DNA from: a virus
Strand: one strand, 5' to 3'
Virus record (IMG/VR): IMGVR_UViG_3300008954_003475
Span: 157,879 to 221,878 of that record
DNA length: 64,000 nucleotides
Shown: one piece after another, positions 1 to 64,000 of the stretch
How the letters are laid out: each line of letters starts with the position of its first letter
Numbering within the stretch: the first letter of the stretch is position 1
The notes under the pieces: model-generated
Told to the model about the DNA's origin: nothing
What the model saw: the letters and a program-made list of their open reading frames with translations, nothing else
Database searches by the model: none
Position numbers and translations under genes: made by a program

Positions 1-717
1 CAGCCTATTTACATAAGAGTCTTCAGATTCGTCTGACTCAAAGAACTTTTGTTCTAAATTCATATTTAAATACAAATTATGTATAACAGAAATATCATCT
101 CTTATTTTGACATTCTTCTTAAGTATGTCATCCACAGGTCGTGAAATTGGTATACCGCCTATGGTCGGCACAGGAACAGCTTCTGGCTCAGCTTCGGGCT
201 CAGCACCTGGCTCACTCAGTGTTATGGAAATATCTGAAAAATCATCTTTAACAAAATTAGAAAAACCATATGCTACAACAAACAACTGCACGGGCTCTTC
301 GAATGGACTAATGCTATCTAAGTCTAAACTAAAACCTGAAATAATCTCCGAAAGCTCTTCAGCTACAGCCTCAAGGCCCCCAGACGCAAACGCCCCTCCT
401 AATGATTCTGTTAAATCTTTTATAGAAAGACCGCCCTGTTCGGTTGAATCTTCCTCTATCTCGACATACTCAGGATCATCCTCATCTTCTGATTCACCAC
501 CAAAACTAGGAACCCACTCAGCGCCCTGCAAATCCTCTTCGTCTTCGTATGCGCCCTCATCTTCTAACTCTTCATCTTCATCTGCAGCGGACATCAGAAC
601 TGCCATCTCTACTGCTCTGTTAAGGTTAGAGTGTAAATTCCCCAAAGAAACAAGAAATTCATCCAGGTTGTCATCCCCTACCTGACTTATAACCACCTGT
701 ATCTTCTCGTTGTCCAT
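1..717 (-). CDS. Acidic protein of unknown function, C-terminus beyond window
   Basis: The frame is open for 239 codons from an ATG at 717 and runs off the left edge with no stop. An AGGAGG lies just before the ATG, and the next upstream gene ends ten bases away. The protein is very rich in Asp and Glu around residues 40-90 and has a Pro-Glu-Ala stretch near residue 180. No catalytic motif, membrane segment or signal peptide is visible. The low-complexity acidic composition would fit a scaffold or structural protein, but that is a guess. A plus-strand frame over the same bases is a shadow of this gene. Confidence 0.8.
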   Translation of the reverse strand, partial: MDNEKIQVVISQVGDDNLDEFLVSLGNLHSNLNRAVEMAVLMSAADEDEELEDEGAYEDEEDLQGAEWVPSFGGESEDEDDPEYVEIEEDSTEQGGLSIKDLTESLGGAFASGGLEAVAEELSEIISGFSLDLDSISPFEEPVQLFVVAYGFSNFVKDDFSDISITLSEPGAEPEAEPEAVPVPTIGGIPISRPVDDILKKNVKIRDDISVIHNLYLNMNLEQKFFESDESEDSYVNRL

Positions 718-726
718 GCGCCTCCT

Positions 727-2076
727 CTACTCTCCAAGCTTTTTAACTTTCTCTACCCTATCAATCCTATCTTTATCTTGTAAAGTAATAGGATGAAAAA
801 GACTTTTATAATCATCTCTTATTTCTTTTATTAGTAAATCAATCCAGCCGCAAGCTTCTTTGATATGTTCCGACTCAGACCTTGTTGCGGCAATAAGTAT
901 TTTACTAGACTCAGAACAAATAGACATCTTTCCTTTATCCATTTTATTTATTTTATCTAAGATTGAAAGATTCCCAAAGTCAATACCATCAACGAGCGGT
1001 TCGTCCTCTAATTCAAAAAGTGATAATGCCTCTCTTAATAAGAAATTATTATCTATATTTTGATTAAATGCCCATACTGGCTTTGAGGCTATTGCTTTGT
1101 AATAATCATTATTTATACTAAGATTAAAAAATTCTTTTTCCATAATACTATTTATGGAAATACCGTTATTTGTCCAAAGATCTAAATACAAAAGATTTAT
1201 AGCCTCATTTCCAATACGGCGAATTGGAGTGACCATCGCAACTCCTCTTTTGATATTTTTTTTATTTACTGGCCTCTTATTTTTGCCAAAAAAAACCTTA
1301 TCTTTTGTAAGAACTCTTTTTAGACAATAGCTATCCGGATATTTGTCTACTACGTTTACTAATGGATAAATGGTATGAACAAAATTATTATGCCCTAATG
1401 TTCCATTTATTAACAAAGGAACTTCTTTAATCCCATTGTTATAATGATTAAAAAGTTCATACTTAATATCTGTAAAAAAATTATCAAGAGATTTTCTTAA
1501 TTCATCATATAACTCAAAAGACATTTGACCTATCGCAAGAAGGGGTCCAATTTTTTTTGTTTTATGATAAATAAATCTAGAAAGACAATATAACAAGATC
1601 TGTATTCTTGCCCGCTTTTTCGCCAAACTAACGCCCTCTGTCTCGGACAGGCTATCTATTCCTGCCGGTATTATTTCATCGGCATTCTTTAATTTAGACT
1701 TTATATATTCATTTTGTAATAAATTAATTTCTTTTATTTTTATATCCAATAAATATTTATACAAATCTTCATAATACTCATTCTTCTTTTTCAAAGAAGA
1801 TATATGACGATCAGAAACAAGTCTTGTTTTTGTTACTATATTTTTGGAAAAGTTCCTTTCGAACTGCGACCTATCTGTCTTAAACAAAGACATAGCATGC
1901 TTTAATTCATCTAGATCTTTAAAGCTATTTTTTTCAAAAGGATAATCAATAAAATCTTTTTCTATTGAAATCAATCTATACTTATATTCTTTATTTGTTC
2001 TCTCTTCCAATAAGGAAATTTTGTATCTAGAAATATCCTTTTCATCTTTTATATATTTTAAAAAATCATCATTCAT
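727..2076 (-). CDS. Hypothetical protein, 449 aa
   Basis: I do not recognise this protein. It is lysine- and asparagine-rich and largely helical by composition. Charged helices lie around residues 85-130, and the C-terminal third contains the segments LWTNNGISI and ACGWIDLLIKEI. There is no signal peptide or clear membrane segment. The ATG at 2076 lies just behind the TAA of the sigma-factor gene and has no clear Shine-Dalgarno, so translation is probably coupled. Its place between a sigma-like factor and an acidic protein suggests a role in phage expression or assembly, without direct support. Confidence 0.85.
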   Translation of the reverse strand: MNDDFLKYIKDEKDISRYKISLLEERTNKEYKYRLISIEKDFIDYPFEKNSFKDLDELKHAMSLFKTDRSQFERNFSKNIVTKTRLVSDRHISSLKKKNEYYEDLYKYLLDIKIKEINLLQNEYIKSKLKNADEIIPAGIDSLSETEGVSLAKKRARIQILLYCLSRFIYHKTKKIGPLLAIGQMSFELYDELRKSLDNFFTDIKYELFNHYNNGIKEVPLLINGTLGHNNFVHTIYPLVNVVDKYPDSYCLKRVLTKDKVFFGKNKRPVNKKNIKRGVAMVTPIRRIGNEAINLLYLDLWTNNGISINSIMEKEFFNLSINNDYYKAIASKPVWAFNQNIDNNFLLREALSLFELEDEPLVDGIDFGNLSILDKINKMDKGKMSICSESSKILIAATRSESEHIKEACGWIDLLIKEIRDDYKSLFHPITLQDKDRIDRVEKVKKLGE

Positions 2077-2078
2077 TT

Positions 2079-2876
2079 TTAATCAAGATATTCTGCCAAT
2101 AAGTCTTTTATTATTTTATATCTATCAAGCTTCTTAAGCCTCATGCTTGCGGCCCAACCGGTGAGGCCCACCTTCTTTGCTGCATCTTTTATAGAAAAAC
2201 CCTCAAGGCATACCATCTTTAATATTTCAGCTGTCTTATTATCTATTATCTCTGATAATCTTTCTATAGCAATCTCAAGATCGATCCGGTCATAGACGGT
2301 GGTGGTGTCTGCATACAAACTATCCGTTTCTGCCAAAGAGCTTTGAAACTCGGCATACTCTTCTCCGCTTCCAGGATCTGTTTTCGGCATAGAACTGAAA
2401 ACAAGTTCTTCTCTAGATTTTCTATAATTTGGCTTATACTCCTGATTGCACTGTTCGCAAAGATGTCTTGAAACAACAGAATTGTTTTTTGGATTTCTTA
2501 TCTTCTTAAGAGCTATAAGGCCACCGCATTCGCATAGGTCTCCAGCTATTTTCTCATAAAGACTAAAGGCATCATTTGACAACTTATTAACACTCTTTAT
2601 TTTTGAAACTAATTTATTTCTAAGATGCGTATGAAGAAAGGTGCTAAGCTTAACATTCTTACTTGTGTCAAAAGCATTTATACCCTCTATAATTATTATA
2701 GATAATTCTTGCTTTATATCTTCAAAGTTATATCCTGGCATATATGTTTTAGATGCCCACTTGCAAAGCAATGGATCAATTCTTTCAAGAACCCTGTTAT
2801 ACCCTTGCTTGGTGGTGGTATTAACATAAACATCTTCATCATACATTCTAACCACACCTTCATATTCACGCTTCAT
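2079..2876 (-). CDS. Sigma-70-like late transcription factor with Zn-ribbon insert
   Basis: A 265-residue protein with a sigma region 2-like helical block (about residues 28-95, with FEDIKQEL and FDTSKNVKLSTFL) and a C-terminal region 4-type helix-turn-helix (about 222-258, with GFSIKDAAKKVGL). Between them are CxCGG and CxxC pairs spaced like a zinc ribbon (about 113-145). This is the general layout of phage late sigma factors such as T4 gp55, although the zinc insert is unusual. The start at 2876 has AGGAG seven bases upstream. A longer reading from 2909 would overlap the upstream gene and lacks this signal. It probably directs host RNA polymerase to phage promoters, possibly the TATAAATA sites seen in this window. 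Confidence 0.75.
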   Translation of the reverse strand: MKREYEGVVRMYDEDVYVNTTTKQGYNRVLERIDPLLCKWASKTYMPGYNFEDIKQELSIIIIEGINAFDTSKNVKLSTFLHTHLRNKLVSKIKSVNKLSNDAFSLYEKIAGDLCECGGLIALKKIRNPKNNSVVSRHLCEQCNQEYKPNYRKSREELVFSSMPKTDPGSGEEYAEFQSSLAETDSLYADTTTVYDRIDLEIAIERLSEIIDNKTAEILKMVCLEGFSIKDAAKKVGLTGWAASMRLKKLDRYKIIKDLLAEYLD

Positions 2877-2884
2877 ATAAACTC

Positions 2885-3649
2885 CTATTCTGCCCAAGCA
2901 TCTTGGCATATCGGCTTGTAATCACACCACCTGCAAAGTGCCGATGGTTTTTTAACCCAGGTTGAATCAGTATCGATAAAACCTGCTCTTTTTATAATAT
3001 TCTTCTCACAACTCTTTAGATCATCCATTGTGAACGTGTAATCATAAGACTTGCAGTCATGCTTTAACATGATGAAAGAACCATGAACAATCTTAACATC
3101 TTTAAACCTTCGCCTTAAAGCTTCCGAATAAACAAGCAGCTGAAAATCTGTCAAGTACTTGGCGTTCTTGCTAGTCTTATAATCAACAACTCTATATTCT
3201 CCCGGGCCGACCAAGTCAACCCTGTCAATAAAGCCTCTAATCAAAGTGTTCTGATCTGTTTTGAAATTAAATGGCATCTCGATACCAATAACATTGGGAG
3301 TGCCTTCGGCTCTGATCTTATCCAAATAAGTTTGCATAATGCCCCTGAGACAAACTAGCCCTGGAGTGTCCCCATTTGGAGTCCAAACACGTTCCTCAAG
3401 AAGATTTATATCAAACTCTTTAACGGCAGTCTTGAAACATTCTTTCATCAGAATAGAATATTGATTCTCGCCTATTTTTTCTTCTTTTATTTTTTTATGG
3501 AAAAGCTCTAAAACCCTATGCGCGCAAGAGCCAAACTCTGTAAACCCCCACTTTTGCTGGGGTAAATCAGGCTTTTCTATATATCTATAATGATATTTCT
3601 TAGGACACTTCTCATAGGTATCCATTGATGATACAGATAATTTTAACAA
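2885..3649 (-). CDS. PD-(D/E)XK nuclease, Cas4/RecB type with Cys cluster
   Basis: The protein has the RecB/Cas4 nuclease signature: an early Cys (CPKKYHYRY, residue 15), a helical region with GSCAHRVLE, the metal-binding GFIDRVDLV and VVDYKTSK (the D-x-K core), a QxxxY helix (QLLVYSEAL), and a C-terminal CRWCDYKPIC. The four cysteines fit the iron-sulfur cluster of AddB/Cas4-like nucleases. The family degrades DNA ends as a single-strand exonuclease. Start: TTG at 3649 with AAGGAG upstream, so a rare initiation codon. Proximity to gp46/gp47 places it in recombination or DNA-end processing. No cas genes surround it, so a CRISPR role is unlikely. Confidence 0.85.
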   Translation of the reverse strand: MLKLSVSSMDTYEKCPKKYHYRYIEKPDLPQQKWGFTEFGSCAHRVLELFHKKIKEEKIGENQYSILMKECFKTAVKEFDINLLEERVWTPNGDTPGLVCLRGIMQTYLDKIRAEGTPNVIGIEMPFNFKTDQNTLIRGFIDRVDLVGPGEYRVVDYKTSKNAKYLTDFQLLVYSEALRRRFKDVKIVHGSFIMLKHDCKSYDYTFTMDDLKSCEKNIIKRAGFIDTDSTWVKKPSALCRWCDYKPICQDAWAE

Positions 3650-3671
3650 AACAAACTCCTTAAAAGATTTT

Positions 3672-4547
3672 TTAGAACAACTGACTCATAGCCCGATCCT
3701 GTATCCACCTATAAACAAATTTGGATCCTACATTCGGGCCAACACTTAACTCTGTCCGCTCTATCTTCTGAATTGATTTAATCCATCTAGACTCTAAACT
3801 TTCCCAGTAATAAGAAATATATATTCCAGTCGATGGATTGTAATAACTTCTAACATAGTTCCCCGTCACAATAGGCTCTTGTTGCCCAAGTCTTTCTTCA
3901 TAGAATTTACTTGTGGGCCCAAAAGTACTATAAGGACGATTCACTATCTTGACAACTTGATTTTCAAATTTAGCATCAGTTGATCCATCTATGATTATAA
4001 ATCTAGCACTTGGATCAAATTCTACATTATCATTTGGCGTTGACTCTACAGTCTCTATACTTATGGGCGAAGATTCTGAAAAGTTAACAAAAGGAATAGA
4101 AGTCTTTTTGTCATCCAACATTACTCCTCCAGAGTCTGTTCTGGAGGCTTTTATCTCTAAGTCTGAAAACGCAACAGCTACCTCTTGAGCTTCATTTCCA
4201 TCAGCATCAAATGACAGACTGTCTACAACCTCTGCCCCATAAGAAAGAATAGAAATACCTTCATCTCCTAAGTACCTCGGACCATCAAGATCAGTTGAAT
4301 CTGTTTTGTACTCTTCTTCAAGAATAGCAGATGAATCATCTAAAGATATAGCAATTGCTTTCAATGTAAAAGCAGAACCATTTGTTGGCAGATACACATT
4401 GTCAACCGCTATTAAAGAAGTTTCGTCCGGGTCTGTTCCGTCCAAAGTATAATATACCGTTGCTGGATTGCTTGTTGAAAAAGAAACATATTCTGGAAAA
4501 CCAGAAATATATTCAACAGTGCTTTCTTCTAAAGTTAATACTATCAT
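3672..4547 (-). CDS. Probable virion surface protein with chitobiase-C-like domain
   Basis: Residues about 15-75 resemble the chitobiase/beta-hexosaminidase C-terminal (Ig-like) fold often found in bacterial surface and phage proteins: aromatic start, VSFSTSNPATVYYTLDGTDP, then a TLKAIAISLD strand. The middle is Asp/Ser-rich beta-type sequence. The C-terminus has several Tyr/Trp-rich strands (GIYISYYWESLESRW). There is no signal peptide or catalytic motif. A GAGGA precedes the ATG. A decoration, fibre-associated or baseplate protein is plausible, although the gene sits inside a DNA-metabolism block. Confidence 0.6.
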   Translation of the reverse strand: MIVLTLEESTVEYISGFPEYVSFSTSNPATVYYTLDGTDPDETSLIAVDNVYLPTNGSAFTLKAIAISLDDSSAILEEEYKTDSTDLDGPRYLGDEGISILSYGAEVVDSLSFDADGNEAQEVAVAFSDLEIKASRTDSGGVMLDDKKTSIPFVNFSESSPISIETVESTPNDNVEFDPSARFIIIDGSTDAKFENQVVKIVNRPYSTFGPTSKFYEERLGQQEPIVTGNYVRSYYNPSTGIYISYYWESLESRWIKSIQKIERTELSVGPNVGSKFVYRWIQDRAMSQLF

Positions 4548-4580
4548 ATTATCCTCACATGTTATGAGAAAATTAGCAGA

Positions 4581-6686
4581 CTATCGAGTTATAAACTCAA
4601 GTTCGCTTTCCCCATTAATCTTTGTAATATTAACTACATTGTCAAACTTTTCTTTCAAAGATTCATCATGAGTAATTACCAAAATCTTATATTTATCCTC
4701 TAAAGATTTTATTACATTTACAAACAGAGTCTCTACACCAAACCTATCCAGCGGAGAGTTGACTTCATCTAAAAGCAAAAACTCTAGAGAAGAACCGCCA
4801 TACCTGCTTGATATATCACTTAGCGCAACCCTAAGGGCCAGAGAGATTCTGAACTTCTCTCCACCGCTGAGTGACTTAAAGTTTTGTAAATGTCCATCTT
4901 TTCTTACTTTAAGATCTAAAGTTTCAATGATAGAGGTTCCATCTGCCCCAAGTCTTTGTGTTTCCAAAACAATAATAACTGGCTCATTACATATTGATGC
5001 CAATATAGTATTTGCGCTCTTCTCAAGATCTTCTATAACAGCGTCTAATAAAATCGTCTGAATACCTCCCTTGCCAAATATCTTTGCAAGCTTATCAAAC
5101 AACGCGGATCTCTCCATCTTTTTAGCGACCTTGTTTTTATCAGACCTCATTTTAGATTCTTGCTCTTTAAGCAGAGAAGCTCTTTCCGTCAGCCTTCCCA
5201 TCTTCTTGTCTTCCTCAGACACATCCTCTACAACACTATCCTTTTCCTCTCTAAGTTGTCCCAGCTTTAACCTTAAGCTTTGAAAATCTTCATTCTTAAT
5301 AGATTCCAAAATATCCATATTAGTTTTTAATTTAAACTTTGCCTTATCCAAAGAGGAATCAACCTTCTCCAAAGACTTATTAGCATCTTCCAAACCAACT
5401 ACAACCAAATCTAACTTGTAAGTTAATGATCCAATATTTGTATCAATTTCTTTTAATTCATTATTATCTTTTCTTATTGCAAGCCACTTATCAACCTCCT
5501 TCTCTAAAGATCGAACTTCCTTGTTGGCCTCTCCAGATTGAAACTTATAGTGCTTAACCTTAAAATTGTGATCGCCCTCTAGCTTTCTAAAAAGCTTATT
5601 ATCAATAGTTTGATTGCAAACATAACATTCATCAGAAGAAACGTTTATTTCCCCCAACGACTTAAGAGCCTCTTCCGAAGATGCCTTTTGCGACTTATAA
5701 TGAGTAAGTTGCGCTCTTAGGTCTTCAATCTTTCCATCTGGAATCTCTATAGCTTTTCTGTTTTTTATTTTCTTTTTTAAAGTATTTATCTTTTTATCAA
5801 TTTCTTTTTTATCAACTTTATATTTTTCTACAGATTCTGCAGCAGAAGATGATTTATCAGAAAACTCTTTACATTCTTGTTTTAAAATCTTTATTTGATC
5901 AATAACCTTATCATATGTGTCCGTATCAAGAGACTTCTTTATAACCGTATATTTCTTGCTCAAAGAATCAATCTGCTCAAATAAGACTTTCTTCTTTGAG
6001 CTAAGCTCATTAGCCTTCTTCTTTGACTCTTTGATTTCAATATTTGTAGTTTGAAGCTTTTCAACTACCGAATCATATTCTTCTACTGACTTCTTTAAAA
6101 CCTTACACTCTATATTGATATCTCTGACCTTTTTTCTAGCAGCTTTTTCATAATCATCCCACCTAGAGATATCAACAATAGACTTTAAAATCTCCTTCTT
6201 TCTTGAAGGATCTGACTCTGCAAATTCAGAAATATCATTCTGCCTAAAGTAAACAGAGTTTATAAAGGTTTTATTATCTAATTTTATTGTTGATTCAATC
6301 TTATCATTTGTATCTCCAGATGTAGAGCAAGATATATCTTGCCACTCGCCAGACTTATCTAACATAGAAAACTCAACTGTTGAGGTTGAATTTGCGCGAT
6401 TTCTGAATCTTTCAACAAGATAGCTTTCTCCATCATGCTTAAACTCAAGAGACACAGAGCAGGTTGTCTCGCCCCATCGAATTATATCATCCATCATGGC
6501 TGCTCTAGACTTGTTGAACAAACACCAAAGAATTGCCTCAAAGATCGCGCTCTTGCCCGAACCGTTAGACTTATTGTAATTCCCTTCTGTATTCCCAATA
6601 AGAAGTGCTGAATTAAATTTAGAAAAATCTATTTCACTATCTTTGTGAGAAAAGAAGTTTTCCAATCTAAGTTTAGATGGTATCAT
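4581..6686 (-). CDS. gp46: Recombination endonuclease ATPase subunit (SbcC/Rad50, T4 gp46-like)
   Basis: A 701-residue SMC-like ATPase. Walker A is at about 31-46 (NKSNGSGKS), long coiled coils flank a zinc hook CYVC near residue 350, the ABC signature LSGGEKFRISLALR is near 604, and Walker B FLLLDEVNSPLD near 632. The length and hook match phage gp46 more than the longer bacterial SbcC. With gp47 it forms the Mre11-Rad50-type complex that processes DNA ends for recombination-dependent replication. The ATG at 6686 overlaps the gp47 stop by four bases, which indicates translational coupling and a stoichiometric complex. Confidence 0.95.
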   Translation of the reverse strand: MIPSKLRLENFFSHKDSEIDFSKFNSALLIGNTEGNYNKSNGSGKSAIFEAILWCLFNKSRAAMMDDIIRWGETTCSVSLEFKHDGESYLVERFRNRANSTSTVEFSMLDKSGEWQDISCSTSGDTNDKIESTIKLDNKTFINSVYFRQNDISEFAESDPSRKKEILKSIVDISRWDDYEKAARKKVRDINIECKVLKKSVEEYDSVVEKLQTTNIEIKESKKKANELSSKKKVLFEQIDSLSKKYTVIKKSLDTDTYDKVIDQIKILKQECKEFSDKSSSAAESVEKYKVDKKEIDKKINTLKKKIKNRKAIEIPDGKIEDLRAQLTHYKSQKASSEEALKSLGEINVSSDECYVCNQTIDNKLFRKLEGDHNFKVKHYKFQSGEANKEVRSLEKEVDKWLAIRKDNNELKEIDTNIGSLTYKLDLVVVGLEDANKSLEKVDSSLDKAKFKLKTNMDILESIKNEDFQSLRLKLGQLREEKDSVVEDVSEEDKKMGRLTERASLLKEQESKMRSDKNKVAKKMERSALFDKLAKIFGKGGIQTILLDAVIEDLEKSANTILASICNEPVIIVLETQRLGADGTSIIETLDLKVRKDGHLQNFKSLSGGEKFRISLALRVALSDISSRYGGSSLEFLLLDEVNSPLDRFGVETLFVNVIKSLEDKYKILVITHDESLKEKFDNVVNITKINGESELEFITR

Positions 6687-7852
6687 ACTTCTCCCATTAT
6701 TATCTTAGCCTCTTTAATCAAAGCTTTTTCGTATTCTTTTTCAATGCCTTGTGAATCAACAAAGGCCTTAAACATCGAAAAATCATCTTTATGATCTAAT
6801 ATAGAATTATCTCTGACAAGCCTTTGCACAATTGTTTCTATACCAATTTTCGAAACATGGAAAGCTCCAAGATTATAAAGAGCTGATTGAATCAACTCCT
6901 TATCCATAGCTGGCAGGACCTTTTCATCAACTGCAAACTTGAACCTAACAATCTTATCTTTTACATCATGTTCTTCCAAAGAGTTATCGATAGCATCATT
7001 TATTTCCGAAAAGTCAACCCCCGATAAGTTGACAGAAGCATCTAGCAAATCTCTTACCGGAATTTTACAAAACTTTGCTTTTTTCTTTGAAATATCATAA
7101 TCAACAAAATACTTATCTACCCCTGCATCTCCAAAGTTAGATCGCTCCATAGAACCTGTATACACACACACGGGCGCTTGCTTGCGCAAAACCCTAAACT
7201 GGTGCAGGTGGCCCATCATAGTAATGTCGCAACCCTTAAAGGCTGATGGGCTTGCCATGACTTCTGTTCCGCCATAATCATTATAGCTTCCTTCATAAAA
7301 GAAGTTGTGACCGACAGATACTATTGGATCATCATTTGAAATTGACCCTATAAGCTCTCTGACCTGTGAATCATATGCTTCGGATTGCTCCTTTGTGTTG
7401 CTTCCCTCGTACATCTTTCTATCTCTATAAGGAAGCAAAATCAAGTTTACCTTTTGATTCTTTGCATTACAAACCTCTACAACCTCTGGCTCAAGCAGCA
7501 TTCTAACGTTTGGATATTCTGCTGCAGATAAGGAAACTATAGAGCTTGTAAAGCTCGTTCCACTCTTCTTATAGTCATGGTTACCCATGATTACAAATGT
7601 TGCTATATTTGCATTCGACAACCGCTTCAACGCCTTGTCCACAATATTCATATGCTCAATGCTCGGATCTCTTTGTTCAAACATATCTCCCGTCTGAACA
7701 AAGACATCAGCTTTTGTTTTAATTGTATGGTCAATTATATAATTAAGAGTTTTCTCATAATCATCAACCCTAGTATTTCCGCCTGCCCCATTCGACCTTC
7801 CAAGGCCAAATACAGCACCGATATGAGTGTCTCCACAAACAACTATTCTCAT
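6683..7852 (-). CDS. gp47: Recombination endonuclease nuclease subunit (SbcD/Mre11, T4 gp47-like)
   Basis: A calcineurin-fold nuclease of 389 residues with all metal-binding blocks in order: GDTHIG (7-12), GDMFEQRD (about 55), GNHDYK (about 95), GHNFF (about 182) and GHLHQF (about 213). This is the Mn-dependent exo/endonuclease partner of the gp46-like ATPase encoded immediately downstream with a four-base overlap. The gene itself overlaps the zinc-finger protein gene upstream by four bases. The C-terminal 130 residues correspond to the DNA- and Rad50-binding cap. No missing catalytic residue was noticed. Confidence 0.95.
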   Translation of the reverse strand: MRIVVCGDTHIGAVFGLGRSNGAGGNTRVDDYEKTLNYIIDHTIKTKADVFVQTGDMFEQRDPSIEHMNIVDKALKRLSNANIATFVIMGNHDYKKSGTSFTSSIVSLSAAEYPNVRMLLEPEVVEVCNAKNQKVNLILLPYRDRKMYEGSNTKEQSEAYDSQVRELIGSISNDDPIVSVGHNFFYEGSYNDYGGTEVMASPSAFKGCDITMMGHLHQFRVLRKQAPVCVYTGSMERSNFGDAGVDKYFVDYDISKKKAKFCKIPVRDLLDASVNLSGVDFSEINDAIDNSLEEHDVKDKIVRFKFAVDEKVLPAMDKELIQSALYNLGAFHVSKIGIETIVQRLVRDNSILDHKDDFSMFKAFVDSQGIEKEYEKALIKEAKIIMGEV

Positions 7853-8388
7853 TTGTTAGAATACCTCCTACGTATAGTAACCTTTACTTTCTTAAGTAAT
7901 TTCTTTGCAGCTTGAACATTCTTTCGATCAATAGTCTCTAGATATTCATCTGTCTTTTTCATAAGCTTTTCTACCCATTCAATATCATCTGAATGCATAG
8001 CCTGTGTTCTTCTAAACACATGTGACAACTCCAAGAGTTGTGAGAAATTTGAAACATGCTTTTTTCTAGCAACCTTTGTAACTTTGGCTGGATCAACAAT
8101 CTTTGATAGCTCAATCAAAGATGTAGAAAAATCAACCCCTTTACATAGAATATAAAAGTCTATGACATTATTCGAAGCACCACAGCCAAAGCAATAAAAA
8201 TTATTATTGTCCTCATCTATATAAAGCGAACCAGTCCTTTCGGAACCACTCTTGTGTTCCTTGGATGGACACTTACACCTGTGCGTAAAATTGCCACTGT
8301 TCACTTGCTCTAAAGCAATTGAAAACTTGCTGGCTAATTCTGTTATACTTACAGCTATGTTTATTTCTTCTTTCGAATATTTAATCAA
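7849..8388 (-). CDS. CHC2 zinc-finger primase-domain protein
   Basis: Residues 38-80 match the zinc-binding domain of DnaG-type primases: CP at 40-41, H44, then FYCFGCGAS with Cys 66 and 69. The remaining 100 residues are helical and basic, ending in KVKVTIRRR. There is no TOPRIM or helicase domain. It is therefore a stand-alone template-recognition module that either works with a primase encoded elsewhere or has another DNA-binding role. The start is TTG at 8388, overlapping the TGA of the FtsK-like gene as TTGA. The stop overlaps gp47, so it belongs to the recombination operon. Confidence 0.8.
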   Translation of the reverse strand: MIKYSKEEINIAVSITELASKFSIALEQVNSGNFTHRCKCPSKEHKSGSERTGSLYIDEDNNNFYCFGCGASNNVIDFYILCKGVDFSTSLIELSKIVDPAKVTKVARKKHVSNFSQLLELSHVFRRTQAMHSDDIEWVEKLMKKTDEYLETIDRKNVQAAKKLLKKVKVTIRRRYSNK

Positions 8389-9476
8389 GATAAAAACCTA
8401 TTCCAAAATGAAGTCTTCTTCTTTCCTGGTTTAATTTTATCAATTTCTTTTTGAATATCAGTTATAAATGGCGCTCTAAAAAGCATTGGCTTCGATAGGG
8501 TTCCGTCTAAATACAGCCCTGTTCCAACATCTGTTATCTTTTCTGCACCGCCTCGATCAAGAATAACCCTACTGTCAACAGCTGATGCTACTTTTAACGC
8601 CACTCTTCCAGAGAAGTTCGCTTTAATTAATCCCGATATTACTCTACACGATGGCCTTTGTGTTGCCAAAATAATTGAGATCCCTGCGGCTCGGCCCTTT
8701 TGGGCGACAAGACACAAGGTCTTTTGTATATCCTTATCTTGCAAAACAATGTCTGCCCACTCATCAACGATAACAACAACGGGCTTCATCCTGTTTCTAT
8801 GATCTGCTCGCTTATTATATTCAATAACACTTCTTGTTCCAGACTTTTGCAGATATGAAAATCTTGTCTCCATAAGAGATCTAACCTCTTCTATAATCTC
8901 CCCAGCATCTTCTGCAGAGTTAACAATAGATTTTACAGAAGATAGATTCTCATACGCTCCAAACTCTACCATCTTGGGATCTACCAAATATAATATGGCA
9001 TCCGATCCCAATAGAGAAAGGATAAAGCTGTGAAGCAAGACGCTCTTTCCAGAGCCTGTCGTTCCCCCTACAAGTAGGTTCGGTAACGAATTCAGATCAA
9101 CAAACGAAAACTCTCCTAATGAATCTACTCCCAAGGCAACTGGTGCATAATAATTCTTTGGAAAAGAATTAAACACCTGTTCAAAGCTGGGAGAAATTAT
9201 CTCTTCCCTTTGCATTTCAATTCTATAAATTCCATCCTTCATAACTGGAAACCCAGTAGGATGGGAATGTGAAGACATTGCCATACCAATATCTACCAAT
9301 ACTCTATCGAGTCTTGATGATCTAATTCCATTGGCTAACTTTATATCATATACATCAAAAAATCTCTTTTGATCTAGTTTAACAGAGTTAGCCTTTATAC
9401 CAAAGGATTTAAGCAGTCCAAATAGCTTTTCTTCCTTTTTTGGTTCAAATATCTCTATCACTCCGGACGTTTTCAT
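8385..9476 (-). CDS. FtsK/SpoIIIE-like DNA translocase
   Basis: A 363-residue protein with a P-loop GGTTGSGKS (about 137-145), YLVDPKMVEF, Walker B VVVIVDEWAD (about 235), and the FtsK sensor region KGRAAGISIILATQRPS followed by FSGRVALKV. These are the core RecA-like motor features of FtsK/SpoIIIE/TraB ATPases, which pump double-stranded DNA. The N-terminal 110 residues replace the alpha domain, and no membrane helices or gamma winged helix are seen, so it is a soluble motor. It has AAGGAG before the ATG. A role in replication, segregation or DNA delivery is inferred, because packaging motors normally belong to the terminase family. Confidence 0.88.
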   Translation of the reverse strand: MKTSGVIEIFEPKKEEKLFGLLKSFGIKANSVKLDQKRFFDVYDIKLANGIRSSRLDRVLVDIGMAMSSHSHPTGFPVMKDGIYRIEMQREEIISPSFEQVFNSFPKNYYAPVALGVDSLGEFSFVDLNSLPNLLVGGTTGSGKSVLLHSFILSLLGSDAILYLVDPKMVEFGAYENLSSVKSIVNSAEDAGEIIEEVRSLMETRFSYLQKSGTRSVIEYNKRADHRNRMKPVVVIVDEWADIVLQDKDIQKTLCLVAQKGRAAGISIILATQRPSCRVISGLIKANFSGRVALKVASAVDSRVILDRGGAEKITDVGTGLYLDGTLSKPMLFRAPFITDIQKEIDKIKPGKKKTSFWNRFLS

Positions 9477-9663
9477 TAAGGCTCCTTATTTCAGATAAAA
9501 TATCCTGAAGGGCTTCGCGGCACCCTACAAGACCAATATAGACACCGTTGGAGGATGGAGCAACAGAAAATTTCTTGCTTTCATCTTCGATCTTTCTGAT
9601 TCTTTTATTTGCCTCAGCTATCTTATCCAAGATAAGTTTTATAGCTCTATTCTTAAATGTCAT
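9445..9663 (-). CDS. Small helical protein, 72 aa
   Basis: Unrecognised. A charged helix (residues 1-32, KLILDKIAEANKRIRKIEDE) with heptad spacing precedes a short glycine-containing turn and a second helix. The gene overlaps the start of the FtsK-like gene by 32 bases and starts directly at the TAA of the upstream gene, so it is translationally coupled to both neighbours. It may be an accessory or oligomerisation partner of one of them. Confidence 0.65.
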   Translation of the reverse strand: MTFKNRAIKLILDKIAEANKRIRKIEDESKKFSVAPSSNGVYIGLVGCREALQDILSEIRSLNENVRSDRDI

Positions 9664-10026
9664 TTAATTTTTAGATTTAATCTTTGGATTCTTTTTAAGC
9701 CTATTGATTTCTCGCCTTAACTCTCTAATTTCTACTTCTAATTTTACATTTTCATCGCTAAGCTTCAAGCTTGATCTTAATGCCAAAATGATTAATCCAA
9801 ATATTCCTTCGCCGGGGTTTACCCCGTCTAGCTCATCGGCTGCAACAAGCAGTCTGTTTAAAACAGAAACAACATTATTATGATAGGCAGGCGTTTGATT
9901 GTCTGGATGTGTTTTGTCTGCAAGTAACTGCTTAAAGTCATTAAACGCTTTCTCCACATCGCTTTGCGCCTTAACCTTCTTGGCATCTATATATTTTGTA
10001 TTCGTTGGAACTTTTACGTCTGACAT
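9664..10026 (-). CDS. Helical protein with C-terminal coiled coil, 120 aa
   Basis: Unrecognised. The chosen start (MSDVKVPT) has AGAGGA upstream and agrees with the end of the previous gene, which it overlaps by 13 bases. A longer frame from 10068 has no signal. The C-terminal 35 residues form a basic coiled coil (KLEVEIRELRREINRLKKN). Heptads of this type are common in DNA-associated or scaffold proteins. No enzyme motif is seen. Confidence 0.7.
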   Translation of the reverse strand: MSDVKVPTNTKYIDAKKVKAQSDVEKAFNDFKQLLADKTHPDNQTPAYHNNVVSVLNRLLVAADELDGVNPGEGIFGLIILALRSSLKLSDENVKLEVEIRELRREINRLKKNPKIKSKN

Positions 10027-10349
10027 ATGTAATCCTCTTTTAAAATTAACATAATATACAAGCCGCATCTTTTATGCATTCGCAAAAAGGCCTGTATTTT
10101 ATGTAGCATATCTTCGTCAATAATACTAAATTGTTTATATAAAAAGTTAATTATATTAACACACTTGTTATAGTCATAGCAGGGTGAATCGAATAATCCA
10201 CAAGCATTCTCTAAGAATCCAAAGATCTTATCCTTGTATGCCTTTTCTATCTTTGACAAATCAACCAAAGCATTTGAGGTTGACTCGCAATATATAAAGT
10301 TATCAGGATCTGTATATCCATTACAACCCAAGATTAAATAGGCATTCAA
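10014..10349 (-). CDS. Cysteine-containing hypothetical protein, 111 aa
   Basis: Unrecognised soluble protein with seven cysteines scattered along its length (CNGY, YCES, ENACGLF, PCYDYNKC, KRCG, ICQ), without a regular CxxC zinc pattern. A GGAG lies about 11 bases before the ATG. It follows a TATAAATA box in the short gap upstream and may be the first gene of the leftward recombination and transcription operon. Confidence 0.7.
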   Translation of the reverse strand: MNAYLILGCNGYTDPDNFIYCESTSNALVDLSKIEKAYKDKIFGFLENACGLFDSPCYDYNKCVNIINFLYKQFSIIDEDMLHKIQAFLRMHKRCGLYIMLILKEDYICQT

Positions 10350-10372
10350 AATTAGACTCCGGCATTCTGTGC

Positions 10373-10380
10373 TATTTATA
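10373..10380 (-). promoter_or_regulatory. Putative T4-like late promoter (TATAAATA)
   Basis: The minus strand reads TATAAATA in the 41-base gap between the tail-fibre stop and the next ATG at 10349. This is the full T4 late promoter consensus, and it sits 23 bases before the start codon, in agreement with a short leader. A gp55-like sigma factor is encoded at the other end of this operon. The octamer is AT-rich and could occur by chance. Confidence 0.45.
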
Positions 10381-10390
10381 TTTTACTGCT

Positions 10391-12637
10391 TTACGCCCAA
10401 ATCCACTGCAGCCTTGCCCCTACAAAATAAAGATGACTTGTATTGAAAAGCCCCGCTGATGTAGTGTCATCTATTTGGTCTACCCAGAGTCTAAATTGAA
10501 ATAATCCACAATTTGAACCATCTACCTCTATTTCTTTTGAGGAAAAATCACTAATAGCATGGTACCACCCCATAGAAGAAAATGCTGATGTATAATCATG
10601 TAGGTTTTCTCTTACAATTCCTGATGACGGATGATTGTTGGTCCACACAGTGCCTGTAACAAGCTCTCCATTTGCAAATTCATGCATAGAATCATTTGAG
10701 GTTGGTGCATTATGATATAGTTTTACTCTAAACACTGGCTCAACCACCTGTGCTGATAAATCCATAACAAAATAAGCAGTTATCCTACAATTCAATGGGG
10801 CAGATGCTGAAAATCCAGCCACACTGTCTGGGCCAGGTGTGGTCGCATGAGCGCCGGTCATCACCCCTGATGCTGTTAGTGCTTGACTCAGAGGTATTGG
10901 AACTGTAGTATAATATTTGTTTGCGCCACCATTGTTGTCCCTCAAGGCTCTCATCCCAGTCTCTCTGCTGCCATCATTTACGATAATCGTTTCAGCAAAC
11001 TTTCCATAAATATCTTTGGACGGAACCCAAGACTCAGCCCCAACCCATTGGGTTGCCATGTGCGAACCACCACCGCCAGACCCTGTTGCTGTAATGGTGA
11101 TTGTATCAGCACCAACAGAGGCCGAGTCAGAAGAGACTAGATCTATACCACTTCCTGCTACCAGAGTCAATGTGTCTGACGAAGAAACGGGAGAAACAGG
11201 AGATCCGCTGTGAGTGCCTCCGCTTGAATCAACTCCGATTGAACTATATAAATTCTGATCTACATTTGGAGAAGCATTTGTAATGGTTAAAGTATCTCCA
11301 GAAATCGCAGTGCTTATGCTAGAACCGTCTCCAGCAATAGTTAAGTTATCTGTGGTTGAATTGGCAGTGGCAGTGCTTGCATCATCCGCAGTAAATGTTG
11401 CCCACAAGTCTTGATCCGATCCAATAGAGGAATCAATATACACATCGCCTGTAGACGAATCCCATACCATAACATCGCCAGTACTCGCTGTTAAAGTATT
11501 TATTCTAATCGGAGGATTGCTTGTGTCTTGTACATGCAAAGCTCTTCCTGGAGAGGTCCCTATGCCAACCTTTCCATCCCCCAATATCTTAAGGATATTT
11601 GCTCCGGTCCCACTGCCATCATTATCTCCATACCAAACATTGAAAACTGCATTTTCAGGACTTCCATCTGCACTAGATAATCCGTATATCGTCCAGTCAT
11701 AACTACCCCCTGTTGGGCCAGCTGTGCCTTCCGTATTTGTAAAAGAGATTCTCCCACCCCATTGGCTTTCTTCATGAATTAGAATTGAGGGATTTGTACC
11801 AGAGTTAGTCGCACCAACTGTAAGAAAGCCCTGAGGATCTTCTTCGCCTATGCCAACCTTACCACTTTGCAAAACAGTCATAAGAAGAGTTCCGGAGTCT
11901 TGACCGCCGCTGCCATCCTGCGGGGTTACGCCCATGTTCGCACCTGTCGGACCTACAATGTCAAAGCTCTTGGACAAAGTGGAGTAGTCATTGCCATTGT
12001 TATCAATAACAACACGGACACTTCCGAAGCTTTCAAGACTCAAGGTGTCAACGCTAGAGTGTAAGTTTCCAAGCCTTGCATAAGTAGAATCAGATACATC
12101 TATATAAACCTTGGAATTATCGGCCACTATAACTCTTCCTGAGTCATATTCATACACGAATCCCGAATCGCCCCCAAAGGCTCCATCTTCATTGTATTGA
12201 ACATGAGTATCGGAACCGCCTGCCGCCATAGATAAATCAAGATAGAAATCCCCTGCGGCATCCATATATGGTATACAAGGGTTTACACCCCCTGCGGCTA
12301 TTGCTGCATCAATCTCTGACTGACTATACCCTTGAACATTTTTGGCCTGAACAGCTGCGGTTGTACCGCCAAAGCCTCCAAGGTTGCCATGCATCAACTG
12401 GCCTCTAACATGCTTGCGTCCCGATGAAGTATCTGGAGATAAACTGACCCTTGCAGCATGTCCGTCGATGTGTTGACCATCATGAACATGGCCTCCTAAG
12501 GAGGGGTGAAACTCATCATCCTCAGGGGCTACAACTCCGGCATACTCTCCTCCATAAAGGGAGTTTGCAAACTCTGCAGTTACAACGGTAACTGCCGTTG
12601 TATGCTTAGTTAATTTTGCATCACTATCTACTGACAT
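10391..12637 (-). CDS. Tail-fibre protein / receptor-binding candidate, 748 aa
   Basis: The N-terminus (MSVDSDAKLTK, then VTVVTAEFANSLYGG) is shared with the next fibre gene upstream and probably anchors both to the same virion site. At about residues 49-60 is GHVHDGQHIDGH, a histidine-rich motif like the metal-binding HxH elements of phage fibres. The middle has KVGIGEEDPQGFLTVG and KVGIGTSPGRALHVQ, the glycine-rich shaft repeats common in tail fibres, followed by Ser/Thr-rich beta repeats. The C-terminal 200 residues (from about 545) form a globular beta-rich domain, the likely receptor-binding tip. Confidence 0.85.
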   Translation of the reverse strand: MSVDSDAKLTKHTTAVTVVTAEFANSLYGGEYAGVVAPEDDEFHPSLGGHVHDGQHIDGHAARVSLSPDTSSGRKHVRGQLMHGNLGGFGGTTAAVQAKNVQGYSQSEIDAAIAAGGVNPCIPYMDAAGDFYLDLSMAAGGSDTHVQYNEDGAFGGDSGFVYEYDSGRVIVADNSKVYIDVSDSTYARLGNLHSSVDTLSLESFGSVRVVIDNNGNDYSTLSKSFDIVGPTGANMGVTPQDGSGGQDSGTLLMTVLQSGKVGIGEEDPQGFLTVGATNSGTNPSILIHEESQWGGRISFTNTEGTAGPTGGSYDWTIYGLSSADGSPENAVFNVWYGDNDGSGTGANILKILGDGKVGIGTSPGRALHVQDTSNPPIRINTLTASTGDVMVWDSSTGDVYIDSSIGSDQDLWATFTADDASTATANSTTDNLTIAGDGSSISTAISGDTLTITNASPNVDQNLYSSIGVDSSGGTHSGSPVSPVSSSDTLTLVAGSGIDLVSSDSASVGADTITITATGSGGGGSHMATQWVGAESWVPSKDIYGKFAETIIVNDGSRETGMRALRDNNGGANKYYTTVPIPLSQALTASGVMTGAHATTPGPDSVAGFSASAPLNCRITAYFVMDLSAQVVEPVFRVKLYHNAPTSNDSMHEFANGELVTGTVWTNNHPSSGIVRENLHDYTSAFSSMGWYHAISDFSSKEIEVDGSNCGLFQFRLWVDQIDDTTSAGLFNTSHLYFVGARLQWIWA

Positions 12638-12655
12638 TAGAATCCTCTATAGTAT

Positions 12656-15600
12656 TTATGGAAGTGTATCAAAATTGCCATCCCAATATAGTCCATTTTC
12701 AATAAGCTCTACGTTTATAACTGCAGATGATAAATTTGGTCGAGCCCCATCAGGCTTAGGAGAGTAGACTCCAGCGTTGTAATTTTCTCTTATAATAAAT
12801 TTCACAGTAGGATAATCAGGAAAAGAAGAAGCAGAAGACGATGTCCACGGCGGGGAAGCACTTTCGTCAGTTGGTCCATGAGTTATGATGAAACTGAAAT
12901 CATGCGATGTTCCTATTGCGTCTGGATCTGTCCCGCCCATAGTAACCGGATACCCTCCGGCACCTGTAGGATAATAAAAAAATGTAAAATGAGCGACTTC
13001 AACACCGCCACCTTCGCTGGCAAGTCGTGGCAAAAATACCCCTTTTGCGCCAAACATTGTAGCATTCTGCATCCCCCCGCCGCTCTTCCACGCTTTGCAG
13101 TGTAGTAATCCTTTTACTTCAAACATATAGGCATGGCCCGTCTTTAACTGAAGGCGGGTACCTGCCCCATCTGCTGTAAGCTCATAAAACGGCAAACCAT
13201 TAGAGTCTAAATGCGGACCAAAACTAGAAACAGTTCCTAGGTTTGGAACCGTAGCTGGCGCATCTACCGTATAAGACCAGTGACCTCTGGCTACAAAATT
13301 GCTTCGTTGTGCAGACCCAGCACCGCAGTTCATAAGAGGCGCACCTCCCATGGTGGTTACAGCTCCAGTGGCCGGCTCTCCCGCTGCTGCTGCAGCCTCT
13401 ATATCAAAGGGCATCCCGCTTTGAGCGGCCATACCAAAGTGATGAGCCCTTGCCCCTGCTCCATATGCTATTGCATGCTTGGTTGAATTAGCTGGCGTAT
13501 CAAGCGATAATGATATTGTATTTCCTTCTCCATTAAGTATAGAGCAATTATGATTGTTAGCCGTTATTGTATTTTTATATCCACATAAAACAGAATTAAA
13601 GTTTGTGCCTTGCGCTATGACATTTGATGCGCCACCCCCAATGAAGGCATGATTACTATTTGCAATGACATTGAGTTCTCCACCGACAATCGAGTTTTTG
13701 GTAGATGCCTCATCTATATAATTTCCTGCACCACCTCCTACAAAGCACATCTTGGCTCCATTGTTAATATAATTTCCTGCACCACCTCCTACAAAAGACT
13801 GGTCTGCATCGGACAGGTAGTTTCCATCCCCACCAACTATAACTCCATCTTGGGATTTATTTATATAATTATTTTTACCAGCACCTATAAAAGAAAACGG
13901 CGCAGAGTCTCCCGTCTCTCCTATCTCATTGCTTTGGCCAGCACCTACAAAAGAGTGAGTGCTGGCTTTTATTTTGTTTTCTTGTCCTGAACATATAGCA
14001 GCATATCCGGAAGGAGTAGCTCCATTGCTGATTACATTTAAACTGCCACCAGCTATTACTGAAAAACTGCCTTTGGTTATTGAACAATCTGATCCACCAA
14101 CTATGCTTGCACTGGCAGACATAGAAATGGCCGAGTTTAACCCTGCCCCTATAAAGGCTGAAGAAGATTGGTTTGAATTTGTCCCACTGATTCCACAATT
14201 ATTTCCTCCAGAAATAGCTGCACGAGAAGAGTATGCTCCTACAGAATTAGACTCACCACCCGAAACTGTAGAGTGTTGCGAGCTTATAGAGTTATCCTGA
14301 CCCCCTCCAATCGCGGAGTGTTGCGAGCTTATAGAGTTACTCTGACCACCAGCTATTGTTGAATAAGTAGATGCAGACTCTATGTAGCATGAGCTACCGC
14401 CGCCTATAACAGAGTGAGTAGATGCTCCATAAATACTGTTAGTCTGACCGCCGCCTATAACAGAGTGAGGAGATGCTCCATAAATATTATTTTGTTGACC
14501 GCCGGTTACAGAAGAATGAGGAGATACTTCGTGTACGTTATTGCTCTGACCTCCAGTTACAGAAGAATGAGTAGATGTTCCATAGACATTATTTCCCTGG
14601 CCTCCACCTACAACAGAATAAGGAGATGTTCCATAGACGTTATTATTCCGACCCCCACTTACGGTCGAATAAGAAGATGCTTGATTTAAGCCATCTACTC
14701 CAATATCGTTTTGATACCCGCCGGCGACTACTGAATATTCAGAACCATCTAAAATCTTATTTTCATACCCGCCACCTATGTTTGAATAATCTGGCTTAGC
14801 CCCTACTGAGTCATCAATTATATTTGACTGCCCACCACCAATAGATGCGTGGGCAGCATTAGCTTGGTTTCCTTGCCCGCCGAGAACCGCCGCCCAATCG
14901 GAATCTGAGTCATTGCTATCTCCTCCGGCTGTTGCAGAACAATACCCATCAGCAGTGTTGTAACTGCCTCCGCCTATGGCTCCAAAATCCCCACCTGAAG
15001 AATTGCCTTGACCACCGCCTATAGCCGAATGTGTTACATTTACAGTATTGCCTTGACCACCGCTAACCGTTGAATAGTTTCCAAGCGCATTATTACCACT
15101 GCCTCCGCCGACAGTTGAAGAAAGTTTGGATGCAGTATTGCTGCCGCCTCCGCCTACAGTTGAAGAAGCTTCGGACGCAGTATTTCCTGTACCTCCGCCT
15201 ACAGTTGAAGAAGCTTCGGACGCAGTATTTCCTGTACCTCCGCCTACAGTTGAAGAATTGCCGCTAGCAGTATTGGCACTTCCGCCACTTACAACAGAAT
15301 GGCTTCCGGAAGCTGTATTGTTCTGACCAAAGGCCGCAGAATAACTACCTCTGTTTGAATTAGTATCAGTACCATCCCATTGTAGCCCGCTAGCAGAGCC
15401 TGCTCTAAATGCAGCAGTAGATTTGTCGAATATGATTCTGTTATTGCCCTCAGTTCCGCCGCCCGCATGCATAGACTCAAGCGATTCAGATCCAAATACA
15501 AAATCATATCCATCGTCTGCATCCCATAAGCCGTCCGAACCTTCTACGCGCTGCCTTATAAGCATATGTTCGCCTTCGGTAGTATGCGGAGTATGAGCGC

Positions 15601-16033
15601 TCGATGGGCTTTCTATCTCGTGAAACGTAAAGTCTTCACGCACAATTCTCAGATCTAGATAATAATACTTAAGACTATCTGTGTCACTTATTATGTATTC
15701 AGGGATTGCATCATCAGGAGCCTCTCCGGTGGACGACTCAGCCCATCTTTCTACGTTGTTCTTATAGACAGCAGCAGCAGAAGAATCGCGAGAGCCCAAG
15801 TTGGCATGCTGCAACTGATCTTCTACATGATCTTGCAAATGAATCTTTTGAAGGTGACCATCAGCATGATCTCCATCGTGTACGTGTCCGCGCACACGTG
15901 GATCATTCGGATCTAATGATGCGGCCTCTCCCGAACCATATAGACCTCCAAAGATTGAATTTGCAAAATCAGATGTAACTACAGTAACTGTAGATTCAAA
16001 CTTTGTAAGTGTTGCATCACTATCTACTGACAT
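12656..16033 (-). CDS. Long tail fibre with YadA-like beta-roll repeats, 1125 aa
   Basis: The N-terminus is homologous to the neighbouring fibre (MSVDSDATLTK, VTVVTSDFANSIFGG) and carries GHVHDGDHADGH. From about residue 230 to 865 are dozens of 14-16-residue repeats of the type STVGGGxxNxAS, as in the left-handed parallel beta-roll head of YadA-type trimeric adhesins. A Gly/Ala-rich junction (AIAYGAGARAHHFG) follows, then a C-terminal globular domain of about 230 residues. Trimeric fibres of this class bind host surfaces. At DNA level two identical 45-base units lie in tandem, showing recent repeat expansion. Confidence 0.88.
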   Translation of the reverse strand: MSVDSDATLTKFESTVTVVTSDFANSIFGGLYGSGEAASLDPNDPRVRGHVHDGDHADGHLQKIHLQDHVEDQLQHANLGSRDSSAAAVYKNNVERWAESSTGEAPDDAIPEYIISDTDSLKYYYLDLRIVREDFTFHEIESPSSAHTPHTTEGEHMLIRQRVEGSDGLWDADDGYDFVFGSESLESMHAGGGTEGNNRIIFDKSTAAFRAGSASGLQWDGTDTNSNRGSYSAAFGQNNTASGSHSVVSGGSANTASGNSSTVGGGTGNTASEASSTVGGGTGNTASEASSTVGGGGSNTASKLSSTVGGGSGNNALGNYSTVSGGQGNTVNVTHSAIGGGQGNSSGGDFGAIGGGSYNTADGYCSATAGGDSNDSDSDWAAVLGGQGNQANAAHASIGGGQSNIIDDSVGAKPDYSNIGGGYENKILDGSEYSVVAGGYQNDIGVDGLNQASSYSTVSGGRNNNVYGTSPYSVVGGGQGNNVYGTSTHSSVTGGQSNNVHEVSPHSSVTGGQQNNIYGASPHSVIGGGQTNSIYGASTHSVIGGGSSCYIESASTYSTIAGGQSNSISSQHSAIGGGQDNSISSQHSTVSGGESNSVGAYSSRAAISGGNNCGISGTNSNQSSSAFIGAGLNSAISMSASASIVGGSDCSITKGSFSVIAGGSLNVISNGATPSGYAAICSGQENKIKASTHSFVGAGQSNEIGETGDSAPFSFIGAGKNNYINKSQDGVIVGGDGNYLSDADQSFVGGGAGNYINNGAKMCFVGGGAGNYIDEASTKNSIVGGELNVIANSNHAFIGGGASNVIAQGTNFNSVLCGYKNTITANNHNCSILNGEGNTISLSLDTPANSTKHAIAYGAGARAHHFGMAAQSGMPFDIEAAAAAGEPATGAVTTMGGAPLMNCGAGSAQRSNFVARGHWSYTVDAPATVPNLGTVSSFGPHLDSNGLPFYELTADGAGTRLQLKTGHAYMFEVKGLLHCKAWKSGGGMQNATMFGAKGVFLPRLASEGGGVEVAHFTFFYYPTGAGGYPVTMGGTDPDAIGTSHDFSFIITHGPTDESASPPWTSSSASSFPDYPTVKFIIRENYNAGVYSPKPDGARPNLSSAVINVELIENGLYWDGNFDTLP
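15151..15240 (-). repeat. Perfect tandem 45-bp repeat inside fibre gene
   Basis: Bases 15151-15195 and 15196-15240 are identical, and the next 17 bases continue a third partial copy. Each unit encodes one 15-residue beta-roll turn (EASSTVGGGTGNTAS type). Identity at synonymous positions suggests recent unequal recombination or slippage, which would change fibre length in whole repeat units without a frameshift. Confidence 0.9.
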
Positions 16034-16042
16034 TCCAATCCC

Positions 16043-16327
16043 TTAGTCTAACTTTTTAAAATGCTTTTTGATTTTATCACTAACCTTAAATTTTACAGAC
16101 TTATAAGGTTTTAATACCATCTCCTCTTGTGTCTTTGGGTTTCTAACAGGACGCGAAGCGTGTGTGTACAAATAATACTTTCCAAACCCTACGATAGAAA
16201 CTTCGCCATCTTCTTCTAATGATTCAATAATTGTATCAATTAATGAATCAATAACCTGCAAAGCTTCTTTCTGAGACAAGAGAGTTTTTGCCGCGACCTT
16301 TTTTGCTAAATCTTTTTTATTTACCAT
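16043..16327 (-). CDS. HU/IHF-family DNA-binding protein
   Basis: A 94-residue protein from the preferred start MVNKKDLAKK, with AAGGG upstream. It matches the HU/IHF fold: two N-terminal helices (KVAAKTLLSQKEALQVIDSLIDTI), VSIVGFGKYYL, the DNA-intercalating arm with RPVRNPKTQEEM (including the conserved RNP), and the basic C-terminal VKFKVSDKIKKHF. It bends and compacts DNA. Phages use such proteins for genome condensation, recombination or transcription. It stands alone next to the fibre genes. Confidence 0.92.
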   Translation of the reverse strand: MVNKKDLAKKVAAKTLLSQKEALQVIDSLIDTIIESLEEDGEVSIVGFGKYYLYTHASRPVRNPKTQEEMVLKPYKSVKFKVSDKIKKHFKKLD

Positions 16328-16345
16328 ACTTATAACCCTTTTAAG

Positions 16346-16357
16346 CACAAGTGTGCA
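16346..16357. promoter_or_regulatory. Short inverted repeat upstream of HU gene
   Basis: GCACAAGTGTGC is a five-base inverted repeat around two bases, 19 bases before the HU start codon and inside the transcript leader. It could be a repressor site or a weak hairpin. No promoter could be assigned with confidence. Confidence 0.25.
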
Positions 16358-16396
16358 TGCGTATATAACGATACAATCTCAAATATTAATAGTACA

Positions 16397-16597
16397 TTAT
16401 ATCATATCATCTTCGTCAAAAGATCCTGCATGCTTCTTTGATTGCTCGTAATCAGCCTCCAGGTCTTCTCTTTTGTCAAAATAGTACCTATAGACTCTTG
16501 CTAAGTCAGACTCGTCCATTCCTGTCGGATCAATGCCGTAATTTTCATACATCTCATCAACTTTTTTTTTAATCTTTTCTACTTCTGTTAATGACAC
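16397..16597 (-). CDS. Small acidic helical protein, 66 aa
   Basis: Unrecognised. It is helical and strongly charged, ending in the acidic SFDEDDMI. The preferred start is a GTG at 16597 (MSLTEVEK), with GGAGAG about seven bases upstream. A GTG four codons earlier has no proper spacing. It is encoded between the HNH and HU genes. Confidence 0.7.
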   Translation of the reverse strand: MSLTEVEKIKKKVDEMYENYGIDPTGMDESDLARVYRYYFDKREDLEADYEQSKKHAGSFDEDDMI

Positions 16598-16618
16598 CGA
16601 TCTCTCCACCTTCTACTC

Positions 16619-16999
16619 TCAAGAATTATCTGCCTTTTTAACTATATGTCTACATATATCAATCATGTCTTCTTTTGACATTTTTAGCTTTAATGCATTC
16701 ACACAGTATGCGCACCATACAACATTTCCTTTTACATAACCTAATTTTGGATTTACACAATCTAAAGACATCTTAAACGGATCATGCGTTCTATCTTTAT
16801 TTTCTTTTACAATATTTAACTTTATATCAGAATAAAAACATCTTCCGTTTTGTACTTCAAATAAATCCATTATATACTCTTTTGTTATATCAAAAGATAT
16901 ATCTTTCTTTTTAGCCCTATTACGAGCGTTTTGAACAGCTCTTCCAAACATAATGCTTGGATAGTCTAAACATTTTTGCCGCCAAACACCAACGCTCAT
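16619..16999 (-). CDS. HNH-type homing endonuclease-like protein
   Basis: 126 residues with the phage HNH-like arrangement: a basic N-terminal part (RAKKKDISFDIT), NGRCFYSDIKL, then SLDCVNPKLGYVKGNVVWC and a final helix. The SLD...GY..GN.. series is typical of the small free-standing nucleases in phage genomes. The canonical HNH histidines are not fully recognisable, so activity is uncertain. It overlaps the KH gene by four bases, and may be a homing-type insertion that kept the operon intact. Confidence 0.65.
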   Translation of the reverse strand: MSVGVWRQKCLDYPSIMFGRAVQNARNRAKKKDISFDITKEYIMDLFEVQNGRCFYSDIKLNIVKENKDRTHDPFKMSLDCVNPKLGYVKGNVVWCAYCVNALKLKMSKEDMIDICRHIVKKADNS

Positions 17000-17250
17000 T
17001 CTTCCCCCAGGGGTTTGTTAAACACATTAACCATTATCTTTTCGCCATTCTTTGCGGCAGCTGCCTTAGCAACCGTCCTAATAGCATTGGCTATGCGCCC
17101 TTGTTTTCCAATAACTTTTCCAACATCATCTTTGCCGACCTTAACCTCAAAGAGCCGACCCTTGTCTGACTCTGCCTCTGTAACACTTACGGTATCTACA
17201 TCATCTACGATGCTTGTAACCATAGTCTTTATTAATGCTTCAATACTCAT
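16996..17250 (-). CDS. KH-domain RNA-binding protein, KhpA/YlqC-like
   Basis: An 84-residue single KH domain: the GxxG loop is GKQG at 48-51 in GKVIGKQGRIANAIRTV, followed by KNGEKIMVNVF. Length and layout match the bacterial KhpA/YlqC family, small RNA chaperones. A GAGGAG precedes the ATG. It lies in one operon with an Hsp20 downstream of a strong promoter. Such genes are uncommon in phages. A role in handling phage or host RNA is inferred. Confidence 0.88.
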   Translation of the reverse strand: MSIEALIKTMVTSIVDDVDTVSVTEAESDKGRLFEVKVGKDDVGKVIGKQGRIANAIRTVAKAAAAKNGEKIMVNVFNKPLGEE

Positions 17251-17251
17251 T

Positions 17252-17761
17252 TTATCTCTCCTCTATTTCAATAGAATGTAATAATCCTTCTTCTTTTCTT
17301 GGAATCAAGATCTCAAGAAGCCCATTTTCCATGGAAGCATCAGCTTTTGATAAGTCAAATGCAGGATTTATAAAATATTTTGTTTTAAAATTCCTTCTAG
17401 CAATACCACGAACTATTATACCATGTTGAACTCCAATCTTTGGAGACTTAGCTGGATATTCATCTTCATCATCTTTTGTAATAAGACCAGAAGGCTCTGT
17501 AGTATCTACTTTAGATCCCAACCCATTTATATGAAGTTCATTGTTTTTAATGGCAACCTCAACATCATTCGGAGAATATCCGGCTAAAGCAAAAGCCATA
17601 TGAAAACCTTTATCATCACACCACTGGTCACACCTTGGAAACTTTCCGGCAGATGAAACCTTTTTGTGAGAGGATATATCTCTAAAGAATTCATCATCTG
17701 ACCATAAAAGGTCTAAAAGCCTGCCCGGTATAGATACTCTATTCAGTGTTTCTTTCATCAT
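17252..17761 (-). CDS. Small heat-shock protein (Hsp20 family), divergent
   Basis: The central part (GFHMAFALAGYSPNDVEVAIKNNELHINGLG) and the C-terminal MENGLLEILIPRKEE match the alpha-crystallin domain, with the GLLEILIP strand replacing the usual G-x-L motif. The start at 17761 follows GGAGA, and a Met four codons earlier is less well placed. The protein has a loop of about 45 residues in the middle of the domain. Hsp20s hold unfolding proteins. It is the second Hsp20 in the window and is unlike the other in sequence. Confidence 0.85.
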   Translation of the reverse strand: MMKETLNRVSIPGRLLDLLWSDDEFFRDISSHKKVSSAGKFPRCDQWCDDKGFHMAFALAGYSPNDVEVAIKNNELHINGLGSKVDTTEPSGLITKDDEDEYPAKSPKIGVQHGIIVRGIARRNFKTKYFINPAFDLSKADASMENGLLEILIPRKEEGLLHSIEIEER

Positions 17762-18071
17762 CTTTCTCTCCATCTTCTAACATAGTGTCAAAGTAAAAAC
17801 CAATTGCAAAAACCGCTTCTACAATATTTGATATTGACCAACTAAACAAACTTGAAATCGAAGCTCCCCATAACGGATTTATATCCGAATAGAAAGAAGC
17901 TACTAGCCCAACCCAAAATCCAAGACACATTGGGCAATTAACCATCTTTCCTAAGAAGGTTGACTTTTCAGATACAAAATCTCTAACTGGCTCAAATATA
18001 TCACTTGATGCAAGTATTGTCGTTAGACCTGCGCATCCAAATATAAAAACAATTAAATCAACTATATTCAT
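17739..18071 (-). CDS. Small membrane protein, DUF1360-like
   Basis: 110 residues with an N-terminal membrane helix (2-20), a motif GKMVNCPMCLGFWVGLVAS and another helix pair (about 70-95). The CPMCxGFWxG motif is typical of the DUF1360 family of small phage and sporulation-associated membrane proteins of unknown function. It overlaps the Hsp20 start by 23 bases and is the first gene behind a strong sigma-70-like promoter. Confidence 0.75.
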   Translation of the reverse strand: MNIVDLIVFIFGCAGLTTILASSDIFEPVRDFVSEKSTFLGKMVNCPMCLGFWVGLVASFYSDINPLWGASISSLFSWSISNIVEAVFAIGFYFDTMLEDGEKDDERNTE

Positions 18072-18151
18072 ATATAACTCCGACTAATTTATATATACTT
18101 AAAAAACGTATTAATATCAATTAATTTTTAAGTATACAAGCATTAAACATC

Positions 18152-18180
18152 CTTATAAATAATCTAAATATTTATGTCAA
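18152..18180 (-). promoter_or_regulatory. Strong sigma-70-type promoter
   Basis: On the minus strand TTGACA (18180-18175), a 17-base spacer and TATAAG (18157-18152) give a near-consensus host promoter. It lies in one of the longest gaps of the window (152 bases) and would drive the DUF1360, Hsp20, KH, HNH operon. It suggests early transcription by unmodified host polymerase. A CATAAATA within the spacer could also serve as a late element. Confidence 0.8.
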
Positions 18181-18223
18181 GCTTTTGCCCGGAATTTTCT
18201 CGTAAAAAGCAGAGAAACAAACA

Positions 18224-18922
18224 CTATTTAGAATTACGGTAAGCGGCCACAGAGATAGGCCATAAATCTGTGGCTATATCCAGACAAGCTTTAGCCACCT
18301 GCTGAATCTCCCACTGTGCCCCTTCATGCGTCCTAAGATCAATAAACTTCAAAAGATTATTAAGATTTGTTGTCCCATAATACTCAGTATACATATTCTG
18401 CGGAAGAACCCCTCTAGCCTGCTCTCTGCAAACGCCAGCTTCAATCAGCCTGTTATATAGCTTAATACTTATATCATTGTGCAGCCTAACAGCCTCCGAC
18501 GCGACCTGCGCTGAATATGTATCTCTCGGATAGCTAACCAACGGATTGATGAGGTCACTCTCAACACTTGCCTGCCTATTTGATTTATGCTGTGTTCTGA
18601 ATTCTTTTGGCTCATAAAATTTAATATTTATATTGGTATACCTTCTGGATATCTCATTAAATGACCAAGTTCTGTGTCTATGATGTTGGCTGCGAATAAA
18701 CAAAGGAACACGAAAACGAAAGGTAACAACATTATGTTCTAAGGTAGAAGTATGTTTGTTCTTAATCAAGTAACCAATAAGCTTCTCGTCCTTAGCGTCA
18801 AGTGTATTCTTTTGTTCTCCAAAAGAAACCCTTGCGCTGTTTACAACAGTAAGGTCGCTACCCATATAATCAACAAGCTCTACCTTGCCAATCCCATCAT
18901 TATACAGATCAATCCTCGCCAC
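18224..18922 (-). CDS. thyX: Flavin-dependent thymidylate synthase ThyX
   Basis: 232 residues with the ThyX signature at about 82-94 (RHRTWSFNEISRRY), the preceding FIRSQHHRHR and the C-terminal helix LRTHEGAQWEIQ that carries the dUMP-binding Arg. ThyX makes dTMP from dUMP with FAD, NADPH and methylene-tetrahydrofolate. With the dCMP deaminase at 58.1 kb it supplies dTTP for phage DNA. The start overlaps the end of the M16 peptidase by 14 bases. Confidence 0.96.
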   Translation of the reverse strand: MARIDLYNDGIGKVELVDYMGSDLTVVNSARVSFGEQKNTLDAKDEKLIGYLIKNKHTSTLEHNVVTFRFRVPLFIRSQHHRHRTWSFNEISRRYTNINIKFYEPKEFRTQHKSNRQASVESDLINPLVSYPRDTYSAQVASEAVRLHNDISIKLYNRLIEAGVCREQARGVLPQNMYTEYYGTTNLNNLLKFIDLRTHEGAQWEIQQVAKACLDIATDLWPISVAAYRNSK

Positions 18923-20120
18923 GCTCTCCCCTTCCGGTACAGGTCAAGAACAACTGTCGTTGTTCATCAAACATAATATTTGCAGCCTCCGTAACGTCTT
19001 TCGCCGTTACACTTTCCAGACTCTTCATATAATCCTCTATATCTGGGAGGCCAAAAAGCTTTCGCTTAACCGCCCAATAACAAAGACTATAGCTATCTTC
19101 CATGGCAGAATAAAATGATGATCTCATTTTATTTTTGGCTCGCTGCACTTCTTCTTCCGTTGGTAATTCTATTTTAATCCTAGACAACTCGGTGTCCACA
19201 GTTTCAACTGCTTCCTGAACATTGTCTTGTCTTGTTGATAGCTCTATCAAACTTAATGCTCCATGCTGCCAATCGTTATAAGCCGTAGACACTCCATACA
19301 CTAAGCCGCGCTTCTCCCTGACCTCTGTGAACAGCCTACAGTCCATCCCTCGTCCCATAATGGTCATAAGCACCTGTATAGCCCCCTCATGTTCAGAGGC
19401 TGTGTTTGCCGCTGGCATACCCATCCATACATAAGTATGTTCTATACCATCCTTTGCAAGCTCTAAATATCTGCTTTCATCATAAGTCGTATCTTTAAAA
19501 TTATATGATCTCTTTATTTTTCCATTTGGCTTTCCAAAATATTTTCTAAGCAATTCCTTTGATTGCTTTTTATTTAAATTACTACAAAGAGAAACAACAG
19601 CATCTTTTCTTTGACAGAATTGAGAATGGAATCTTCTTACTTCATCACAAGTAAACTCTTCAATGCTTTCTTGAGTTCCAATAACAGGTATCTGAATATA
19701 ATTATCAAAGAAGTTCTTTGAAAAGTTTTGCCAAATAAACATCATTGGATCATCACCTGATGAAATCTCTTCCTCCTTAACTACTTCTTTTTCCTTTAAA
19801 AACTCTTCCTCTGGAAAGATTGGATTGAAAACCATATCAGAAAGAATTTCTATACAGGGTTCTAGATTTTCATACGGAACGGTTATGTAATATGCAACAG
19901 ATTCATGTGAAGTAAAAGCATTTGAATGACCTCCAAGAAAAGCTATCTCTCTTTGCAGTTGCACACTGTCTCTTTTCGCTGTGCCTTTAAACAAAGAATG
20001 CTCAAGCATATGGGCCATGCCTGAGCTATATCCGCCAATGGGTTCAACTCTTGAACCAGCATTGAAAGCAACCATTATCGTTGCTAATCTACTATGTGTC
20101 TTAGAGGTTACATGAATCAT
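18909..20120 (-). CDS. M16-family zinc metallopeptidase (processing-peptidase type)
   Basis: 403 residues from the start MIHVTSK, with a near-perfect AAGGAGG. The inverted zinc motif is HMLEH (residues 37-41), with downstream glutamates in the EEEF...KEEE stretch supplying the third ligand. KRGLVYGVSTAYND is the substrate-binding R/Y segment of the C-terminal half. The length matches one full M16B subunit (PqqF/mitochondrial processing peptidase-like). M16 enzymes are rare in phages. Whether it matures virion proteins or acts on host peptides is unknown. It lies between ThyX and a terminator. Confidence 0.9.
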   Translation of the reverse strand: MIHVTSKTHSRLATIMVAFNAGSRVEPIGGYSSGMAHMLEHSLFKGTAKRDSVQLQREIAFLGGHSNAFTSHESVAYYITVPYENLEPCIEILSDMVFNPIFPEEEFLKEKEVVKEEEISSGDDPMMFIWQNFSKNFFDNYIQIPVIGTQESIEEFTCDEVRRFHSQFCQRKDAVVSLCSNLNKKQSKELLRKYFGKPNGKIKRSYNFKDTTYDESRYLELAKDGIEHTYVWMGMPAANTASEHEGAIQVLMTIMGRGMDCRLFTEVREKRGLVYGVSTAYNDWQHGALSLIELSTRQDNVQEAVETVDTELSRIKIELPTEEEVQRAKNKMRSSFYSAMEDSYSLCYWAVKRKLFGLPDIEDYMKSLESVTAKDVTEAANIMFDEQRQLFLTCTGRGERGED

Positions 20121-20138
20121 TAACCGCCTCCTTAAGAT

Positions 20139-20173
20139 AAAAAAAGGGTGGAGACATTGTGTCTCCACCCTTT
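20139..20173 (-). terminator. Rho-independent terminator after VWA peptidase gene
   Basis: A perfect 14-base stem (20143-20156 with 20160-20173) around a three-base loop, followed on the minus strand by seven T. It sits between the stop of the VWA peptidase (20177) and the start of the M16 gene (20120), separating the MoxR/VWA unit from M16-ThyX. Confidence 0.95.
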
Positions 20174-20176
20174 ATA

Positions 20177-21319
20177 CTACCGATTTTTTTGTTCAATAAC
20201 TACTTTCTTTCCATACGGAAACTCTACATCCTTATCTTGGTCACAGACTGCCCACAAGACTCTTGTTTTAGGTCTATCTGGAAACGGAGCGTAACCATCT
20301 GTAAATACAACCAGACCGTCATACTTCTTTTCGTCTGCTAACTCAATCACAGGATGAAAGCAAGTCCCGCCTCGACCCTTTATATCAATCTTTCTTGCTT
20401 TCTTACCGAAAGGTTCAGGGTCGCCATAGATTTGAGTATCGAACTGAACAAAGTCCACTTTTACATGGTCAATCATTCCATTTAACTCAGTAGCAAAATA
20501 CTCAAGCTGTGTATCAGATACAGAACCTGATGTATCGAAGGCCACTAGCAGCTTGCTAGTATAGTTTCTCTTTGTGCCTGGAGAGGCAATACCATAGCGC
20601 CTATTAGGACGCATACGGGTATGCTTCCGACCCATAAGAATCAACTTATTAATAAACCATCTAACTTCCTTTTTCCAATTAACAATTGGCTTATTAGCGG
20701 CAATAATCTGTGCAGCAAGGTTTCCGGCAATATTGCCCCAGCCCTTCTTCTCCTGCTCTTTAATCGCCTTTTCTGCAATGTTTCTAATCTTTTCTTCTAC
20801 AATATCATCATCGAATTCATCCCACATAGAATGGTCGTCAACAGTATCTCCTTTGCCCTCAATAAGAGTATCGAAGTCTTTGCCTTCGCCTTCACACTCT
20901 TTCTTCAACTTCTCGTAATACCATTCCGAAGATTGATTAGACTCCAAGTTGAACTGATGCGGATACAAAGCACCTTCTGGAAGGCCCTCAATATGACAAT
21001 TGATAGCACAGTCAGCTGCAATATTGTATCCTCGCGGATTATATGCAAAGTGCTTTGCGCGTGTAAGATGATGAAGCAAAATATGCAAAGCCTCATGCTT
21101 CAATACACTACGCAACTCTGTTGGAGACAGAGTGTCAATAAAGTCTGGATTATAATACAAGGCTAAGTCAACCCTGCGAATAACTCCAACCGCCAAAGTC
21201 GGAACCTTCTTTGTTTCCTTTTTATTCAAATGGAGGAAAACCTCTCCATACAAAGGCTGGAATGTTACGAGTTTAGAAATCGCTGATTCTAGCCTATTTT
21301 TCACTTGGGTATTAGCCAT
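20177..21319 (-). CDS. VWA-domain metallopeptidase-like protein (DUF2201 type)
   Basis: The N-terminal half carries HEALHILLHH (H75, E76, H79), a zinc-metallopeptidase-like helix, followed by the YNIAADCAINC segment typical of the DUF2201 family. The C-terminal half has a VWA-like fold with a MIDAS DTSGSVSD (about residue 262), RGGTCFHPV and VVFTDGYAP. Bacterial homologues are encoded beside MoxR-type AAA+ ATPases and act as metal-chelation or activation partners. That ATPase is the next gene upstream. An AGGAGG precedes the ATG. Confidence 0.9.
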   Translation of the reverse strand: MANTQVKNRLESAISKLVTFQPLYGEVFLHLNKKETKKVPTLAVGVIRRVDLALYYNPDFIDTLSPTELRSVLKHEALHILLHHLTRAKHFAYNPRGYNIAADCAINCHIEGLPEGALYPHQFNLESNQSSEWYYEKLKKECEGEGKDFDTLIEGKGDTVDDHSMWDEFDDDIVEEKIRNIAEKAIKEQEKKGWGNIAGNLAAQIIAANKPIVNWKKEVRWFINKLILMGRKHTRMRPNRRYGIASPGTKRNYTSKLLVAFDTSGSVSDTQLEYFATELNGMIDHVKVDFVQFDTQIYGDPEPFGKKARKIDIKGRGGTCFHPVIELADEKKYDGLVVFTDGYAPFPDRPKTRVLWAVCDQDKDVEFPYGKKVVIEQKNR

Positions 21320-21385
21320 AATATCCTCCTAAAGACTTGAGACACCTGATTCCCTGTGCCTCCCTGTGGGGATGAAGTTTTGTGC

Positions 21386-22462
21386 TTAAGAAGAAAGGTA
21401 AATCTTCTTCAAGTGCTCACGGAAATCTTCATCATTCTGCCATTCCATAACAATCTTCTTGCTCTTTTGACCGCCAAGAAGTCCGACCCAAGCCTGCGAT
21501 GCAACATCACAAGGAAGCATCATAAAGAATTCTCTCAAATTCTTCCGCTGCTTTTCCTTAGTCTTAGTCAAAGACCGTTCGTTAACCTCTGCAACAACAG
21601 AGCGAGAAAGAGCCGCGACAACCTCAATGTCATTACATGCGGCTTCAACCTTATCCTTCACCTTCTCAAAGCTGTCAAGAATATCGGAAGGACGCAGTTG
21701 AGAGAATTCGTTAGTCAGAAACTTCTGAAACATAACAGCAATCTCTCTGCCTACCCAACCCTTTGTAACCTGAGTTAGCATACCATCATCAGTCCGCGAG
21801 TCAAGCCCCATTCCAATAAGAGTATCACTGAAGGCAACCCAACTTCTACGAGAAGGATAAATCCTTCCTGCTTCGAGGTTTCCAACAGGAGGGTCTAGCA
21901 GGTTTTGATTGCGGTTAATAAACTCTACCACAGCCTCATGCACATCGGTTGCTCTGGCCCATTCCATCCACTCATTAGCAGAAGGGTCAAAGTCAATATG
22001 AAACCACCTATCATGCAAAGCTGGGTCTAGCTCAACAACATCGTAATCATCATCGGAGTTAACCGCAGCTACAACGCGCCAACCATCCGGCAGCCTTTCT
22101 CCGTCCAAACGTCGGTCTAGACAGATTTCGAACACAGCTTGCAGTACATCCTTTGATGCTCGATTCAATTCATCAAAGAACAAGATTCCTTGACTACCCT
22201 GTGCCCGAGGCCACCACTCTTGCTTAAGAAAGCGAGTAATGTTTTCTTTAGCATCGAGATATGGCATACCCTTAATGTCGCCAACCTCACACTGTGAAAG
22301 GCGAACGTCCCAAAAACCACAAGGCTTTCCGCTCGCTTCCTCAATTTCTTCTGCAACCTGACGAACAACAGAGGACTTGCCAACACCATGCTTCGCATGA
22401 AGCATGATAGACTTATCCATCGGCATTGTTTTCAGAATTTCCTTAGTCTGATCAATATTCAT
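21386..22462 (-). CDS. MoxR-type AAA+ ATPase
   Basis: 358 residues with Walker A AKHGVGKSS (24-31), Walker B ILFFDELNRA (about 91-100), sensor AAVNSDDDYDV and an arginine-finger region LHDRWFHIDF, typical of MoxR/RavA-like AAA+ proteins. Such ATPases work with VWA proteins in remodelling or metal insertion. It is directly followed by the VWA/metallopeptidase gene, forming the expected pair. The start has AAGGAG. The 65-base gap to the next gene holds two CACAGGGA direct repeats of unknown meaning. Confidence 0.92.
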   Translation of the reverse strand: MNIDQTKEILKTMPMDKSIMLHAKHGVGKSSVVRQVAEEIEEASGKPCGFWDVRLSQCEVGDIKGMPYLDAKENITRFLKQEWWPRAQGSQGILFFDELNRASKDVLQAVFEICLDRRLDGERLPDGWRVVAAVNSDDDYDVVELDPALHDRWFHIDFDPSANEWMEWARATDVHEAVVEFINRNQNLLDPPVGNLEAGRIYPSRRSWVAFSDTLIGMGLDSRTDDGMLTQVTKGWVGREIAVMFQKFLTNEFSQLRPSDILDSFEKVKDKVEAACNDIEVVAALSRSVVAEVNERSLTKTKEKQRKNLREFFMMLPCDVASQAWVGLLGGQKSKKIVMEWQNDEDFREHLKKIYLSS

Positions 22463-22555
22463 TTTTTCTCCTTTTCAATAAGAAAGCAACTTTATGGAGA
22501 ATTATCCCCACACCAATCCATAGTTGATGTAAAATCATAATTAAAAAATATTACC

Positions 22556-22921
22556 TCACCCTTCATCTGAGATATTAGATGATTCATCTGGAAGATCTGA
22601 TATAGCTTCTTTGATACCAGTTAATCTTTCCTTAAAGTTTTTCAGAGATCCAACCAACTCTTGCAAGGAGTCTGCGTCATACCCTGCCGTATCTGTTGCA
22701 TCTGTTGCACCTGACACACCCCCTGTCATTTGTGGTGTTAGAAAGGTGGACAACGTATCCTTTATAGAGCTAAGACCATCTGCACCAAACAAACCATCTT
22801 CGCCATCCATCAAGCTATCAGCAAAGCTTGTAGCTTCTTCAAACCTCGTCTCTATATTGGACAGCCTTTCTTCAATTGAAGAAAGTTTATCTAAAACTTC
22901 TTTTTGAAATGTCTTTGACAT
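22556..22921 (-). CDS. Coiled-coil protein, 121 aa
   Basis: Unrecognised. The N-terminal 30 residues form a coiled coil (LDKLSSIEERLSNIETRF). A Gly/Ala/Thr/Asp-rich linker follows, then a second helical part. The gene has AGGAG before the ATG. A 93-base gap separates it from the ATPase gene. No promoter is convincing in that gap. Confidence 0.7.
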   Translation of the reverse strand: MSKTFQKEVLDKLSSIEERLSNIETRFEEATSFADSLMDGEDGLFGADGLSSIKDTLSTFLTPQMTGGVSGATDATDTAGYDADSLQELVGSLKNFKERLTGIKEAISDLPDESSNISDEG

Positions 22922-22932
22922 ATTATATACTC

Positions 22933-24033
22933 CTATTTCTTTGTTCCAAAAGCATGTGATTCCTCTAACGCAGAAGGCGTCAATCTTACGAAAAGAGAAT
23001 TCTCTCTTAAACTATTTATACTTAATGCGTTTGCATAAGTCATGGCCGACCTTAGCCCTCCGCAAAACTCTTCTAATATATAGTAAGCCTTGCCTTTCAA
23101 TGGAACATATGTCGAAACACCCTCTGCGCAGGTCCCCGGTCTTAACCCGCCTCTTCTGTCATCTTGAACTTCTTTAGACGCCATTCCTCGATATACTTTC
23201 ATACTCTTTCCTTCTATGACAGCAATCTCTCCCGGTGACTCTAATGTTCCCGCAAAAATCCTACCAGCCATTACCGCATCTGCTCCGGCAGCAATGCTCT
23301 TAACTAAGTCTGCTGGATACCTTATTCCTCCATCTGCAATAATAGATACATTAGAAAGATTAGAGTCTGCCAATTTAGCCTTATAGCAATCCACAACAGA
23401 TGCCAAGGTAGGGATGCCAACGCCAGTCATAATTCTTGTCTTACAAATAGAGCCACCACCGATGCCCACTCTTATCGCATCTGCCCCGGCATTGGCAAGA
23501 AAACGAAAGCCCTCCCCTGTGGCAACATTCCCAACCAACAGTGGCAACTCTCCATTGGTTTCCTGCTTAATCCAATCAATCATATCTCTCATTATAGAAG
23601 AATAACCATTAGCTACGTCTATAGCGATCCAATCTATATCTTTCATAAACAAATTATAAAGAGTTCTAAATCTTTGCTTTTCTTCCTTGCCTATCCCAAT
23701 GGCTATAGCAACCGGAGAATAACCATCATCCGTATTCGTATTGTTATATTCAACTATATGCTTTAGTTCTCCAGCTTGTTCCGAAGGAGACATAAATCTG
23801 TGAACAATGCCCATAGCGCCTCGCCTACCGAGAGACAGGGCCATTTCAGAGCCTGTAACAGTATCCATTGGAGAGGATATTATCGGAACATTCAAAGTGA
23901 ATGGACCTAATTTAGATGCCAAATTCGGATCAAGCCTAGACTTTACTGTTGAGTATCTAGGAACCAACATTACATCATCAAAGGATGGCGGCTCTCCAGA
24001 TTCATTTAAAGATAAGGGTGTCCATGTTTTCAT
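22933..24033 (-). CDS. IMP dehydrogenase / GMP reductase family enzyme without CBS domains
   Basis: 366 residues of TIM-barrel IMPDH/GMPR type: [12 protein letters not shown] at the start, VANGYSS, and the catalytic loop [18 protein letters not shown] with the nucleophilic Cys (about 197), then [26 protein letters not shown]. The tail has [16 protein letters not shown]. The CBS pair present in most bacterial IMPDHs (about 120 residues) is absent. This agrees with GMPR or with a minimal IMPDH. Either would alter the purine pool along with the PurA-like enzyme 3 kb away. Start ATGA overlaps the previous stop. Confidence 0.85.
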
Positions 24034-24653
24034 CGTTGTGCCTCATAATATTCTTGAAATGCATCGGCAAAATCTTCTGTATCAGAAGGCCAATATCTAG
24101 CTATACACATCCTGTCCCACCAGTAATGGGACATTTCATGAGCAAGTAATGCATCATTAATGTCGGAGTTTATATTTGCCACTAATAAAACCGAATTCTT
24201 TTCAATTTCCAACGTAGAATCGTAATACCCCCAAAGAACTGTGCTTTTTATACCAGACTCTACAAAGTAATCCGAAAATCTGCCTCTATCATAAAGCACA
24301 CTTCTATCTACAACAAAGATATGTATATTATAATTCTCTCTACAATCTCTATATGGAATATCTTTTGCTCTAAGAAATTGTTTCAATACAGTCCAAGAGT
24401 CTTTCATAATATACTTTACATGCTGCGGACTATGATGAACATACAAAGATTTATCAACACCTCTATCGGAAGCTTGATAAGACAATGTAAACTCAACACT
24501 CCTATCTGACAACTGTATATCACCACTCTCTTGTTCTACAGTTTGTATGTCAGATAGAAAACTCGGCTTGTATGCATCAGCATAACAAAGGGTTGGAATT
24601 ATTAATGTAGCTAATAAATAACTAGCGCTCTTTAATCTTGAAGTTACGTTCAT
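24030..24653 (-). CDS. Exported zinc-metallopeptidase-like protein (HExxH)
   Basis: From ATG 24653 (with AGAGGA), the first 25 residues form a Sec signal peptide (basic start, then SYLLATLIIPTLCYA, possible cleavage after CYADA). Near residue 171 is AHEMSHYWW, a gluzincin-like HExxH, with acidic residues downstream (SDTEDFADAF). The TEDFADAF segment could give the third ligand. The predicted product is periplasmic or outer-membrane and might act on cell-wall or surface proteins at infection or lysis. No family name is certain. Confidence 0.7.
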   Translation of the reverse strand: MNVTSRLKSASYLLATLIIPTLCYADAYKPSFLSDIQTVEQESGDIQLSDRSVEFTLSYQASDRGVDKSLYVHHSPQHVKYIMKDSWTVLKQFLRAKDIPYRDCRENYNIHIFVVDRSVLYDRGRFSDYFVESGIKSTVLWGYYDSTLEIEKNSVLLVANINSDINDALLAHEMSHYWWDRMCIARYWPSDTEDFADAFQEYYEAQR

Positions 24654-24813
24654 TTGAGGTTCCTCTGGATTGACCAAGAACCTCAATCTTCAAGTTCTTG
24701 TTCATCCTAAGCATTTCTACATGCTCTAAGGGAACCCTTCCATGCAAGTAAACAGCCTTGGTATCAAGGTTGGTTACTCTAATCCTTAAGTTAATATATT
24801 TATCTTTATTCAT
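24622..24813 (-). CDS. Small basic protein, 63 aa
   Basis: Unrecognised. Beta-rich and basic (INLRIRVTNLDTKAVYLHGRV, KNLKIEVLGQ). An AGGTGA precedes the ATG. It overlaps the signal-peptide gene by 32 bases in another frame. Confidence 0.65.
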   Translation of the reverse strand: MNKDKYINLRIRVTNLDTKAVYLHGRVPLEHVEMLRMNKNLKIEVLGQSRGTSNERNFKIKER

Positions 24814-24821
24814 AAAATCAC

Positions 24822-25736
24822 CTATTCACTGCTATCAACCATGCTCTGCAATCTGTTCGCAAGATAATAATGTCCAGAAGCAGAAGGCATCAGCCAAGGA
24901 AGATTGTCCTTAGAGAGACAGTCTAGTAGATTGGACACGACCTCTCTGTCTGTACAATCTACAAACAACATAACCTTCCTTTCCAATGCGTCAACCTCTT
25001 TCTGAACAAAAGCTGCCAAAGCTACAGATTCTCTCTTCGTATCCCGCTCAAGCCTTTTAACTCTGTACTTTTTATCTGAAATTTCTCTAGAGAACTTATT
25101 AGTTATACTCCTTTTGATATTCTTGGGAGAAGACTTTGCAATCTTCTTTAAAAGATTATCTGAAAGAGCACTATTATCAAAAGCACTCTCTAAAATATGA
25201 AGCTTTGTATTGACAGCGCCCTTTTCGCGCTTCACCTTGCTCCATACATAATCATAAAAAGCAGAGTCTGTTGAGCTACACATACCTGCATGATGCCAAA
25301 TCATATACAGTTTGTGCTTATCTTCTTCCAAAGCAAACTTGCACATTTCCGATAAATAGTCAAAGTTTTTATCGACCTGTGGAAGCAGTCTGACTCTAAG
25401 ACGATTATCTTCTTCATCCTCATTAACCTTAATAAGGCTATACATATCTGTAACAAACTTTAAGCAAAAGTCCTGTGTCAAAGACTCAATCCTTGTAGTT
25501 GAATTGCAGACTCTCTCTGCTATGTTTAGCAACTCGTCTCTTGTGTCTGGATAATTCTTCCAAATAAATCCAAACGTAGCGTTTGTAATAATCTTTTCTG
25601 CATCCTTACTTTTCCAGTAGGAATCAATATCGTTAATCGCATTTGGAATAGCATAGTTCATCACCGTTGTGATGAAATCATCATTAACATCAAACTTGCT
25701 ATCAAAGGTTACTTGTTTAAATACTTTATTAGACAT
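24822..25736 (-). CDS. Hypothetical protein, 304 aa
   Basis: Unrecognised and mostly helical. The last 100 residues are basic with REISDKKYRVKRLERDTKR and an amphipathic helix VALAAFVQKEVDALERK. Its pattern of short helices recalls HEAT-type repeats, as in the following gene. No catalytic motif or membrane segment is seen. Confidence 0.75.
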   Translation of the reverse strand: MSNKVFKQVTFDSKFDVNDDFITTVMNYAIPNAINDIDSYWKSKDAEKIITNATFGFIWKNYPDTRDELLNIAERVCNSTTRIESLTQDFCLKFVTDMYSLIKVNEDEEDNRLRVRLLPQVDKNFDYLSEMCKFALEEDKHKLYMIWHHAGMCSSTDSAFYDYVWSKVKREKGAVNTKLHILESAFDNSALSDNLLKKIAKSSPKNIKRSITNKFSREISDKKYRVKRLERDTKRESVALAAFVQKEVDALERKVMLFVDCTDREVVSNLLDCLSKDNLPWLMPSASGHYYLANRLQSMVDSSE

Positions 25737-25744
25737 ATTGTCTC

Positions 25745-26476
25745 CTATCGTCCAGCGGTGATTCTTCGTTCAAATTGACGAGAAATCCAGTTATTTTTAA
25801 CATTTCTATTTGCAACAAGCATTGGCAAATAATCAAGAGGAATCTTCTCTAACAACAAAGAGAATGGCCCTCGGGCAATTTCTTTTGTGAATCCCTTTAG
25901 CTTGCTGTAATAATAAGGCGCTCTTGCAAGACCTTCGTATCTAATGTCTGCAATCTTATCGTCTAACATTTCATCTAGACACTCAACGGGGCCTAACCTA
26001 TTGTAGTAAATCTTTCTAACCTTCTTACACTTATGCCCCTTCAACTTTCTAAGAGCTTTAATGCTACAAAAGGTTACAGCCATCACCTGACTATCGCCAC
26101 TTCCATTTATTGCAACTTCATCAATAAGTGAAATATCTGTATAAAGACCCTTTTGTATTACCAAGGACTTTGCCAAGTCTACATCAGATTCCTTTAGAAT
26201 CTTATCCCCTATCTCTACATGCATTGGAAGCATGTAGGCTAGAACCTTTTGAGCCATCCAATAACCACGATTCCAACTTCTAGTGCGATCTGAGTCTGCA
26301 AAGACAATCTCAAAAAGATTTGAATCTAAACAAACTTTTTCTAAGTCACTCTTTTTCACAGAAGAGCAAACAGCTTGCATCTTCTCATCCAAATCTGACC
26401 ATGAAGCTGACGCAGAAAGCTCTTCAAGATCATTAGCAAGTTTCTTCAAACTAGGACTCATTTTTGTTTGACTCAT
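25745..26476 (-). CDS. HEAT-repeat-like helical protein, 243 aa
   Basis: Mostly short helices with a repeat-like segment at about 165-190 (LDEMLDDKIADIRYEGLARAPYYY), reminiscent of degenerate HEAT repeats (D-x-x-I/V-R-x-x-A). Similar segments occur in the protein at 45.5 kb. Such repeats act as binding scaffolds. The start has GGAGTG and overlaps the DHH gene by 26 bases. Confidence 0.65.
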   Translation of the reverse strand: MSQTKMSPSLKKLANDLEELSASASWSDLDEKMQAVCSSVKKSDLEKVCLDSNLFEIVFADSDRTRSWNRGYWMAQKVLAYMLPMHVEIGDKILKESDVDLAKSLVIQKGLYTDISLIDEVAINGSGDSQVMAVTFCSIKALRKLKGHKCKKVRKIYYNRLGPVECLDEMLDDKIADIRYEGLARAPYYYSKLKGFTKEIARGPFSLLLEKIPLDYLPMLVANRNVKNNWISRQFERRITAGR

Positions 26477-27308
26477 CAGTCACTCCAGTGTTTAATACAT
26501 TTAAATCAGCTACTCTAAAACCAGATGCATTCTTGTGTCCACCGCCACCAAACTCAGCAGCAATCACAGATACATCATCACCATCTTCTTTCGACCTAAG
26601 CGAAAACCTATAACTCTCTCCATCATAATAATACGCAGCAGCAAAAGGCTCTCCGTCTGCTAACTCTGATGCCATTTCTGATTGAAAAAATGGAGCGTTA
26701 ACAATGGGAACTTCTTTGCCTAAAATATTTGTTCTATAAGAATTTAACAAAAGAGATCTAATCAAGTTTCTCTTGTACTGCAAGATTCCTTCTCCCATAT
26801 TCTTTACGCGTTTCCATCTAATAGATTCTGCTGCATCTAAATAACTATGTAGCATATCCCAATTATCAAATGTTTTCTCGAAAGAATCTACGGCAGACAG
26901 CACTTCTTCTGTAAATGGAAGTTCCCACTTCCACAAGTCTCTATCTTCAACATACTGAATAAGGAGAGGAACATTATCATCTGGAAACAAATAATCCCAA
27001 GCCAAATATGCTCCAGAATGATTCATATCAAAATAACAAAACTCTAAATCTCCCGAATGTTCTTGAGCCGACTTATGATGATCTAACACAACAAGGCTGC
27101 TAGCCTCTTGTTCCATTTCCAGCATTATAGCCCTATCATATGAAAAGTCAACAATAAATACATCACGATCTTTAACGCAAGGTCTTTCCTCGCCATGAGT
27201 AACAGGGATATATTCAGCACTCGCTCCAAACTTTCGCCTAAAAGCCCATGCTGCACCGAATCCATCGGGACAATTAGCATGGTATAAAACCATTATTTTA
27301 TCTGACAT
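26451..27308 (-). CDS. DHH-family phosphoesterase
   Basis: 285 residues with the DHH/DHHA1 layout: YHANCPDGFGAAWAF (residues 9-23, a degenerate first motif), VDFSYD, LDHHKS (about 77-82) and the C-terminal FGGGGHKNASGF. These hydrolyse oligonucleotides or cyclic dinucleotides (NrnA/GdpP relatives). Phage homologues could clear nanoRNA or second messengers. Its ATG shares one base with the TAA of the PurA-like gene. Confidence 0.9.
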   Translation of the reverse strand: MSDKIMVLYHANCPDGFGAAWAFRRKFGASAEYIPVTHGEERPCVKDRDVFIVDFSYDRAIMLEMEQEASSLVVLDHHKSAQEHSGDLEFCYFDMNHSGAYLAWDYLFPDDNVPLLIQYVEDRDLWKWELPFTEEVLSAVDSFEKTFDNWDMLHSYLDAAESIRWKRVKNMGEGILQYKRNLIRSLLLNSYRTNILGKEVPIVNAPFFQSEMASELADGEPFAAAYYYDGESYRFSLRSKEDGDDVSVIAAEFGGGGHKNASGFRVADLNVLNTGVTDESNKNES

Positions 27309-28324
27309 TAAATTACCTCTGGTGAATACGAAAACTTAACATACTCTACAAGGGGTGAGTTGTTTCGTATTGTTGTTTCAACAAAGCTTATCATTTCGTC
27401 TAAGCTTAAGAACCTAACCAATCTTCCACCATAACTGAGCTTAAAATGCCCTAATTCATTTATTATATCACACTTACTTATAACAAGGTTTGTTGTCCCT
27501 GTTATGTTAACTGCTCTAATTAGCATATCCAGATTGAGCCAATTAACCTTTCTTCTTCTTCCGGTCGTGACTCCAAACTCTTGACCTAAATCTGTAAGAG
27601 CCTTTAACACAGGATCTTCAAGCAATCTATTTGGGAACCTTGGGTCCTCTCCGCTCTTTGTATCATAGATCTTTGCAACGCCCCAAACCTTATTAATCTT
27701 CTGAGTTGGAAAGCCTATGCTGCAAGCTCCATAAGGCAATGTGATACTTGATGTTACATAAGGATAAAGTCCATTATCAATATCAAGCCAAACACCTTGG
27801 GCTCCTTCACATAACAGATTGCCATTTAATTCTTCATTCCAAACAAAGTCTTTGTCTAAAACATCAACGGCAAGAGTTCCAACCCTTGCTGCTTTATCTG
27901 CATAACAAGGGGCTATGCCTCGACCTGTTGTGCCAAGCTTTGCTGCCAAATGTTCTTTATCAAAAGCTATATGTTCCTCTGTAACAATATGGCAATTTGG
28001 AGCCACCTTTACTAATGACGTATCAAAACCACTTTTTGATAAATAGTCAATCTCTTTATAAAAAGATTCTGGATTCAAAACACATCCTGGGCCTATAAGG
28101 GACTGAACTCCATGAAAAACTCCAGATGGAATCAAGTGAGTTTTGTACTTCTCTCCTTCTACGAATACGGTGTGTCCAGCATTATTTCCACCGCCCCAAC
28201 GGGCAACTATATCATAATAATTAGAACCATCTTCATTCTTTGTAGAAGCTAACTGACTGGTGACTTTTCCTTTAGATTCATCCCCCCAAGCTAGTCCTAC
28301 AACTATATCTGCTATATCAATCAT
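27308..28324 (-). CDS. purA: Adenylosuccinate synthetase family (PurA/PurZ), short form
   Basis: 338 residues from ATG 28324 (with AGAGGA) against about 430 for bacterial PurA. Landmarks: P-loop-like WGDESKGK (13-20; normally GDEGKGK, so the general-base Asp is kept but a Gly is Ser), GGNNAGH (45-51; PurA has His in place of the first Asn), GTTGRGIAP, CEGAQGVWLDID, TGRRRKVNW and SKCD. The C-terminal GPxRxE guanine-contact motif is absent. Small size and changed purine contacts recall the phage PurZ branch (2-aminoadenine synthesis), but the retained Asp is PurA-like. Purine interconversion is secure; the exact substrate is not. Confidence 0.8.
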   Translation of the reverse strand: MIDIADIVVGLAWGDESKGKVTSQLASTKNEDGSNYYDIVARWGGGNNAGHTVFVEGEKYKTHLIPSGVFHGVQSLIGPGCVLNPESFYKEIDYLSKSGFDTSLVKVAPNCHIVTEEHIAFDKEHLAAKLGTTGRGIAPCYADKAARVGTLAVDVLDKDFVWNEELNGNLLCEGAQGVWLDIDNGLYPYVTSSITLPYGACSIGFPTQKINKVWGVAKIYDTKSGEDPRFPNRLLEDPVLKALTDLGQEFGVTTGRRRKVNWLNLDMLIRAVNITGTTNLVISKCDIINELGHFKLSYGGRLVRFLSLDEMISFVETTIRNNSPLVEYVKFSYSPEVI

Positions 28325-28904
28325 CGCTATCCTCTTCGCTTCCATTAAGAATGTTTATAACCTTCTTAATTTTACTGGGACGGCGAAGAAAAGTAATACC
28401 CTCTTTATGAGTAGAAACAGTTGCTGTGAATGTAATCATTTCACCTACATTAAAGCTATGTGCCTTAGATGTTTTGAAATACCACTTCCAACCTCTTTCG
28501 TCAACACAGATGATAGCTGGCATAGGATATTCGGTATTCATCTTTGCTTCTGCAATCTTATAAATACCAAGCGGTCCAAGATCTAATCTTGCTCCAACCT
28601 CAACATCAGGCTCGTCTAACATGGTTGCTTTCACAATTGAGTCAACCCATCTATTGAGAGATCCAATCCACTTCTCAGTTAGTCTATGAGGATTTTCTGT
28701 AACAACAGAAATGCTTGATTTAAGAAACTCATTGTTTGGACTTTCTTGTAGCTTTACAGCAAGAAGGGGAATAACCATAGGGTTTAATTGCTCTAGGTTT
28801 TCTTGACCTACTCTGGCGGTATCAACCCCGCTCTTCTTGCGTCTATTGGTGGCAGACTTTCTGGACTTCTTTTTCTTTCGTCCATCACTAAAGATATTTA
28901 TCAT
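28317..28904 (-). CDS. Basic hypothetical protein, 195 aa
   Basis: Unrecognised. The N-terminal 20 residues are nearly all Lys/Arg/Ser (DGRKKKKSRKSATNRRKK) and likely bind nucleic acid. The C-terminal 90 residues (WKWYFKTSKAHSFNVGEMITFTATVSTH) look like a small beta-barrel, possibly OB-type, as found at the end of phage helicases and ssDNA-binding proteins. The C-terminus is acidic. An upstream GTG would add five residues. The PurA-like start overlaps its end by eight bases. Confidence 0.6.
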   Translation of the reverse strand: MINIFSDGRKKKKSRKSATNRRKKSGVDTARVGQENLEQLNPMVIPLLAVKLQESPNNEFLKSSISVVTENPHRLTEKWIGSLNRWVDSIVKATMLDEPDVEVGARLDLGPLGIYKIAEAKMNTEYPMPAIICVDERGWKWYFKTSKAHSFNVGEMITFTATVSTHKEGITFLRRPSKIKKVINILNGSEEDSDD

Positions 28905-28907
28905 AAG

Positions 28908-28934
28908 AAAACCCCGCACCTATCTGGTACAGGG
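28908..28934 (-). terminator. Likely terminator at the end of the virion block
   Basis: A nine-base stem with two G-U pairs (28926-28934 with 28912-28920) and a five-base loop is followed on the minus strand by TTTT. It lies after the stop of the last tag-protein gene (28978). The hairpin is close to the next gene's start, so it may also act as an attenuator or RBS cover. Confidence 0.5.
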
Positions 28935-28977
28935 TATTCGATGAAAAAACTATATTAGTTTATTTTATGTATGTTGC

Positions 28978-30486
28978 TTATAGCCTACGACTTGTACGAC
29001 TTGGCGGATATCCTGCTGCGGCTCTTTCTCGCGGAGTCATTCTTCTCCACTCTCTTTTTTGCTCCCTAGTCATATTATCCCAGTCTCTTCTTTGACCTCT
29101 TCTTGCCTCTTCTCTAAGATATCGCCGTTGTCTACGAGTTGTAGTACCTGAATCTCTAAGGTTGTTATTCACAGCAGATCTCTCTCTATCTGAAAAAGAA
29201 CTTCTCTGCTCCGGAATAAGCTGGCGTCTATAAGTAATAGGGATCCACAGCTTTGCGTCTACTGCTGCATTTCCAATCGGAGGTTTCGGATCTGTTGTAT
29301 TTTTCTTTTTATTGGTAAAGAAAAATACAGGAATCATTCTATTCTCTGCTGTATCATGAAATGCCCCTACGGAGCCATCCCTATCTCCGTTTGTCTTACC
29401 TTTAATCTCCGCTGCAGGATAGCCTCTAAAGCTACCACTCTGTCCCGCTTGTCCTGTCTGCCCTGCGCCACCAGACTCAGGCGTAAAGGTTGAAAGGGCA
29501 ATGCTGAAAGCACTTCCTGTATTGTCGTTATCATAAGCTGTTCTGACAGCAGCTTTGTTTGCGCCTCTTCCCAATACTGCAGTTGCAGTTGCTTTATCTA
29601 GAGGAAGATCTAATCCTGTTCCGTCAAATAATTTCGTTCTGGCCTCAAGAGGAAAGGACTCTGTTGCGGGGAACATGAGATAGCTTTCAAGCATCCTATC
29701 TCCATCTGTACCCTGTATCCCTCCGGTGTCCAGCCTTCCTGATAACATCCGTAAAGCTTCTTCTGCTGTTTCCGGAAGAGCACCCTTATCTGCTTTGGCC
29801 CAAGCCTGTTTAGATTTAGGTCCAAAATACCCATCGGGTACCAAATCTTTATCGCTATCATCTTTATACCCAAGCTCTTTAAGCTTCTCCTGAACAGCCT
29901 CTGCTGCATCTGATTTAAACAGCTTACCATCTTTCTTAAAAGGAGTAGCGGCCTGTGCAGCTTGTTGCTGACCGCCTTGCTGATCGCCTTGCTGATCGCC
30001 TTGCTGATCGCCTTGCTCCGAACTTCTACTGCTTAAGTGATGCCAGTCTCCAGGCCCGTCAGTCTTTTCATAAACAGCAGATGCCGCCGTGGAGCTCCAA
30101 CTCCCTTTAGGTAACTTTTTCCAGTCATAAAAGGAACCGCCACGGTTTCCTGCATTTAAACCCATGTAAATCCATCCTGACGGACCACCTGTACCTCCAT
30201 ATGCCTCTGCTTTGGCTTTGTCCCATTTCTCAACATCACCTCTGGTTAAACTATTTTCTGTATCAATGGTTAAAAGCTGCATCTTACCGGCTTGATTTCC
30301 CGTGCCTGCCCATACTGCATGTAGCTTTCCATCGGCCCCTTGCTTTACATGATAACTGTTGGGTTCTGGATCATCTTGTATACCCTTAGTAACAGCAGTC
30401 TTTACAAGCCCCTTTACAATCCTTGCCTGAGACTTGTAGCCTAACTTATAAAGCTCTTTAGCCAATGTGTTTAATTCATTATTCAT
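28978..30486 (-). CDS. Tag-module protein with peptidoglycan-binding-like domain (paralogue A)
   Basis: Residues 1-32 form the recurring module (LNTLAKELYKLGYKSQ, ending LVKTAV). A Gln/Gly-Asp repeat (QQGDQQGD) lies about residue 160. Residues about 195-245 match peptidoglycan-binding domain 1 (VQEKLKELGYKD, PDGYFGPKSKQAW). Then comes TGLDLPLDKATATAVLGRG with AYDNDN, also found in the next gene. The C-terminus is an Arg-rich coil (TREQKREWRRMTPRERAA). It probably sits in the virion or is ejected with DNA. Paralogous to the 774-residue protein upstream. Confidence 0.8.
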   Translation of the reverse strand: MNNELNTLAKELYKLGYKSQARIVKGLVKTAVTKGIQDDPEPNSYHVKQGADGKLHAVWAGTGNQAGKMQLLTIDTENSLTRGDVEKWDKAKAEAYGGTGGPSGWIYMGLNAGNRGGSFYDWKKLPKGSWSSTAASAVYEKTDGPGDWHHLSSRSSEQGDQQGDQQGDQQGGQQQAAQAATPFKKDGKLFKSDAAEAVQEKLKELGYKDDSDKDLVPDGYFGPKSKQAWAKADKGALPETAEEALRMLSGRLDTGGIQGTDGDRMLESYLMFPATESFPLEARTKLFDGTGLDLPLDKATATAVLGRGANKAAVRTAYDNDNTGSAFSIALSTFTPESGGAGQTGQAGQSGSFRGYPAAEIKGKTNGDRDGSVGAFHDTAENRMIPVFFFTNKKKNTTDPKPPIGNAAVDAKLWIPITYRRQLIPEQRSSFSDRERSAVNNNLRDSGTTTRRQRRYLREEARRGQRRDWDNMTREQKREWRRMTPRERAAAGYPPSRTSRRL

Positions 30487-30508
30487 TATTTATATCACCC
30501 TATTGATT

Positions 30509-32833
30509 TTAGCTTGGATTCTTTCCGCGCCACTGTTGTCTACGAGCATCTCTTGCGGCTCTATTGCGCTGTTGTATAGTTGTTTGCAGTGGCCCCGTTT
30601 GATTTTTCATAGCCTTTCTAACAGCTCGTCGTTCTTGATCTGTATGATAAGGAAGACCTTGTGCAAGCTGCTGTCTAAAGCGTACAGGCACCCACTTTCC
30701 TTCATAATTAAATAAAGGCTCATATCGTGTTGAGTTTGCCGGAAGATGTGTTGCCACAGTTCCCGCTCCTGCTCCGGAAACTCTCTCGGCAGGAATAACA
30801 GGAACATCGCCTGCTTGACCGCCGAGACCACCACCGAGTCCACCGCCGTCACCTCCGAGGTCTAACGGAGTACTAAATGCGGATAATGCAAAGTCAAGTC
30901 TTCCTTCTGCATTGTCTTTGTCATAAGCTTCTTCTACAGCCGTCTTGTTTGTTCCCTTGCCCAATACAGCAGCTGCGGTACCTGGATCCAAAGGAAGGTC
31001 CAAACCTGTTCCTTGAAACAATGCTGCTCTAGCCGGAAGATCTGCCTCTCCACTATATATAAGATACTTAGAAAGAGGCTTCTCTTCTCCGGTTTGTGCG
31101 GCTCCTCCAGCTTCGGCTGTATCGGAAGATCCACCGGCAGTTCTTTCTTCACTCTTACCTTCATCAAGTGCTTTTAAGGCCAAACCAGGAGATGATGGTC
31201 GGCCTCCTTTGTTTGCTTTGTTCCAAGCCTGTTGAGATTTTGTTCCCCAATCATTATCAATGTCTAACCTGTTTCCATCATCGTCTGTGAAACCAAGGTC
31301 ATTAAGCCTTCTTTGAACATCACCTATTGCAGAGTTACCCGCCGACCAACCGCTGGGAGATGATCCTGATCTTCTTGATGTTCCCGGGTCTGTTCCTGCT
31401 CCTGTTCCCGGGTCTGTTCCTGCTCCTGCAGAACCATCAGCAACTATTACCCAGCTACCGTCTTCCTTATCCGCAACACCAAAGCCAGGAACATCAGCCA
31501 TCATACTCTTGTATTGGCTGGCTGCTGACCAACCATCCATTTTTCTATATTCTGGATAAGCATGGTCGGTGTCTGGAAATCCATTTACCGGAATGCTATC
31601 AGATGAAGACGCGTTATTTACCTCATCGCTTACCCAGGTATCGGTTGCGCTATATCTCTTCGATGTCCACCTCGCATTACCTGTTAACTGTTTGTTAAAC
31701 ACAATACGGTGTAAATCGCCTCCGATGATTCGCCATCTAATGGGATTTGAACCCCATTCTTGATCAAGAGCATACTCACTTACTCCAGCGGCGACCCGTT
31801 CCTCCACAGTTGCTGCCTCAGAAACCGTCCCAGCAGCCGCATGTGCTGCGGCTTGTTCGGCAACTTGTCTGTCATTTTCTCTTACAAAGTCATCCCAATT
31901 TGTCTTGGCACGGTCGGCGGCTCGGGCAGCATCATCCTTGAAGGCACTTGAAGCTCCACTCAACATTATTGATTTAAACCAACTGCCGCTGGAATGGCCC
32001 GGCGTATAGGAGATCGCTGGCTCTTTCGTCGCCCCAGTGTCAAGCAGGCTCTCAGGGAGTCCTTCGCGGTAGTCGTCGGCGGCGAATGCGGCCCACACCG
32101 CTCTAGCAACCGCTGCTGCTTGCTCCTCATCACCCCCTGAATAAAAGTTCACGGTTGCCATTCTGTCGATTGCGTTAGTATATTCCTCAAGAGCTTTACC
32201 CAGCTTGTTCTGGCCTACGCTTCCATCCGAGGTGTAATTCCATGGAGCAGCAGTCTTTACAAGCCTCAAAGTCTCATTTGCTTGTTTTTCATACCCAGAC
32301 TTTCTCAAGGCTGTTGCAAGTTTGGTTAATTCTTTTTGTTCTGTATTCATAATGGTTCCTACCTTTGGTATCCTTCTTCTTTTTAATCTTCCAGTCTCCA
32401 AGAAACTAAAGTAATCTTCTGACTCAGTTTTAAACGGAATATTAATAGGTTTGGATCTTTCTCTTCTGTCAATATTAGATGGTGGTTTATCCTCATCAAT
32501 ATCAATAACCGATGGACCTCCAAAACCTGTGATAAATGATGCTTCAAAATCTTGCTGTTCGTAGCTAGACCTTGGTCTATAACCTTGCGCTCCGGGAGGA
32601 CTTCCGCCGGGAATGTCCGTTAAGCCCAAAGCTTGTTTGTGTATCTCTTGGAGTTTATTCTTTTTTGTCAACTTTTTGCCCTCGTCGGGTTCGTCGTCAG
32701 CATAATTATAAACTAACTCATGTGGATGAGAAGGAGTCCTTATAACATCCGGAGTCCTCTCTTTTATTACCGGTCCAGATTCATAATACGAAATTAAATC
32801 AAGGAGAGATAAACCCCTCTTCTTTTTTTTCAT
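30509..32833 (-). CDS. Large tag-module protein, peptidoglycan-binding-like (paralogue B)
   Basis: 774 residues. Residues 1-161 are Pro/Asp-rich and apparently disordered. The module (ELTKLATALRKSGYEKQAN, VKTAA) starts at an internal Met 162 (base 32350) with its own AGGA six bases upstream, so a 613-residue product may also be made. The middle (about 225-330) is Ala-rich from unusually GC-rich DNA. About 500-548 is the peptidoglycan-binding-like domain (VQRRLNDLGFTDD, WGTKSQQAW), followed by TGLDLPLDPGTAAAVLGKG and a C-terminal WVPVRFRQQL shared with paralogue A. Ends Arg-rich. Confidence 0.8.
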   Translation of the reverse strand: MKKKKRGLSLLDLISYYESGPVIKERTPDVIRTPSHPHELVYNYADDEPDEGKKLTKKNKLQEIHKQALGLTDIPGGSPPGAQGYRPRSSYEQQDFEASFITGFGGPSVIDIDEDKPPSNIDRRERSKPINIPFKTESEDYFSFLETGRLKRRRIPKVGTIMNTEQKELTKLATALRKSGYEKQANETLRLVKTAAPWNYTSDGSVGQNKLGKALEEYTNAIDRMATVNFYSGGDEEQAAAVARAVWAAFAADDYREGLPESLLDTGATKEPAISYTPGHSSGSWFKSIMLSGASSAFKDDAARAADRAKTNWDDFVRENDRQVAEQAAAHAAAGTVSEAATVEERVAAGVSEYALDQEWGSNPIRWRIIGGDLHRIVFNKQLTGNARWTSKRYSATDTWVSDEVNNASSSDSIPVNGFPDTDHAYPEYRKMDGWSAASQYKSMMADVPGFGVADKEDGSWVIVADGSAGAGTDPGTGAGTDPGTSRRSGSSPSGWSAGNSAIGDVQRRLNDLGFTDDDGNRLDIDNDWGTKSQQAWNKANKGGRPSSPGLALKALDEGKSEERTAGGSSDTAEAGGAAQTGEEKPLSKYLIYSGEADLPARAALFQGTGLDLPLDPGTAAAVLGKGTNKTAVEEAYDKDNAEGRLDFALSAFSTPLDLGGDGGGLGGGLGGQAGDVPVIPAERVSGAGAGTVATHLPANSTRYEPLFNYEGKWVPVRFRQQLAQGLPYHTDQERRAVRKAMKNQTGPLQTTIQQRNRAARDARRQQWRGKNPS

Positions 32834-32834
32834 A

Positions 32835-33962
32835 CTATCTCCTTACTAGGGGTGCTTCTCCGTTACTGAATATTCCAGAAAGAAGATCTGCCGCTTTCTC
32901 TATTCTGTCAAACTGTGCGTTAGCAACCGAATCAAAGGCTGCATCTTCATCAAAATCAATATCTTCATGCTGAACTCTAAAGGCGTCCTCTCTTGTTCGA
33001 CGCTCTCTGGCTTGTGCTATTCCACTATCTACATCTGTTAACAAAGCTAAAGCATCTTTTGGATTAGAAGGAAGAGCGCCCTTCCCTGCTTTAGCCCAAG
33101 CCTGCTTAGATCTTCTTCCAAAATCATTATCTGTTGCTAACTCTTTCTCTTCATTATCTGTATGCCCTAGCTCATTAAGTCTGACTTGAACATGCTCCCA
33201 TGTTGCGACCTCTGGCGTTTGAGCAGCACCTCCAGTCTCTCCTGTTCCAGACTGCGCTAAAGCAGTTCCTTGCGGAAGTTCTTTGCCCATTCTTTGAGCA
33301 TAATTCTGAATCTCACTCCAGTGACTAGCGAGATCTGGACTGGTTCTGATCCTCTCCTGATGCTCTTCGTCTCCCGATATATAAGAATCATACCATGACT
33401 TTGCTACCGCCCCAACATCAGAAGAACCTCCCGATGTTCCGCGACTTGTACCTGCCGACTCCATCCAATCAACAGTGTATTGAAGCATTCCTGCCATATC
33501 TCCTTCTTGTGGGTTTTCCTTTCCTGGGTAACCGGCCTTTGGTCCTAAAGATTTCCAATTTCGTGCTAAGTCGTCTCTTCCTATATGAGAAGTAAACGAC
33601 TCCCATCCTTTTTGCAAATCTCTACTCCATTTTGGATTCGACAAAGAAACCTCTACAAGATTAGCTTCATCAAACTGGGCCCATTTACCTTCTTTTGCTT
33701 TATCAAAAAAGAATTTCAAAATAGCTCTAAACACATTTACTCTATCACCTGTAGATAAATTTGCAGCGGTATCTGCCGCCGTCTTCAAGGCGCGAATAGC
33801 AGGCCTGAAGTTATCACCAACCTCTTCTTCATAATGCTCCCGATCCTCTTCTTCCGCCACTTCTTCCTGGGCAGTCTTTAAAAGATTGTCCAGCCTATCA
33901 GCTAGGTCTCTGTGACCAATGCTGTCTAAGTGATTTGCTAATTTAACTAATTCTTTTTGCAT
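32835..33962 (-). CDS. Tag-module protein with peptidoglycan-binding-like domain
   Basis: The N-terminal module is canonical (LVKLANHLDSIGHRDLAD, LLKTAQ). An acidic segment follows (about 32-50), then a helical region and a peptidoglycan-binding-like domain at about 250-300 (VQVRLNELGHTD, DNDFGRRSKQAW). The C-terminus (DRIEKAADLLSGIFS) is a divergent copy of the ending of the next two proteins upstream. AAGGAT lies before the ATG. Confidence 0.8.
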   Translation of the reverse strand: MQKELVKLANHLDSIGHRDLADRLDNLLKTAQEEVAEEEDREHYEEEVGDNFRPAIRALKTAADTAANLSTGDRVNVFRAILKFFFDKAKEGKWAQFDEANLVEVSLSNPKWSRDLQKGWESFTSHIGRDDLARNWKSLGPKAGYPGKENPQEGDMAGMLQYTVDWMESAGTSRGTSGGSSDVGAVAKSWYDSYISGDEEHQERIRTSPDLASHWSEIQNYAQRMGKELPQGTALAQSGTGETGGAAQTPEVATWEHVQVRLNELGHTDNEEKELATDNDFGRRSKQAWAKAGKGALPSNPKDALALLTDVDSGIAQARERRTREDAFRVQHEDIDFDEDAAFDSVANAQFDRIEKAADLLSGIFSNGEAPLVRR

Positions 33963-33976
33963 TTTAATATCCTTAT

Positions 33977-34534
33977 TTATCTAGAAAAGGTGCCTGGAAC
34001 GTATGTTGTAAATTCACGCGACATTAACTCTGCTAACTTATCAATTCTTTCCTGTGCAGAATTGGCTGCAAAAACTTGATCAAAAGCTTCATCGCTATCG
34101 AGGACACCCTGCTCTTCCAATCGAGCTTCTCTGTCAGCATTGTAGGCCTCAAGAATCTCCTCTTTCGTACCAGTTTGTGCCGATGTTTCTTCAGGAACAG
34201 GTGGAGGCTCATCAGATGCTACCTGCCCCTCGGCATCCTCACCATATTGATTTACGTCTGGTTCGGCATAACCGCCGGGGTTTGGGTCTCGTTCAAGCGA
34301 AACTGAATCAAGATTCTTTTGTGCGATCCATGAATTTCTCAATCGTTGATTCCATGTCCCATCATCTTCACCCTCGTGCCGAGGATACTGCAGCTTTAAA
34401 TCCTCGATCTCTTCGGCAGTAGGAGCTACTGCACTACTTTGCGCACTCTTTAAAATTACATCCAACTTATCAGCCAAGTCTCCATGCCCGATGTTGTCTA
34501 AGTGATTTGCTAATTTAACTAATTCTTTTTTCAT
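33977..34534 (-). CDS. Short tag-module protein, 185 aa
   Basis: A short member of the tag family: N-terminal LVKLANHLDNIGHGDLADK and ILKSAQ, an acidic Pro-rich middle of about 110 residues, and a C-terminal KLAELMSREFTTYVPGTFSR nearly identical to the ending of the next gene upstream. With no enzymatic domain, N- and C-terminal elements make up half the protein, so these ends probably carry the function (sorting or packing). A GGAG precedes the ATG. Confidence 0.8.
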   Translation of the reverse strand: MKKELVKLANHLDNIGHGDLADKLDVILKSAQSSAVAPTAEEIEDLKLQYPRHEGEDDGTWNQRLRNSWIAQKNLDSVSLERDPNPGGYAEPDVNQYGEDAEGQVASDEPPPVPEETSAQTGTKEEILEAYNADREARLEEQGVLDSDEAFDQVFAANSAQERIDKLAELMSREFTTYVPGTFSR

Positions 34535-34548
34535 TTTAATTTCTCCAA

Positions 34549-35502
34549 TTATCTTCTGAAAACTCCCGTAACATTAGTTGTAAATTCACGAGACATTAAC
34601 TCTGCTAACTTATTGATTCTATCATGAACCGATTCTGAAGCTTCCTTCTCTACTTCAGGATCAATAGGGCTAAACTCTACATCTAATTCTTCATCAGAAG
34701 AGCCTTCAGAGTCCTGCCAGCCACCAGTGTCACCACCTTCTGATCTCAACCTCTCTAAAATTTTATCCTTCAACTCTACCATTCTCATTATAAAGCTAGG
34801 GCCTTTTGGTTCTTTTCCGGCATCGGCAAACTCTTTGGCCGCCGCTCCTCTCGCCTCATCTTGAGCCTGTCTATCAAGAGCTTTGTCATCCGCACTCTTT
34901 GTCAAACTTAAAGAATCACTTCCCTCTTTTTTATTCAAGATACCATCAAGCCTATCGGCCAAGTCTCTGTGACCTATGTTGTCCAAATGATTTGCTAATT
35001 TAACTAGCTCACTTTGCATTTTATAGCTTCCTTTAGATCCCAGTTTGATAACATTATCAATACGATTCTTTTTATTAGTAGTATTTTTTGAAGCTTCTAA
35101 CTGCAATCTTTGATTGATCATTCCCTCTGCCGCTCTCTCTGCCGCTTCTGCAACACCTTCGCCGCCTGGAAACTCTCCTTTCTCTGCATCAAAATCTTCT
35201 ATATGACCATATTCATGAACCAAAGTTTTTGCTATTTGAGCTACCAAATACTTTATTTCTTCATCAGTAGCGTTTGGAGGAAACTTGTTTATAACAAAGT
35301 GTATCTTATCTATCTTCCCATCATTGTTTACATCTTCGGAAGAAACATAAGCTGCGGCGTTTGGATCGCCGGAAGCAGGTGCCGGACCCCATTCGCACTT
35401 ATTGCTATTCAACATAGACATTATCTCGGGCTTTAAACCAAGAGTTTGAAGACCCTGTTTGACCTTCGGCCAATATGGAGGTTGCGCTGTTTTCTTCAAC
35501 AT
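34549..35502 (-). CDS. HEYGH metallopeptidase-like domain joined to a tag-module protein
   Basis: Residues 1-161 contain a calcium-loop-like DVNNDGKID (57-65) and the zinc motif VHEYGH (96-100), suggesting a small metallopeptidase. Residue 162 (ATG at 35019, with AAAGGAAG upstream) begins a second block: tag module LVKLANHLDNIGHRDLADR, an acidic helical middle and the common C-terminal KLAELMSREFTTNVTGVFRR. The second block alone equals a full family member, so this may be a fused gene or one with internal initiation. The 1094-residue gene upstream overlaps its start by seven bases. Confidence 0.75.
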   Translation of the reverse strand: MLKKTAQPPYWPKVKQGLQTLGLKPEIMSMLNSNKCEWGPAPASGDPNAAAYVSSEDVNNDGKIDKIHFVINKFPPNATDEEIKYLVAQIAKTLVHEYGHIEDFDAEKGEFPGGEGVAEAAERAAEGMINQRLQLEASKNTTNKKNRIDNVIKLGSKGSYKMQSELVKLANHLDNIGHRDLADRLDGILNKKEGSDSLSLTKSADDKALDRQAQDEARGAAAKEFADAGKEPKGPSFIMRMVELKDKILERLRSEGGDTGGWQDSEGSSDEELDVEFSPIDPEVEKEASESVHDRINKLAELMSREFTTNVTGVFRR

Positions 35503-38500
35503 GTTTTATACTCTCCTAATAATAGATTATTATTCAAAGAAAATTTATCAAATAGGTTATATAATTCTTCTGATTCCTTTATCATATCTTGATCAACCAA
35601 AAGATTATACAATGGAACAATCTTTTGCATACCCAGCTTTGTTAATCCAAACTCTTCCATAATTTCAGCAAATCTAAGATTAACAATCTTTGCCCTGATA
35701 TCCTTTAACCTGCTCTTGCTTATACCACTTTGCCTAAGAGCTCTCTCGTTGCCGCCCAAATACCTTAGAAGGCCTGTTACTGTGTCTTGTTCTGGACCGC
35801 CATAAGGAAGCTCTGCTTCGTGAAAAACTTCTTTAACTAACCTTTCACCTTCAAGATACTTATCTCTGCTTAATTCAACGTCTCTTTTTTCTTGATCAAG
35901 CCTTCTGGCATCTCTTTCTCTCTCTCTTCTTGTGCTTATTATTGCACCATTTTGGGCTGGAGTCAAAGAATAATTGTATCCACCCTTCTTTTGTATCGGC
36001 ATTAAAGACTTAACTTTTTCAATACTTTTATTATCTGCTGGAATCCTAAATACATTTAATCCCAATATAGTATCGTCCTCTGCTTCTAACTTCTCCGGAA
36101 GCTCTTGATATATCCTTTTTCTTTTCTTTAAATTCTGTATAGAATTTCCACCTGACTTCAATAAATAAACATATTCCATACCCATTCTTTTTGCGGTCTT
36201 CATAGCGTTAACAATAATTAAATATGGATAATTTTGAGAAATAATCTCAAGATGTTTCTTGGAATCTTTCAGTTCAGGCTCTGAATATTTTTCTTTTAAG
36301 CCATGAAGACTTGTCGGTATTAGCCCAAGGTTATCCAGCCTATCCCTTATCTCTTTTGCTCTATCTCTATAAAGCTCCGAAGCTTTAGCATAAGCTTCGG
36401 CCTTCTCACTTTCGCTAGACTTATAACTTCCACTTATTTTCTCAAACTCTTTGGCCTTACTAGAATATTCTAAAAAGTCTACTGAATCCATTATCTCTAT
36501 AGTCTTTTTGGTAAAATCATCTGGCGAATCTTCCAACCTTGCCTCAAGCTCAGGAGTAAGGCTTTCATCAGCACGAAGCTCTTTCAGTTCCACATAAGCC
36601 CCGCCCTCTCCGTCTTTATAATTCAACTCAAACCTAGCACCTGTATTGCTTATGTAAGATATAGACCTATAAGCTTTCTTTGTTGGAGGCATCCTGTTAA
36701 AAACCCTGTCCAATACAACCGGATAATCTGATTGTATTTGTTCTATAAGAAGTTTCTCTTCAGGAAAAGAGGCAAGGGCCCAGGCCGAAGTAAACCCGGA
36801 ACTACCCAGGTTAGTATGTCCAACAAAATCTGCAGCACTAATGTTGTTTTTGTTTATGTCATACATTATCGGGGTCGGTGTTTCGTTGTCTTGCGTTAAC
36901 TCATATCTATCTACATCTGCATCTGTCAACTCCATTGGTCTTTGCTGACTTTGATAACCAGAATATTTTATCTTAGAATCAGGAAATGCTTCCATGTCTA
37001 TATCATTATGAGATCTGCTATGTATATCTTGTGCTTCATCCAGATGATCAATCTTTTCCAATCTTTTTAAAGCATACCTAAAAGGCTCGGGTATCAAAGC
37101 ATATTCTGATCCCCTGCTATACCTTGAGTAAAAATGATCAAAGTATGTTACTGAATCTTTGTTGCTTATAACAGCTTCCAAAACCTTTCTGTCTATCCTT
37201 CTTCTTAGATCACTAACTAGACGACCTGTAAATTTATAGCTGCTATCCAAAAAACACTTGTAATATTCTTCTATATTTTCTTCTATTTTCTTTGCAAATT
37301 CTATGGTCAACTCTGTTTTTAATTCTTCATCATCTATGTGATACAAGCTATCAGTTAATTTTTCACAGGCAGATTTGTCCATTCTGTTTAATATTAAATT
37401 GAAAACTTTTCTTTTTCCATCATCATCTAATTCTTGAGCAAAATATTTAAAAGACTCTGCCAACTTAGCTGGATCCATAGCTTCCAACACAGATCCCTCA
37501 TCTACACTTTCTCTAAAAATCTTATTCAGATCCAACTGTCTAGCTGTATCGTTCACTCTTCCTTCTGGATTGTTCATATGATTTATAAAATCATTAGGAC
37601 TTACTGTCAACAAGCTTCTATAGGCTACCTCTACATATTTATCGCGTATACTCTCTAGATCAACTGGCGCTCCAAACCAAGTTCTTATTCCAAGAAATCT
37701 GTTAGGCATCTTCTCTGCCATAAGAAGAAACACACTATCTGCTAAGTCTGGAAACTTTTCATTTAATTTATTATAAAAGAATGGATTAAAAATATTATTC
37801 TCTAAAAACTCAACATCATCTGATTCTTTTGCCATTTGCAACATATGATTAACAATTGCCTTCTCATGTTTTGGCATATTTTTATCTATTGCTAAATCAT
37901 ATACTCTAGTTAAGTTGCCAGAACTTATAGCCTCCTTCACTTCATCTATATATATCTTCGTACCCCTTTCGCCTTGTGGACTCTGACGACTTGAATTGAA
38001 TATAATTCTATCTAATCTATTTAATCGATCCTGTCCCAATATACTTTCAAAAGCATTTATAAGACCCTCTGACATTTCTTCTTTCTCATAGAGATAATGA
38101 TTATTGTCAAACAAATCAATAAACAAGTCTATTTTATCTCTTGTCGCATCAAAGACTGCTTGCTTTGAATTTAAATCAAAACGACTAATTCCAGATAAGG
38201 TGTTATTTAAATCATTAGACTCTCTCCAACCGGACTCTCCTCCGCTCATTCTATCTGCTACATTGTTTATCATAAAAATATATTTATTTACAAAATATGG
38301 CTCAAGTTCTCTTACGCTAAAGAGCCTATAGTTACTATGAGAAGGCCCTTCGTCTGTCTTTGCATCTAAAGCTTCTTTTACTTTTCCGTAAGAAAAAATT
38401 GTATTTAAAACAACCTGACCTTTCTGACCATGCCTGCCTGATGACAAATGCCTAATTGCTGTTGGGAACTTATCTCCATAAAGATCACTGTGCAATATTC

Positions 38501-38780
38501 CAGAAAATAGATCTTCTGCGTATCCTATTCTTTTTTGTTCTTGCATGTTTGCGTTTAATATCCAAAAGATTATAGCACCAACATGCCTTATCCCATGAAT
38601 ATCTCCATCCAAAAGCTCTTGAAAGGCTGCCTCTAAATCTTCACCTTCGCCCTGCTCTTCCTCTGATTCAAAATCAGAGAAGCTGCTTGATAACATATTT
38701 TGAACAAATTTTGCTTCCAAAGTTTCATTCGCTACTTTGAATAAAGTAAAAATATTATTTAATCTAGAATTTTTAATCAT
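35496..38780 (-). CDS. Large probable virion or ejection protein, 1094 aa
   Basis: Unrecognised. Mainly charged helices, no signal peptide. The N-terminus lacks the tag module. Around residue 677 is IEQIQSDYPVVL and later YLIIVNAMKTAKRMGMEYVYLL, an arrangement resembling the E-x-Q-S-D region of large phage polyvalent proteins. It is the largest protein of the 29-39 kb block, and its size fits a minor virion or ejected protein. Clustering with tag proteins makes virion association likely. Confidence in a role is low. Confidence 0.75.
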   Translation of the reverse strand: MIKNSRLNNIFTLFKVANETLEAKFVQNMLSSSFSDFESEEEQGEGEDLEAAFQELLDGDIHGIRHVGAIIFWILNANMQEQKRIGYAEDLFSGILHSDLYGDKFPTAIRHLSSGRHGQKGQVVLNTIFSYGKVKEALDAKTDEGPSHSNYRLFSVRELEPYFVNKYIFMINNVADRMSGGESGWRESNDLNNTLSGISRFDLNSKQAVFDATRDKIDLFIDLFDNNHYLYEKEEMSEGLINAFESILGQDRLNRLDRIIFNSSRQSPQGERGTKIYIDEVKEAISSGNLTRVYDLAIDKNMPKHEKAIVNHMLQMAKESDDVEFLENNIFNPFFYNKLNEKFPDLADSVFLLMAEKMPNRFLGIRTWFGAPVDLESIRDKYVEVAYRSLLTVSPNDFINHMNNPEGRVNDTARQLDLNKIFRESVDEGSVLEAMDPAKLAESFKYFAQELDDDGKRKVFNLILNRMDKSACEKLTDSLYHIDDEELKTELTIEFAKKIEENIEEYYKCFLDSSYKFTGRLVSDLRRRIDRKVLEAVISNKDSVTYFDHFYSRYSRGSEYALIPEPFRYALKRLEKIDHLDEAQDIHSRSHNDIDMEAFPDSKIKYSGYQSQQRPMELTDADVDRYELTQDNETPTPIMYDINKNNISAADFVGHTNLGSSGFTSAWALASFPEEKLLIEQIQSDYPVVLDRVFNRMPPTKKAYRSISYISNTGARFELNYKDGEGGAYVELKELRADESLTPELEARLEDSPDDFTKKTIEIMDSVDFLEYSSKAKEFEKISGSYKSSESEKAEAYAKASELYRDRAKEIRDRLDNLGLIPTSLHGLKEKYSEPELKDSKKHLEIISQNYPYLIIVNAMKTAKRMGMEYVYLLKSGGNSIQNLKKRKRIYQELPEKLEAEDDTILGLNVFRIPADNKSIEKVKSLMPIQKKGGYNYSLTPAQNGAIISTRRERERDARRLDQEKRDVELSRDKYLEGERLVKEVFHEAELPYGGPEQDTVTGLLRYLGGNERALRQSGISKSRLKDIRAKIVNLRFAEIMEEFGLTKLGMQKIVPLYNLLVDQDMIKESEELYNLFDKFSLNNNLLLGEYKTC

Positions 38781-38784
38781 ACCT

Positions 38785-39195
38785 TTAACACTTAGGGACG
38801 AACAATCTTGGCTTATTAGGCTTTATATATCTTGTTGATGTTGTAATGATATCAATTCCATCACACCTTATTATAGAAAAGAAATAGTTAAATGCCGATC
38901 TTGAGCTAACCTTTCTAACCTCTATCCATTCTCTTCTCTTAGAAGTAATGTCCGATGACTTTGCAAGAAACATATGAAGAGCAGAGCCGGCACTTGCCGC
39001 AAAGTCTTGTGCTATTATATCATTCAACTGCCTGTTGCTCAAGTCATATAAAACATCTCTATGAGAAAATCGCTCATTGAAATACTTTCTATACTTAATC
39101 CTCGCTGTCGTAGAAACACGAATGGGAAGACTTGTTCTAGGATCGGTCAATGAAGACTCTTCAATCTCTGCTTTCTTGTGTATATCTTTTGACAT
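38785..39195 (-). CDS. Hypothetical protein, 136 aa, first gene of virion block
   Basis: Unrecognised basic protein with many Arg/Lys (RVSTTARIKYRKYFNERF, AKSSDITSKRREW). It is the first gene after a strong terminator and so the likely promoter-proximal gene of the leftward virion block. AAGGG precedes the ATG. No catalytic motif seen. Confidence 0.7.
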   Translation of the reverse strand: MSKDIHKKAEIEESSLTDPRTSLPIRVSTTARIKYRKYFNERFSHRDVLYDLSNRQLNDIIAQDFAASAGSALHMFLAKSSDITSKRREWIEVRKVSSRSAFNYFFSIIRCDGIDIITTSTRYIKPNKPRLFVPKC

Positions 39196-39237
39196 TATAC
39201 GCCCTTAAAATTCATAATTAATATAAATAATTAGCAT
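39196..39237 (-). promoter_or_regulatory. AT-rich gap expected to hold the virion-block promoter
   Basis: These 42 bases separate a strong terminator from the first gene of the 29-39 kb block, so a promoter is expected here. The minus strand has TTATTTATATTAATTATG, which is AT-rich, but it matches neither TATAAATA nor a sigma-70 pair well. I see no convincing box. Confidence 0.3.
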
Positions 39238-39267
39238 AAAAAAAGCCCGACCAAAATGGTCGGGCTT
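39238..39267 (-). terminator. Rho-independent terminator
   Basis: On the minus strand AAGCCCGACC, loop ATTTT, GGTCGGGCTT, then a run of T. It follows the gene ending at 39296 and isolates the GroEL-side operon from the virion block. Confidence 0.95.
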
Positions 39268-39295
39268 AATATAATCATCTTTATAAGATATAAAA

Positions 39296-39565
39296 TTATT
39301 CCATATTTATATGGTATGCCAAATATTTATAGAATCCTTCTTCATCTTCTACCTTAATCTTTTTAGGCATCCTCTCATAGCCATGCCTGATTAAAGAAAC
39401 ATTTTGTTCCCTATAATGAGCTTCGACTCTATCTTTCAGAACGGCCATTATAGCTCCATCAAAACTTAGCTTCAAAGAATCTTCAACCCCTGGGTGTTCA
39501 TCCAGCTTAAATCCTCTTAACTTATTTTTATGAAGTGGCTCGATAAGCCAAATGTATTTATCCAT
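39296..39565 (-). CDS. Hypothetical protein, 89 aa
   Basis: Unrecognised. The start MDKYIWLIEPL has GAGGAG upstream, and a longer reading from 39613 does not. Compact alpha/beta composition with HGYERMPKKIKVEDEEGFYKYL. Last gene before a strong terminator. Two TATAAATA octamers within it are explained by Tyr-Lys-Tyr and His-Ile-Asn codons. Confidence 0.7.
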   Translation of the reverse strand: MDKYIWLIEPLHKNKLRGFKLDEHPGVEDSLKLSFDGAIMAVLKDRVEAHYREQNVSLIRHGYERMPKKIKVEDEEGFYKYLAYHINME

Positions 39566-40436
39566 TACTAAGCTCCTCATTGGCTTGGTTTCTTTCCGCC
39601 TCAATGCGTTCAAGCCTTCTTTCTAACTTCTGCTTTGCATAGTAAAAAGGAGTACCCATAACAGAGGCGAGAAGATACTCTGGCAAACTATCAACAAGCT
39701 CGCTAACTACACGTTCATATTTTGAATCAGTAAATTGAAGCAGTAGTTCATCAGAGTTTGAATAAAGCTCTGTATTCTCAACTAAAGCTTTAAGTCCAGA
39801 AACAGAAGAATCTTCACTTCCATCGCTCCGAATTTTTCTAGCTGTTTTCTTTGTAAGAAAACCCTGTTCAACATAAAGCTTATACATCAAACCTCTAACC
39901 GGATACGACGGCTTTCCTTCTTTGGAGAAGAAGATTTGATTCTCTACATGCTCTTTCAAAGAAGCCGAATCAGACTTTGCAAATCCTTTAGAGATTTCTA
40001 CATATGATGGCCTTAAGTAATTATTAGAGTTTTGATAAACAGAAACAGCATTAAACAACGGCTTCCAATCATACCCCTCTATCATATTTGCAGCAGAAAT
40101 CATATAGTCTGCCTGACCATACCATACCTCTCGACTCTTACCATCTTCCTTCAACGAAGCTGTTAAGCCTTCAATCTTCTCTTTCCAAAAAGGTATTGAA
40201 TACAAATCTATCTCTGCCCTTTTAGCAGTAGAAAAAACCTCATTTAATGAGTCACAATTATCAATTGCATCATAGCGATTAGACAAAACATCAGGATGAT
40301 AAATTATCATTCTTCGCATCTTTTCAATTTCATCATCCACCTTATACCCTCTGTAGGTTCTTGCAAAAAGATGTTCAATACCCCTATGTATTAGCTTCTC
40401 CTTTGTCAAACCTATTTCAACAGAATTTTTAGACAT
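39558..40436 (-). CDS. Helical hypothetical protein, 292 aa
   Basis: Unrecognised. The start MSKNSVEIG has GGGGAG upstream. It is helical and charged, ending with a coiled-coil-like helix (AKQKLERRLERIEAERNQANEE). It resembles in style the 304- and 243-residue proteins at 25-26 kb (helical, no active-site motif). Confidence 0.7.
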   Translation of the reverse strand: MSKNSVEIGLTKEKLIHRGIEHLFARTYRGYKVDDEIEKMRRMIIYHPDVLSNRYDAIDNCDSLNEVFSTAKRAEIDLYSIPFWKEKIEGLTASLKEDGKSREVWYGQADYMISAANMIEGYDWKPLFNAVSVYQNSNNYLRPSYVEISKGFAKSDSASLKEHVENQIFFSKEGKPSYPVRGLMYKLYVEQGFLTKKTARKIRSDGSEDSSVSGLKALVENTELYSNSDELLLQFTDSKYERVVSELVDSLPEYLLASVMGTPFYYAKQKLERRLERIEAERNQANEELSNG

Positions 40437-40438
40437 AA

Positions 40439-40705
40439 TCACTCCCCATTTACCCAAGCCTTGAATTCATCAAGGTGGGCATTAAGAACTGCTATTCTAA
40501 CTGCATCGTCAAGATTATCCCAAGTTGGAGCAATATCTTTTAATGACATTTCCAAAAAAGAACTCTTCAACTCCTTATGATCTGTATCATAACTTCTGTT
40601 GCAGGTATTTACACCAATGGCAATAAGAAAGTTTAGCACTTCCTCCTTCGACATTACTTCTACTTCCTCTACAATTTCTAGAGGCACACTTTCTACGGCT
40701 GACAT
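40439..40705 (-). CDS. Small acidic helical protein, 88 aa
   Basis: Unrecognised. Starts MSAVESVPLEIVEEVEVMS, acidic, with an AGGAG upstream. It is encoded just downstream of GroEL, separated by 70 bases with no terminator-like hairpin, so co-transcription is possible. Confidence 0.65.
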   Translation of the reverse strand: MSAVESVPLEIVEEVEVMSKEEVLNFLIAIGVNTCNRSYDTDHKELKSSFLEMSLKDIAPTWDNLDDAVRIAVLNAHLDEFKAWVNGE

Positions 40706-40775
40706 AAAACTCTCCTAATAAGACGAACCTAGCCTTACTGTTAAGTAATTGGTGGTAAAAGAAAATTAAAAACTT

Positions 40776-42380
40776 TTACGAGTTATCGTTAGTGATCGAT
40801 TCATATATTGCAACTTCCGTAGTTAACAACGTGCCACTAGCTGATGCTGCATTTTCCAAAGCTGATCTCACAACTTTTACTGGATCAATAATTCCGCTCT
40901 TTAACATATCATCAACATAACAATCATTAAAGGCATCGTATCCACTAAACATTTTTTTAGAATTGATTATTTTTTCCATATAAGAAAAGTGTTCAATTCC
41001 AGCATTTGTTAAAATCTGAACAAAAGGTGCCCGTATTGATTTCATTATTACATCAACACCAATCAACTCTTCTGTAATAAGAGAGGTATCATTTTTTAAT
41101 TTTTGCAATACAGGAATACAATGCAAAAGAGCCGCACCGCCGCCGGGGACTATACCCTCTTCTACAGCAGCCTTAACAGCGTTTATAGCATCTTCCACTC
41201 GATCCTTCCTTTCTTTTACCTCTGCCTCTGAAATACCACCGACTTTAAACACGGCCACAGAACCAGATAGTGCTGACAACCTTTGCTTTATAGAGGCTAT
41301 CTCATAAGTCTCAAGGCTCTGCTCCAGCTGTACCCTTAGAGTCTTAATGCGTTCATCTATCTCATCTTGAGGACAAACCCCATCTATGATAGTTGTATCG
41401 GCTCTTGTGACAAGCACTCTTCTTGCAGTACCTAAATGCTCAACAGATATATTTCTTAGTGGACAACCTGCTTCATTAGTAAATAAAGTTGTTCCACAAA
41501 CCGTTGCAATATCTGAAAGCATACCTCTTCTTATATCTCCGAACCCTGGCGCTCTTACGGCACAGGAGTGTAATGCTCCACGCGCCTTGTTAAGAACAAG
41601 GGTCTGCAAAGCCTCCCCTTCAGTAGTCTGAGATATAACCAACAGGGGTCTTGCCTGTTCTGAAACTGCTTCTAATATAGGAAGTATATCATATGTATTA
41701 GATATCCTTCCATCATAAACCAAAATTAATGGATTATCAAACTCTACAGTAAGCTTTTCTAGATTTGTAGCAAACGTGGGCGTTATATATCCTTTATCAA
41801 AGGTCATACCTTCCGTATATACTACAGCTGTTTCAAAGCCTGGAGCATCTTCTACAGATATCATTCCATGATCTCCAACAGCCGAAACAGCTTCTCCAAT
41901 AGTTGTGCCAAGACCTACATCATTATTTGAAGATACAATCGCTACATTCCTTATAGTCTCTTCATCATCAACAGACTTGCTAATATCCTTTAACTTTTTA
42001 ACAACTGTATTAACAGCTTTGTCTATCCCTCTTTTGATCAAGACCGGATTGTGACCAGCTGCAACCATTTTAGCCCCCTCTGTAAAAATAGATTGAGCTA
42101 AAACAGTTGCAGTGGTTGTTCCGTCACCTGCCGATGCATTTGTGGACGAAGCTACACTCTTAATGAGTTCTGCCCCCATGCTATGCATCTTATCCTCTAG
42201 AGTTATAGATCTAGCGACTGTAACTCCATCCTTGGTAATGAGTGGTGGGCCAAAGCTTCTTTCTATAGCTGCATGACGCCCCTTCGGTCCAAGCGTTGCC
42301 TTCACAGCATTAGCCAATACATCAAGCCCATCTTTAAGACCATTTCTTGCATCAGCGCTAAACTTAACTTCCTTGCCCAC
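40776..42380 (-). CDS. groEL: GroEL-type chaperonin (Hsp60)
   Basis: 534 residues, full-length group I chaperonin: [27 protein letters not shown], the ATP motif [12 protein letters not shown] (about 84-95) and the C-terminal PGGGAALL. The usual Gly-Gly-Met tail is missing and no GroES is encoded here, so it may use host GroES or act without one, as reported for some phage chaperonins. Expression probably comes from the promoter at 42731-42758 together with the small membrane protein upstream. It may fold capsid or other phage proteins. Confidence 0.97.
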
Positions 42381-42390
42381 CTTGCCTCCT

Positions 42391-42663
42391 TTACTCTGCT
42401 GTTGCAGCGGTATTTGTCTCGTTCGTACCAGCAGTTTCGACCGTACCAGTGATCGTGCCAGTGGCCTCTGTTGCTTCTCCCGTTACACTTGCCGTATTTG
42501 ATACCGCAGTAGTCTCCGCTGTAACTTCTTCAACAACACTTGCGGATTGACTGTTTGTTTCAAACGTATAATTGCCCCAAACTGTAGCGGCAACAACCGC
42601 CCCGGCCACAACTACCGCATGAACCTTGTACTTACTTATAAAATCTCTTACTTGACTTGACAT
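42391..42663 (-). CDS. Small single-pass membrane protein, Thr/Glu-rich, 90 aa
   Basis: A short basic N-terminus (ISKYKVH), one membrane helix (about 15-30, AVVVAGAVVAATVWG), then a Thr/Ala/Glu-rich tail of 60 residues that looks disordered. The orientation resembles an N-in membrane anchor. It is encoded ten bases upstream of GroEL and has AAGGAG. Not GroES. Unknown function. Confidence 0.75.
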   Translation of the reverse strand: MSSQVRDFISKYKVHAVVVAGAVVAATVWGNYTFETNSQSASVVEEVTAETTAVSNTASVTGEATEATGTITGTVETAGTNETNTAATAE

Positions 42664-42686
42664 AATATCTCCTTATTATATTTTAC

Positions 42687-42712
42687 CCACAAATGGTTGC
42701 TTCCACAAGTGG
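42687..42712. promoter_or_regulatory. Two CCACAARTGG palindromes in the leader of the GroEL operon
   Basis: CCACAAATGG (42687-42696) and CCACAAGTGG (42703-42712) are short imperfect palindromes with a centre distance of 16 bases, lying between the promoter and the start codon of the first gene. The spacing suggests dimer binding on one face of the helix. They do not match the CIRCE heat-shock operator. Possible operator or RNA structure. Confidence 0.4.
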
Positions 42713-42730
42713 TTCCTTTACGAAGGGATT

Positions 42731-42758
42731 ATTGTACTCAAGGCTCAAAAAAACTCAA
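42731..42758 (-). promoter_or_regulatory. Sigma-70-type promoter of the GroEL operon
   Basis: Minus strand TTGAGT (42758-42753), 16 bases, TACAAT (42736-42731). It lies in the 98-base gap upstream of the membrane protein and GroEL genes. The -10 box has five of six consensus bases, the -35 four. Confidence 0.6.
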
Positions 42759-42761
42759 CAA

Positions 42762-43427
42762 CTATTGAAAATCTGCTTCTGATTTCAACCTAACTATTCC
42801 GTCTTTTATAGAAACCCATGTTTGATGAGAAACCCAATCGCCACAATTTACATATGTCTTAATAGTTTGCTTATTATCTAACCAAATTATAGCCTCTGGA
42901 TGATGAGAGTGTCCCATTATAATCACATCAACATCATCATTCCACTTTAATATATCCCAAATCCTTCTTAGCTTTCTCTTTTTTAATTTATACTCAACAA
43001 ACCAAGTTGCCAAATCTAAATTAAATCTTCTCTCAAGCCAGTCATGACAGATAGATATAATCTTCATAAGAAAATCTTTTTTAATGATACCCTTCTCATA
43101 CCTGTCGCCATGCTCTATTCTTATCAATCTTCCGTTATCTTCAAATTCATATTTGTCAACAAACTTTAGATTATAAATACTCAACCCAATCAAGCCTTTT
43201 AGCGAATACTCATGATTTCCAACTACATAAATTATTTCTTTTGAAAAATCAATAGCTTCAATAATTTCCAAGAACCTTTTGGTAAAGGATGGAATCTTTA
43301 TAAGATCTATAATATCACCAGCCAGTATAAGCTGATCATATTCGACCTTTTTCAGAAAGGTTATTAACTCTTCTGCTTTATAATTTTTACTACCGATATG
43401 TATATCGGAAATAACCACTCTTTGCAT
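42762..43427 (-). CDS. Calcineurin-like metallophosphoesterase (LpxH-like)
   Basis: 221 residues with the complete dimetal set: SDIHIG (7-12), AGDIID (about 40), VVGNHEYS (about 72-79), HGDRY, MGHSHHPE (about 171-178) and NCGDWV. The GHSHHPE and NCGDWVSH pair resembles UDP-2,3-diacylglucosamine hydrolase LpxH. It could therefore target lipid A biosynthesis of a Gram-negative host, or another phosphoester. No membrane segment. Confidence 0.8.
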   Translation of the reverse strand: MQRVVISDIHIGSKNYKAEELITFLKKVEYDQLILAGDIIDLIKIPSFTKRFLEIIEAIDFSKEIIYVVGNHEYSLKGLIGLSIYNLKFVDKYEFEDNGRLIRIEHGDRYEKGIIKKDFLMKIISICHDWLERRFNLDLATWFVEYKLKKRKLRRIWDILKWNDDVDVIIMGHSHHPEAIIWLDNKQTIKTYVNCGDWVSHQTWVSIKDGIVRLKSEADFQ

Positions 43428-43444
43428 ATTCTACTTCACTAATC

Positions 43445-43762
43445 TCATGTGTCGATTGTTTCGGCATCATCCGATTCTTCTATCTTACTCTCTTTGCCTT
43501 TATTTTCCTCAGCTCTTTGCAGCCTCCTAAGCCTTCCTGAAATGCGCTCTGTTGCAAAAACAATCTCATCTTCATCAAGCTCTTCTGCAAAGAAGTAAAA
43601 GATAGCCTTTCCACCATCAGTGAGTCCCGACTCAAGTGCTTCTAGCTTTAGACGTAATTCATTAATTTGAATCATTTCCCTAAGCAACGCCTGTCCTGAT
43701 TCAAGAACCTTTGGATCTTCAACTCCATCAATCATTTCTCTAAAATCTTCTAGCCTTGGCAT
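43445..43762 (-). CDS. Small helical protein, 105 aa
   Basis: Unrecognised. Amphipathic helices (LREMIQINELRLKLEALESG; ISGRLRRLQRAEENKG) and an acidic tail. It is the first gene of the leftward unit that starts at the divergent gap next to the plus-strand gene. A TTTACA-16-TACTAT pair in this gap might be its promoter, but is weak. Confidence 0.65.
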   Translation of the reverse strand: MPRLEDFREMIDGVEDPKVLESGQALLREMIQINELRLKLEALESGLTDGGKAIFYFFAEELDEDEIVFATERISGRLRRLQRAEENKGKESKIEESDDAETIDT

Positions 43763-43864
43763 TATATATTCCTAAATGTTTAAAAGTTAACAGTATAGTA
43801 TTACTACTAATAATATTGTAAAATTTGATTAAGCGTTTGTGCTTTATAAGTTGTTAAGGTTAAA
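43763..43864. promoter_or_regulatory. Divergent intergenic region
   Basis: This is one of two places where a plus-strand gene diverges from minus-strand genes. The DNA is very AT-rich. On the minus strand TTTACA, 16 bases, TACTAT is a possible promoter. On the plus strand TTGATT precedes TATAAG by only 14 bases, a poor spacing. The plus gene has AAGG before its ATG. No operator palindrome was noticed. Confidence 0.4.
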
Positions 43865-45334
43865 ATGAAAAAAGATCTAAAATTATTATCATCAAAGTTA
43901 AAAGAGTATGGGGAATACGAAGCCTCCTTGTCTGTGAATGAATTGATAAAAAGTATAAGCGAAATACGCGATATATCGTTATTAAAAACTGCCGAAACCT
44001 CCGTGGCATCAGGCGATGTAGGAAGTGTGACTCAAGACTCAACAAACCCAGGTTTGGCAGGGTTTATTGAAGCTACTAGTCAGGAGCCGACCGTGACTGC
44101 TCCAACAAACCCAGGTTTGGCAGGGTTTATTGAAGCTACTAGTCAAGAGCCACAACCCCAACAAGCCTCGCAGTCTTTTGAAGATAATCCAGAGTTTAAA
44201 GCATGGTACAAAATCCTAGAAGATTATGAAAAAGTCCCAGGACGAGTAGAGAAGTTTCATGAAATATCAGACAAAATAATGTCAACAGTACTATCTCCTA
44301 TTTTAGGCCATAAAAAAGACCTAGTAGCGGAAGGCGCTCAAGAACCAAGCGAAGCCCAAAAGAATCATATGGCTTCAAAGATGAGAGAACAAGGCAGAAG
44401 CGTCAATACAGCCATGGAAATGTCAGAAGAAATGCAAGGTGGCGAAGAAGGCCCTTTGTTTATGACTGCATCAAACTTTTATATTAAACAAAAAAAAATT
44501 GCATCAACAAACAATTATCTAGACAACTACCTTTCAAGTATTGATCTGATGAATCATGACTTTAAATTAATATCTCTCGCAGCAAGCGAAGTAAACCCGA
44601 TGGGTATGTTGGAAATGATGGACAAAGAAGAAAGAGGACTATTAGGAGCGGTTGACCCAAGAACAGGGCAAACAAGCTGGGGAGAATTAGCTGGGGCTAA
44701 CAAGATCAAGCCAGCAGGCGTTAAGCCTGGACTTCTCGGCAGAGGAATGGCTGTTATCGGCATTTTGTTTTCTGGACCATTATTGGTTAAAAATTTAGTT
44801 GAAGCTATAAGAAATGGAAATACAATTGTTAATGAATTACCCTTGGAAAAATATGAAATATCAATAACTAGCGCACTCACCGGCCTTAGTGCAAATAAAC
44901 TTATTGGAAAAATAAGAAAAGCAATAAGAGAAAATCAAGAAAATCCAGAAGCTTTATATGAAATACTTGAAATTGCTAAAACATTATCTGCATATTGGCT
45001 TGATGTTATTTTCATGGTAACAAATGCATTAATGGCAATCATAGATATTCTAACACTAGTCGCTATGTTCGCAACGGCCCCACTTCCGATAGTGTCTGCT
45101 GCGGCTGGAGGCATTGGTATGCTTCTATCTATGGGCCTAATGGGATTAGAATTTGGTGCAGAATCTATGGTTCATAGTTATTGGGATGCTCAAAAACTAA
45201 AGATAAAGAAAATTGCAGAAAAAAATATAATATCCATGACAGGCGGGGAAGAAAAATCAGGTCTAATTGCCGGGGCCGAAGCGCCCACTATAACGTCTGA
45301 TACCTTTCAAGTGGCCGCATCATTAACAGGTTAG
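43865..45334 (+). CDS. Plus-strand tag-like membrane protein, 489 aa
   Basis: One of only two plus-strand genes. Its N-terminus (LKLLSSKLKEYGEYEASLSV, then SLLKTAE near residue 40) is a divergent version of the tag module. Two 21-residue tandem units with TNPGLAGFIEATSQEP follow. A helical middle is followed by hydrophobic segments at about 300-318 and 375-430 (LDVIFMVTNALMAIIDILTL and IVSAAAGGIGMLLSMGLMG), so it may insert in membrane. Such a layout fits an ejected or pore protein. Its TAG overlaps the stop of the opposing gene by four bases. Confidence 0.8.
   Translation: MKKDLKLLSSKLKEYGEYEASLSVNELIKSISEIRDISLLKTAETSVASGDVGSVTQDSTNPGLAGFIEATSQEPTVTAPTNPGLAGFIEATSQEPQPQQASQSFEDNPEFKAWYKILEDYEKVPGRVEKFHEISDKIMSTVLSPILGHKKDLVAEGAQEPSEAQKNHMASKMREQGRSVNTAMEMSEEMQGGEEGPLFMTASNFYIKQKKIASTNNYLDNYLSSIDLMNHDFKLISLAASEVNPMGMLEMMDKEERGLLGAVDPRTGQTSWGELAGANKIKPAGVKPGLLGRGMAVIGILFSGPLLVKNLVEAIRNGNTIVNELPLEKYEISITSALTGLSANKLIGKIRKAIRENQENPEALYEILEIAKTLSAYWLDVIFMVTNALMAIIDILTLVAMFATAPLPIVSAAAGGIGMLLSMGLMGLEFGAESMVHSYWDAQKLKIKKIAEKNIISMTGGEEKSGLIAGAEAPTITSDTFQVAASLTG
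44040..44145 (+). repeat. Direct 43-bp repeat in plus-strand gene
   Basis: Identical 43-base runs at 44040-44082 and 44103-44145, offset 63 bases, encode two copies of a 21-residue unit. The identity at silent positions indicates a recent duplication. Confidence 0.85.
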
Positions 45335-45480
45335 ATCTCTAATGCCTTCTCAGAATCTTCTTTGTTGGCATTGGTTCTATCCCACCACTCTAACCACTCC
45401 TTCTCCCATTCCTCTTTAGACACCTGCTTAGAACGGCCACCCTTGTAAGAAAAGAAAAACTCAGTCTTTTTATCGCTCAT
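45331..45480 (-). CDS. Small protein, 49 aa
   Basis: The start at 45480 (MSDKKTEFFFSYKGG) has AAGGTG upstream and fits the previous stop at 45482. Trp-rich C-terminal half (EEWEKEWLEWWDRTN). Unknown. Its stop codon overlaps the convergent gene. Confidence 0.6.
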   Translation of the reverse strand: MSDKKTEFFFSYKGGRSKQVSKEEWEKEWLEWWDRTNANKEDSEKALEI

Positions 45481-45481
45481 G

Positions 45482-46288
45482 TTACACCTTTGCTTCTGGT
45501 TTAATCTCAATGTTTGCATATTCCAAACGCTTCTTTATATGCTCAGAAATTCTACTCCATCTGTCTCCTAAATCTAGAAAATAAAGTAATTCTTCATCTG
45601 ATAACTTTTGAATCAATGCTAGCATTTCCCAGGACCGATACCAACTAGCTGTATCTTTAACGTCTTTTAGTTTATCAATCCTGCCTCTAACATCTTCATC
45701 CGAAAGAGAATCAGCGGCGCTAATAGCCCGAGTTCTAATCCACGAACACTTGTCGTCCACAAGACTTTCGGCGCAATTATCAATACCAATTCTTTTTATA
45801 ACAACATTTCTAACAGAAGCGTTTGAATCTGAAACTAGATTCTTAAGCCTACTTACTGGCAAAACCTTAGCCGCTCGCAATCTTGCTCTAGAATCTTTTG
45901 ATTTCAACGCCTTACGAGAAGCTTTAAGCCTATCTTTTCCATATGTATAATCAATTGTATAACTCAAGAAGATACCTTCGGCACTCTCTATCAAAACTTT
46001 TCTTGCTCTACTGTTATACTGACATAACTCATGAACAACCGTTCCAAGAATTTGACCATAAGAACGACTGCTTGCGCTGGCGGGATAGCACAGATAAAAA
46101 GGATATTTATTCCAATGCTTATCCGAAACAAGCCTCTTCAATTCTTTATCAGTTAACTCTGAAAGGTAGTTACAAACTCTATCAATCCTTTTCTGTGCGG
46201 TATTCATACCGGTATTTCGGTCAATTGTCTTGTTTGAACTTTTTAAAACATTCAAAAAACTTCTTACAACCTTGCTTTCTTTCGTCAT
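45482..46288 (-). CDS. HEAT-repeat-like protein, 268 aa
   Basis: Residues about 125-215 form HEAT-type units (SRARLRAAKVLP; NASVRNVVIKRIG; CSWIRTRAISAADSL), with D-x-x-V/I-R-x-x-A periodicity. Such scaffolds bind proteins or nucleic acid. Similar to the protein at 25.7 kb. Probably driven by the promoter found 28-56 bases upstream. Confidence 0.7.
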   Translation of the reverse strand: MTKESKVVRSFLNVLKSSNKTIDRNTGMNTAQKRIDRVCNYLSELTDKELKRLVSDKHWNKYPFYLCYPASASSRSYGQILGTVVHELCQYNSRARKVLIESAEGIFLSYTIDYTYGKDRLKASRKALKSKDSRARLRAAKVLPVSRLKNLVSDSNASVRNVVIKRIGIDNCAESLVDDKCSWIRTRAISAADSLSDEDVRGRIDKLKDVKDTASWYRSWEMLALIQKLSDEELLYFLDLGDRWSRISEHIKKRLEYANIEIKPEAKV

Positions 46289-46315
46289 TCTTTCCTCATC
46301 TTAAGGTTAAAACAA

Positions 46316-46344
46316 ATTATAGGTGTCCACTATAATATAGTCGA
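46316..46344 (-). promoter_or_regulatory. Sigma-70-type promoter
   Basis: Minus strand TCGACT, 17 bases, TATAAT (perfect -10). The -35 has four of six consensus bases. It lies in the 130-base gap before the HEAT-like gene. A 14-base element ATAGYCGATGCCAA overlaps its -35 and recurs upstream of the TilS gene. Confidence 0.6.
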
Positions 46345-46418
46345 TGCCAATTCGAAGTTACATTTTTATAAAAGTAGAGACAGAAGGATTTTAAGGCCTC
46401 CTGCCTCCGCCAGTCTTG

Positions 46419-46895
46419 TTATCCTATATCAATAACTCTTGCAACTCTCTTATCCTTATCCGGTTCGACTTTTGGAATTTCTAAAGTCAAAACTCCGTCA
46501 GAACAAGAGGCTGTGATTTCATCCTGATTTAAGTGTTCACCTAAAGCGAAAGATCTTTGAAACTTAGATCTCTTAAGCTCCCTTCTTACGAAGGATGCAT
46601 CAGAATATTCATCGTTCTGTCTTTTATCTCCGGACAGTGTCAACACATCGTCCTTTAATTCAACAGCAATATCTTTTTTGGTCATACCTGGAATTGCCGC
46701 CTCTATTACGACCCTATCCTTTAAATCAAGGACATTAACCTTTGGATAAGAACCCTTTACAAAAAAGTCGTCCCCAAAAGTTTTAGCTAGTCCAGAGTAA
46801 CTATCGTTAAAAAATTCGTTAATTAACGAATCAAATGGTGTAATAAGTTCTGCGTGTGAAAAAGCTTTACGCCTTTGTAATCTATTTTTGCTCAT
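46419..46895 (-). CDS. Small heat-shock protein (Hsp20), classical
   Basis: 158 residues with a typical alpha-crystallin domain: PKVNVLDLKDRVVIEAAIPGM, KDIAVELKDDVLTLSG, KFQRSFALGEHL and DGVLTLEIPKVE (the G-x-L-x-x-x-x-P strand). Closer to ordinary bacterial Hsp20 than the protein at 17.3 kb, so the two probably came from separate sources. Preceded by a strong promoter and an inverted repeat. AAAGGAG lies before the ATG. Confidence 0.95.
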   Translation of the reverse strand: MSKNRLQRRKAFSHAELITPFDSLINEFFNDSYSGLAKTFGDDFFVKGSYPKVNVLDLKDRVVIEAAIPGMTKKDIAVELKDDVLTLSGDKRQNDEYSDASFVRRELKRSKFQRSFALGEHLNQDEITASCSDGVLTLEIPKVEPDKDKRVARVIDIG

Positions 46896-46927
46896 ACTAT
46901 CTCCTTTATGAGTTGTTTTAAACTTAG

Positions 46928-46972
46928 CCTTATAAGGTCTAAGGGTTAAGAGTGCCCAGCATGAGTCACTCT
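46928..46972. promoter_or_regulatory. Inverted repeats in the leader of the Hsp20 gene
   Basis: AGAGTG (46949-46954) pairs with CACTCT (46967-46972) around 12 bases, and CCTTATAAGG (46928-46937) is a perfect palindrome. Both lie between the promoter and the start codon. The first has the order GAGTG...CACTC, opposite to CIRCE, so HrcA control is not supported. Possible operator or thermosensing RNA structure. Confidence 0.4.
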
Positions 46973-46979
46973 CAAAGTT

Positions 46980-47007
46980 AATATACTCACTTGCTTTAAT
47001 AAGTCAA
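46980..47007 (-). promoter_or_regulatory. Strong sigma-70-type promoter of the Hsp20 gene
   Basis: Minus strand TTGACT (47007-47002), 16 bases, TATATT (46985-46980), each five of six consensus bases. The -35 overlaps the end of the SPOUT gene. Confidence 0.7.
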
Positions 47008-47540
47008 GTTATTTTTTTTAAATATTGTCTATAATATTCATTCATAACAGCCGTTCCTGTCTGACTAACATTAAGACAGTAACCGGGACCGGGCATTGGG
47101 ATATAAATAGTATCATTATTAATGACTAAATCACCAGGAACCCCGGTTGATTCATGCCCTAACAATAAGATTGTTTTCTTATCAAACGAGAACTTATAAT
47201 CATATATGCTTATTGCCGTGTCGCAAAGCTCTATAGCCACTATCTTGTAGCCATTATCTCTGGCATATTTAGAAAACTCTAAAGTATTAGAGAATGATTT
47301 TATAGAAACATAGTCATAAAGAGAACCAGATTTTGCTTTTAAAAAGCTTCTGTCTGGAACCTTGCCTATGATAAACACTTCTGATATACCAAAACATGCA
47401 GCGCTTCTTATTAAGAAGGCTACATTTTCATCAAAATCAAAGCTAATAGCGGCCACAGCAGCAGGTATCTCAACAGAGCTAGCCTTCTTCTTATCATAAC
47501 GCTGTCTGCGACTATTAGCTCTATGCTTGTCTAAAAACAT
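47004..47540 (-). CDS. SPOUT (SpoU/TrmH) RNA 2'-O-methyltransferase
   Basis: 178 residues. Trefoil-knot motifs are clear: NVAFLIRSAACFGISEV, then LLLGHESTGVPGDLV and IPMPGPGYCLNVSQTGTAVMNEY. The family uses S-adenosylmethionine to methylate ribose of tRNA or rRNA. No N-terminal substrate domain, so it resembles the small TrmL/TrmH type. With TilS and a tRNA in the window it fits a translation-maintenance set. Confidence 0.92.
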   Translation of the reverse strand: MFLDKHRANSRRQRYDKKKASSVEIPAAVAAISFDFDENVAFLIRSAACFGISEVFIIGKVPDRSFLKAKSGSLYDYVSIKSFSNTLEFSKYARDNGYKIVAIELCDTAISIYDYKFSFDKKTILLLGHESTGVPGDLVINNDTIYIPMPGPGYCLNVSQTGTAVMNEYYRQYLKKIT

Positions 47541-47570
47541 ATTTTCAGCCTACCGAAAGAATTGTTTTTT

Positions 47571-48014
47571 TCAAGTGTTCATATCGACTATTTTATATAC
47601 TCTTCCAAATTTAGAAAACTTCTTTCCATTAGAAATAAGTTCTGCCAAACTTAATAAGAAAGCTCCTTCTTCTTCTTTATATCTCTGACTGCTTACTTTT
47701 CTAACACTCTCCAGCTCTTCTGTCTTTTCTTTCCATATCTTTAAGAAATCAGCTGGAGAGTCTCCGGTCAAAGACTTAAAATATTTATCATAATCAGACA
47801 AAGTTGCTGCGCTATTACCCTCTTTTGCAGACCACTCTTTATCTGATTCTAAAACTTTTTTACTTTTAGATATAGAGGATACTACCATAGATTCGTCTGA
47901 CCTCAAAGACTCAGAAAGAACCCATCCAAAAGAAGTTGTATCGCCAACGCTTTCTTCATGATAAGAATAAAGCTTGTTGATCTTATACTTTTTTATAAAA
48001 TCATCCACCTTCAT
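47571..48014 (-). CDS. Hypothetical protein, 147 aa
   Basis: Unrecognised. The start MKVDDFIKKYK overlaps the glutamine synthetase end by 14 bases. The reading from 48059 would overlap by 59. Charged helices with a Trp-containing middle (SPADFLKIWKEKTEELES). No motif. Confidence 0.65.
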   Translation of the reverse strand: MKVDDFIKKYKINKLYSYHEESVGDTTSFGWVLSESLRSDESMVVSSISKSKKVLESDKEWSAKEGNSAATLSDYDKYFKSLTGDSPADFLKIWKEKTEELESVRKVSSQRYKEEEGAFLLSLAELISNGKKFSKFGRVYKIVDMNT

Positions 48015-49083
48015 TCGTCTCTTCGGCTTTAACCTCATTAACAGGACAAACAGCCTCAACCAAGGTTGTTACAACGCGATAGGGGTCAGCATTACTGTTG
48101 GGCCTTCTATCCTCAAAGTAACCACGACCCTGTCTGTCAACTAACCACGGAATCCTAATGGACGCACCACGATCTGAAACTCCATATCTAAACTCTGATA
48201 TGTCACAAGTCTCATGCTTTCCAGTAAGCCTTCTGTCCAAGCCTTCTCCGTAAGTTGCCTTTGCTCTATCTACATTAGCAGTTTCAGACAAAGTTTCGCA
48301 GGCTGCAACGATATGTTCTACACCACCCTCTGCTCTCATTTGTAAAGTGCTAAAGTTTGTATGTAACCCGCTTCCGTTCCAGTCACCACTTACCGGCTTT
48401 GGATCCAACGTAACCTCTACTCTCTGAGATTCTGCAACTCTATGCAGCAGAAATCTTGTTAGCCATAAATGATCACATGCAGCAACAGCATTTACATTTG
48501 GACCACCAACCTGATACTCCCACTGGCCCAAAGCTACTTCTGCATTTATACCAACAATTGATAATCCAGAGTTAATACATGAACTCAAATGAACTTCCGC
48601 AACGTCTCTGCCAGCAACTTTACCCTCTCCAACTGCACAATAATAAGGACCCTGTGCTTCTGGATCAGTTGTTCCAGCAGGCCAGCCCAAAGGTCTGCCC
48701 TCTCTCCATAAGAAATACTCTTGCTCAAAGCCAACCGCTGGCAGGCTATCTCCATGCTTCAACATAGCATCAATTAGTCTAGCTCTATAATTAGACTCAT
48801 GAGGAGTTAAATCTGTATTTAACACATCACATAAAATCAAAACACCACTTGGTCGATTAGAGTCTACGCAAGCAAAGACTGGCCTTAAAACACAGTCTGA
48901 ATTTACAGTTGTTGCCTGACCTGTACTTGAACCATCAAAACCCCATACTGGAAAGTCTGACAAGTTTAGCTGCCAATTTTCATCTTCTGAATTTACAGTT
49001 ATAACCCTGGTCTTTGACCTAAGCTGTGGAGTTTCGCCACCATCTAACCATATATATTCGCATCGTAATGTTGCTGTTCCCAT
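48001..49083 (-). CDS. Glutamine synthetase, type II (GSII) like
   Basis: 360 residues with the eukaryote/Rhizobium-type GSII layout: EYIWLDGGE near residue 10, VWGFDGSSTGQA (about 46-57), GFEQEYFLWREGRPLGWP (metal-binding Glu), SCINSGLSIVGINAEVALGQWEYQVG, DPKPVSGDWNGSGLHTNFS, and RGASIRIPW plus YFEDRRPNSNADPY. All main catalytic motifs appear present. GSII makes glutamine from glutamate and ammonia. Its presence in a phage is unusual. AsnB 7 kb away uses glutamine. A late-type promoter precedes it. Confidence 0.93.
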   Translation of the reverse strand: MGTATLRCEYIWLDGGETPQLRSKTRVITVNSEDENWQLNLSDFPVWGFDGSSTGQATTVNSDCVLRPVFACVDSNRPSGVLILCDVLNTDLTPHESNYRARLIDAMLKHGDSLPAVGFEQEYFLWREGRPLGWPAGTTDPEAQGPYYCAVGEGKVAGRDVAEVHLSSCINSGLSIVGINAEVALGQWEYQVGGPNVNAVAACDHLWLTRFLLHRVAESQRVEVTLDPKPVSGDWNGSGLHTNFSTLQMRAEGGVEHIVAACETLSETANVDRAKATYGEGLDRRLTGKHETCDISEFRYGVSDRGASIRIPWLVDRQGRGYFEDRRPNSNADPYRVVTTLVEAVCPVNEVKAEETNEGG

Positions 49084-49114
49084 TTAATTTCTCCTTCTGT
49101 AAATGTAGAAATAT

Positions 49115-49122
49115 TATTTATA
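49115..49122 (-). promoter_or_regulatory. Putative T4-like late promoter (TATAAATA)
   Basis: The minus strand reads AGTATAAATAATATT 32 bases before the glutamine synthetase ATG, in the 51-base gap. The T4 late consensus is TATAAATA. An AAGGAG follows at the right distance from the ATG. Confidence 0.5.
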
Positions 49123-49134
49123 CTATAATACTCT

Positions 49135-50004
49135 TCAACTTATATTTTCGAAGGTATTAAAATACCTTTCTAAGTATTTTTCTTCAAGCATAGAATTGAA
49201 TTCCATATCAAAAAACAAGTTTTTAATCGCATCGCAATTTAATCTCGCCTTTGTAAACTCTATTTGCTCTTCATCCTCTTCTAAGTTCATAAGCTTTATT
49301 AACTCATAACTTTTGTCAAAAGCCCTTTTAAAGATTGGGTCTTCAAGTCTTTTACTCAACTCCCCATCAGTAGTCAATATTTTTGTTGCAGTCTTTTTGC
49401 CAATCCCATAAACCCCAGGAATATTGTCAGACTTATCTCCAACCATAGCCTTCCATGCAACATAATCATAATCCGTATTTTCCCTGTATACTTTAGAAAC
49501 AGGGTTGTACAATTTTACGTTATCTGGATAACCATTTAAAATCTGAATAAAATCTGTATCGCTTGAGATTATCACGACTTCATCATCATGATGATACTCT
49601 TCTATCAAAAAGAGAACAAGATCATCACATTCATGGTCGGGATGATAAACTGTTGTGAGAGGATGATGATCCTTTAGCGATTCAATAATTATTCGCTTCT
49701 GCCTTCTAAAAGATTCCCAATAAGCAATCTCGTCTGGATCATCTGTCTCGACCCTCCTATTGCCCTTATAATCTTCAAACATATCTAAACGCTTAGTCGG
49801 CCTACCGTCCAGCGGAAAGTAAACCAAATCAGGAGAAAACTCTTCTATTGTAGACCTAAGCGTTCTAAAAAAGTTATATATAATCTGATATTCACCATCT
49901 GCATTGCCACCTCCCCATTGGAAGCGGCACCTGTGAATCATATTATAGCCATCAATAATCAATACTTTTCGACTATCTTCTTTATCGAAGCAAGCTAATG
50001 TCAA
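49135..50004 (-). CDS. 5'-3' exonuclease / flap endonuclease (T4 RNase H / PolI N-domain type)
   Basis: About 289 residues with FEN-family acids and helix: VLIIDGYNMIHR, DHECDDLVLFL, IISSDTDFIQIL, and MVGDKSDNIPGVYGIGKKTA (H3TH DNA-binding, with GDKSDN). The enzyme removes RNA primers and flaps. The favoured start is a TTG at 50004 with AAGGAG seven bases upstream. Upstream ATGs at 50025, 50046 and 50055 lie inside the preceding gene without ribosome sites. Confidence 0.9.
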   Translation of the reverse strand: MTLACFDKEDSRKVLIIDGYNMIHRCRFQWGGGNADGEYQIIYNFFRTLRSTIEEFSPDLVYFPLDGRPTKRLDMFEDYKGNRRVETDDPDEIAYWESFRRQKRIIIESLKDHHPLTTVYHPDHECDDLVLFLIEEYHHDDEVVIISSDTDFIQILNGYPDNVKLYNPVSKVYRENTDYDYVAWKAMVGDKSDNIPGVYGIGKKTATKILTTDGELSKRLEDPIFKRAFDKSYELIKLMNLEEDEEQIEFTKARLNCDAIKNLFFDMEFNSMLEEKYLERYFNTFENIS

Positions 50005-50659
50005 CGGAACTCTCCTTAGCGTCATTAATTGTCTTCTTTGTACCATGCACTTCAAACATTACAACAATATCCTTGGTCTTATCTGTAACCTTACATAACG
50101 TGCAATCATTACATGTAATATCCTTCTTCCCAGGCACATCATGACGAGCAGGACACAAGACACCTTTTTGTCCAAGAACGTCGATACTCTTAGGAATATC
50201 CTCACCATGAATAGCTACGGTGGTTGACCAACCCATAGCCTTAGCCTTCTCTATATCTTCAAGAGAATTGCATGACGCTCTGAACCACCCCTTTAACGGC
50301 TGCGCAGATTCGGATTCCCAATCATGTGTATAGCCAATATTGATCAACCCTTCTCGCTCAACAAGGTGACACTCATCAATGGTGCCTTCTACGTCACCAA
50401 CTATATCGCCAGCAACTCTGTGTCTGACAACCTTACAGTTCTTATCCCTGGAAGCCAAAGCTTCCTTTAAAGTTTTAATTTTAATTCTTCCATCCTCAAT
50501 CTTTTTACCCAAGATTCTAAGATAGAACAACCCCCAAGCATAACACCCTCCTGTCTTGAATGAACAAGAATCAGGACACGTATCCAACGGAGAATATGAT
50601 GCAACAATCTTTCCAATCTTTGAATCAGAAGATTTAGATACCCAATGTACTAAACGCAT
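49982..50659 (-). CDS. Cysteine-rich phage protein, 225 aa
   Basis: Cysteine pattern: DTCPDSCSFKTGGCYAW near residue 27-43 and VLCPARHDVPGKKDITCNDCTLC near 170-192, with a central YTHDW. This is characteristic of a family of phage and plasmid proteins of unclear function, some of which are likened to radical-SAM-type enzymes. The clusters suggest metal or iron-sulfur binding. A possible TTGTTT-16-TATATT promoter and terminator lie upstream. Confidence 0.75.
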   Translation of the reverse strand: MRLVHWVSKSSDSKIGKIVASYSPLDTCPDSCSFKTGGCYAWGLFYLRILGKKIEDGRIKIKTLKEALASRDKNCKVVRHRVAGDIVGDVEGTIDECHLVEREGLINIGYTHDWESESAQPLKGWFRASCNSLEDIEKAKAMGWSTTVAIHGEDIPKSIDVLGQKGVLCPARHDVPGKKDITCNDCTLCKVTDKTKDIVVMFEVHGTKKTINDAKESSVDISLLR

Positions 50660-50696
50660 AATTTACTATATACCTTTGTTTGCTCTTTGTTAAGAA

Positions 50697-50724
50697 AATA
50701 TACCGGTGCGTTGAAAAAAAACAA
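50697..50724 (-). promoter_or_regulatory. Possible sigma-70-type promoter
   Basis: Minus strand TTGTTT, 16 bases, TATATT, placed between the terminator and the gene starting at 50659. The -35 is weak. Confidence 0.4.
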
Positions 50725-50730
50725 GTCTAA

Positions 50731-50773
50731 AAATAAAAAAAGTAGCCGTAGGCTTTTTGTGCCTACGGCTACT
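50731..50773 (-). terminator. Rho-independent terminator
   Basis: A perfect 13-base stem (50741-50753 with 50761-50773), loop of seven, and a T-rich tract on the minus strand. Located after the gene ending at 50793. Confidence 0.95.
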
Positions 50774-50792
50774 CTCTAAAGACTTCTAGCTT

Positions 50793-50996
50793 TTACTCAC
50801 CAAGATATTGGTTAAGGAAATTGCGCAAAGCCTGTGCTTCACGAATAGTGATGCTTACAGACTGATCCTGAATGCGCCAATCATCAGACAACACTGTTAC
50901 TTCAAGTCGGTTGCTACCTGCTTGCTTGCGGGAATCACCATTTCGAAGATTCATTCTAACACTCTTTGTTCTATGCGAACGATTAATAAACGACAT
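50793..50996 (-). CDS. Small basic protein, 67 aa
   Basis: Unrecognised. Basic N-terminus (RSHRTKSVRMNLRNGDSRKQ) and an amphipathic helix at the end (REAQALRNFLNQYLGE). A perfect AAGGAGG, placed inside the end of the next small gene, precedes the ATG. Last gene before a strong terminator, so it is probably well expressed. Confidence 0.7.
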   Translation of the reverse strand: MSFINRSHRTKSVRMNLRNGDSRKQAGSNRLEVTVLSDDWRIQDQSVSITIREAQALRNFLNQYLGE

Positions 50997-50999
50997 TTT

Positions 51000-51152
51000 T
51001 TAGTCCTCCTTGTTAAAGATCATAATTCGATCTGACTTTGTGGTCGTACTTGTCTTTCGACTTTTATTATTTACAGGTTTAGATTCTGTATCCACTACGG
51101 TATCATTAGAATCAAGACGCACCTCTGCATCACGCTTATCGCCTTTGCTCAT
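51000..51152 (-). CDS. Small charged protein, 50 aa
   Basis: A short frame with AAGGAG before the ATG. It reads MSKGDKRDAEVRLDSND at its start, is rich in Lys/Asp/Thr and ends RIMIFNKED. Its 3' end contains the ribosome site of the next gene. Tight spacing and good signals support it despite its size. Confidence 0.65.
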   Translation of the reverse strand: MSKGDKRDAEVRLDSNDTVVDTESKPVNNKSRKTSTTTKSDRIMIFNKED

Positions 51153-51173
51153 ACACACTCCTTTCAGTGTTTG

Positions 51174-51485
51174 TTAATTCTCTTCATCAAGAAGAGAGGG
51201 ATCAAGACCCCAAGATCTATTGAGGCCGATTAAATAAAATGGTTTATTTCGAGGTTTAAAAACAGTAGGCATTATATGAGACGAGTCAGAGATCATGCCT
51301 AAAATATCTTCAATTGATTCATTAATCTCTTCCGCCTCTTCTTCGCCTAAAAAGTTTAATGAGCTAAACAATAAGTTTGCAGACAATAAGGCTCCGTCTT
51401 CCGGAGAAACTTGATTCTCTTCAAGCACTTCCAGTAAAGAGTTGAAGATTTCTTCAAGACGTTCTTTGCTATCAGAATTCATCAT
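51174..51485 (-). CDS. Acidic helical protein, 103 aa
   Basis: Unrecognised. Strongly acidic helices (ERLEEIFNSLLEVLEENQ, EAEEINESIEDILGMI) and a C-terminal RSWGLDPSLLDEEN. It overlaps the upstream gene by four bases (ATGA type). Confidence 0.7.
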   Translation of the reverse strand: MMNSDSKERLEEIFNSLLEVLEENQVSPEDGALLSANLLFSSLNFLGEEEAEEINESIEDILGMISDSSHIMPTVFKPRNKPFYLIGLNRSWGLDPSLLDEEN

Positions 51486-51760
51486 CCTTCACCTAAAAAG
51501 TCTGGCTTATATTCTTCTAAAGAAACAATGTATTCGATAGTTGTGCGATTTTCATCAGCATCAGCTGTCTTATAAATGATGTTGCAAGTTTCTAAATCTA
51601 TATCCAAAACAACTCCGCGAGTTGCTTTTTCATCATTAGAAAATTTAACCCTAATAGAATCCCCTTTGCTAAAGTCTTTGATGTAAAAACACCTGTATTG
51701 GTCAAACGGCTTACCCATTAATTCTTTATCCATAATCTTATCTAGTCCAACATTCTTCAT
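51482..51760 (-). CDS. Small beta-rich protein, 92 aa
   Basis: Unrecognised. Likely small beta fold (GDSIRVKFSNDEKATRGVVLDID) resembling SH3/Tudor-like barrels in pattern only. The start at 51760 has AGGA eight bases upstream; a Met three codons earlier lacks spacing. The AGGA directly follows a GCTATC-TC-GATAGC hairpin, which may modulate initiation. Confidence 0.65.
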   Translation of the reverse strand: MKNVGLDKIMDKELMGKPFDQYRCFYIKDFSKGDSIRVKFSNDEKATRGVVLDIDLETCNIIYKTADADENRTTIEYIVSLEEYKPDFLGEG

Positions 51761-51772
51761 TTTAACCATCCT

Positions 51773-51786
51773 GCTATCTCGATAGC
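51773..51786. promoter_or_regulatory. Hairpin next to ribosome binding site
   Basis: GCTATC and GATAGC form a six-base stem around two bases, ending directly before the AGGA of the 92-residue gene. It could expose or mask the ribosome site. Confidence 0.35.
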
Positions 51787-51840
51787 AACATTACATTGTA
51801 TAATATATAATTAGCAACTATATAATAGTACTTAAAAAGA

Positions 51841-52029
51841 CTATTCAATACGAGAAGGGTCTTGATATATATCATGCATTCCTGCAATAATAGCTACCAT
51901 TGTCCAATCATATTTGTTTAAAATAAAACTCCAAGCGTCTTTTGCTCCATGAGGAGCATCAACGACCTTTGACAAAAGGTTATTATCAGAATCTTTATAC
52001 AATACTGTCCATGTCATTCTAACATCCAT
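51841..52029 (-). CDS. Small protein, 62 aa
   Basis: Unrecognised. Compact alpha/beta protein (MTWTVLYKDSDNNLLSK, DAWSFILNKYDW, MVAIIAGMHD). No clear Shine-Dalgarno before the ATG at 52029; a Met four codons later is possible. It lies directly after the tRNA. Confidence 0.55.
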   Translation of the reverse strand: MDVRMTWTVLYKDSDNNLLSKVVDAPHGAKDAWSFILNKYDWTMVAIIAGMHDIYQDPSRIE

Positions 52030-52052
52030 AAGTTTATATCACTCTTTGTAAA

Positions 52053-52138
52053 TGGTAGGGACGGTGGGACTCGAACCCACAAGGTCTTTGACCGACAGAT
52101 TTTAAGTCTGTTGCGTATACCAATTCCGCCACATCCCC
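52053..52138 (-). tRNA. tRNA-Leu (anticodon UAA)
   Basis: The minus strand gives a full class II tRNA: GGGGATG acceptor with one G-U at the end, D-arm with GGCGGAATTGGTA, anticodon stem CAGA/TCTG with loop CTTAAAA (anticodon TAA), long variable arm, T-arm GTGGGTTCGAGTCCCAC, discriminator A and encoded CCA. It lies 14 bases after TilS and is probably part of the same transcript. Confidence 0.96.
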
Positions 52139-52152
52139 ATTATAGTCACTTG

Positions 52153-52794
52153 TTAGATAACGTCTACAGTTTTATCATACTGCTCTAACACTTTCTTTTT
52201 TACAACCTTATGAAGACCAGGGTTTACCATTAAAGCATTAGGAAGCAAAACATGACGAATATAATTCCGCATGTATGCTATATCCTCATTGCTTGGGTCA
52301 GTAAGGAACGGAACCCCTCTTCTCTTACACCACTCTGTAAGATCATCCTTTCTTGTGGAAAGAAATGGACGAATAAAATTGTCTCGCTTATACGGAATAA
52401 GTCTTGAGTTTCCATGAAGAGAGGTGAAGATCCATGTTTCAACAGCATCATCAAGGTGGTGACAAGTGATGATTGGAATTGGAGAAATACAATGCTGATG
52501 GTGCCAGCTTGCGAACCACCCATAGCGTTCTGACCGCCAGTAAGCCTCTCTGGACTCCCCTGGCTCAATCTCTCTTAGAACGCCGCCTGTGACGAGAGGA
52601 ACGCCTCTATCGTCGCAGTATTTACGAACGAACTGCTCTGCAACTTGAGCATGATCTGTTCCGTGGTTAAAATGCAGAGCAGTTATTTCTCTTTTCGTAT
52701 TATTAGAAAGGAAGTCGATAGCCGCCATACTGTCCGGCCCGCCAGATATAGCAATAGCGATTTTATTTGGAATGTTACCAAGCAGTTTAATCAT
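52153..52794 (-). CDS. tilS: TilS-like tRNA(Ile)-lysidine synthase / PP-loop ATPase
   Basis: 213 residues with PP-loop SGGPDS (12-17), HFNHGTD, ESREAYWRSERYGW, CHHLDDAVETW and RPFLSTRKDDLTEWCKRRG, LTDPSNED and YMRNYIRHVLLP. These are the TilS catalytic-core motifs; the C-terminal tRNA-binding domain of the bacterial enzyme is absent. Reaction: converts C34 of tRNA-Ile(CAU) to lysidine. Encoded directly before tRNA-Leu, so the phage may look after its translation pool. GTG at 52809 is an alternative start. Confidence 0.9.
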   Translation of the reverse strand: MIKLLGNIPNKIAIAISGGPDSMAAIDFLSNNTKREITALHFNHGTDHAQVAEQFVRKYCDDRGVPLVTGGVLREIEPGESREAYWRSERYGWFASWHHQHCISPIPIITCHHLDDAVETWIFTSLHGNSRLIPYKRDNFIRPFLSTRKDDLTEWCKRRGVPFLTDPSNEDIAYMRNYIRHVLLPNALMVNPGLHKVVKKKVLEQYDKTVDVI

Positions 52795-52825
52795 AACAAA
52801 TTCTCGCACTAAGGCTTACTGTTGA

Positions 52826-52839
52826 ATAGCCGATGCCAA
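52826..52839. promoter_or_regulatory. Recurring element ATAGCCGATGCCAA
   Basis: Matches the element at 46337-46350 (ATAGTCGATGCCAA) at 13 of 14 bases. Each lies in the leader or promoter region of a minus-strand gene, in the same orientation. Probably a binding site for a regulator; only two copies were noticed. Confidence 0.35.
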
Positions 52840-52891
52840 AATGGTATTTAGAATTATGGAATATTTTATTAAAGGTAAATCTTATATCTTT

Positions 52892-53179
52892 TTAGTGCAT
52901 AACCCCACCGTCGTCACCTCCAGAGTAAGAAGATACGACCATAGCTGATATAATCTTTTCAATAGCTTCGAGTCTTTTTGACTCGACTTCTGTTCTTACT
53001 TGCAAGAACAGATATTGTCTTTGTAATAGCTCAAATTCTTTTGTGTTTAGCCCAAAGGCCCGCTCTGTTGAATTTTTATTGATTTTAAACAATAAATAAC
53101 TCAATATAGTTAGATTGAAAAAAGAGGTTAGAAAAAAAATAGTAGGCAATAATATCGTAAGATATGTTGAGTTATCCAT
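52892..53179 (-). CDS. Small membrane protein with coiled coil, 95 aa
   Basis: One N-terminal membrane helix (about 6-30, LTILLPTIFFLTSFFNLTILSYLLF split by polar residues) followed by a coiled coil (RQYLFLQVRTEVESKRLEAIEKII). It lies close to a tag-like protein. Topology resembles small phage membrane proteins, but no holin or spanin family can be named. Confidence 0.65.
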   Translation of the reverse strand: MDNSTYLTILLPTIFFLTSFFNLTILSYLLFKINKNSTERAFGLNTKEFELLQRQYLFLQVRTEVESKRLEAIEKIISAMVVSSYSGGDDGGVMH

Positions 53180-53181
53180 AT

Positions 53182-53502
53182 TTAGTCCAAATATTCTGAT
53201 ATAGCTTCTTTTATAAGATCTAAATCTTCAACGTCAAGAGCTTCAATTAAAATGTCAGATATTCCTGCTTTAAATTCTTCATTTTTTGAATTTACAAGAA
53301 TACTTTTCAAATCCTCTAGAGAAGAATACTTAGCATTAGGTATTGATTCGTCTTCATTAAAGTATACTTCATCACAAGAAGGTTCACTAAGATCGCCCCC
53401 TACGCTATACAGTTTATGAATTAAAGAATCAATTTCTAAAGATTCTTTAATCAACTCCATTTCAAACAATTCTTTAGATAATTTTATCAGGTCTTCTAAC
53501 AA
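53182..53502 (-). CDS. Tag-module-like acidic protein, 106 aa
   Basis: The N-terminus (LIKLSKELFEMELIKESLEI) is a divergent tag module, followed by acidic helices (SLEDLKSILVNSKNEEFKAG). Small and without enzymatic motifs. It is read away from the plus-strand membrane gene. Whether it belongs to the same family as the 29-35 kb proteins is likely, not certain. Confidence 0.65.
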   Translation of the reverse strand: MLEDLIKLSKELFEMELIKESLEIDSLIHKLYSVGGDLSEPSCDEVYFNEDESIPNAKYSSLEDLKSILVNSKNEEFKAGISDILIEALDVEDLDLIKEAISEYLD

Positions 53503-53608
53503 TGTTTTCTCCGTTTCTATTACTTAGGCAACATGTCTTTGTAAACCGTTGCTTCAATTTAGCTTAATTGAATAATAGAAGCAGTTTATGTGTAAGTTTA
53601 AGAGAGTT

Positions 53609-53842
53609 ATGTTAGTAAAAACCATATTAAAAATTTCTATAATTTTCATATCTTTATTTATAATAACAAATAAATATATTGTGGACACAGAAGAGCTTGT
53701 CGAAAAGTCTGTCGAAAGCTCATATGTTCAACGAGAACACGTCCCAAATGAGGTAAGAAAAGTTGAAACTTTGCCATACATAGAGTCGATAGGAAAGGTT
53801 CCTTTAACACGTCCTGTTTTCAAAACAAATATAAAAATGTGA
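53609..53842 (+). CDS. Plus-strand small membrane protein, 77 aa
   Basis: The second plus-strand gene. Start ATG 53609 with AAGAGAG upstream; MLVKTILKISIIFISLFII forms a membrane helix or uncleaved signal, followed by a charged periplasmic-type tail with Pro-rich end. An i-spanin or similar inner-membrane anchor is one possibility. No strong plus-strand promoter was found in the 85-base gap. Confidence 0.55.
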   Translation: MLVKTILKISIIFISLFIITNKYIVDTEELVEKSVESSYVQREHVPNEVRKVETLPYIESIGKVPLTRPVFKTNIKM

Positions 53843-53845
53843 ACA

Positions 53846-54169
53846 TTAATTTTCAATCAAAGAAGTTTGTCTTTCAAATGCTGCATAAGCATCACAATGT
53901 ATCTTATCTACAAACTCTAGAAATAAATCCGAAGTAGGAAACACTATCGTAGATACAATAGCGCCACCCGTTGGCTTTGCTATGCAGAATGTTAAGACCG
54001 GGAAGGGTGCTGGTTCAAAGTTATTTCTTCCAACGGTTGATACAAACCCTTGCATCTCTTCTTCGTCAGAGCCGAATGGAATCGTTAACAATATTCTTCC
54101 ACCAAGATTCTGTTGCTCTTCCCATATTGATTGGGGCGTTTCTTCATTAAGCTTTGAAGCAAATGTCAT
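53846..54169 (-). CDS. Hypothetical protein, 107 aa
   Basis: Unrecognised compact alpha/beta protein (ILLTIPFGSDEEEMQGFVSTV, FPVLTFCIAKPTGG). An AGGAG is present in the short gap before the ATG. Ends opposite the plus-strand gene. Confidence 0.7.
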   Translation of the reverse strand: MTFASKLNEETPQSIWEEQQNLGGRILLTIPFGSDEEEMQGFVSTVGRNNFEPAPFPVLTFCIAKPTGGAIVSTIVFPTSDLFLEFVDKIHCDAYAAFERQTSLIEN

Positions 54170-54170
54170 T

Positions 54171-54464
54171 TTATTCTCCTATTTTTATTTTATCAATTAA
54201 AAACAAAATGGGATAAGCTGAAACTTCAGATAACTCAACTATTTCCCAATTAGCTATATCATTGATTACTTCTTCATATTCTGATTTTTTAAAACTTCTA
54301 TATCTATGATAAAAGCTAAGACCCTGATTGACAGCCCTAATGGCATCACCTCTTCGGGGCCAAGTCTTTCCAATCTTTGTCCACTTCTTTTTTGATACAG
54401 ATGATAAATATAATTTCGTTTTTAAATGTCTTATTTTATATCCAAGAATCTTTTCTTTTTCCAT
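54171..54464 (-). CDS. Hypothetical basic protein, 97 aa
   Basis: Unrecognised. Basic N-terminal half (KIRHLKTKLYLSSVSKKKW, TWPRRGDAIRAV) then helices. Might bind nucleic acid. Ends two bases before the next start region. Confidence 0.65.
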   Translation of the reverse strand: MEKEKILGYKIRHLKTKLYLSSVSKKKWTKIGKTWPRRGDAIRAVNQGLSFYHRYRSFKKSEYEEVINDIANWEIVELSEVSAYPILFLIDKIKIGE

Positions 54465-54505
54465 AGCAATCCCTATAGAGATTGTACCTATAAAGAAAAC
54501 TATGT

Positions 54506-54760
54506 TTACTTATTTTCTTCTGTAATTACATTTCCTATAACACCGGAAAATTCTTTATTATTTAATTTAGATGTATTATTTTTTAAAGATTCTTTTATAA
54601 ATTTTGAAAATCTTTTATGAGAAAATCTTTTAAGACCTTCATGTTTTTTGAACCATTCTATAAAATCTTCGTCAAGATCAAAATGAAGAGTGCTGGTGCC
54701 ATTATCATTTTCGATAATTTTTGAAATTTTAAGTCTGGCTATATGTTCTTGGTTAGACAT
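54506..54760 (-). CDS. Hypothetical protein, 84 aa
   Basis: Unrecognised. Basic helical C-terminal half (GLKRFSHKRFSKFIKESLKN). Overlaps the CYTH gene by 22 bases. Small phage regulator-like size. Confidence 0.65.
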   Translation of the reverse strand: MSNQEHIARLKISKIIENDNGTSTLHFDLDEDFIEWFKKHEGLKRFSHKRFSKFIKESLKNNTSKLNNKEFSGVIGNVITEENK

Positions 54761-55314
54761 GTATCTCTTTCCTCTGTAAAAATTTCATATAATGATCTTG
54801 ACTCTTTCGTTAAAGATGCAAGTCCCAATTTCTTTTCCCATTTATCTATTACCGCAACACCTTCTTTTACAGAAGAGTAGTCAACCGCTTCTAGTTCAAC
54901 AACGTCTCTTCCGTCCGAAAGAGTATAGTAAGAAACGTCACAATCTTCAAAGTTCCAAATCCAAGCCTCTTTGTAAACTTGAAAAGATCTTTCATAACTG
55001 CTAAGTGTTAAAAATTCTACTATTGCAGAATCTTCGTTATCAGTAACATTTAAATTGATTTCTTTTCTAACAACATTTTCTCGCTCTTTGCGCTTTAATG
55101 TTAGCTCATATCGACCGCCGCCTTTTCTAAAGCGAACAAAGTCATTACCATTACCATTAGGCTTAGTGTAATAGTCATCACACGACACTACATATATTAC
55201 CTCTGGCATCTCTATGTCTTTAGCCTTTGCAACGACAACTTCTATTCTTTTTAAGAATTCTTCCTTGGACAATTCATGTGCCCAATATTTATATTCTATT
55301 TCTTTGTAATCCAT
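54739..55314 (-). CDS. CYTH-domain (triphosphate tunnel) protein
   Basis: 191 residues starting with the diagnostic E-x-E-x-K motif (EIEYKYWA), then DFVRFRKGGGRYELTLKRKE and RKEINLNV, the alternating Arg/Lys/Glu strands of the triphosphate tunnel fold. Family members hydrolyse inorganic triphosphate or thiamine triphosphate, or cyclise ATP (CyaB). The substrate is undetermined. A phage version might degrade polyphosphate or nucleotide signals. Confidence 0.85.
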   Translation of the reverse strand: MDYKEIEYKYWAHELSKEEFLKRIEVVVAKAKDIEMPEVIYVVSCDDYYTKPNGNGNDFVRFRKGGGRYELTLKRKERENVVRKEINLNVTDNEDSAIVEFLTLSSYERSFQVYKEAWIWNFEDCDVSYYTLSDGRDVVELEAVDYSSVKEGVAVIDKWEKKLGLASLTKESRSLYEIFTEERDTCLTKNI

Positions 55315-55322
55315 ACAAACTC

Positions 55323-55676
55323 CTAATATTGCTTATAAATAGCCAAGCCATTTTCTACAATATAATCATTTATACAAACCATATTTCCAGACATATCTAA
55401 CCATATATTTGCAAGATATCTTCCATACTTGCCCTTGCCATCTTTTATGGTTTGTATAACAACTTTTTGATTTAATACTAAAGATCTTAAAAAATCTCTA
55501 GATTCTCTTCCCTGTTCTAAGGTTTCTCCTCTTAACTCTGGAGCGTTAATTCCATAAAGTCTAATCTTTACTTTTTCTTTTTTAATAAAAAGCCCAAGAT
55601 CAACTGTGGCAGTCACGGTATCTCCATCATATACGGAGGTTATAAATGCTTTATAGTGGTAAAGGCTTTCTATCAT
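55323..55676 (-). CDS. Staphylococcal-nuclease-like (SNase/TNase) enzyme
   Basis: 117 residues with the SNase core: VYDGDTVTATVDLG (17-21 DGDTV), KIRLYGINAPELRG (catalytic R and E) and GKYGRYLANIW (second Arg). No signal peptide, so it is cytoplasmic. Thermonuclease family enzymes cleave DNA and RNA to 3'-phosphates. It overlaps AsnB by four bases. It could assist host genome breakdown. Confidence 0.92.
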   Translation of the reverse strand: MIESLYHYKAFITSVYDGDTVTATVDLGLFIKKEKVKIRLYGINAPELRGETLEQGRESRDFLRSLVLNQKVVIQTIKDGKGKYGRYLANIWLDMSGNMVCINDYIVENGLAIYKQY

Positions 55677-57325
55677 TCTTTGTAATCTCCAAGTTCTCTA
55701 GCTGACGGGTCAATAACGTCTGTCCATTTTGGCATCCAAAAATGAGGAATTAAGTTATCGTGCTTACCGTCCTTGAATAAACTATTGAAAATCTTTCGAT
55801 AATAATAGCTTTCTTTTAGCAATGGTTTGCAATGTATTATTGCCCTTGAAGCTTCTTCAAATTCTTTATCAGTAACCATTGTATCAATATATTCCTTAAG
55901 AGACTTATGCCAAGAACTTTTTATACTGCTAACCCCATCTGAGAAAGCACATTTGTGTCGCCACAAAACATCTATAGGCAAAAGATCATCTTTTTCAAAA
56001 GCTTTTCTCAATAAATGTTTTTCAATCCTGTTGATCTTATCAAAGGTTTTCTGCTCTGGAGGAATACTCATATAAAAGTCAACAAAACCTTTGTCCAAGA
56101 ATGGAGTTCTTGCTTCTAATCCATTAGAGCTTATACTCCTATCTGATCTTAATCCATCAAACAGATATATCTCTCGGAGCAGCCTGGATGATTCGTTGTG
56201 AATGTCCGCAGGTGTTGGGGCATTTAAGTTGTAAACATAGCCACAGCAAGCCTCATCGCTTCCATCTCCATTGAAGATCACTTTACAGTCTGTATTCTCC
56301 TTAACAAACTTTGACACAAGATAGTTTCCAACACTAGCTCTGACCGTTGTTGTGTCAAATGATTCAATCTTATATATAACTTCCTCTATTGCGCTCAAAA
56401 ATTCTAGCTCTGATAGCTCAACCTCATTATGGTCACTGTCGATATGGTTGGCAACTTTTTTTGCATATTCCAAATCAGGGCTTCCATTCATGCCTATACT
56501 AAAAGTTTTAACTGGAGACTTATCCTCAAGGTCTGGAAACATTTTCCACTCATCATCAATAAGCCTGTATCCCTTTTTCATATGACAAACTAAAGACGCT
56601 ATAAGACTTGAATCAAGGCCTCCCGATAACAAGCATCCAATCTCCCTATCTGACATCAATCTTTTCTCTACAGCTTTTACCAGGCTTCTCTTTATGCCTT
56701 TTAGAATTTCATCTTCCGAAAGATTATTATCTATATTATATTCACAACAATAATGTGAAGTAAATGATTCTGGATCTTCTGAACTCCACCATGTTCCTGG
56801 AGGCATGGGTATTATTGTGTGACAAAGATCGACCAAAGCCTTTGCTTCTGATGCAAAAAAGATCTCTCCGTTAATATCTGTTTGTCCAAAAAATGCTGGC
56901 CGGACCCCAAATGGATCTCTTGCGGCATAAAGTATATCTGTATTTCCATCGTATAAGGTGAAGGCAAAGACTCCATCTAACATGGGTAGAGTTTTTTCTA
57001 TTCCAAACTTTTTATAAAGATGCAATATAATTTCACAATCAGAGTTAGAGTATGTATCAAAGCCAAAGCGTGACCTTAACTCTTTATGGTTATAGATTTC
57101 TCCATTACAAACAATAGATATCTTTGAATCCTCTGGCAAAAACAAAGGCTGATCTCCAAGGTCAGATGTATCAATAATTGAAAGCCTATGAAAGAAAAAG
57201 ATAACATCAGAAGCTACTTGGGCATGCTTTGAGTTATCCGGACCTCTATAGTTTATTCTATCAGAATGTTCGACCAGATCTGCTGTCGAAAGTGTATTCC
57301 CAAGGTATGATAAAAAACCGCACAT
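55673..57325 (-). CDS. asnB: Asparagine synthase (glutamine-hydrolysing), AsnB type
   Basis: 550 residues: Cys2 glutaminase start (MCGFLSYLG), NYRGPDNSKH, DGVFAFTLYD, then the PP-loop LLSGGLDSSLIASL, NGDGSDEACCGY and EARTPFLDKGFVDF. Both amidotransferase and synthetase domains look intact. It converts aspartate to asparagine with glutamine nitrogen; some relatives serve in cell-surface sugar or DNA modification pathways. It could pair with the GSII-type enzyme. Confidence 0.95.
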   Translation of the reverse strand: MCGFLSYLGNTLSTADLVEHSDRINYRGPDNSKHAQVASDVIFFFHRLSIIDTSDLGDQPLFLPEDSKISIVCNGEIYNHKELRSRFGFDTYSNSDCEIILHLYKKFGIEKTLPMLDGVFAFTLYDGNTDILYAARDPFGVRPAFFGQTDINGEIFFASEAKALVDLCHTIIPMPPGTWWSSEDPESFTSHYCCEYNIDNNLSEDEILKGIKRSLVKAVEKRLMSDREIGCLLSGGLDSSLIASLVCHMKKGYRLIDDEWKMFPDLEDKSPVKTFSIGMNGSPDLEYAKKVANHIDSDHNEVELSELEFLSAIEEVIYKIESFDTTTVRASVGNYLVSKFVKENTDCKVIFNGDGSDEACCGYVYNLNAPTPADIHNESSRLLREIYLFDGLRSDRSISSNGLEARTPFLDKGFVDFYMSIPPEQKTFDKINRIEKHLLRKAFEKDDLLPIDVLWRHKCAFSDGVSSIKSSWHKSLKEYIDTMVTDKEFEEASRAIIHCKPLLKESYYYRKIFNSLFKDGKHDNLIPHFWMPKWTDVIDPSARELGDYKE

Positions 57326-57730
57326 TTAATTGTCCTTTTGTAATATAGAAAAGTTAAAAGCATCAAAGATATCATAACCATTTTCTGTTGCTAAAATATC
57401 AGTTTTCAACATTGCAAGCTCTATATTAGGTTCGCGAAAATTAATATGATCAAATCTTTTCTGCCTACTTCCTCTGACTAGACAAAAAACTTCTGATAAT
57501 TTATCTCTAAAACGCTCTGTATTTCTAAACTCTACGGGGTCTGTATAGATAGGGAAAACGACCGTTGCTATTTCTGCTCTTCTTTTCCAGGTTGGCTCTG
57601 TATTTCTAAAGTAGATTTCAGAATCTATTTCATCAGACCTATGAGCGCCAATATAAAAGTCAAAATGATGTTTAGAAAAAACGCTATACATCATTTTAAC
57701 CCAAGGCATTAGAGAGGGTGTATTACTCAT
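57326..57730 (-). CDS. Hypothetical protein, 134 aa
   Basis: Unrecognised. His/Phe-rich N-terminus (SVFSKHHFDFYIGAHR) and a helical C-terminal half. Starts close to the SET gene end, ends directly before AsnB. Confidence 0.7.
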   Translation of the reverse strand: MSNTPSLMPWVKMMYSVFSKHHFDFYIGAHRSDEIDSEIYFRNTEPTWKRRAEIATVVFPIYTDPVEFRNTERFRDKLSEVFCLVRGSRQKRFDHINFREPNIELAMLKTDILATENGYDIFDAFNFSILQKDN

Positions 57731-57732
57731 CT

Positions 57733-58107
57733 TCAGTTAGGCAGACTTCCGCTTATAAGCTTGTTGCAACATGAACATATAAATGGGCTAGCCATAACTG
57801 TTTCGTTATCTGAATAATCAAAGGTTACTTCATCATCGACATTTATCTCTTTGATTGCAATAACTTTGTGACCGTCTATTTTGCAGGAGGGGTTACAACT
57901 GTGGTTTATAAATGCGCCGATTTTGTCTTCAATATGCTTATTTTTTGCAACCTGAATAGATGTACGAGTCGGCCTATGTAATACTTCTCCACTCAAATAC
58001 AGAACCGTATCATTAGCATCAAACTTTCGTTTAACAAAGATACCGCTCTGTCCAGGCTTATTTGCTATTGGGGCTATACAAAGACTGTTTAGGTCTAAGT
58101 CTTTCAT
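57733..58107 (-). CDS. SET-domain protein (protein lysine methyltransferase-like)
   Basis: 124 residues of a minimal SET fold: SGIFVKRKFDANDTVLYLSGEV, GAFINHSCNPSCKIDG (the NHSCxPN catalytic motif) and VTFDYSDNE, with an end FICSCCNK resembling the post-SET zinc site. It could methylate host or phage proteins with S-adenosylmethionine. SET domains in phages are uncommon. It is followed by two more genes with one-base gaps. Confidence 0.85.
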   Translation of the reverse strand: MKDLDLNSLCIAPIANKPGQSGIFVKRKFDANDTVLYLSGEVLHRPTRTSIQVAKNKHIEDKIGAFINHSCNPSCKIDGHKVIAIKEINVDDEVTFDYSDNETVMASPFICSCCNKLISGSLPN

Positions 58108-58108
58108 T

Positions 58109-58618
58109 TTAAGAGTCCTTGTTGTATTGTGTTACTTTTATTCCATAATTTTTAAGAAGAGCAACCCCTTCATCGTCATATTTGTTTATATAAATAATAT
58201 GTTTTATATCTGAATTTATTATAGCCTTTGCACACATAATACAGGGAGATAGTGTGATATACATTTTCTTATCTTTTGGAAAATTAAAATCACATTTAAG
58301 CAAAGCATTTACTTCAGCATGTATAAAACCAGAGCAATCTTTTTCTTGAGAGAACCTCCTGTTTGGACCTCCCTTTTCATCGCCATTATAGCCTATTGCC
58401 AAAACTTGAGTGTTGTCCAGAGTTACAATGACAGCCCCAACTTTATACTTTGTATCACACGATCTTTGTGATATTGACTTTGCAAAGTTAGACCAAATAT
58501 AATCCCAGCTTGGTCTAACATTAGCGGTTGGGCAGTTAGTTGGGCAGCTCTCAGGATTTTTTAGTATCGTCTCTTGACGCCAACCATATTTGTATGAATC
58601 TGTAATTCCATCAGACAT
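58109..58618 (-). CDS. dCMP deaminase
   Basis: 169 residues: zinc site HAEVNALL and ITLSPCIMCAKAI, plus VGAVIVTLDNTQVLAIGYNG. It converts dCMP to dUMP, feeding ThyX. The N-terminal CPTNCPTANV adds two extra cysteines. Expressed from the promoter directly upstream. Confidence 0.95.
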   Translation of the reverse strand: MSDGITDSYKYGWRQETILKNPESCPTNCPTANVRPSWDYIWSNFAKSISQRSCDTKYKVGAVIVTLDNTQVLAIGYNGDEKGGPNRRFSQEKDCSGFIHAEVNALLKCDFNFPKDKKMYITLSPCIMCAKAIINSDIKHIIYINKYDDEGVALLKNYGIKVTQYNKDS

Positions 58619-58646
58619 TTAATTCTCCTATAATAAACTTAAGATG

Positions 58647-58675
58647 GTTATACTTTTATGATAAACACAAATCAA
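58647..58675 (-). promoter_or_regulatory. Sigma-70-type promoter
   Basis: Minus strand TTGATT (58675-58670), 17 bases, TATAAC (58652-58647), in the gap between HesB and dCMP deaminase genes; spacing is ideal. Confidence 0.6.
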
Positions 58676-58684
58676 TTTTTATAG

Positions 58685-59011
58685 CTAAAAGGCTATAGAC
58701 TCGCCACAGCCGCAGGTTCTAGTTGCCCCTGGTACGTTTAATTTTATTCCAGATTTAAAGGGACTTTCTTCATAGTCAATTTCCATTCCATTTAAAAAAA
58801 GATATGATTTTTTATCTATACAAATCTTTACTGAATCAAATTCAAAAACCTTATCAGCCTCGGAAGCTTCTGATATAAAATCAAAAACATAAGTGAAGCC
58901 AGAACAGCCGCCGCCCTTTAGTCCTATCCGCAAATAAGAATCTTCACATTGAGTTCTTTTCATAAGGTTATGAATCCTATCAGCTGCGAAGTCTGTTATT
59001 GTAATTGCCAT
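58685..59011 (-). CDS. A-type iron-sulfur carrier (HesB/IscA/ErpA)
   Basis: 108 residues with GGGCSGFTYVF (Cys 36) and the terminal CGCGESIAF (Cys 100 and 102), the three cysteines that hold the cluster. Such carriers deliver Fe-S to apo-enzymes. The gene starts at the last base of the diiron protein gene, so the two are tightly co-expressed. It may mature the Cas4-like nuclease or another phage Fe-S enzyme, or serve the neighbouring diiron protein. Confidence 0.93.
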   Translation of the reverse strand: MAITITDFAADRIHNLMKRTQCEDSYLRIGLKGGGCSGFTYVFDFISEASEADKVFEFDSVKICIDKKSYLFLNGMEIDYEESPFKSGIKLNVPGATRTCGCGESIAF

Positions 59012-59883
59012 TATAATATCCTTGTAAATAACGAAGAATTATCAGAAAGCTTTAAATGTTTCTTGAATTTTACAACATTTCTCATAACGCCCCAAGGCGG
59101 ATAACGCAAACCAAGCTCTTCGCCCATAAGCCTTGCAGCTTCTAACTGTTTGCTCTCAGCCAAATTATATACATCATCAACTGCAAATCCCAAGTTTTCA
59201 AAATCTTCTTTCAACTCTTTCAATCCATCAACCTCTATCAGCATCAGGCGTAGCTGCCAAAGGAATAAATCTAAAACTTCATAGTAACTCATTTCTTTGA
59301 TCAAAACGGGCAAAAACTTCACACCTAATGCGATATGTCTGGCTTCGTCCTTTTCATATAGCCTTAAAAGGTTGCACAAGACTGGGTCAATATCGCTTTG
59401 TATTACAAGCTTAAAGATGGTGATTGCTATTGGCTCAACCATAAGCTGCATACCCAACAGCTTTTTGGGCAAACTATTTGTGTTTAAAACAAAGTTTAAA
59501 GCTTTAGAGGCATTTCGAGGCAAAGGCTCGGGCTCAACACCGATGTAATTAAGATAATCTCGCATAACATAAAAATGTCTTGCTTCATCATGAGCCTGTG
59601 ATGTTGCTGCCATTTTGGCTTCAAAGGAATCAATCTTTAAAGCAAGTTCTGCAGATACATTCCAAGCCGCATATTCTCCCCAGAATATTACAGAAAATAT
59701 ATTTTTTATAGAATCTATCTGTTCTTTAGAAAGGCTCGGACTCCCATGTTCTTCTATTAATGAAGACAGGATGCTCTTACCGTCCCAAATATTATTTTGA
59801 CCCTTGTGATACAACCCCTCTAAAACCCTAGAGTACTCAAGGTTATTATCGGATAATATATTATATGGTAAAAGATGCTTCAT
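59011..59883 (-). CDS. Ferritin-like diiron protein (oxygenase/R2-like)
   Basis: 290 residues, all-helical, with repeated diiron ligands: WGEYAAW (about 69), AHDEARHFY (about 97-105), LMVEPIA (about 148) and KDEARHIALG (about 178-187). The two E-A-R-H pairs are the signature of four-helix-bundle diiron oxygenases and R2-like proteins. Candidate chemistry: hydroxylation or N-oxygenation of a metabolite, RNA or base. Exact subfamily not assigned. Confidence 0.85.
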   Translation of the reverse strand: MKHLLPYNILSDNNLEYSRVLEGLYHKGQNNIWDGKSILSSLIEEHGSPSLSKEQIDSIKNIFSVIFWGEYAAWNVSAELALKIDSFEAKMAATSQAHDEARHFYVMRDYLNYIGVEPEPLPRNASKALNFVLNTNSLPKKLLGMQLMVEPIAITIFKLVIQSDIDPVLCNLLRLYEKDEARHIALGVKFLPVLIKEMSYYEVLDLFLWQLRLMLIEVDGLKELKEDFENLGFAVDDVYNLAESKQLEAARLMGEELGLRYPPWGVMRNVVKFKKHLKLSDNSSLFTRIL

Positions 59884-59905
59884 AACACTTTATGCTTATA
59901 CATTA

Positions 59906-60142
59906 CTAACTTTTGATATTTAAATGTCTATGCTCATTGATAAGGTCTATCATATAGACTTTATACCTAGCCTCTGACATGCCGCCTATTACATGCTCAA
60001 GCTGTTCGTCACTTAGTTCGAAACTAATATCTGTCACAATCTCTTCAAGCATAGCATTTTTTTCTTTAAGCTTCTCTATCTGATCTAAAGACTTCATATA
60101 ATTATCAGATTGAAGCTGAAACCATCGCTTATAATCATTCAT
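59906..60142 (-). CDS. Coiled-coil protein, 78 aa
   Basis: Unrecognised. Coiled coil in the middle (LDQIEKLKEKNAMLEEIVTDI) and a C-terminal helical part. It overlaps the membrane protein gene upstream by eight bases. Confidence 0.65.
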   Translation of the reverse strand: MNDYKRWFQLQSDNYMKSLDQIEKLKEKNAMLEEIVTDISFELSDEQLEHVIGGMSEARYKVYMIDLINEHRHLNIKS

Positions 60143-60440
60143 CCTTTCCTCTTATTTTTACCCACAAACCCCATGTTGCCGGAACCATAATTGGATGCAA
60201 ACAAAGCATCCAGCTGATTGGTGCGCCTGTTATAAACCAGGGGTTTACATGCTTTCCAAGCCAAAGAAACAGGATCGGAAACATTATATCTTCAATTACT
60301 TCCCAGATTATTATAATGACAAGCAAAGCTGTGCCATGCTTTTTTAATATACCTAATAAATAAGATGGTTTAAAATGTTCCAACTTATGCTTGAGCCTGT
60401 TTTTTATCCAGACAAAAGGCTTTAAAAATGATTTAAACAT
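60135..60440 (-). CDS. Membrane protein, 101 aa
   Basis: Basic N-terminus (KPFVWIKNRLKHKLEH) and two or three membrane helices (about 33-60, LLVIIIIWEVIEDIMFPILFL; about 66-95). A Gly-Trp-rich loop lies between. The topology could match a small phage membrane effector, but no family is known to me. Confidence 0.65.
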   Translation of the reverse strand: MFKSFLKPFVWIKNRLKHKLEHFKPSYLLGILKKHGTALLVIIIIWEVIEDIMFPILFLWLGKHVNPWFITGAPISWMLCLHPIMVPATWGLWVKIRGKDE

Positions 60441-60446
60441 TGTATT

Positions 60447-61499
60447 TTAGAATGGTATATTTTTCTTAGAAGTACAAGGTATAGTTGCAACTAATCCTTT
60501 TGTGTATCTAGAGTTTATTTTGCTATCTGGCTCACCAATAAGCTCTTTTAATCCTTTAAACTTTTCTGCATAGTCAACAAGATAAAGCGCATATTCCTTT
60601 TTAAAATATTTCATATCTGAAAACTTTTTAAACAAAGAATGAAAATGCGTAACCATAGTCTTTAAAGTGTTTATAGAAGAAATCTTCTTTCCATAAATTG
60701 TTTCAAGCTCAATTATTTTATTGCCATATTCTTCGTAATTTATATTTTTTGTATCAACATACAGTTTAAAGATATAATCTGTTAGTTTTGGTCCAAAATT
60801 AATACTGTATCTATCTGAATATTTATAGGCCCTAAGAGCGCCAAAGACCCTCATTGCAATTGACGTTCTTTCGAATGGCTCTTGGCTGTTTATGCGTAAT
60901 TCAAAATTAGAAAATGCATCATCAATTCTATCATCATAATACAATACTCCATTGTGCCATGCGACTGCACAGTTGATGAAGTCAAATGATGATAGCAATT
61001 CTTCTACAGAAGATATAGGCTTCTTGATAAATTGAATCTCGCCACCATAGACGGGATGTATCTTTCTGTGTGTAGAAGATCGAAAGGAATTAGCCCAACC
61101 AGTTGATTTGCATAATCCGTCCAAGCCTAGTGGACCACCAATAAAAGTTTTTTGATTATAGGTTGGGTCAGGAGATAAACTTTTTGCTTTAGATCCTAAC
61201 TGATCCTCTTTCTTTCCCACTAGCCAATGATGTTCGTGAGCATTATTATGAATTGGATTCGTATCATCAAACCAAATGTCAATATCACCGAAAGAATCTA
61301 TCATTGCATTTTTTGGAGTTGTTACCAAAGAACGCTTTAAGGTTTCCCATCTAAGATCTGTATCATGAAGATTGAAAGCGCGATACAGAGATAACATTGA
61401 CCCGCCAGCAATTATTGGATCAAGAGAAAGCAGTTTGCCAGGAGGCAGAATAAACTCTACAAACCAATTTATACGATCATTTTCGATGGTTTTAATCAC
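60447..61499 (-). CDS. Nucleotidyltransferase-fold protein, 350 aa
   Basis: The Pol-beta-type NTase pattern appears: IIAGGSMLSLYR (about 29-40), GDIDIWFDD (71-79, with two metal Asp) and a third acid around FDFINCAVAW. A helical C-terminal half follows. Members transfer nucleotides to RNA, proteins or small molecules. The start is GTG at 61499 with AAGGAAA. Confidence 0.75.
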   Translation of the reverse strand: MIKTIENDRINWFVEFILPPGKLLSLDPIIAGGSMLSLYRAFNLHDTDLRWETLKRSLVTTPKNAMIDSFGDIDIWFDDTNPIHNNAHEHHWLVGKKEDQLGSKAKSLSPDPTYNQKTFIGGPLGLDGLCKSTGWANSFRSSTHRKIHPVYGGEIQFIKKPISSVEELLSSFDFINCAVAWHNGVLYYDDRIDDAFSNFELRINSQEPFERTSIAMRVFGALRAYKYSDRYSINFGPKLTDYIFKLYVDTKNINYEEYGNKIIELETIYGKKISSINTLKTMVTHFHSLFKKFSDMKYFKKEYALYLVDYAEKFKGLKELIGEPDSKINSRYTKGLVATIPCTSKKNIPF

Positions 61500-61509
61500 A
61501 ATGTTTTCC

Positions 61510-61626
61510 TTATGATAATCGGTTTAAATATTCTTTTATAAGAACAAGTTGCGCTTCGTCTAAAGTTGTAATCTCAGGATGACAAATATAGCCGCGAAGC
61601 CAAAATACAAATTCACGTTCAGTCAT
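61510..61626 (-). CDS. Very small phage protein, 38 aa
   Basis: MTEREFVFWLRGYI then HPEITTLDEAQLVLIKEYL: a short helical protein of the kind often encoded in phage genomes (Phe-Trp-Leu start, Glu-Tyr-Leu end). It overlaps the upstream gene by eight bases and is followed closely by the GTG-start gene. Confidence 0.6.
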   Translation of the reverse strand: MTEREFVFWLRGYICHPEITTLDEAQLVLIKEYLNRLS

Positions 61627-61897
61627 TACTGCGCCCCCAATGGGTAGATCTTTCTCTTAGCCTATCAAGAATCCAAGTGTCTGGCTCTCCAGTTCTGCAC
61701 TTAGCTATGCCGTATGGCATTTCCTCTGCGTAATAATCAAATAATTTATAATACGCCTCTGTTTCGCAGAAGAAAATATGTTCCGCATCAACCTTAGATA
61801 CATCTAATAGAATTAAAGAAACATATATTATTTCTTCTGGAGTTAAAACCTCCAAAAGTTCTTCATCAAAACATAAATCAAACTCTGTATTAATCAT
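61619..61897 (-). CDS. Acidic hypothetical protein, 92 aa
   Basis: Unrecognised. Acidic (FDLCFDEELLEVLTPEE) with several aromatic residues (YYKLFDYYAEEM). Overlaps the lipoprotein gene by eight bases. Confidence 0.65.
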   Translation of the reverse strand: MINTEFDLCFDEELLEVLTPEEIIYVSLILLDVSKVDAEHIFFCETEAYYKLFDYYAEEMPYGIAKCRTGEPDTWILDRLRERSTHWGRSND

Positions 61898-62246
61898 TAT
61901 CCAGCTTTATACCGTATGGTGCAGAATACATTTTAACATATCTGTCTTCACAAAACAGAAACCAATTAGAATACCCAACCTGTTGATTGTGCGGCACGGC
62001 ATAAAAGGTCGCTCTTGTCCATACATTATCTTCTGGAGCGTAGGTACAGCGAATCTTTAGAGTAAGACTGTTTGGAACAGTGCCCCAATAAAGACTTTCG
62101 CAACCTGCTTGATCCATATTGACAAGAGTGCCGTCTATACAGGGGCTTTCTGAAACTGCAATATAAGTTTCTTTAGAAATCTTATAAGGAGAAATCTTAT
62201 GAGAATTGCATCCAATCAAAAACAGCAGGGGCAAAGCTTTATTCAT
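61890..62246 (-). CDS. Predicted lipoprotein, 118 aa
   Basis: Short signal peptide with lipobox LIGC (Cys 13), so an outer- or inner-membrane lipoprotein, followed by a small beta-rich exposed domain with three more cysteines. Phage lipoproteins often block superinfection or act in o-spanin-type lysis; the sequence does not say which. Confidence 0.75.
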   Translation of the reverse strand: MNKALPLLFLIGCNSHKISPYKISKETYIAVSESPCIDGTLVNMDQAGCESLYWGTVPNSLTLKIRCTYAPEDNVWTRATFYAVPHNQQVGYSNWFLFCEDRYVKMYSAPYGIKLDND

Positions 62247-62255
62247 ATCTTTCGA

Positions 62256-62477
62256 CTAACAAAAGCCACCCTCTGTTGGGTTGGTAAAAAGGTGTAAGGA
62301 TAAGATGATTTCTTTTACATTTTTATCATAGTACATCATCATCATATCTTTCTTGGTAACTGCATCCATTTCATCTTCGGAAATTCTAATTTCTCCATCA
62401 CTCTTTTTTACAATTGCAGTTAAAAGTGTAAATAGCATTTCTTTGTCATTAAGAGCGGATCTTTCGTTACTATCCAT
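62256..62477 (-). CDS. Small helical protein, 73 aa
   Basis: Unrecognised. Helical with acidic and Met-rich stretches (VTKKDMMMMYYDKN). Compact small phage gene. Confidence 0.6.
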   Translation of the reverse strand: MDSNERSALNDKEMLFTLLTAIVKKSDGEIRISEDEMDAVTKKDMMMMYYDKNVKEIILSLHLFTNPTEGGFC

Positions 62478-62494
62478 TGTGTTGTCTTCCTGTG

Positions 62495-62716
62495 TTATCT
62501 TGCAGAATTTATATCATATTTGTTATACAAATCATTTTTACCAATAATGCTTCCACTGTAATCTGGGTTTACTACCTTTCTGTTGTTCCAATAAATTGTT
62601 TCAACAACATACTTTTCTATATCTGGATAATAAGTCAAAACACGGTGTCCGTAATCTTTATCGTCTAAAGCACGAACTTCTTTCCCAGCCAAACTATCTG
62701 AATCAAACATTATCAC
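62495..62716 (-). CDS. Small protein, 73 aa
   Basis: Unrecognised. Short beta-rich protein (EVRALDDKDYGHRVLTYYPD, YVVETIYWNNRKVV). Overlaps the previous gene by 14 bases. Confidence 0.6.
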   Translation of the reverse strand: MIMFDSDSLAGKEVRALDDKDYGHRVLTYYPDIEKYVVETIYWNNRKVVNPDYSGSIIGKNDLYNKYDINSAR

Positions 62717-63206
62717 ACCCTTCTATGATAAGTAAATCAATTTCATCGGCAGCTTTGATATGTCCCATCGAATCTAAATAATTAGAAAGTTTTATAAGGC
62801 TGTGCTTAACCTTTGAAGTAATATCGTTAGGCCGGGAAGAACTATCTTTATTACCCAGAAGAATTGCATGATCTTCTTTTATTCTGGTCAATATTTCGCA
62901 AGGAACGCCAGCCTCTTCAAACCACTTTACTTCACGCTTGCTATGTGCAAGCATTTCTTTTTCCGGAAACCCTTTTTCTTCAAGTTCTTTATGCTCTTTT
63001 AAAAGTTTCTTTTTAATTTTATCGGAAAGAAAAGGAACCGCCTCTTCTTTTTCAAATTCAAAATGACATTCGGGGCAACATGAAGTTTCCTCTTTCGCCT
63101 GTTTTTTTTCGCTGCATGATTCACATGCGGCTTTATTTAAAGAATCAACACTCCAGGTGTATGGTTCGTTCAAATAGGTTGCAAGATTTGTAATTCTATC
63201 AGTCAT
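62703..63206 (-). CDS. Cys-rich protein with C-terminal tag module, 167 aa
   Basis: The N-terminal part has two Cys pairs (ACESC near 28-32; CCPEC near 43-47), likely zinc. A charged helical middle follows. Residues about 133-163 (SLIKLSNYLDSMGHIKAADE) are a clear copy of the tag module, here at the C-terminus. The location differs from all other members. Function unknown. Confidence 0.75.
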   Translation of the reverse strand: MTDRITNLATYLNEPYTWSVDSLNKAACESCSEKKQAKEETSCCPECHFEFEKEEAVPFLSDKIKKKLLKEHKELEEKGFPEKEMLAHSKREVKWFEEAGVPCEILTRIKEDHAILLGNKDSSSRPNDITSKVKHSLIKLSNYLDSMGHIKAADEIDLLIIEGCDNV

Positions 63207-63234
63207 TTATAATCCTTCATGTATACCGATACTA

Positions 63235-63432
63235 TTAGTATTTCTCATCCACCCAGCTATAGAACAAACATCCGATTATTATAGAAATAAATCCTGGCAA
63301 AAATGCAAGATGAGTTCTCAGCGTCCACGGTTTGTCGAAGTTTTTGAATGGACCATCGAAAACAAAGAACCATCGATCTGCAAATTCAATGAAAACATTG
63401 CCAATGAATCTACATGCTTTATTCTTTCTCAC
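63235..63432 (-). CDS. Small membrane protein, 65 aa
   Basis: GTG start at 63432 with GGAGG upstream. Basic N-terminus and one membrane helix near the end (AFLPGFISIIIGCLFYSWV). A plus-strand frame over the same DNA is not supported. Confidence 0.6.
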   Translation of the reverse strand: MRKNKACRFIGNVFIEFADRWFFVFDGPFKNFDKPWTLRTHLAFLPGFISIIIGCLFYSWVDEKY

Positions 63433-63536
63433 TCTGCGCCTCCAGCTATAACAGGATTTGTTGACATTAAAAATTCATTATCAACAAGGCTGCTGATAAG
63501 CCAGCTTGCATTATCATTTTTAATTTTTCTTATCAT
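63429..63536 (-). CDS. Possible small protein, 35 aa
   Basis: A short frame starting MIRKIKNDNASWL and ending PVIAGGAE; its TGA overlaps the GTG of the next gene as GTGA, and its final codons hold that gene's ribosome site. Its own ribosome site is weak, so it may be only a coupling leader. Confidence 0.4.
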   Translation of the reverse strand: MIRKIKNDNASWLISSLVDNEFLMSTNPVIAGGAE

Positions 63537-63554
63537 CAGATTACTTTTCTTTAT

Positions 63555-63788
63555 TCATTTTACCTGCTCAAAATAGGCGTCCATTCTTTCTGCTGTGATG
63601 TAGTGGACGTATTCAAAGAAATACTCCACACGGACATATTCATCACGCCGCCATTTCAGGCAGTAGAGATAGAAGAACAGACCACGAATCCAGTTGGGTC
63701 CAAAGTCCTTTCCAGGAATCCCATCCATGTCTTCCACGTCATAGCCTGGAGCAATCCGCAACAGGTAGAGAATAGAGCGCAGCATCAC
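63555..63788 (-). CDS. Small hypothetical protein, 77 aa
   Basis: Unrecognised. Tyr/Arg-rich (FFYLYCLKWRRDEYVRVEYFFEYVHY). Codon use is more GC-rich than its neighbours. The start is a GTG at 63788 or the ATG next to it; the upstream TGA overlaps. Confidence 0.6.
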   Translation of the reverse strand: MMLRSILYLLRIAPGYDVEDMDGIPGKDFGPNWIRGLFFYLYCLKWRRDEYVRVEYFFEYVHYITAERMDAYFEQVK

Positions 63789-63913
63789 TCATTTCCTTGG
63801 TCATATACTGTCGTCGCAAAACAGCCTTCTTCATATTCTGAACCAGCAAACACGATCCATCCGTTTGCTACTCGTCTGATTATAATGTCTGTGTCTTCGA
63901 TGTTAGGTTTCAT
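63785..63913 (-). CDS. Small protein, 42 aa
   Basis: MKPNIEDTDIIIRRVANGW, then FAGSEYEEGCFATTVYD: a short beta-like phage protein. GAGAGAAG precedes the ATG. Its ATGA overlaps the previous stop, and its TGA overlaps the next start. Confidence 0.6.
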   Translation of the reverse strand: MKPNIEDTDIIIRRVANGWIVFAGSEYEEGCFATTVYDQGNE

Positions 63914-64000
63914 TTTATTTCTTCTCTCGGATTCTTCGTTAGATTTGATAGAATGAATCCCTTGTGTTCGCCCCAGTCTTCACAGATTTCTGTCTCCCCC
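63910..64000 (-). CDS. C-terminal end of a gene cut by the right edge
   Basis: The last 29 codons of a protein ending EICEDWGEHKGFILSNLTK-NPREEIK, stopping with a TGA that overlaps the next ATG. No family can be assigned from this fragment. Confidence 0.55.
   Translation of the reverse strand, partial: GETEICEDWGEHKGFILSNLTKNPREEIK

Follow-up and report, generated by a model that had tools for sequence, protein, structure and literature searches.

What does a stretch of about 30 residues do that recurs on proteins which otherwise mostly differ? This question is raised by the window analysed here, a stretch of 64,000 nucleotides that spans positions 157,879-221,878 of a virus record of 221,878 bases. 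An earlier note on this DNA had described the pattern on at least eight proteins and had compared it with the capsid targeting sequences (CTS) of internal head proteins in other large phages, possibly cleaved near K-T/S-A. The proteins that a phage carries into the cell are usually learned only via proteomics of isolates. For our analysis, genes were taken as the longest open frames in metagenomic records, which may be fragments. Coordinates are those of the window unless record coordinates are indicated, Ø stands for L, I, V, M or F, and the head cluster comprises record positions 113-141 kb.

Results

Recurrence of the module

The module comprises 31 residues with the consensus M-I/L-K-E-L-I-K-L-A-N-x-L-D-S-K-G-L-x-K-E-A-D-x-L-D-x-I-I-x-K-x-A. 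Its conserved columns are L5, L8, A9, N10, L12, D13, G16, A21, D22, L24, D25, I27/I28 and the K-x-A end, and conservation ends at about column 31. AlphaFold predicts a helical hairpin (helices at residues 2-14 and 18-33, mean pLDDT 92). The pattern given in the earlier note matched eight times in the whole 221,878-bp record, versus 0.035 matches expected from shuffled proteins. A profile of the module copies detected nine strong copies on seven proteins of the record (E 1e-13 to 2e-18) in addition to the weak copy of 53182, and after retraining on nine related records it converged at 73 copies on 66 proteins (E<1e-3). E-values of iterated profiles depend on the members included; the decoys (reversed and shuffled proteins) stayed empty even at E<1. 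When three further records were added, the search of the whole record and of related phages that the earlier note had proposed yielded a total of 112 copies, carried by 105 proteins from 12 related phage records. These carriers are 105 of about 2,700 proteins, with up to 17 carriers per record. Since the related records are kin to one another, such counts are not independent, and some of the P-values given below are optimistic because of orthologues.

The module occurred in viral contigs (18 of the 18 records of one searched set). Of 57 loci of 10 kb or more that contain a terminase, 39 had the module close to it. Comparisons with Pfam, PHROGs and PDB returned nothing significant or beyond chance level. 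Among 94 pattern matches in bacterial and archaeal genome contigs none was confirmed, and thus no cellular origin was seen. The profile found no module in phage G, Rctr197k, LR745208, Tunturi_5 and Myrna, and among annotated phages neither megablast (window positions 20000-44000) nor tblastn (module) returned relatives.

All eight proteins named in the earlier note carry the module. Profile matches confirmed the N-terminal copies in the minus-strand genes 28978-30486 (residues 1-31, positions 30394..30486, E=1.8e-14, ending in LVKTA), 32835-33962 (33870..33962, E=2.2e-18, ending in LLKTA) and 33977-34534 (34442..34534, E=3.9e-17, ending in ILKSA), as well as the C-terminal copy in 62703-63206 (62718..62810, minus strand, E=9e-16), a protein that has its own N-terminal LNKAA. 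The two copies that had been called more divergent were also recovered. At the N-terminus of 43865-45334 (43865..43960, plus strand) the copy is weak alone, and only a profile-profile comparison of its own family with the module detected it (hhalign probability 92.5%, columns 1-32 on residues 1-32); in this protein LLKTA follows the module at residues 39-43. The N-terminal copy of 53182-53502 (53413..53502, minus strand) reached E=1e-9 after iteration and is kept in orthologues. The two remaining copies begin at Met162, one in 30509-32833 (MNTEQKEL...LVKTA, 32249..32350, minus strand, E=1.7e-14) and the other, behind a zincin domain, in 34549-35502 (34927..35019, minus strand, E=5.5e-17). Further carriers lie outside the window at record positions 132417-132920 and 138062-139162, the latter with two copies.

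Copy position and probable internal starts

Seventy-five of the 112 copies are N-terminal (start within the first 40 residues), 11 are C-terminal and 26 internal. For the two copies at Met162 the site reported earlier was right (residues 162-165), but they are probably not internal in the biological sense. The in-frame ATG is preceded by the Shine-Dalgarno-like sequence AAAGGTAGGA in 30509-32833 (32357..32366, minus strand, duplex -7.8 kcal/mol) and by AAAGGAAG in 34549-35502 (35027..35034, minus strand, duplex -5.6 kcal/mol). In the relatives G009 and G010 the homologue of 30509 is present as two genes, the second of which begins with the module at this Met. The in-frame ATG with its ribosome-binding site and the split homologue suggest that both window copies are probably the N-termini of nested or fused genes and thus stand at the N-terminus of a short product.

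Across the related records, the Shine-Dalgarno strength of Met-starting internal copies (mean -5.6 kcal/mol) was like that of true starts (-4.9 kcal/mol), and other internal Met residues averaged -2.5 kcal/mol (P about 1e-6; this set of copies contains a few mis-called gene starts). For copies past residue 100, a Shine-Dalgarno match of at least 4 bases was found in 10 of 12 cases versus 22% of other internal Met residues. Exceptions that lack a start codon are the 138062 family, in which 1-3 copies follow a conserved domain, and the copy in 62703; another exception is a C-terminal copy on a CCA nucleotidyltransferase in G020.

Carriers and their genomic slots

Gene order is conserved across the relatives, and the carriers occupy three core slots at record positions 138.0 kb, about 132.4 kb and 186-196 kb, the last of which is the window cluster. 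The former two belong to the head cluster and are close neighbours of the terminase, and the 138062 slot, which is surrounded by head genes, has the module in most relatives. Other carriers form arrays in a variable region. The present record (G000) seems to be a fragment, in which the large variable accessory region of the relatives, full of tagged genes, is largely missing; the relative G019 (316 kb) has this region.

Most carriers are shorter than 400 residues and have one recognisable domain or none. Their bodies include PG-binding (PG_binding_1, E=4.5e-4), LysM (7.6e-4), OmpA-like (1.4e-4), zincin, ArdC-N (4.5e-5), DUF5591/ArcS-like and CCA tRNA nucleotidyltransferase domains, the LysM and PG_binding_1 matches falling below the gathering cut-offs. 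Two carriers appeared kinase-like by eye only, and PADLOC gave weak hits only. The zincin-like domain of 34549-35502 has an HEYGH (HExxH) motif at 35203..35217 (minus strand), and H96, E97 and H100 are invariant in 11 orthologues; the model of this protein was poor (pLDDT 65) and no PDB match was found. Its N-terminus bears an LKKTA site (35485..35499, minus strand), and KxA/KxS is kept near the N-termini of the orthologues.

That the rest of the tagged proteins differ widely, as had been stated earlier, is mostly correct. However, 28978, 30509 and 32835 share a peptidoglycan-binding-like segment, and a common C-terminal tail was found on the minus strand in 32835-33962 (DRIEKAADLLSGIF...LVRR, 32838..32915, E=5e-14), 33977-34534 (ERIDKLAELMSREF...FSR, 33980..34057) and 34549-35502 (DRINKLAELMSREF...FRR, 34552..34629). 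This tail (R-I-x-K-x-A-x-L-x-S-x-E-F...R-R) is present on ten proteins, all of which carry the module. Two genes of the window cluster have an N-terminal site without the hairpin, LFKVA in 35496-38780 (38730..38744, minus strand) and IHKKA in 38785-39195 (39169..39183, minus strand). The former encodes a 1094-aa protein with no relative among the other records compared.

An Ø-x-K-x-A signature in head genes

The module holds up to three Ø-x-K-x-A motifs, at columns 5-9, 17-21 and 27/28-31/32. Among the products of the head cluster are the terminase, the major capsid protein and a head maturation protease that continues into a long scaffold-like part; record positions 119771-123223 match the head maturation protease family phrog_18299 (E 1.4e-11). 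When we counted [LIVMF].K.A in 22 conserved, module-free head families, we found 372 occurrences versus 104 expected from shuffling (3.6-fold), whereas tail genes (92/80, 1.14) and other core genes (235/242, 0.97) were at chance. Reversed or shifted motif controls gave ratios of 0.7-1.5. In an unbiased scan of about 57,500 gapped triplets L.K.A ranked first (z 6.5) and I.K.A third in the head families, and the same scan revealed no enrichment of either outside them. The T4-type motif [LI].E had no extra enrichment in the head cluster (1.16 vs 1.10-1.13 elsewhere). The largest Ø-x-K-x-A excess of the whole core genome was found in head proteins, the 138062 family and the window zincin family.

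Conservation of the K (75%) and the A (72%) of these sites is well above the family mean of 50%, that of Ø is slightly above this mean, and the x positions (45 and 48%) match it. Seven sites of the protease-scaffold protein are kept 9/9 with varying x positions, and one protease-scaffold site, for example, reads LSKLA, FTKLA, MDKLA, FSKLA or MTKLA. Directly after the motif Q is enriched 3.2-fold. The signature was replicated in ten held-out TerL contigs without the module nearby (246 vs 71.8 expected; control 0.84), and the protease of phage G has seven motifs versus 0.7 expected. In phage G the motif stands near the N-terminus of the protease, the portal protein and gp20. Only two sites are present in the major capsid protein (residues 23-27 and 54-58), and they are invariant in 7 phages. 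Both lie upstream of residue 70, which aligns with the mature start of the phage G capsid protein, and thus in the probable propeptide.

In the carriers, 55 of the 75 N-terminal modules end in Ø.K.[AS], and the protein bodies are near chance (27 vs 19). A conserved cleavage motif downstream of the module was looked for and none was found past column 31; the candidate site is the one in which the module itself ends. A site within the first 60 residues was present in 6 of 7 genes of the window cluster (28978-39195), in 11 of 24 head genes and in 11 of 167 others (window cluster vs the 167 genes elsewhere, P=2e-6). Head-cluster proteins contain relatives of the module as well: among families that lack the module, hairpins resembling it were mostly located in this cluster (7 of the top 10; controls 2-4), with 86% for 126084. 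Another conserved head-cluster protein (755 aa, record 123472-125739), which has a DUF192 domain (2.8e-18), contains many Ø-x-K-x-A/S sites.

Other genes of the record

The record has two genes for Cpn60/GroEL-like chaperonins, at window positions 40776-42380 (Cpn60_TCP1, 1e-65) and record positions 144082-145737 (by eye). An Hsp20 small heat-shock protein is encoded at 46419-46895 (9.9e-22), and 17252-17773 resembles another by eye. Genes of nucleotide and amino-acid metabolism (IMP dehydrogenase, adenylosuccinate synthetase, glutamine synthetase, asparagine synthase, ThyX) lie at 22933-24033, 27308-28345, 48001-49083, 55673-57325 and 18224-18922. A SET-domain protein (57733-58107, 4.7e-8) is unusual in a phage. 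The 1125-aa protein at 12656-16033 has many GGG-x-x-N-x-A-S-type repeats and no Pfam match, and is perhaps a fibre. The sole tRNA of the window is a tRNA-Leu (taa) at 52053-52138.

Discussion

Judged from sequence, it is fairly probable that the module is a head-targeting propeptide, by which unrelated proteins are loaded into the phage head before the tag is removed. The hairpin tag would bring these proteins into the scaffold (core) while the head is still immature. There, the head maturation protease would probably recognise Ø-x-K-x-A and cut at the copies within the tag and at its end, so that the cargo would be freed inside the maturing head, accompany the DNA and be passed on to the next host. 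This reading is supported by the enrichment and conservation of the tag's end motif in head-assembly genes, and it is favoured by cargo domains appropriate to proteins delivered when the phage enters its host (PG_binding, LysM, OmpA-like, zincin, ArdC-N). We infer that Ø-x-K-x-A may be the cleavage site and that the tagged proteins may be packaged and ejected. The earlier proposal of a CTS-like tag cut near K-T/S-A is partly supported and has gained independent sequence evidence. Cleavage is the likeliest reading of the motif, since its every-second-residue alternation suits an extended protease substrate and since both sites of the capsid protein fall into its probable propeptide region.

Several observations speak against a head-targeting propeptide. 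The copies in the 138062 family and in 62703 are internal or C-terminal and have no start codon, and thus they are not N-terminal propeptides; about a quarter of the N-terminal modules are without a clean terminal Ø.K.[AS]. The capsid protein of phage G loses 27 residues (282 to 255) according to N-terminal sequencing (PMC5646251), and the implied cut A27|Q28 has Ala at P1, not K at P3. Moreover, CCA tRNA nucleotidyltransferase and DUF5591/ArcS-like cargo are not obviously needed at entry.

Instead of being cut, Ø-x-K-x-A could serve for docking. The hairpin would then be an uncleaved domain that binds the scaffold or a 138062-type protein, with the motif as a shared binding surface; the 138062-type partner itself has 1-3 copies, and binding would perhaps involve hairpin-hairpin pairing. 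The predicted folded hairpin with its conserved polar residues N10, D13, D22 and D25 is in line with this possibility, and so are the C-terminal and tandem copies and the module-like hairpins of head proteins. However, an alternation at every second residue would not fit helical spacing, and in the protease-scaffold protein and the propeptide region of the capsid protein the motif is present although the hairpin is absent. We regard uncleaved docking as rather unlikely.

A destination or partner outside the head, such as a phage-built compartment, the host membrane or one of the two phage chaperonins, appears improbable to us. Many carriers are located in accessory arrays far from the head genes, the record encodes a Cpn60 family protein, and the cytoplasm would be the site of action of some of the cargo enzymes, all of which would suit such an address. 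Yet it leaves both the module in the conserved head-cluster slots and the shared Ø-x-K-x-A signature unexplained. Even less credible is a recombination or expression cassette, in which ATG, ribosome-binding site and the first 31 codons were copied for expression and the proteins have no common destination. Neighbouring copies do share 80-81% DNA identity over 76-103 bases, and the identical context GGAGATATTAAAATG is found in different genes; on the other hand, the positions in the protein are conserved across divergent phages, and a start codon does not explain the C-terminal copies (62703, 138062, CCA nucleotidyltransferase). Chance similarity of a generic helical hairpin, e.g. a degenerate single tetratricopeptide (TPR) unit, was rejected and has a negligible probability, for although the spacing L-A-xx-L-xxx-G-xxxx-A equals the TPR consensus and a PPR protein gave a weak PDB match (E 0.036), the module has specific N, D and K/E positions, produced no decoy matches, occurs mostly as single units and, in 71 copies searched at E<0.1, matched none of the Pfam repeats, TPR included.

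For the head-targeting propeptide, the best reading by analogy is that the module would work like the CTS of T4 (IPI-IPIII), which is removed by the prohead protease gp21. In both cases a short N-terminal element stands on unrelated proteins, and some of the carriers are small, variable accessory proteins; the module would, like the T4 element, end in a motif that the head protease cuts. In contrast to the T4 CTS, a peptide of 10-19 residues, the module is a 31-residue predicted helical hairpin, is carried by up to 17 proteins per record and is sometimes C-terminal or in tandem. T4 cuts after glutamate, whereas the motif here is Ø-x-K-x-A and not the T4-type hydrophobic-x-E, and for this reason we do not place the module in the T4 family. 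An internal start is likewise present in the gene for gp21 of T4 (PMC9026906), and the herpesvirus protease is homologous to the head proteases of phages (cited in PMC9026906).

SPN3US and phiKZ (gp245-type protease) are likewise large phages with many head proteins, in which a conserved protease motif is repeated in propeptides (PMC10052503); their motif differs, most of their propeptides exceed 100 residues and no single module is common to them. Polyvalent proteins (Iyer et al., 2017) combine ArdC-N, zincin-like peptidase and peptidoglycan-attacking domains and are predicted to be packaged and delivered (PMC5512222), but here the domains are mostly on separate small tagged proteins, not on one giant multidomain chain. 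Bacillus phage G resembles the present group in its major capsid protein (46% identical) and in a related head protease rich in Ø-x-K-x-A, although the same profile did not find the module there.

Beyond the earlier note, our analysis added the evidence from the motif, the starts of nested genes, the arrays of accessory genes and the second tail, and it removed most of the 'internal' cases. We see an even chance, going by these sequence patterns, that a portable folded loading domain stocks the heads of a lineage of large marine phages with an open-ended, fast-changing set of effectors, together with a new Ø-x-K-x-A protease code and a second C-terminal tail in a subset. The module may offer a new way of loading proteins into phage heads, and this reading predicts the cleavage code of the head protease. 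Should the tag be a loading signal, one could read from sequence which proteins an uncultured phage group delivers. Sequence alone would then suffice to recognise the effectors delivered by the whole group from the module that they carry, here more than 100 candidates that include anti-restriction and cell-wall proteins.

Follow-up and report, generated by a model that had tools for sequence, protein, structure and literature searches.

In phage lambda, the 3' part of the gene for the capsid protease C, a serine-type protease of head maturation, also yields a scaffold or assembly protein, Nu3, from an internal in-frame start, and in phage T4 a short module, the capsid targeting sequence, is repeated on several internal head proteins. 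In Escherichia coli, the RpnL/RpnS pair consists of a full-length enzyme and a C-terminal product, variable among rpn genes, which is translated separately from an internal ribosome-binding site (RBS) (PMC10327210), and Cas10d and Cas11d of type I-D CRISPR systems are cited there as large and small subunits made from one gene by internal initiation (PMC10327210). Here we describe two genes with comparable candidate internal starts, which have relatives among a family of giant marine phages that have not been cultured.

The window, i.e., the whole stretch of 64,000 nucleotides that was analysed, spans bases 157879-221878 of a virus record that is 221,878 bp long. In two of its genes (Table 1), an ATG preceded by a Shine-Dalgarno (SD)-like sequence had been noted 161 codons into the ORF, exactly where a tag module begins, and both sites were confirmed. 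The internal ATG of gene 1 lies at 35019 (35502 - 161 × 3), encodes Met162 and has an AGGA core 9 nt before it, the main start at 35502 having TTAGGAGAGTATAAAAC in front; the internal ATG of gene 2 lies at 32350 (32833 - 161 × 3), where the minus strand reads CCAAAGGTAGGAACCATT-ATG. The two upstream parts are indeed unrelated, one being a zincin-like domain with an HExxH motif and the other a low-complexity 'LSLLDLISYYESGPV' protein. Their equal length of 161 residues is a coincidence, the N-terminal part ranging from 147 to 182 aa among gene 1 relatives.

Table 1. Coordinates of the features discussed, in window positions.
Feature	Coordinates	Strand	Basis or remark
Gene 1, full ORF	34549..35502	-	317 aa: zincin-like domain, tag, variable tail and C-terminal signature
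Gene 1 N-terminal part, residues 1-161, zincin-like (HEYGH...GGEGVAE)	35020..35502	-	HExxH, structure model
Internal SD AAAGGAAG before the nested start of gene 1	35027..35034	-	SD core at 5-10 nt in relatives
Gene 1 tag module, MQSELVKLANHLDNIGHRDLADRLDGILNK, beginning at Met162 and predicted to form a helical hairpin	34930..35019	-	Tag profile, E 2.3e-17
Putative short product (156 aa) started at the internal ATG of gene 1	34549..35019	-	Sequence similarity to 33977-34534
Free-standing tag gene, 185 aa, RBS TTGGAGAAATTAAA-ATG	33977..34534	-	GGAG at 34543-34546
Free-standing tag gene, 375 aa, RBS AAGGATATTAAA-ATG	32835..33962	-	ORF, leader
Gene 2, full ORF, SLLDL-type N-terminal part fused to tag protein	30509..32833	-	774 aa; ORF and relatives
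Gene 2 N-terminal part, residues 1-161	32351..32833	-	In L006 and L007 a gene of its own, of 231 aa
AGGA 6 nt before the internal ATG of gene 2	32357..32360	-	Not retained by most fused relatives
Gene 2 tag module (MNTEQKELTKLATALRKSGYEKQANETLRLV)	32258..32350	-	Tag profile, E 3.3e-15
Free-standing tag gene, 502 aa	28978..30486	-	Weak PG_binding_1 match, E 0.00045, below the Pfam cut-off
C-terminal tag of a different protein, ORF 62703-63206 (control)	62721..62807	-	No Met or SD in front

The reading that we favour, with a probability of about 0.75, is that gene 1 contains a second, nested gene and encodes both a long protease-tag protein and a short tag protein. Translation from the main start would give a zincin-like metalloprotease domain followed by the tag and tail, while a second RBS inside the gene would give the tag and tail alone from Met162. 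This short product would be the equivalent of the free-standing tag protein encoded next door, to which its predicted sequence is similar at both ends (E 1e-16). The shared tag, together with the C-terminal signature, may bring the long and short products together in one assembly, directly or through a common partner, and the protease would thereby be built in at low dose among many tag proteins.

Relatives of gene 1 were collected by scanning IMG/VR with gene 1, its N-terminal part and the tag as queries, which gave a fused set of 14 loci, namely the window and 13 loci on IMG/VR phage contigs; L007 and L008, identical sequences from two assemblies, are counted once, and three loci (L052, L056 and L057) were found via the tag and not via the zincin. 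Comparison of neighbouring genes places 12 loci, including the window and L042, at the same genomic position, next to genes for a GroEL-like protein, several small proteins, an adenylosuccinate synthetase and a DHH-like protein. In the window, the synthetase (27308-28345) matches its Pfam family with E 1.2e-80, its best PHROG being named '2-aminooxy adenylosuccinate synthetase', and, as read from ORF translations, two different GroEL-like chaperonins are apparently encoded by this virus (window 40776-42380 and L035:6083-7738). Directly upstream of gene 1 lies a 1094-aa protein without clear family (35496-38780), present in only three of the 12 syntenic loci (window, L029 and L039), which makes it a stretch either inserted or lost at this position.

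All 14 fused copies of gene 1 have an ATG at the tag start preceded by GGAG or AGGA at 5-10 nt, mostly GGAG at 8 nt. By the same criterion (a GGAG or AGGA core 5-10 nt upstream of an in-frame ATG), an SD was found at 93 of 1294 in-frame internal ATGs of the same DNA (7.2%), and under a slightly wider spacing rule at 58% of ORF starts. As L024, L025 and L026 are close kin, as are L006 and L022, the fair number of lineages is a modest seven to nine; counting nine lineages instead of 14 loci, p is about 5e-11 under the 7.2% background. When codons were redrawn synonymously, with the encoded amino acids held constant, SDs such as those observed had a combined probability of 2.2e-7 across the 14 loci and of about 9e-5 for seven grouped lineages, the SD of any single locus being only moderately unlikely. 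The RNA at the join has little structure, its mean rank among coding windows being the 11th percentile. Duplex energy alone was rejected as a discriminator, as it hardly distinguishes the join from other internal ATGs, 19% of which are as good as the window's own moderate SD (AGGA, 9 nt); what is conserved is the core and its spacing.

The N-terminal parts of the 14 fused loci are 26-95% identical (median 38%), so that synonymous sites should be saturated between most of them and neutral leftovers decayed. The retention of SD and ATG in every fused copy, very diverged ones included, thus supports two products, and we infer that both are made. The RBS and ATG of gene 1 might instead be a remnant of a once separate tag gene, no longer used, as free-standing tag genes with the same leader exist and gene 2 is an example, in these phages, of a fusion whose RBS is fading. 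This is nevertheless unlikely given the complete retention at such divergence and in three codon phases, whereas at the gene 2 join of the same phages a well-placed SD is kept in only two of seven fused loci (Fisher p 0.001).

The bases at the join also indicate what is conserved. The SD occurs in three codon phases (GGA/GAN in most loci, aAG/GAG in L052 and cGG/AGt in L027, slashes marking codon borders), and the same bases precede free-standing tag genes, whose untranslated leaders read TTGGAGAAATTAAA-ATG in the window (34534) and TCTGGAGATATTAAA-ATG in L042. The RBS in the window leader resembles the internal RBSs of gene 1 relatives, and the internal site of L024 and L026, which reads AATGGAGATATTAAA-ATG inside the gene, matches such leaders. 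From these phases and matches, the signal kept at the gene 1 join is an RNA signal, not a peptide, and the linker Gly-Asp/Glu-Ile-Lys would be a translated RBS. It is accordingly very improbable that the join is a protein feature, e.g., a self-cleavage site of the zincin by which two polypeptides would arise through proteolysis and not through an internal start: a Gly-Asp/Glu-x-Lys-Met pattern is common to many loci and the N-terminal part resembles a protease, but the join peptide varies in L052 (AKETNM), L057 (NKDKNM), L027 (YRSANM) and L007 (GEKEM), all four of which retain the SD, and the join bases recur where they are not translated.

Further controls come from tags elsewhere in the same genomes. 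None of 12 other internal or C-terminal tags has a Met preceded by an SD. One of these belongs to L042, the only locus where gene 1 is split: its zincin gene ends in a C-terminal tag of its own, with a nearby Met that has no well-placed SD, and the following tag gene starts at a standard RBS. A stop between the two parts, which was to reveal fusion on comparison of relatives, is thus found for gene 1 in L042 only, and the linked form is otherwise kept; nor is it kept without the ribosome site, as it is conserved together with it. The linked form of gene 1 is old.

In gene 2, by comparison, the stop is present in six loci (L006, L007, L022, L024, L025 and L026), where the parts are separate and the stop precedes the tag gene, while seven loci are fused (window, L009, L029, L039, L042, L056 and L057). 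Fused and split loci are interspersed on a tree built from the concatenated neighbouring genes, so that at least two events of fusion or splitting are required. An ATG is found at the join in all seven fused loci; the SD is well placed in the window and L029 and a weaker AGGGG is found in L039, whereas L009, L042, L056 and L057 have no well-placed SD. The border in L006 reads GGAG-TAA-CA-ATG, and the join in L009 reads GGAGTAACA with the TAA out of frame, a single comparison that fits fusion by frame change. With seven loci fused, six split and the SD kept in two of the fused ones, gene 2 is better explained as mostly a gene fusion whose RBS is fading: it would join two genes which relatives carry separately, the internal start being an inherited remnant that may still work weakly in the window phage. 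Active maintenance of the internal start, making gene 2 a two-product gene as well, is possible but the less probable alternative, since the universal ATG and the SDs of the window, L029 and, more weakly, L039 speak for it, and the four loci lacking a well-placed SD and the non-universal fused form against it. Of the two outcomes originally proposed for both genes, fusion or two products, gene 1 would hence represent the second and gene 2 the first, with at most residual internal starting.

The N-terminal part of gene 1 looks like a zincin-like metalloprotease domain from its motifs and predicted structure. HExxH is present in all 14 fused loci and is followed by a conserved acidic residue, within GGE..AE in 12 aligned sequences, L052 and L056 diverging there. 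The AF2 model is of fair confidence (pLDDT 80, pTM 0.75); its best PDB match by Foldseek is weak, the zincin-like metalloprotease 3e11 (E 0.12, probability 0.80), and matches in a viral structure library, also weak, include IrrE-like and SprT-like proteins (best E 0.0058). A Pfam scan gave no match for gene 1 and a weak SprT-like match for one relative (E 0.0055), and the fold matches of the full-length model were uninformative, apart from hinting at a zincin. Gene 1 has no PHROG head-protease match, and a role as capsid maturation protease was considered and dropped, since another gene of the same phage, in the portal/terminase cluster, matches a head maturation protease (phrog_18299). The window zincin (35020-35502) is nearest to those of L006, L007, L022 and L042, while the neighbouring genes of the window group with L029, L009 and L039, which suggests that the zincin part has been exchanged between phages.

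All zincins recovered with zincin-based queries are followed, towards the C-terminus, by a tag. The tag has a consensus of about 30 aa, roughly M-x-K-E-L-I-K-L-A-N-H-L-D-x-x-G-L-x-K-E-A-D-x-L-D-x-I-I-K-x-A, and in gene 1 it is modelled as two helices (158-176 and 179-196) forming a hairpin behind a low-confidence linker. It is found on many unrelated proteins of these phages (window 28978-35019; loci L048-L083), at N-terminal, internal and C-terminal positions, its profile detecting 9 copies in the window's virus and 2-18 in seven related records; one copy is near the terminase gene, and a protein upstream of that cluster carries two. The tag proteins of the array share a C-terminal signature, DRINKLAELMSREFTTxVxGxFxR (window 33977-35019; L009, L029 and L039). 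By eye only, a 190-aa protein encoded near the head genes (L034:1209-1781) has two diverged tag-like stretches, LGKIAGSLRAKGEAFAADVV and LNKMASDFSNNGDKFAADMV. In the proteins scanned, neither Pfam nor PHROG gave a significant match to the tag, the only overlap being a stretch that weakly matches phrog_3757 (E 0.046). Among cultured-phage records no match was found to gene 1, gene 2 or the generic tag, a first tag query giving one match at chance level (E 9), and in cellular genomes no tag relatives were confirmed.

The occurrence of the tag on many unrelated proteins, together with its free-standing paralogs, suggests a general docking or sorting role. A tentative extension is a tag-based sorting or assembly system, in which the hairpin, with up to 18 copies per record, would mark proteins for one structure or compartment, the same tag would deliver the zincin, and the nested start would supply protease-free tag subunits. 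The short product might also inhibit the long protease or be its antitoxin-like partner, in the way that RpnS relates to RpnL, a reading that we consider unlikely: the architecture is that of the rpn genes-within-genes with their variable C-terminal part (PMC10327210), and the tag-started part of gene 1 relatives is highly variable in length (98-405 aa), yet several free-standing paralogs consist of a tag protein only and the tag occurs on many unrelated proteins.

Gene 1, read as a gene within a gene, would represent a clear comparative case, from uncultured giant phages, of an in-frame nested gene that is conserved, for which the same genomes supply natural controls in gene 2, the other internal tags and the split L042; annotation of one product per ORF would miss its short protein. 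The recurring tag, having no curated family, suggests that these phages possess a module for sorting, docking or assembly that has not been described.

Among the known systems, lambda C/Nu3 resembles gene 1 in that a protease gene has a second protein, here predicted, from an internal in-frame start, but C is serine-type and gene 1 zincin-like, and no sequence relation was found. RpnL/RpnS shares the internal RBS architecture and the variable C-terminal part but is a nuclease and belongs to bacterial toxin-antitoxin systems, no homology to the zincin or the tag being seen, and Cas10d/Cas11d is alike in its internal initiation, the proteins and their function being unrelated. The tag differs from the T4 capsid targeting sequence in being a predicted hairpin of about 30 aa at N-terminal, internal or C-terminal positions, but both are short modules on several different phage proteins. 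By analogy with lambda C/Nu3 and RpnL/RpnS, nested arrangements can serve assembly or inhibition, respectively.
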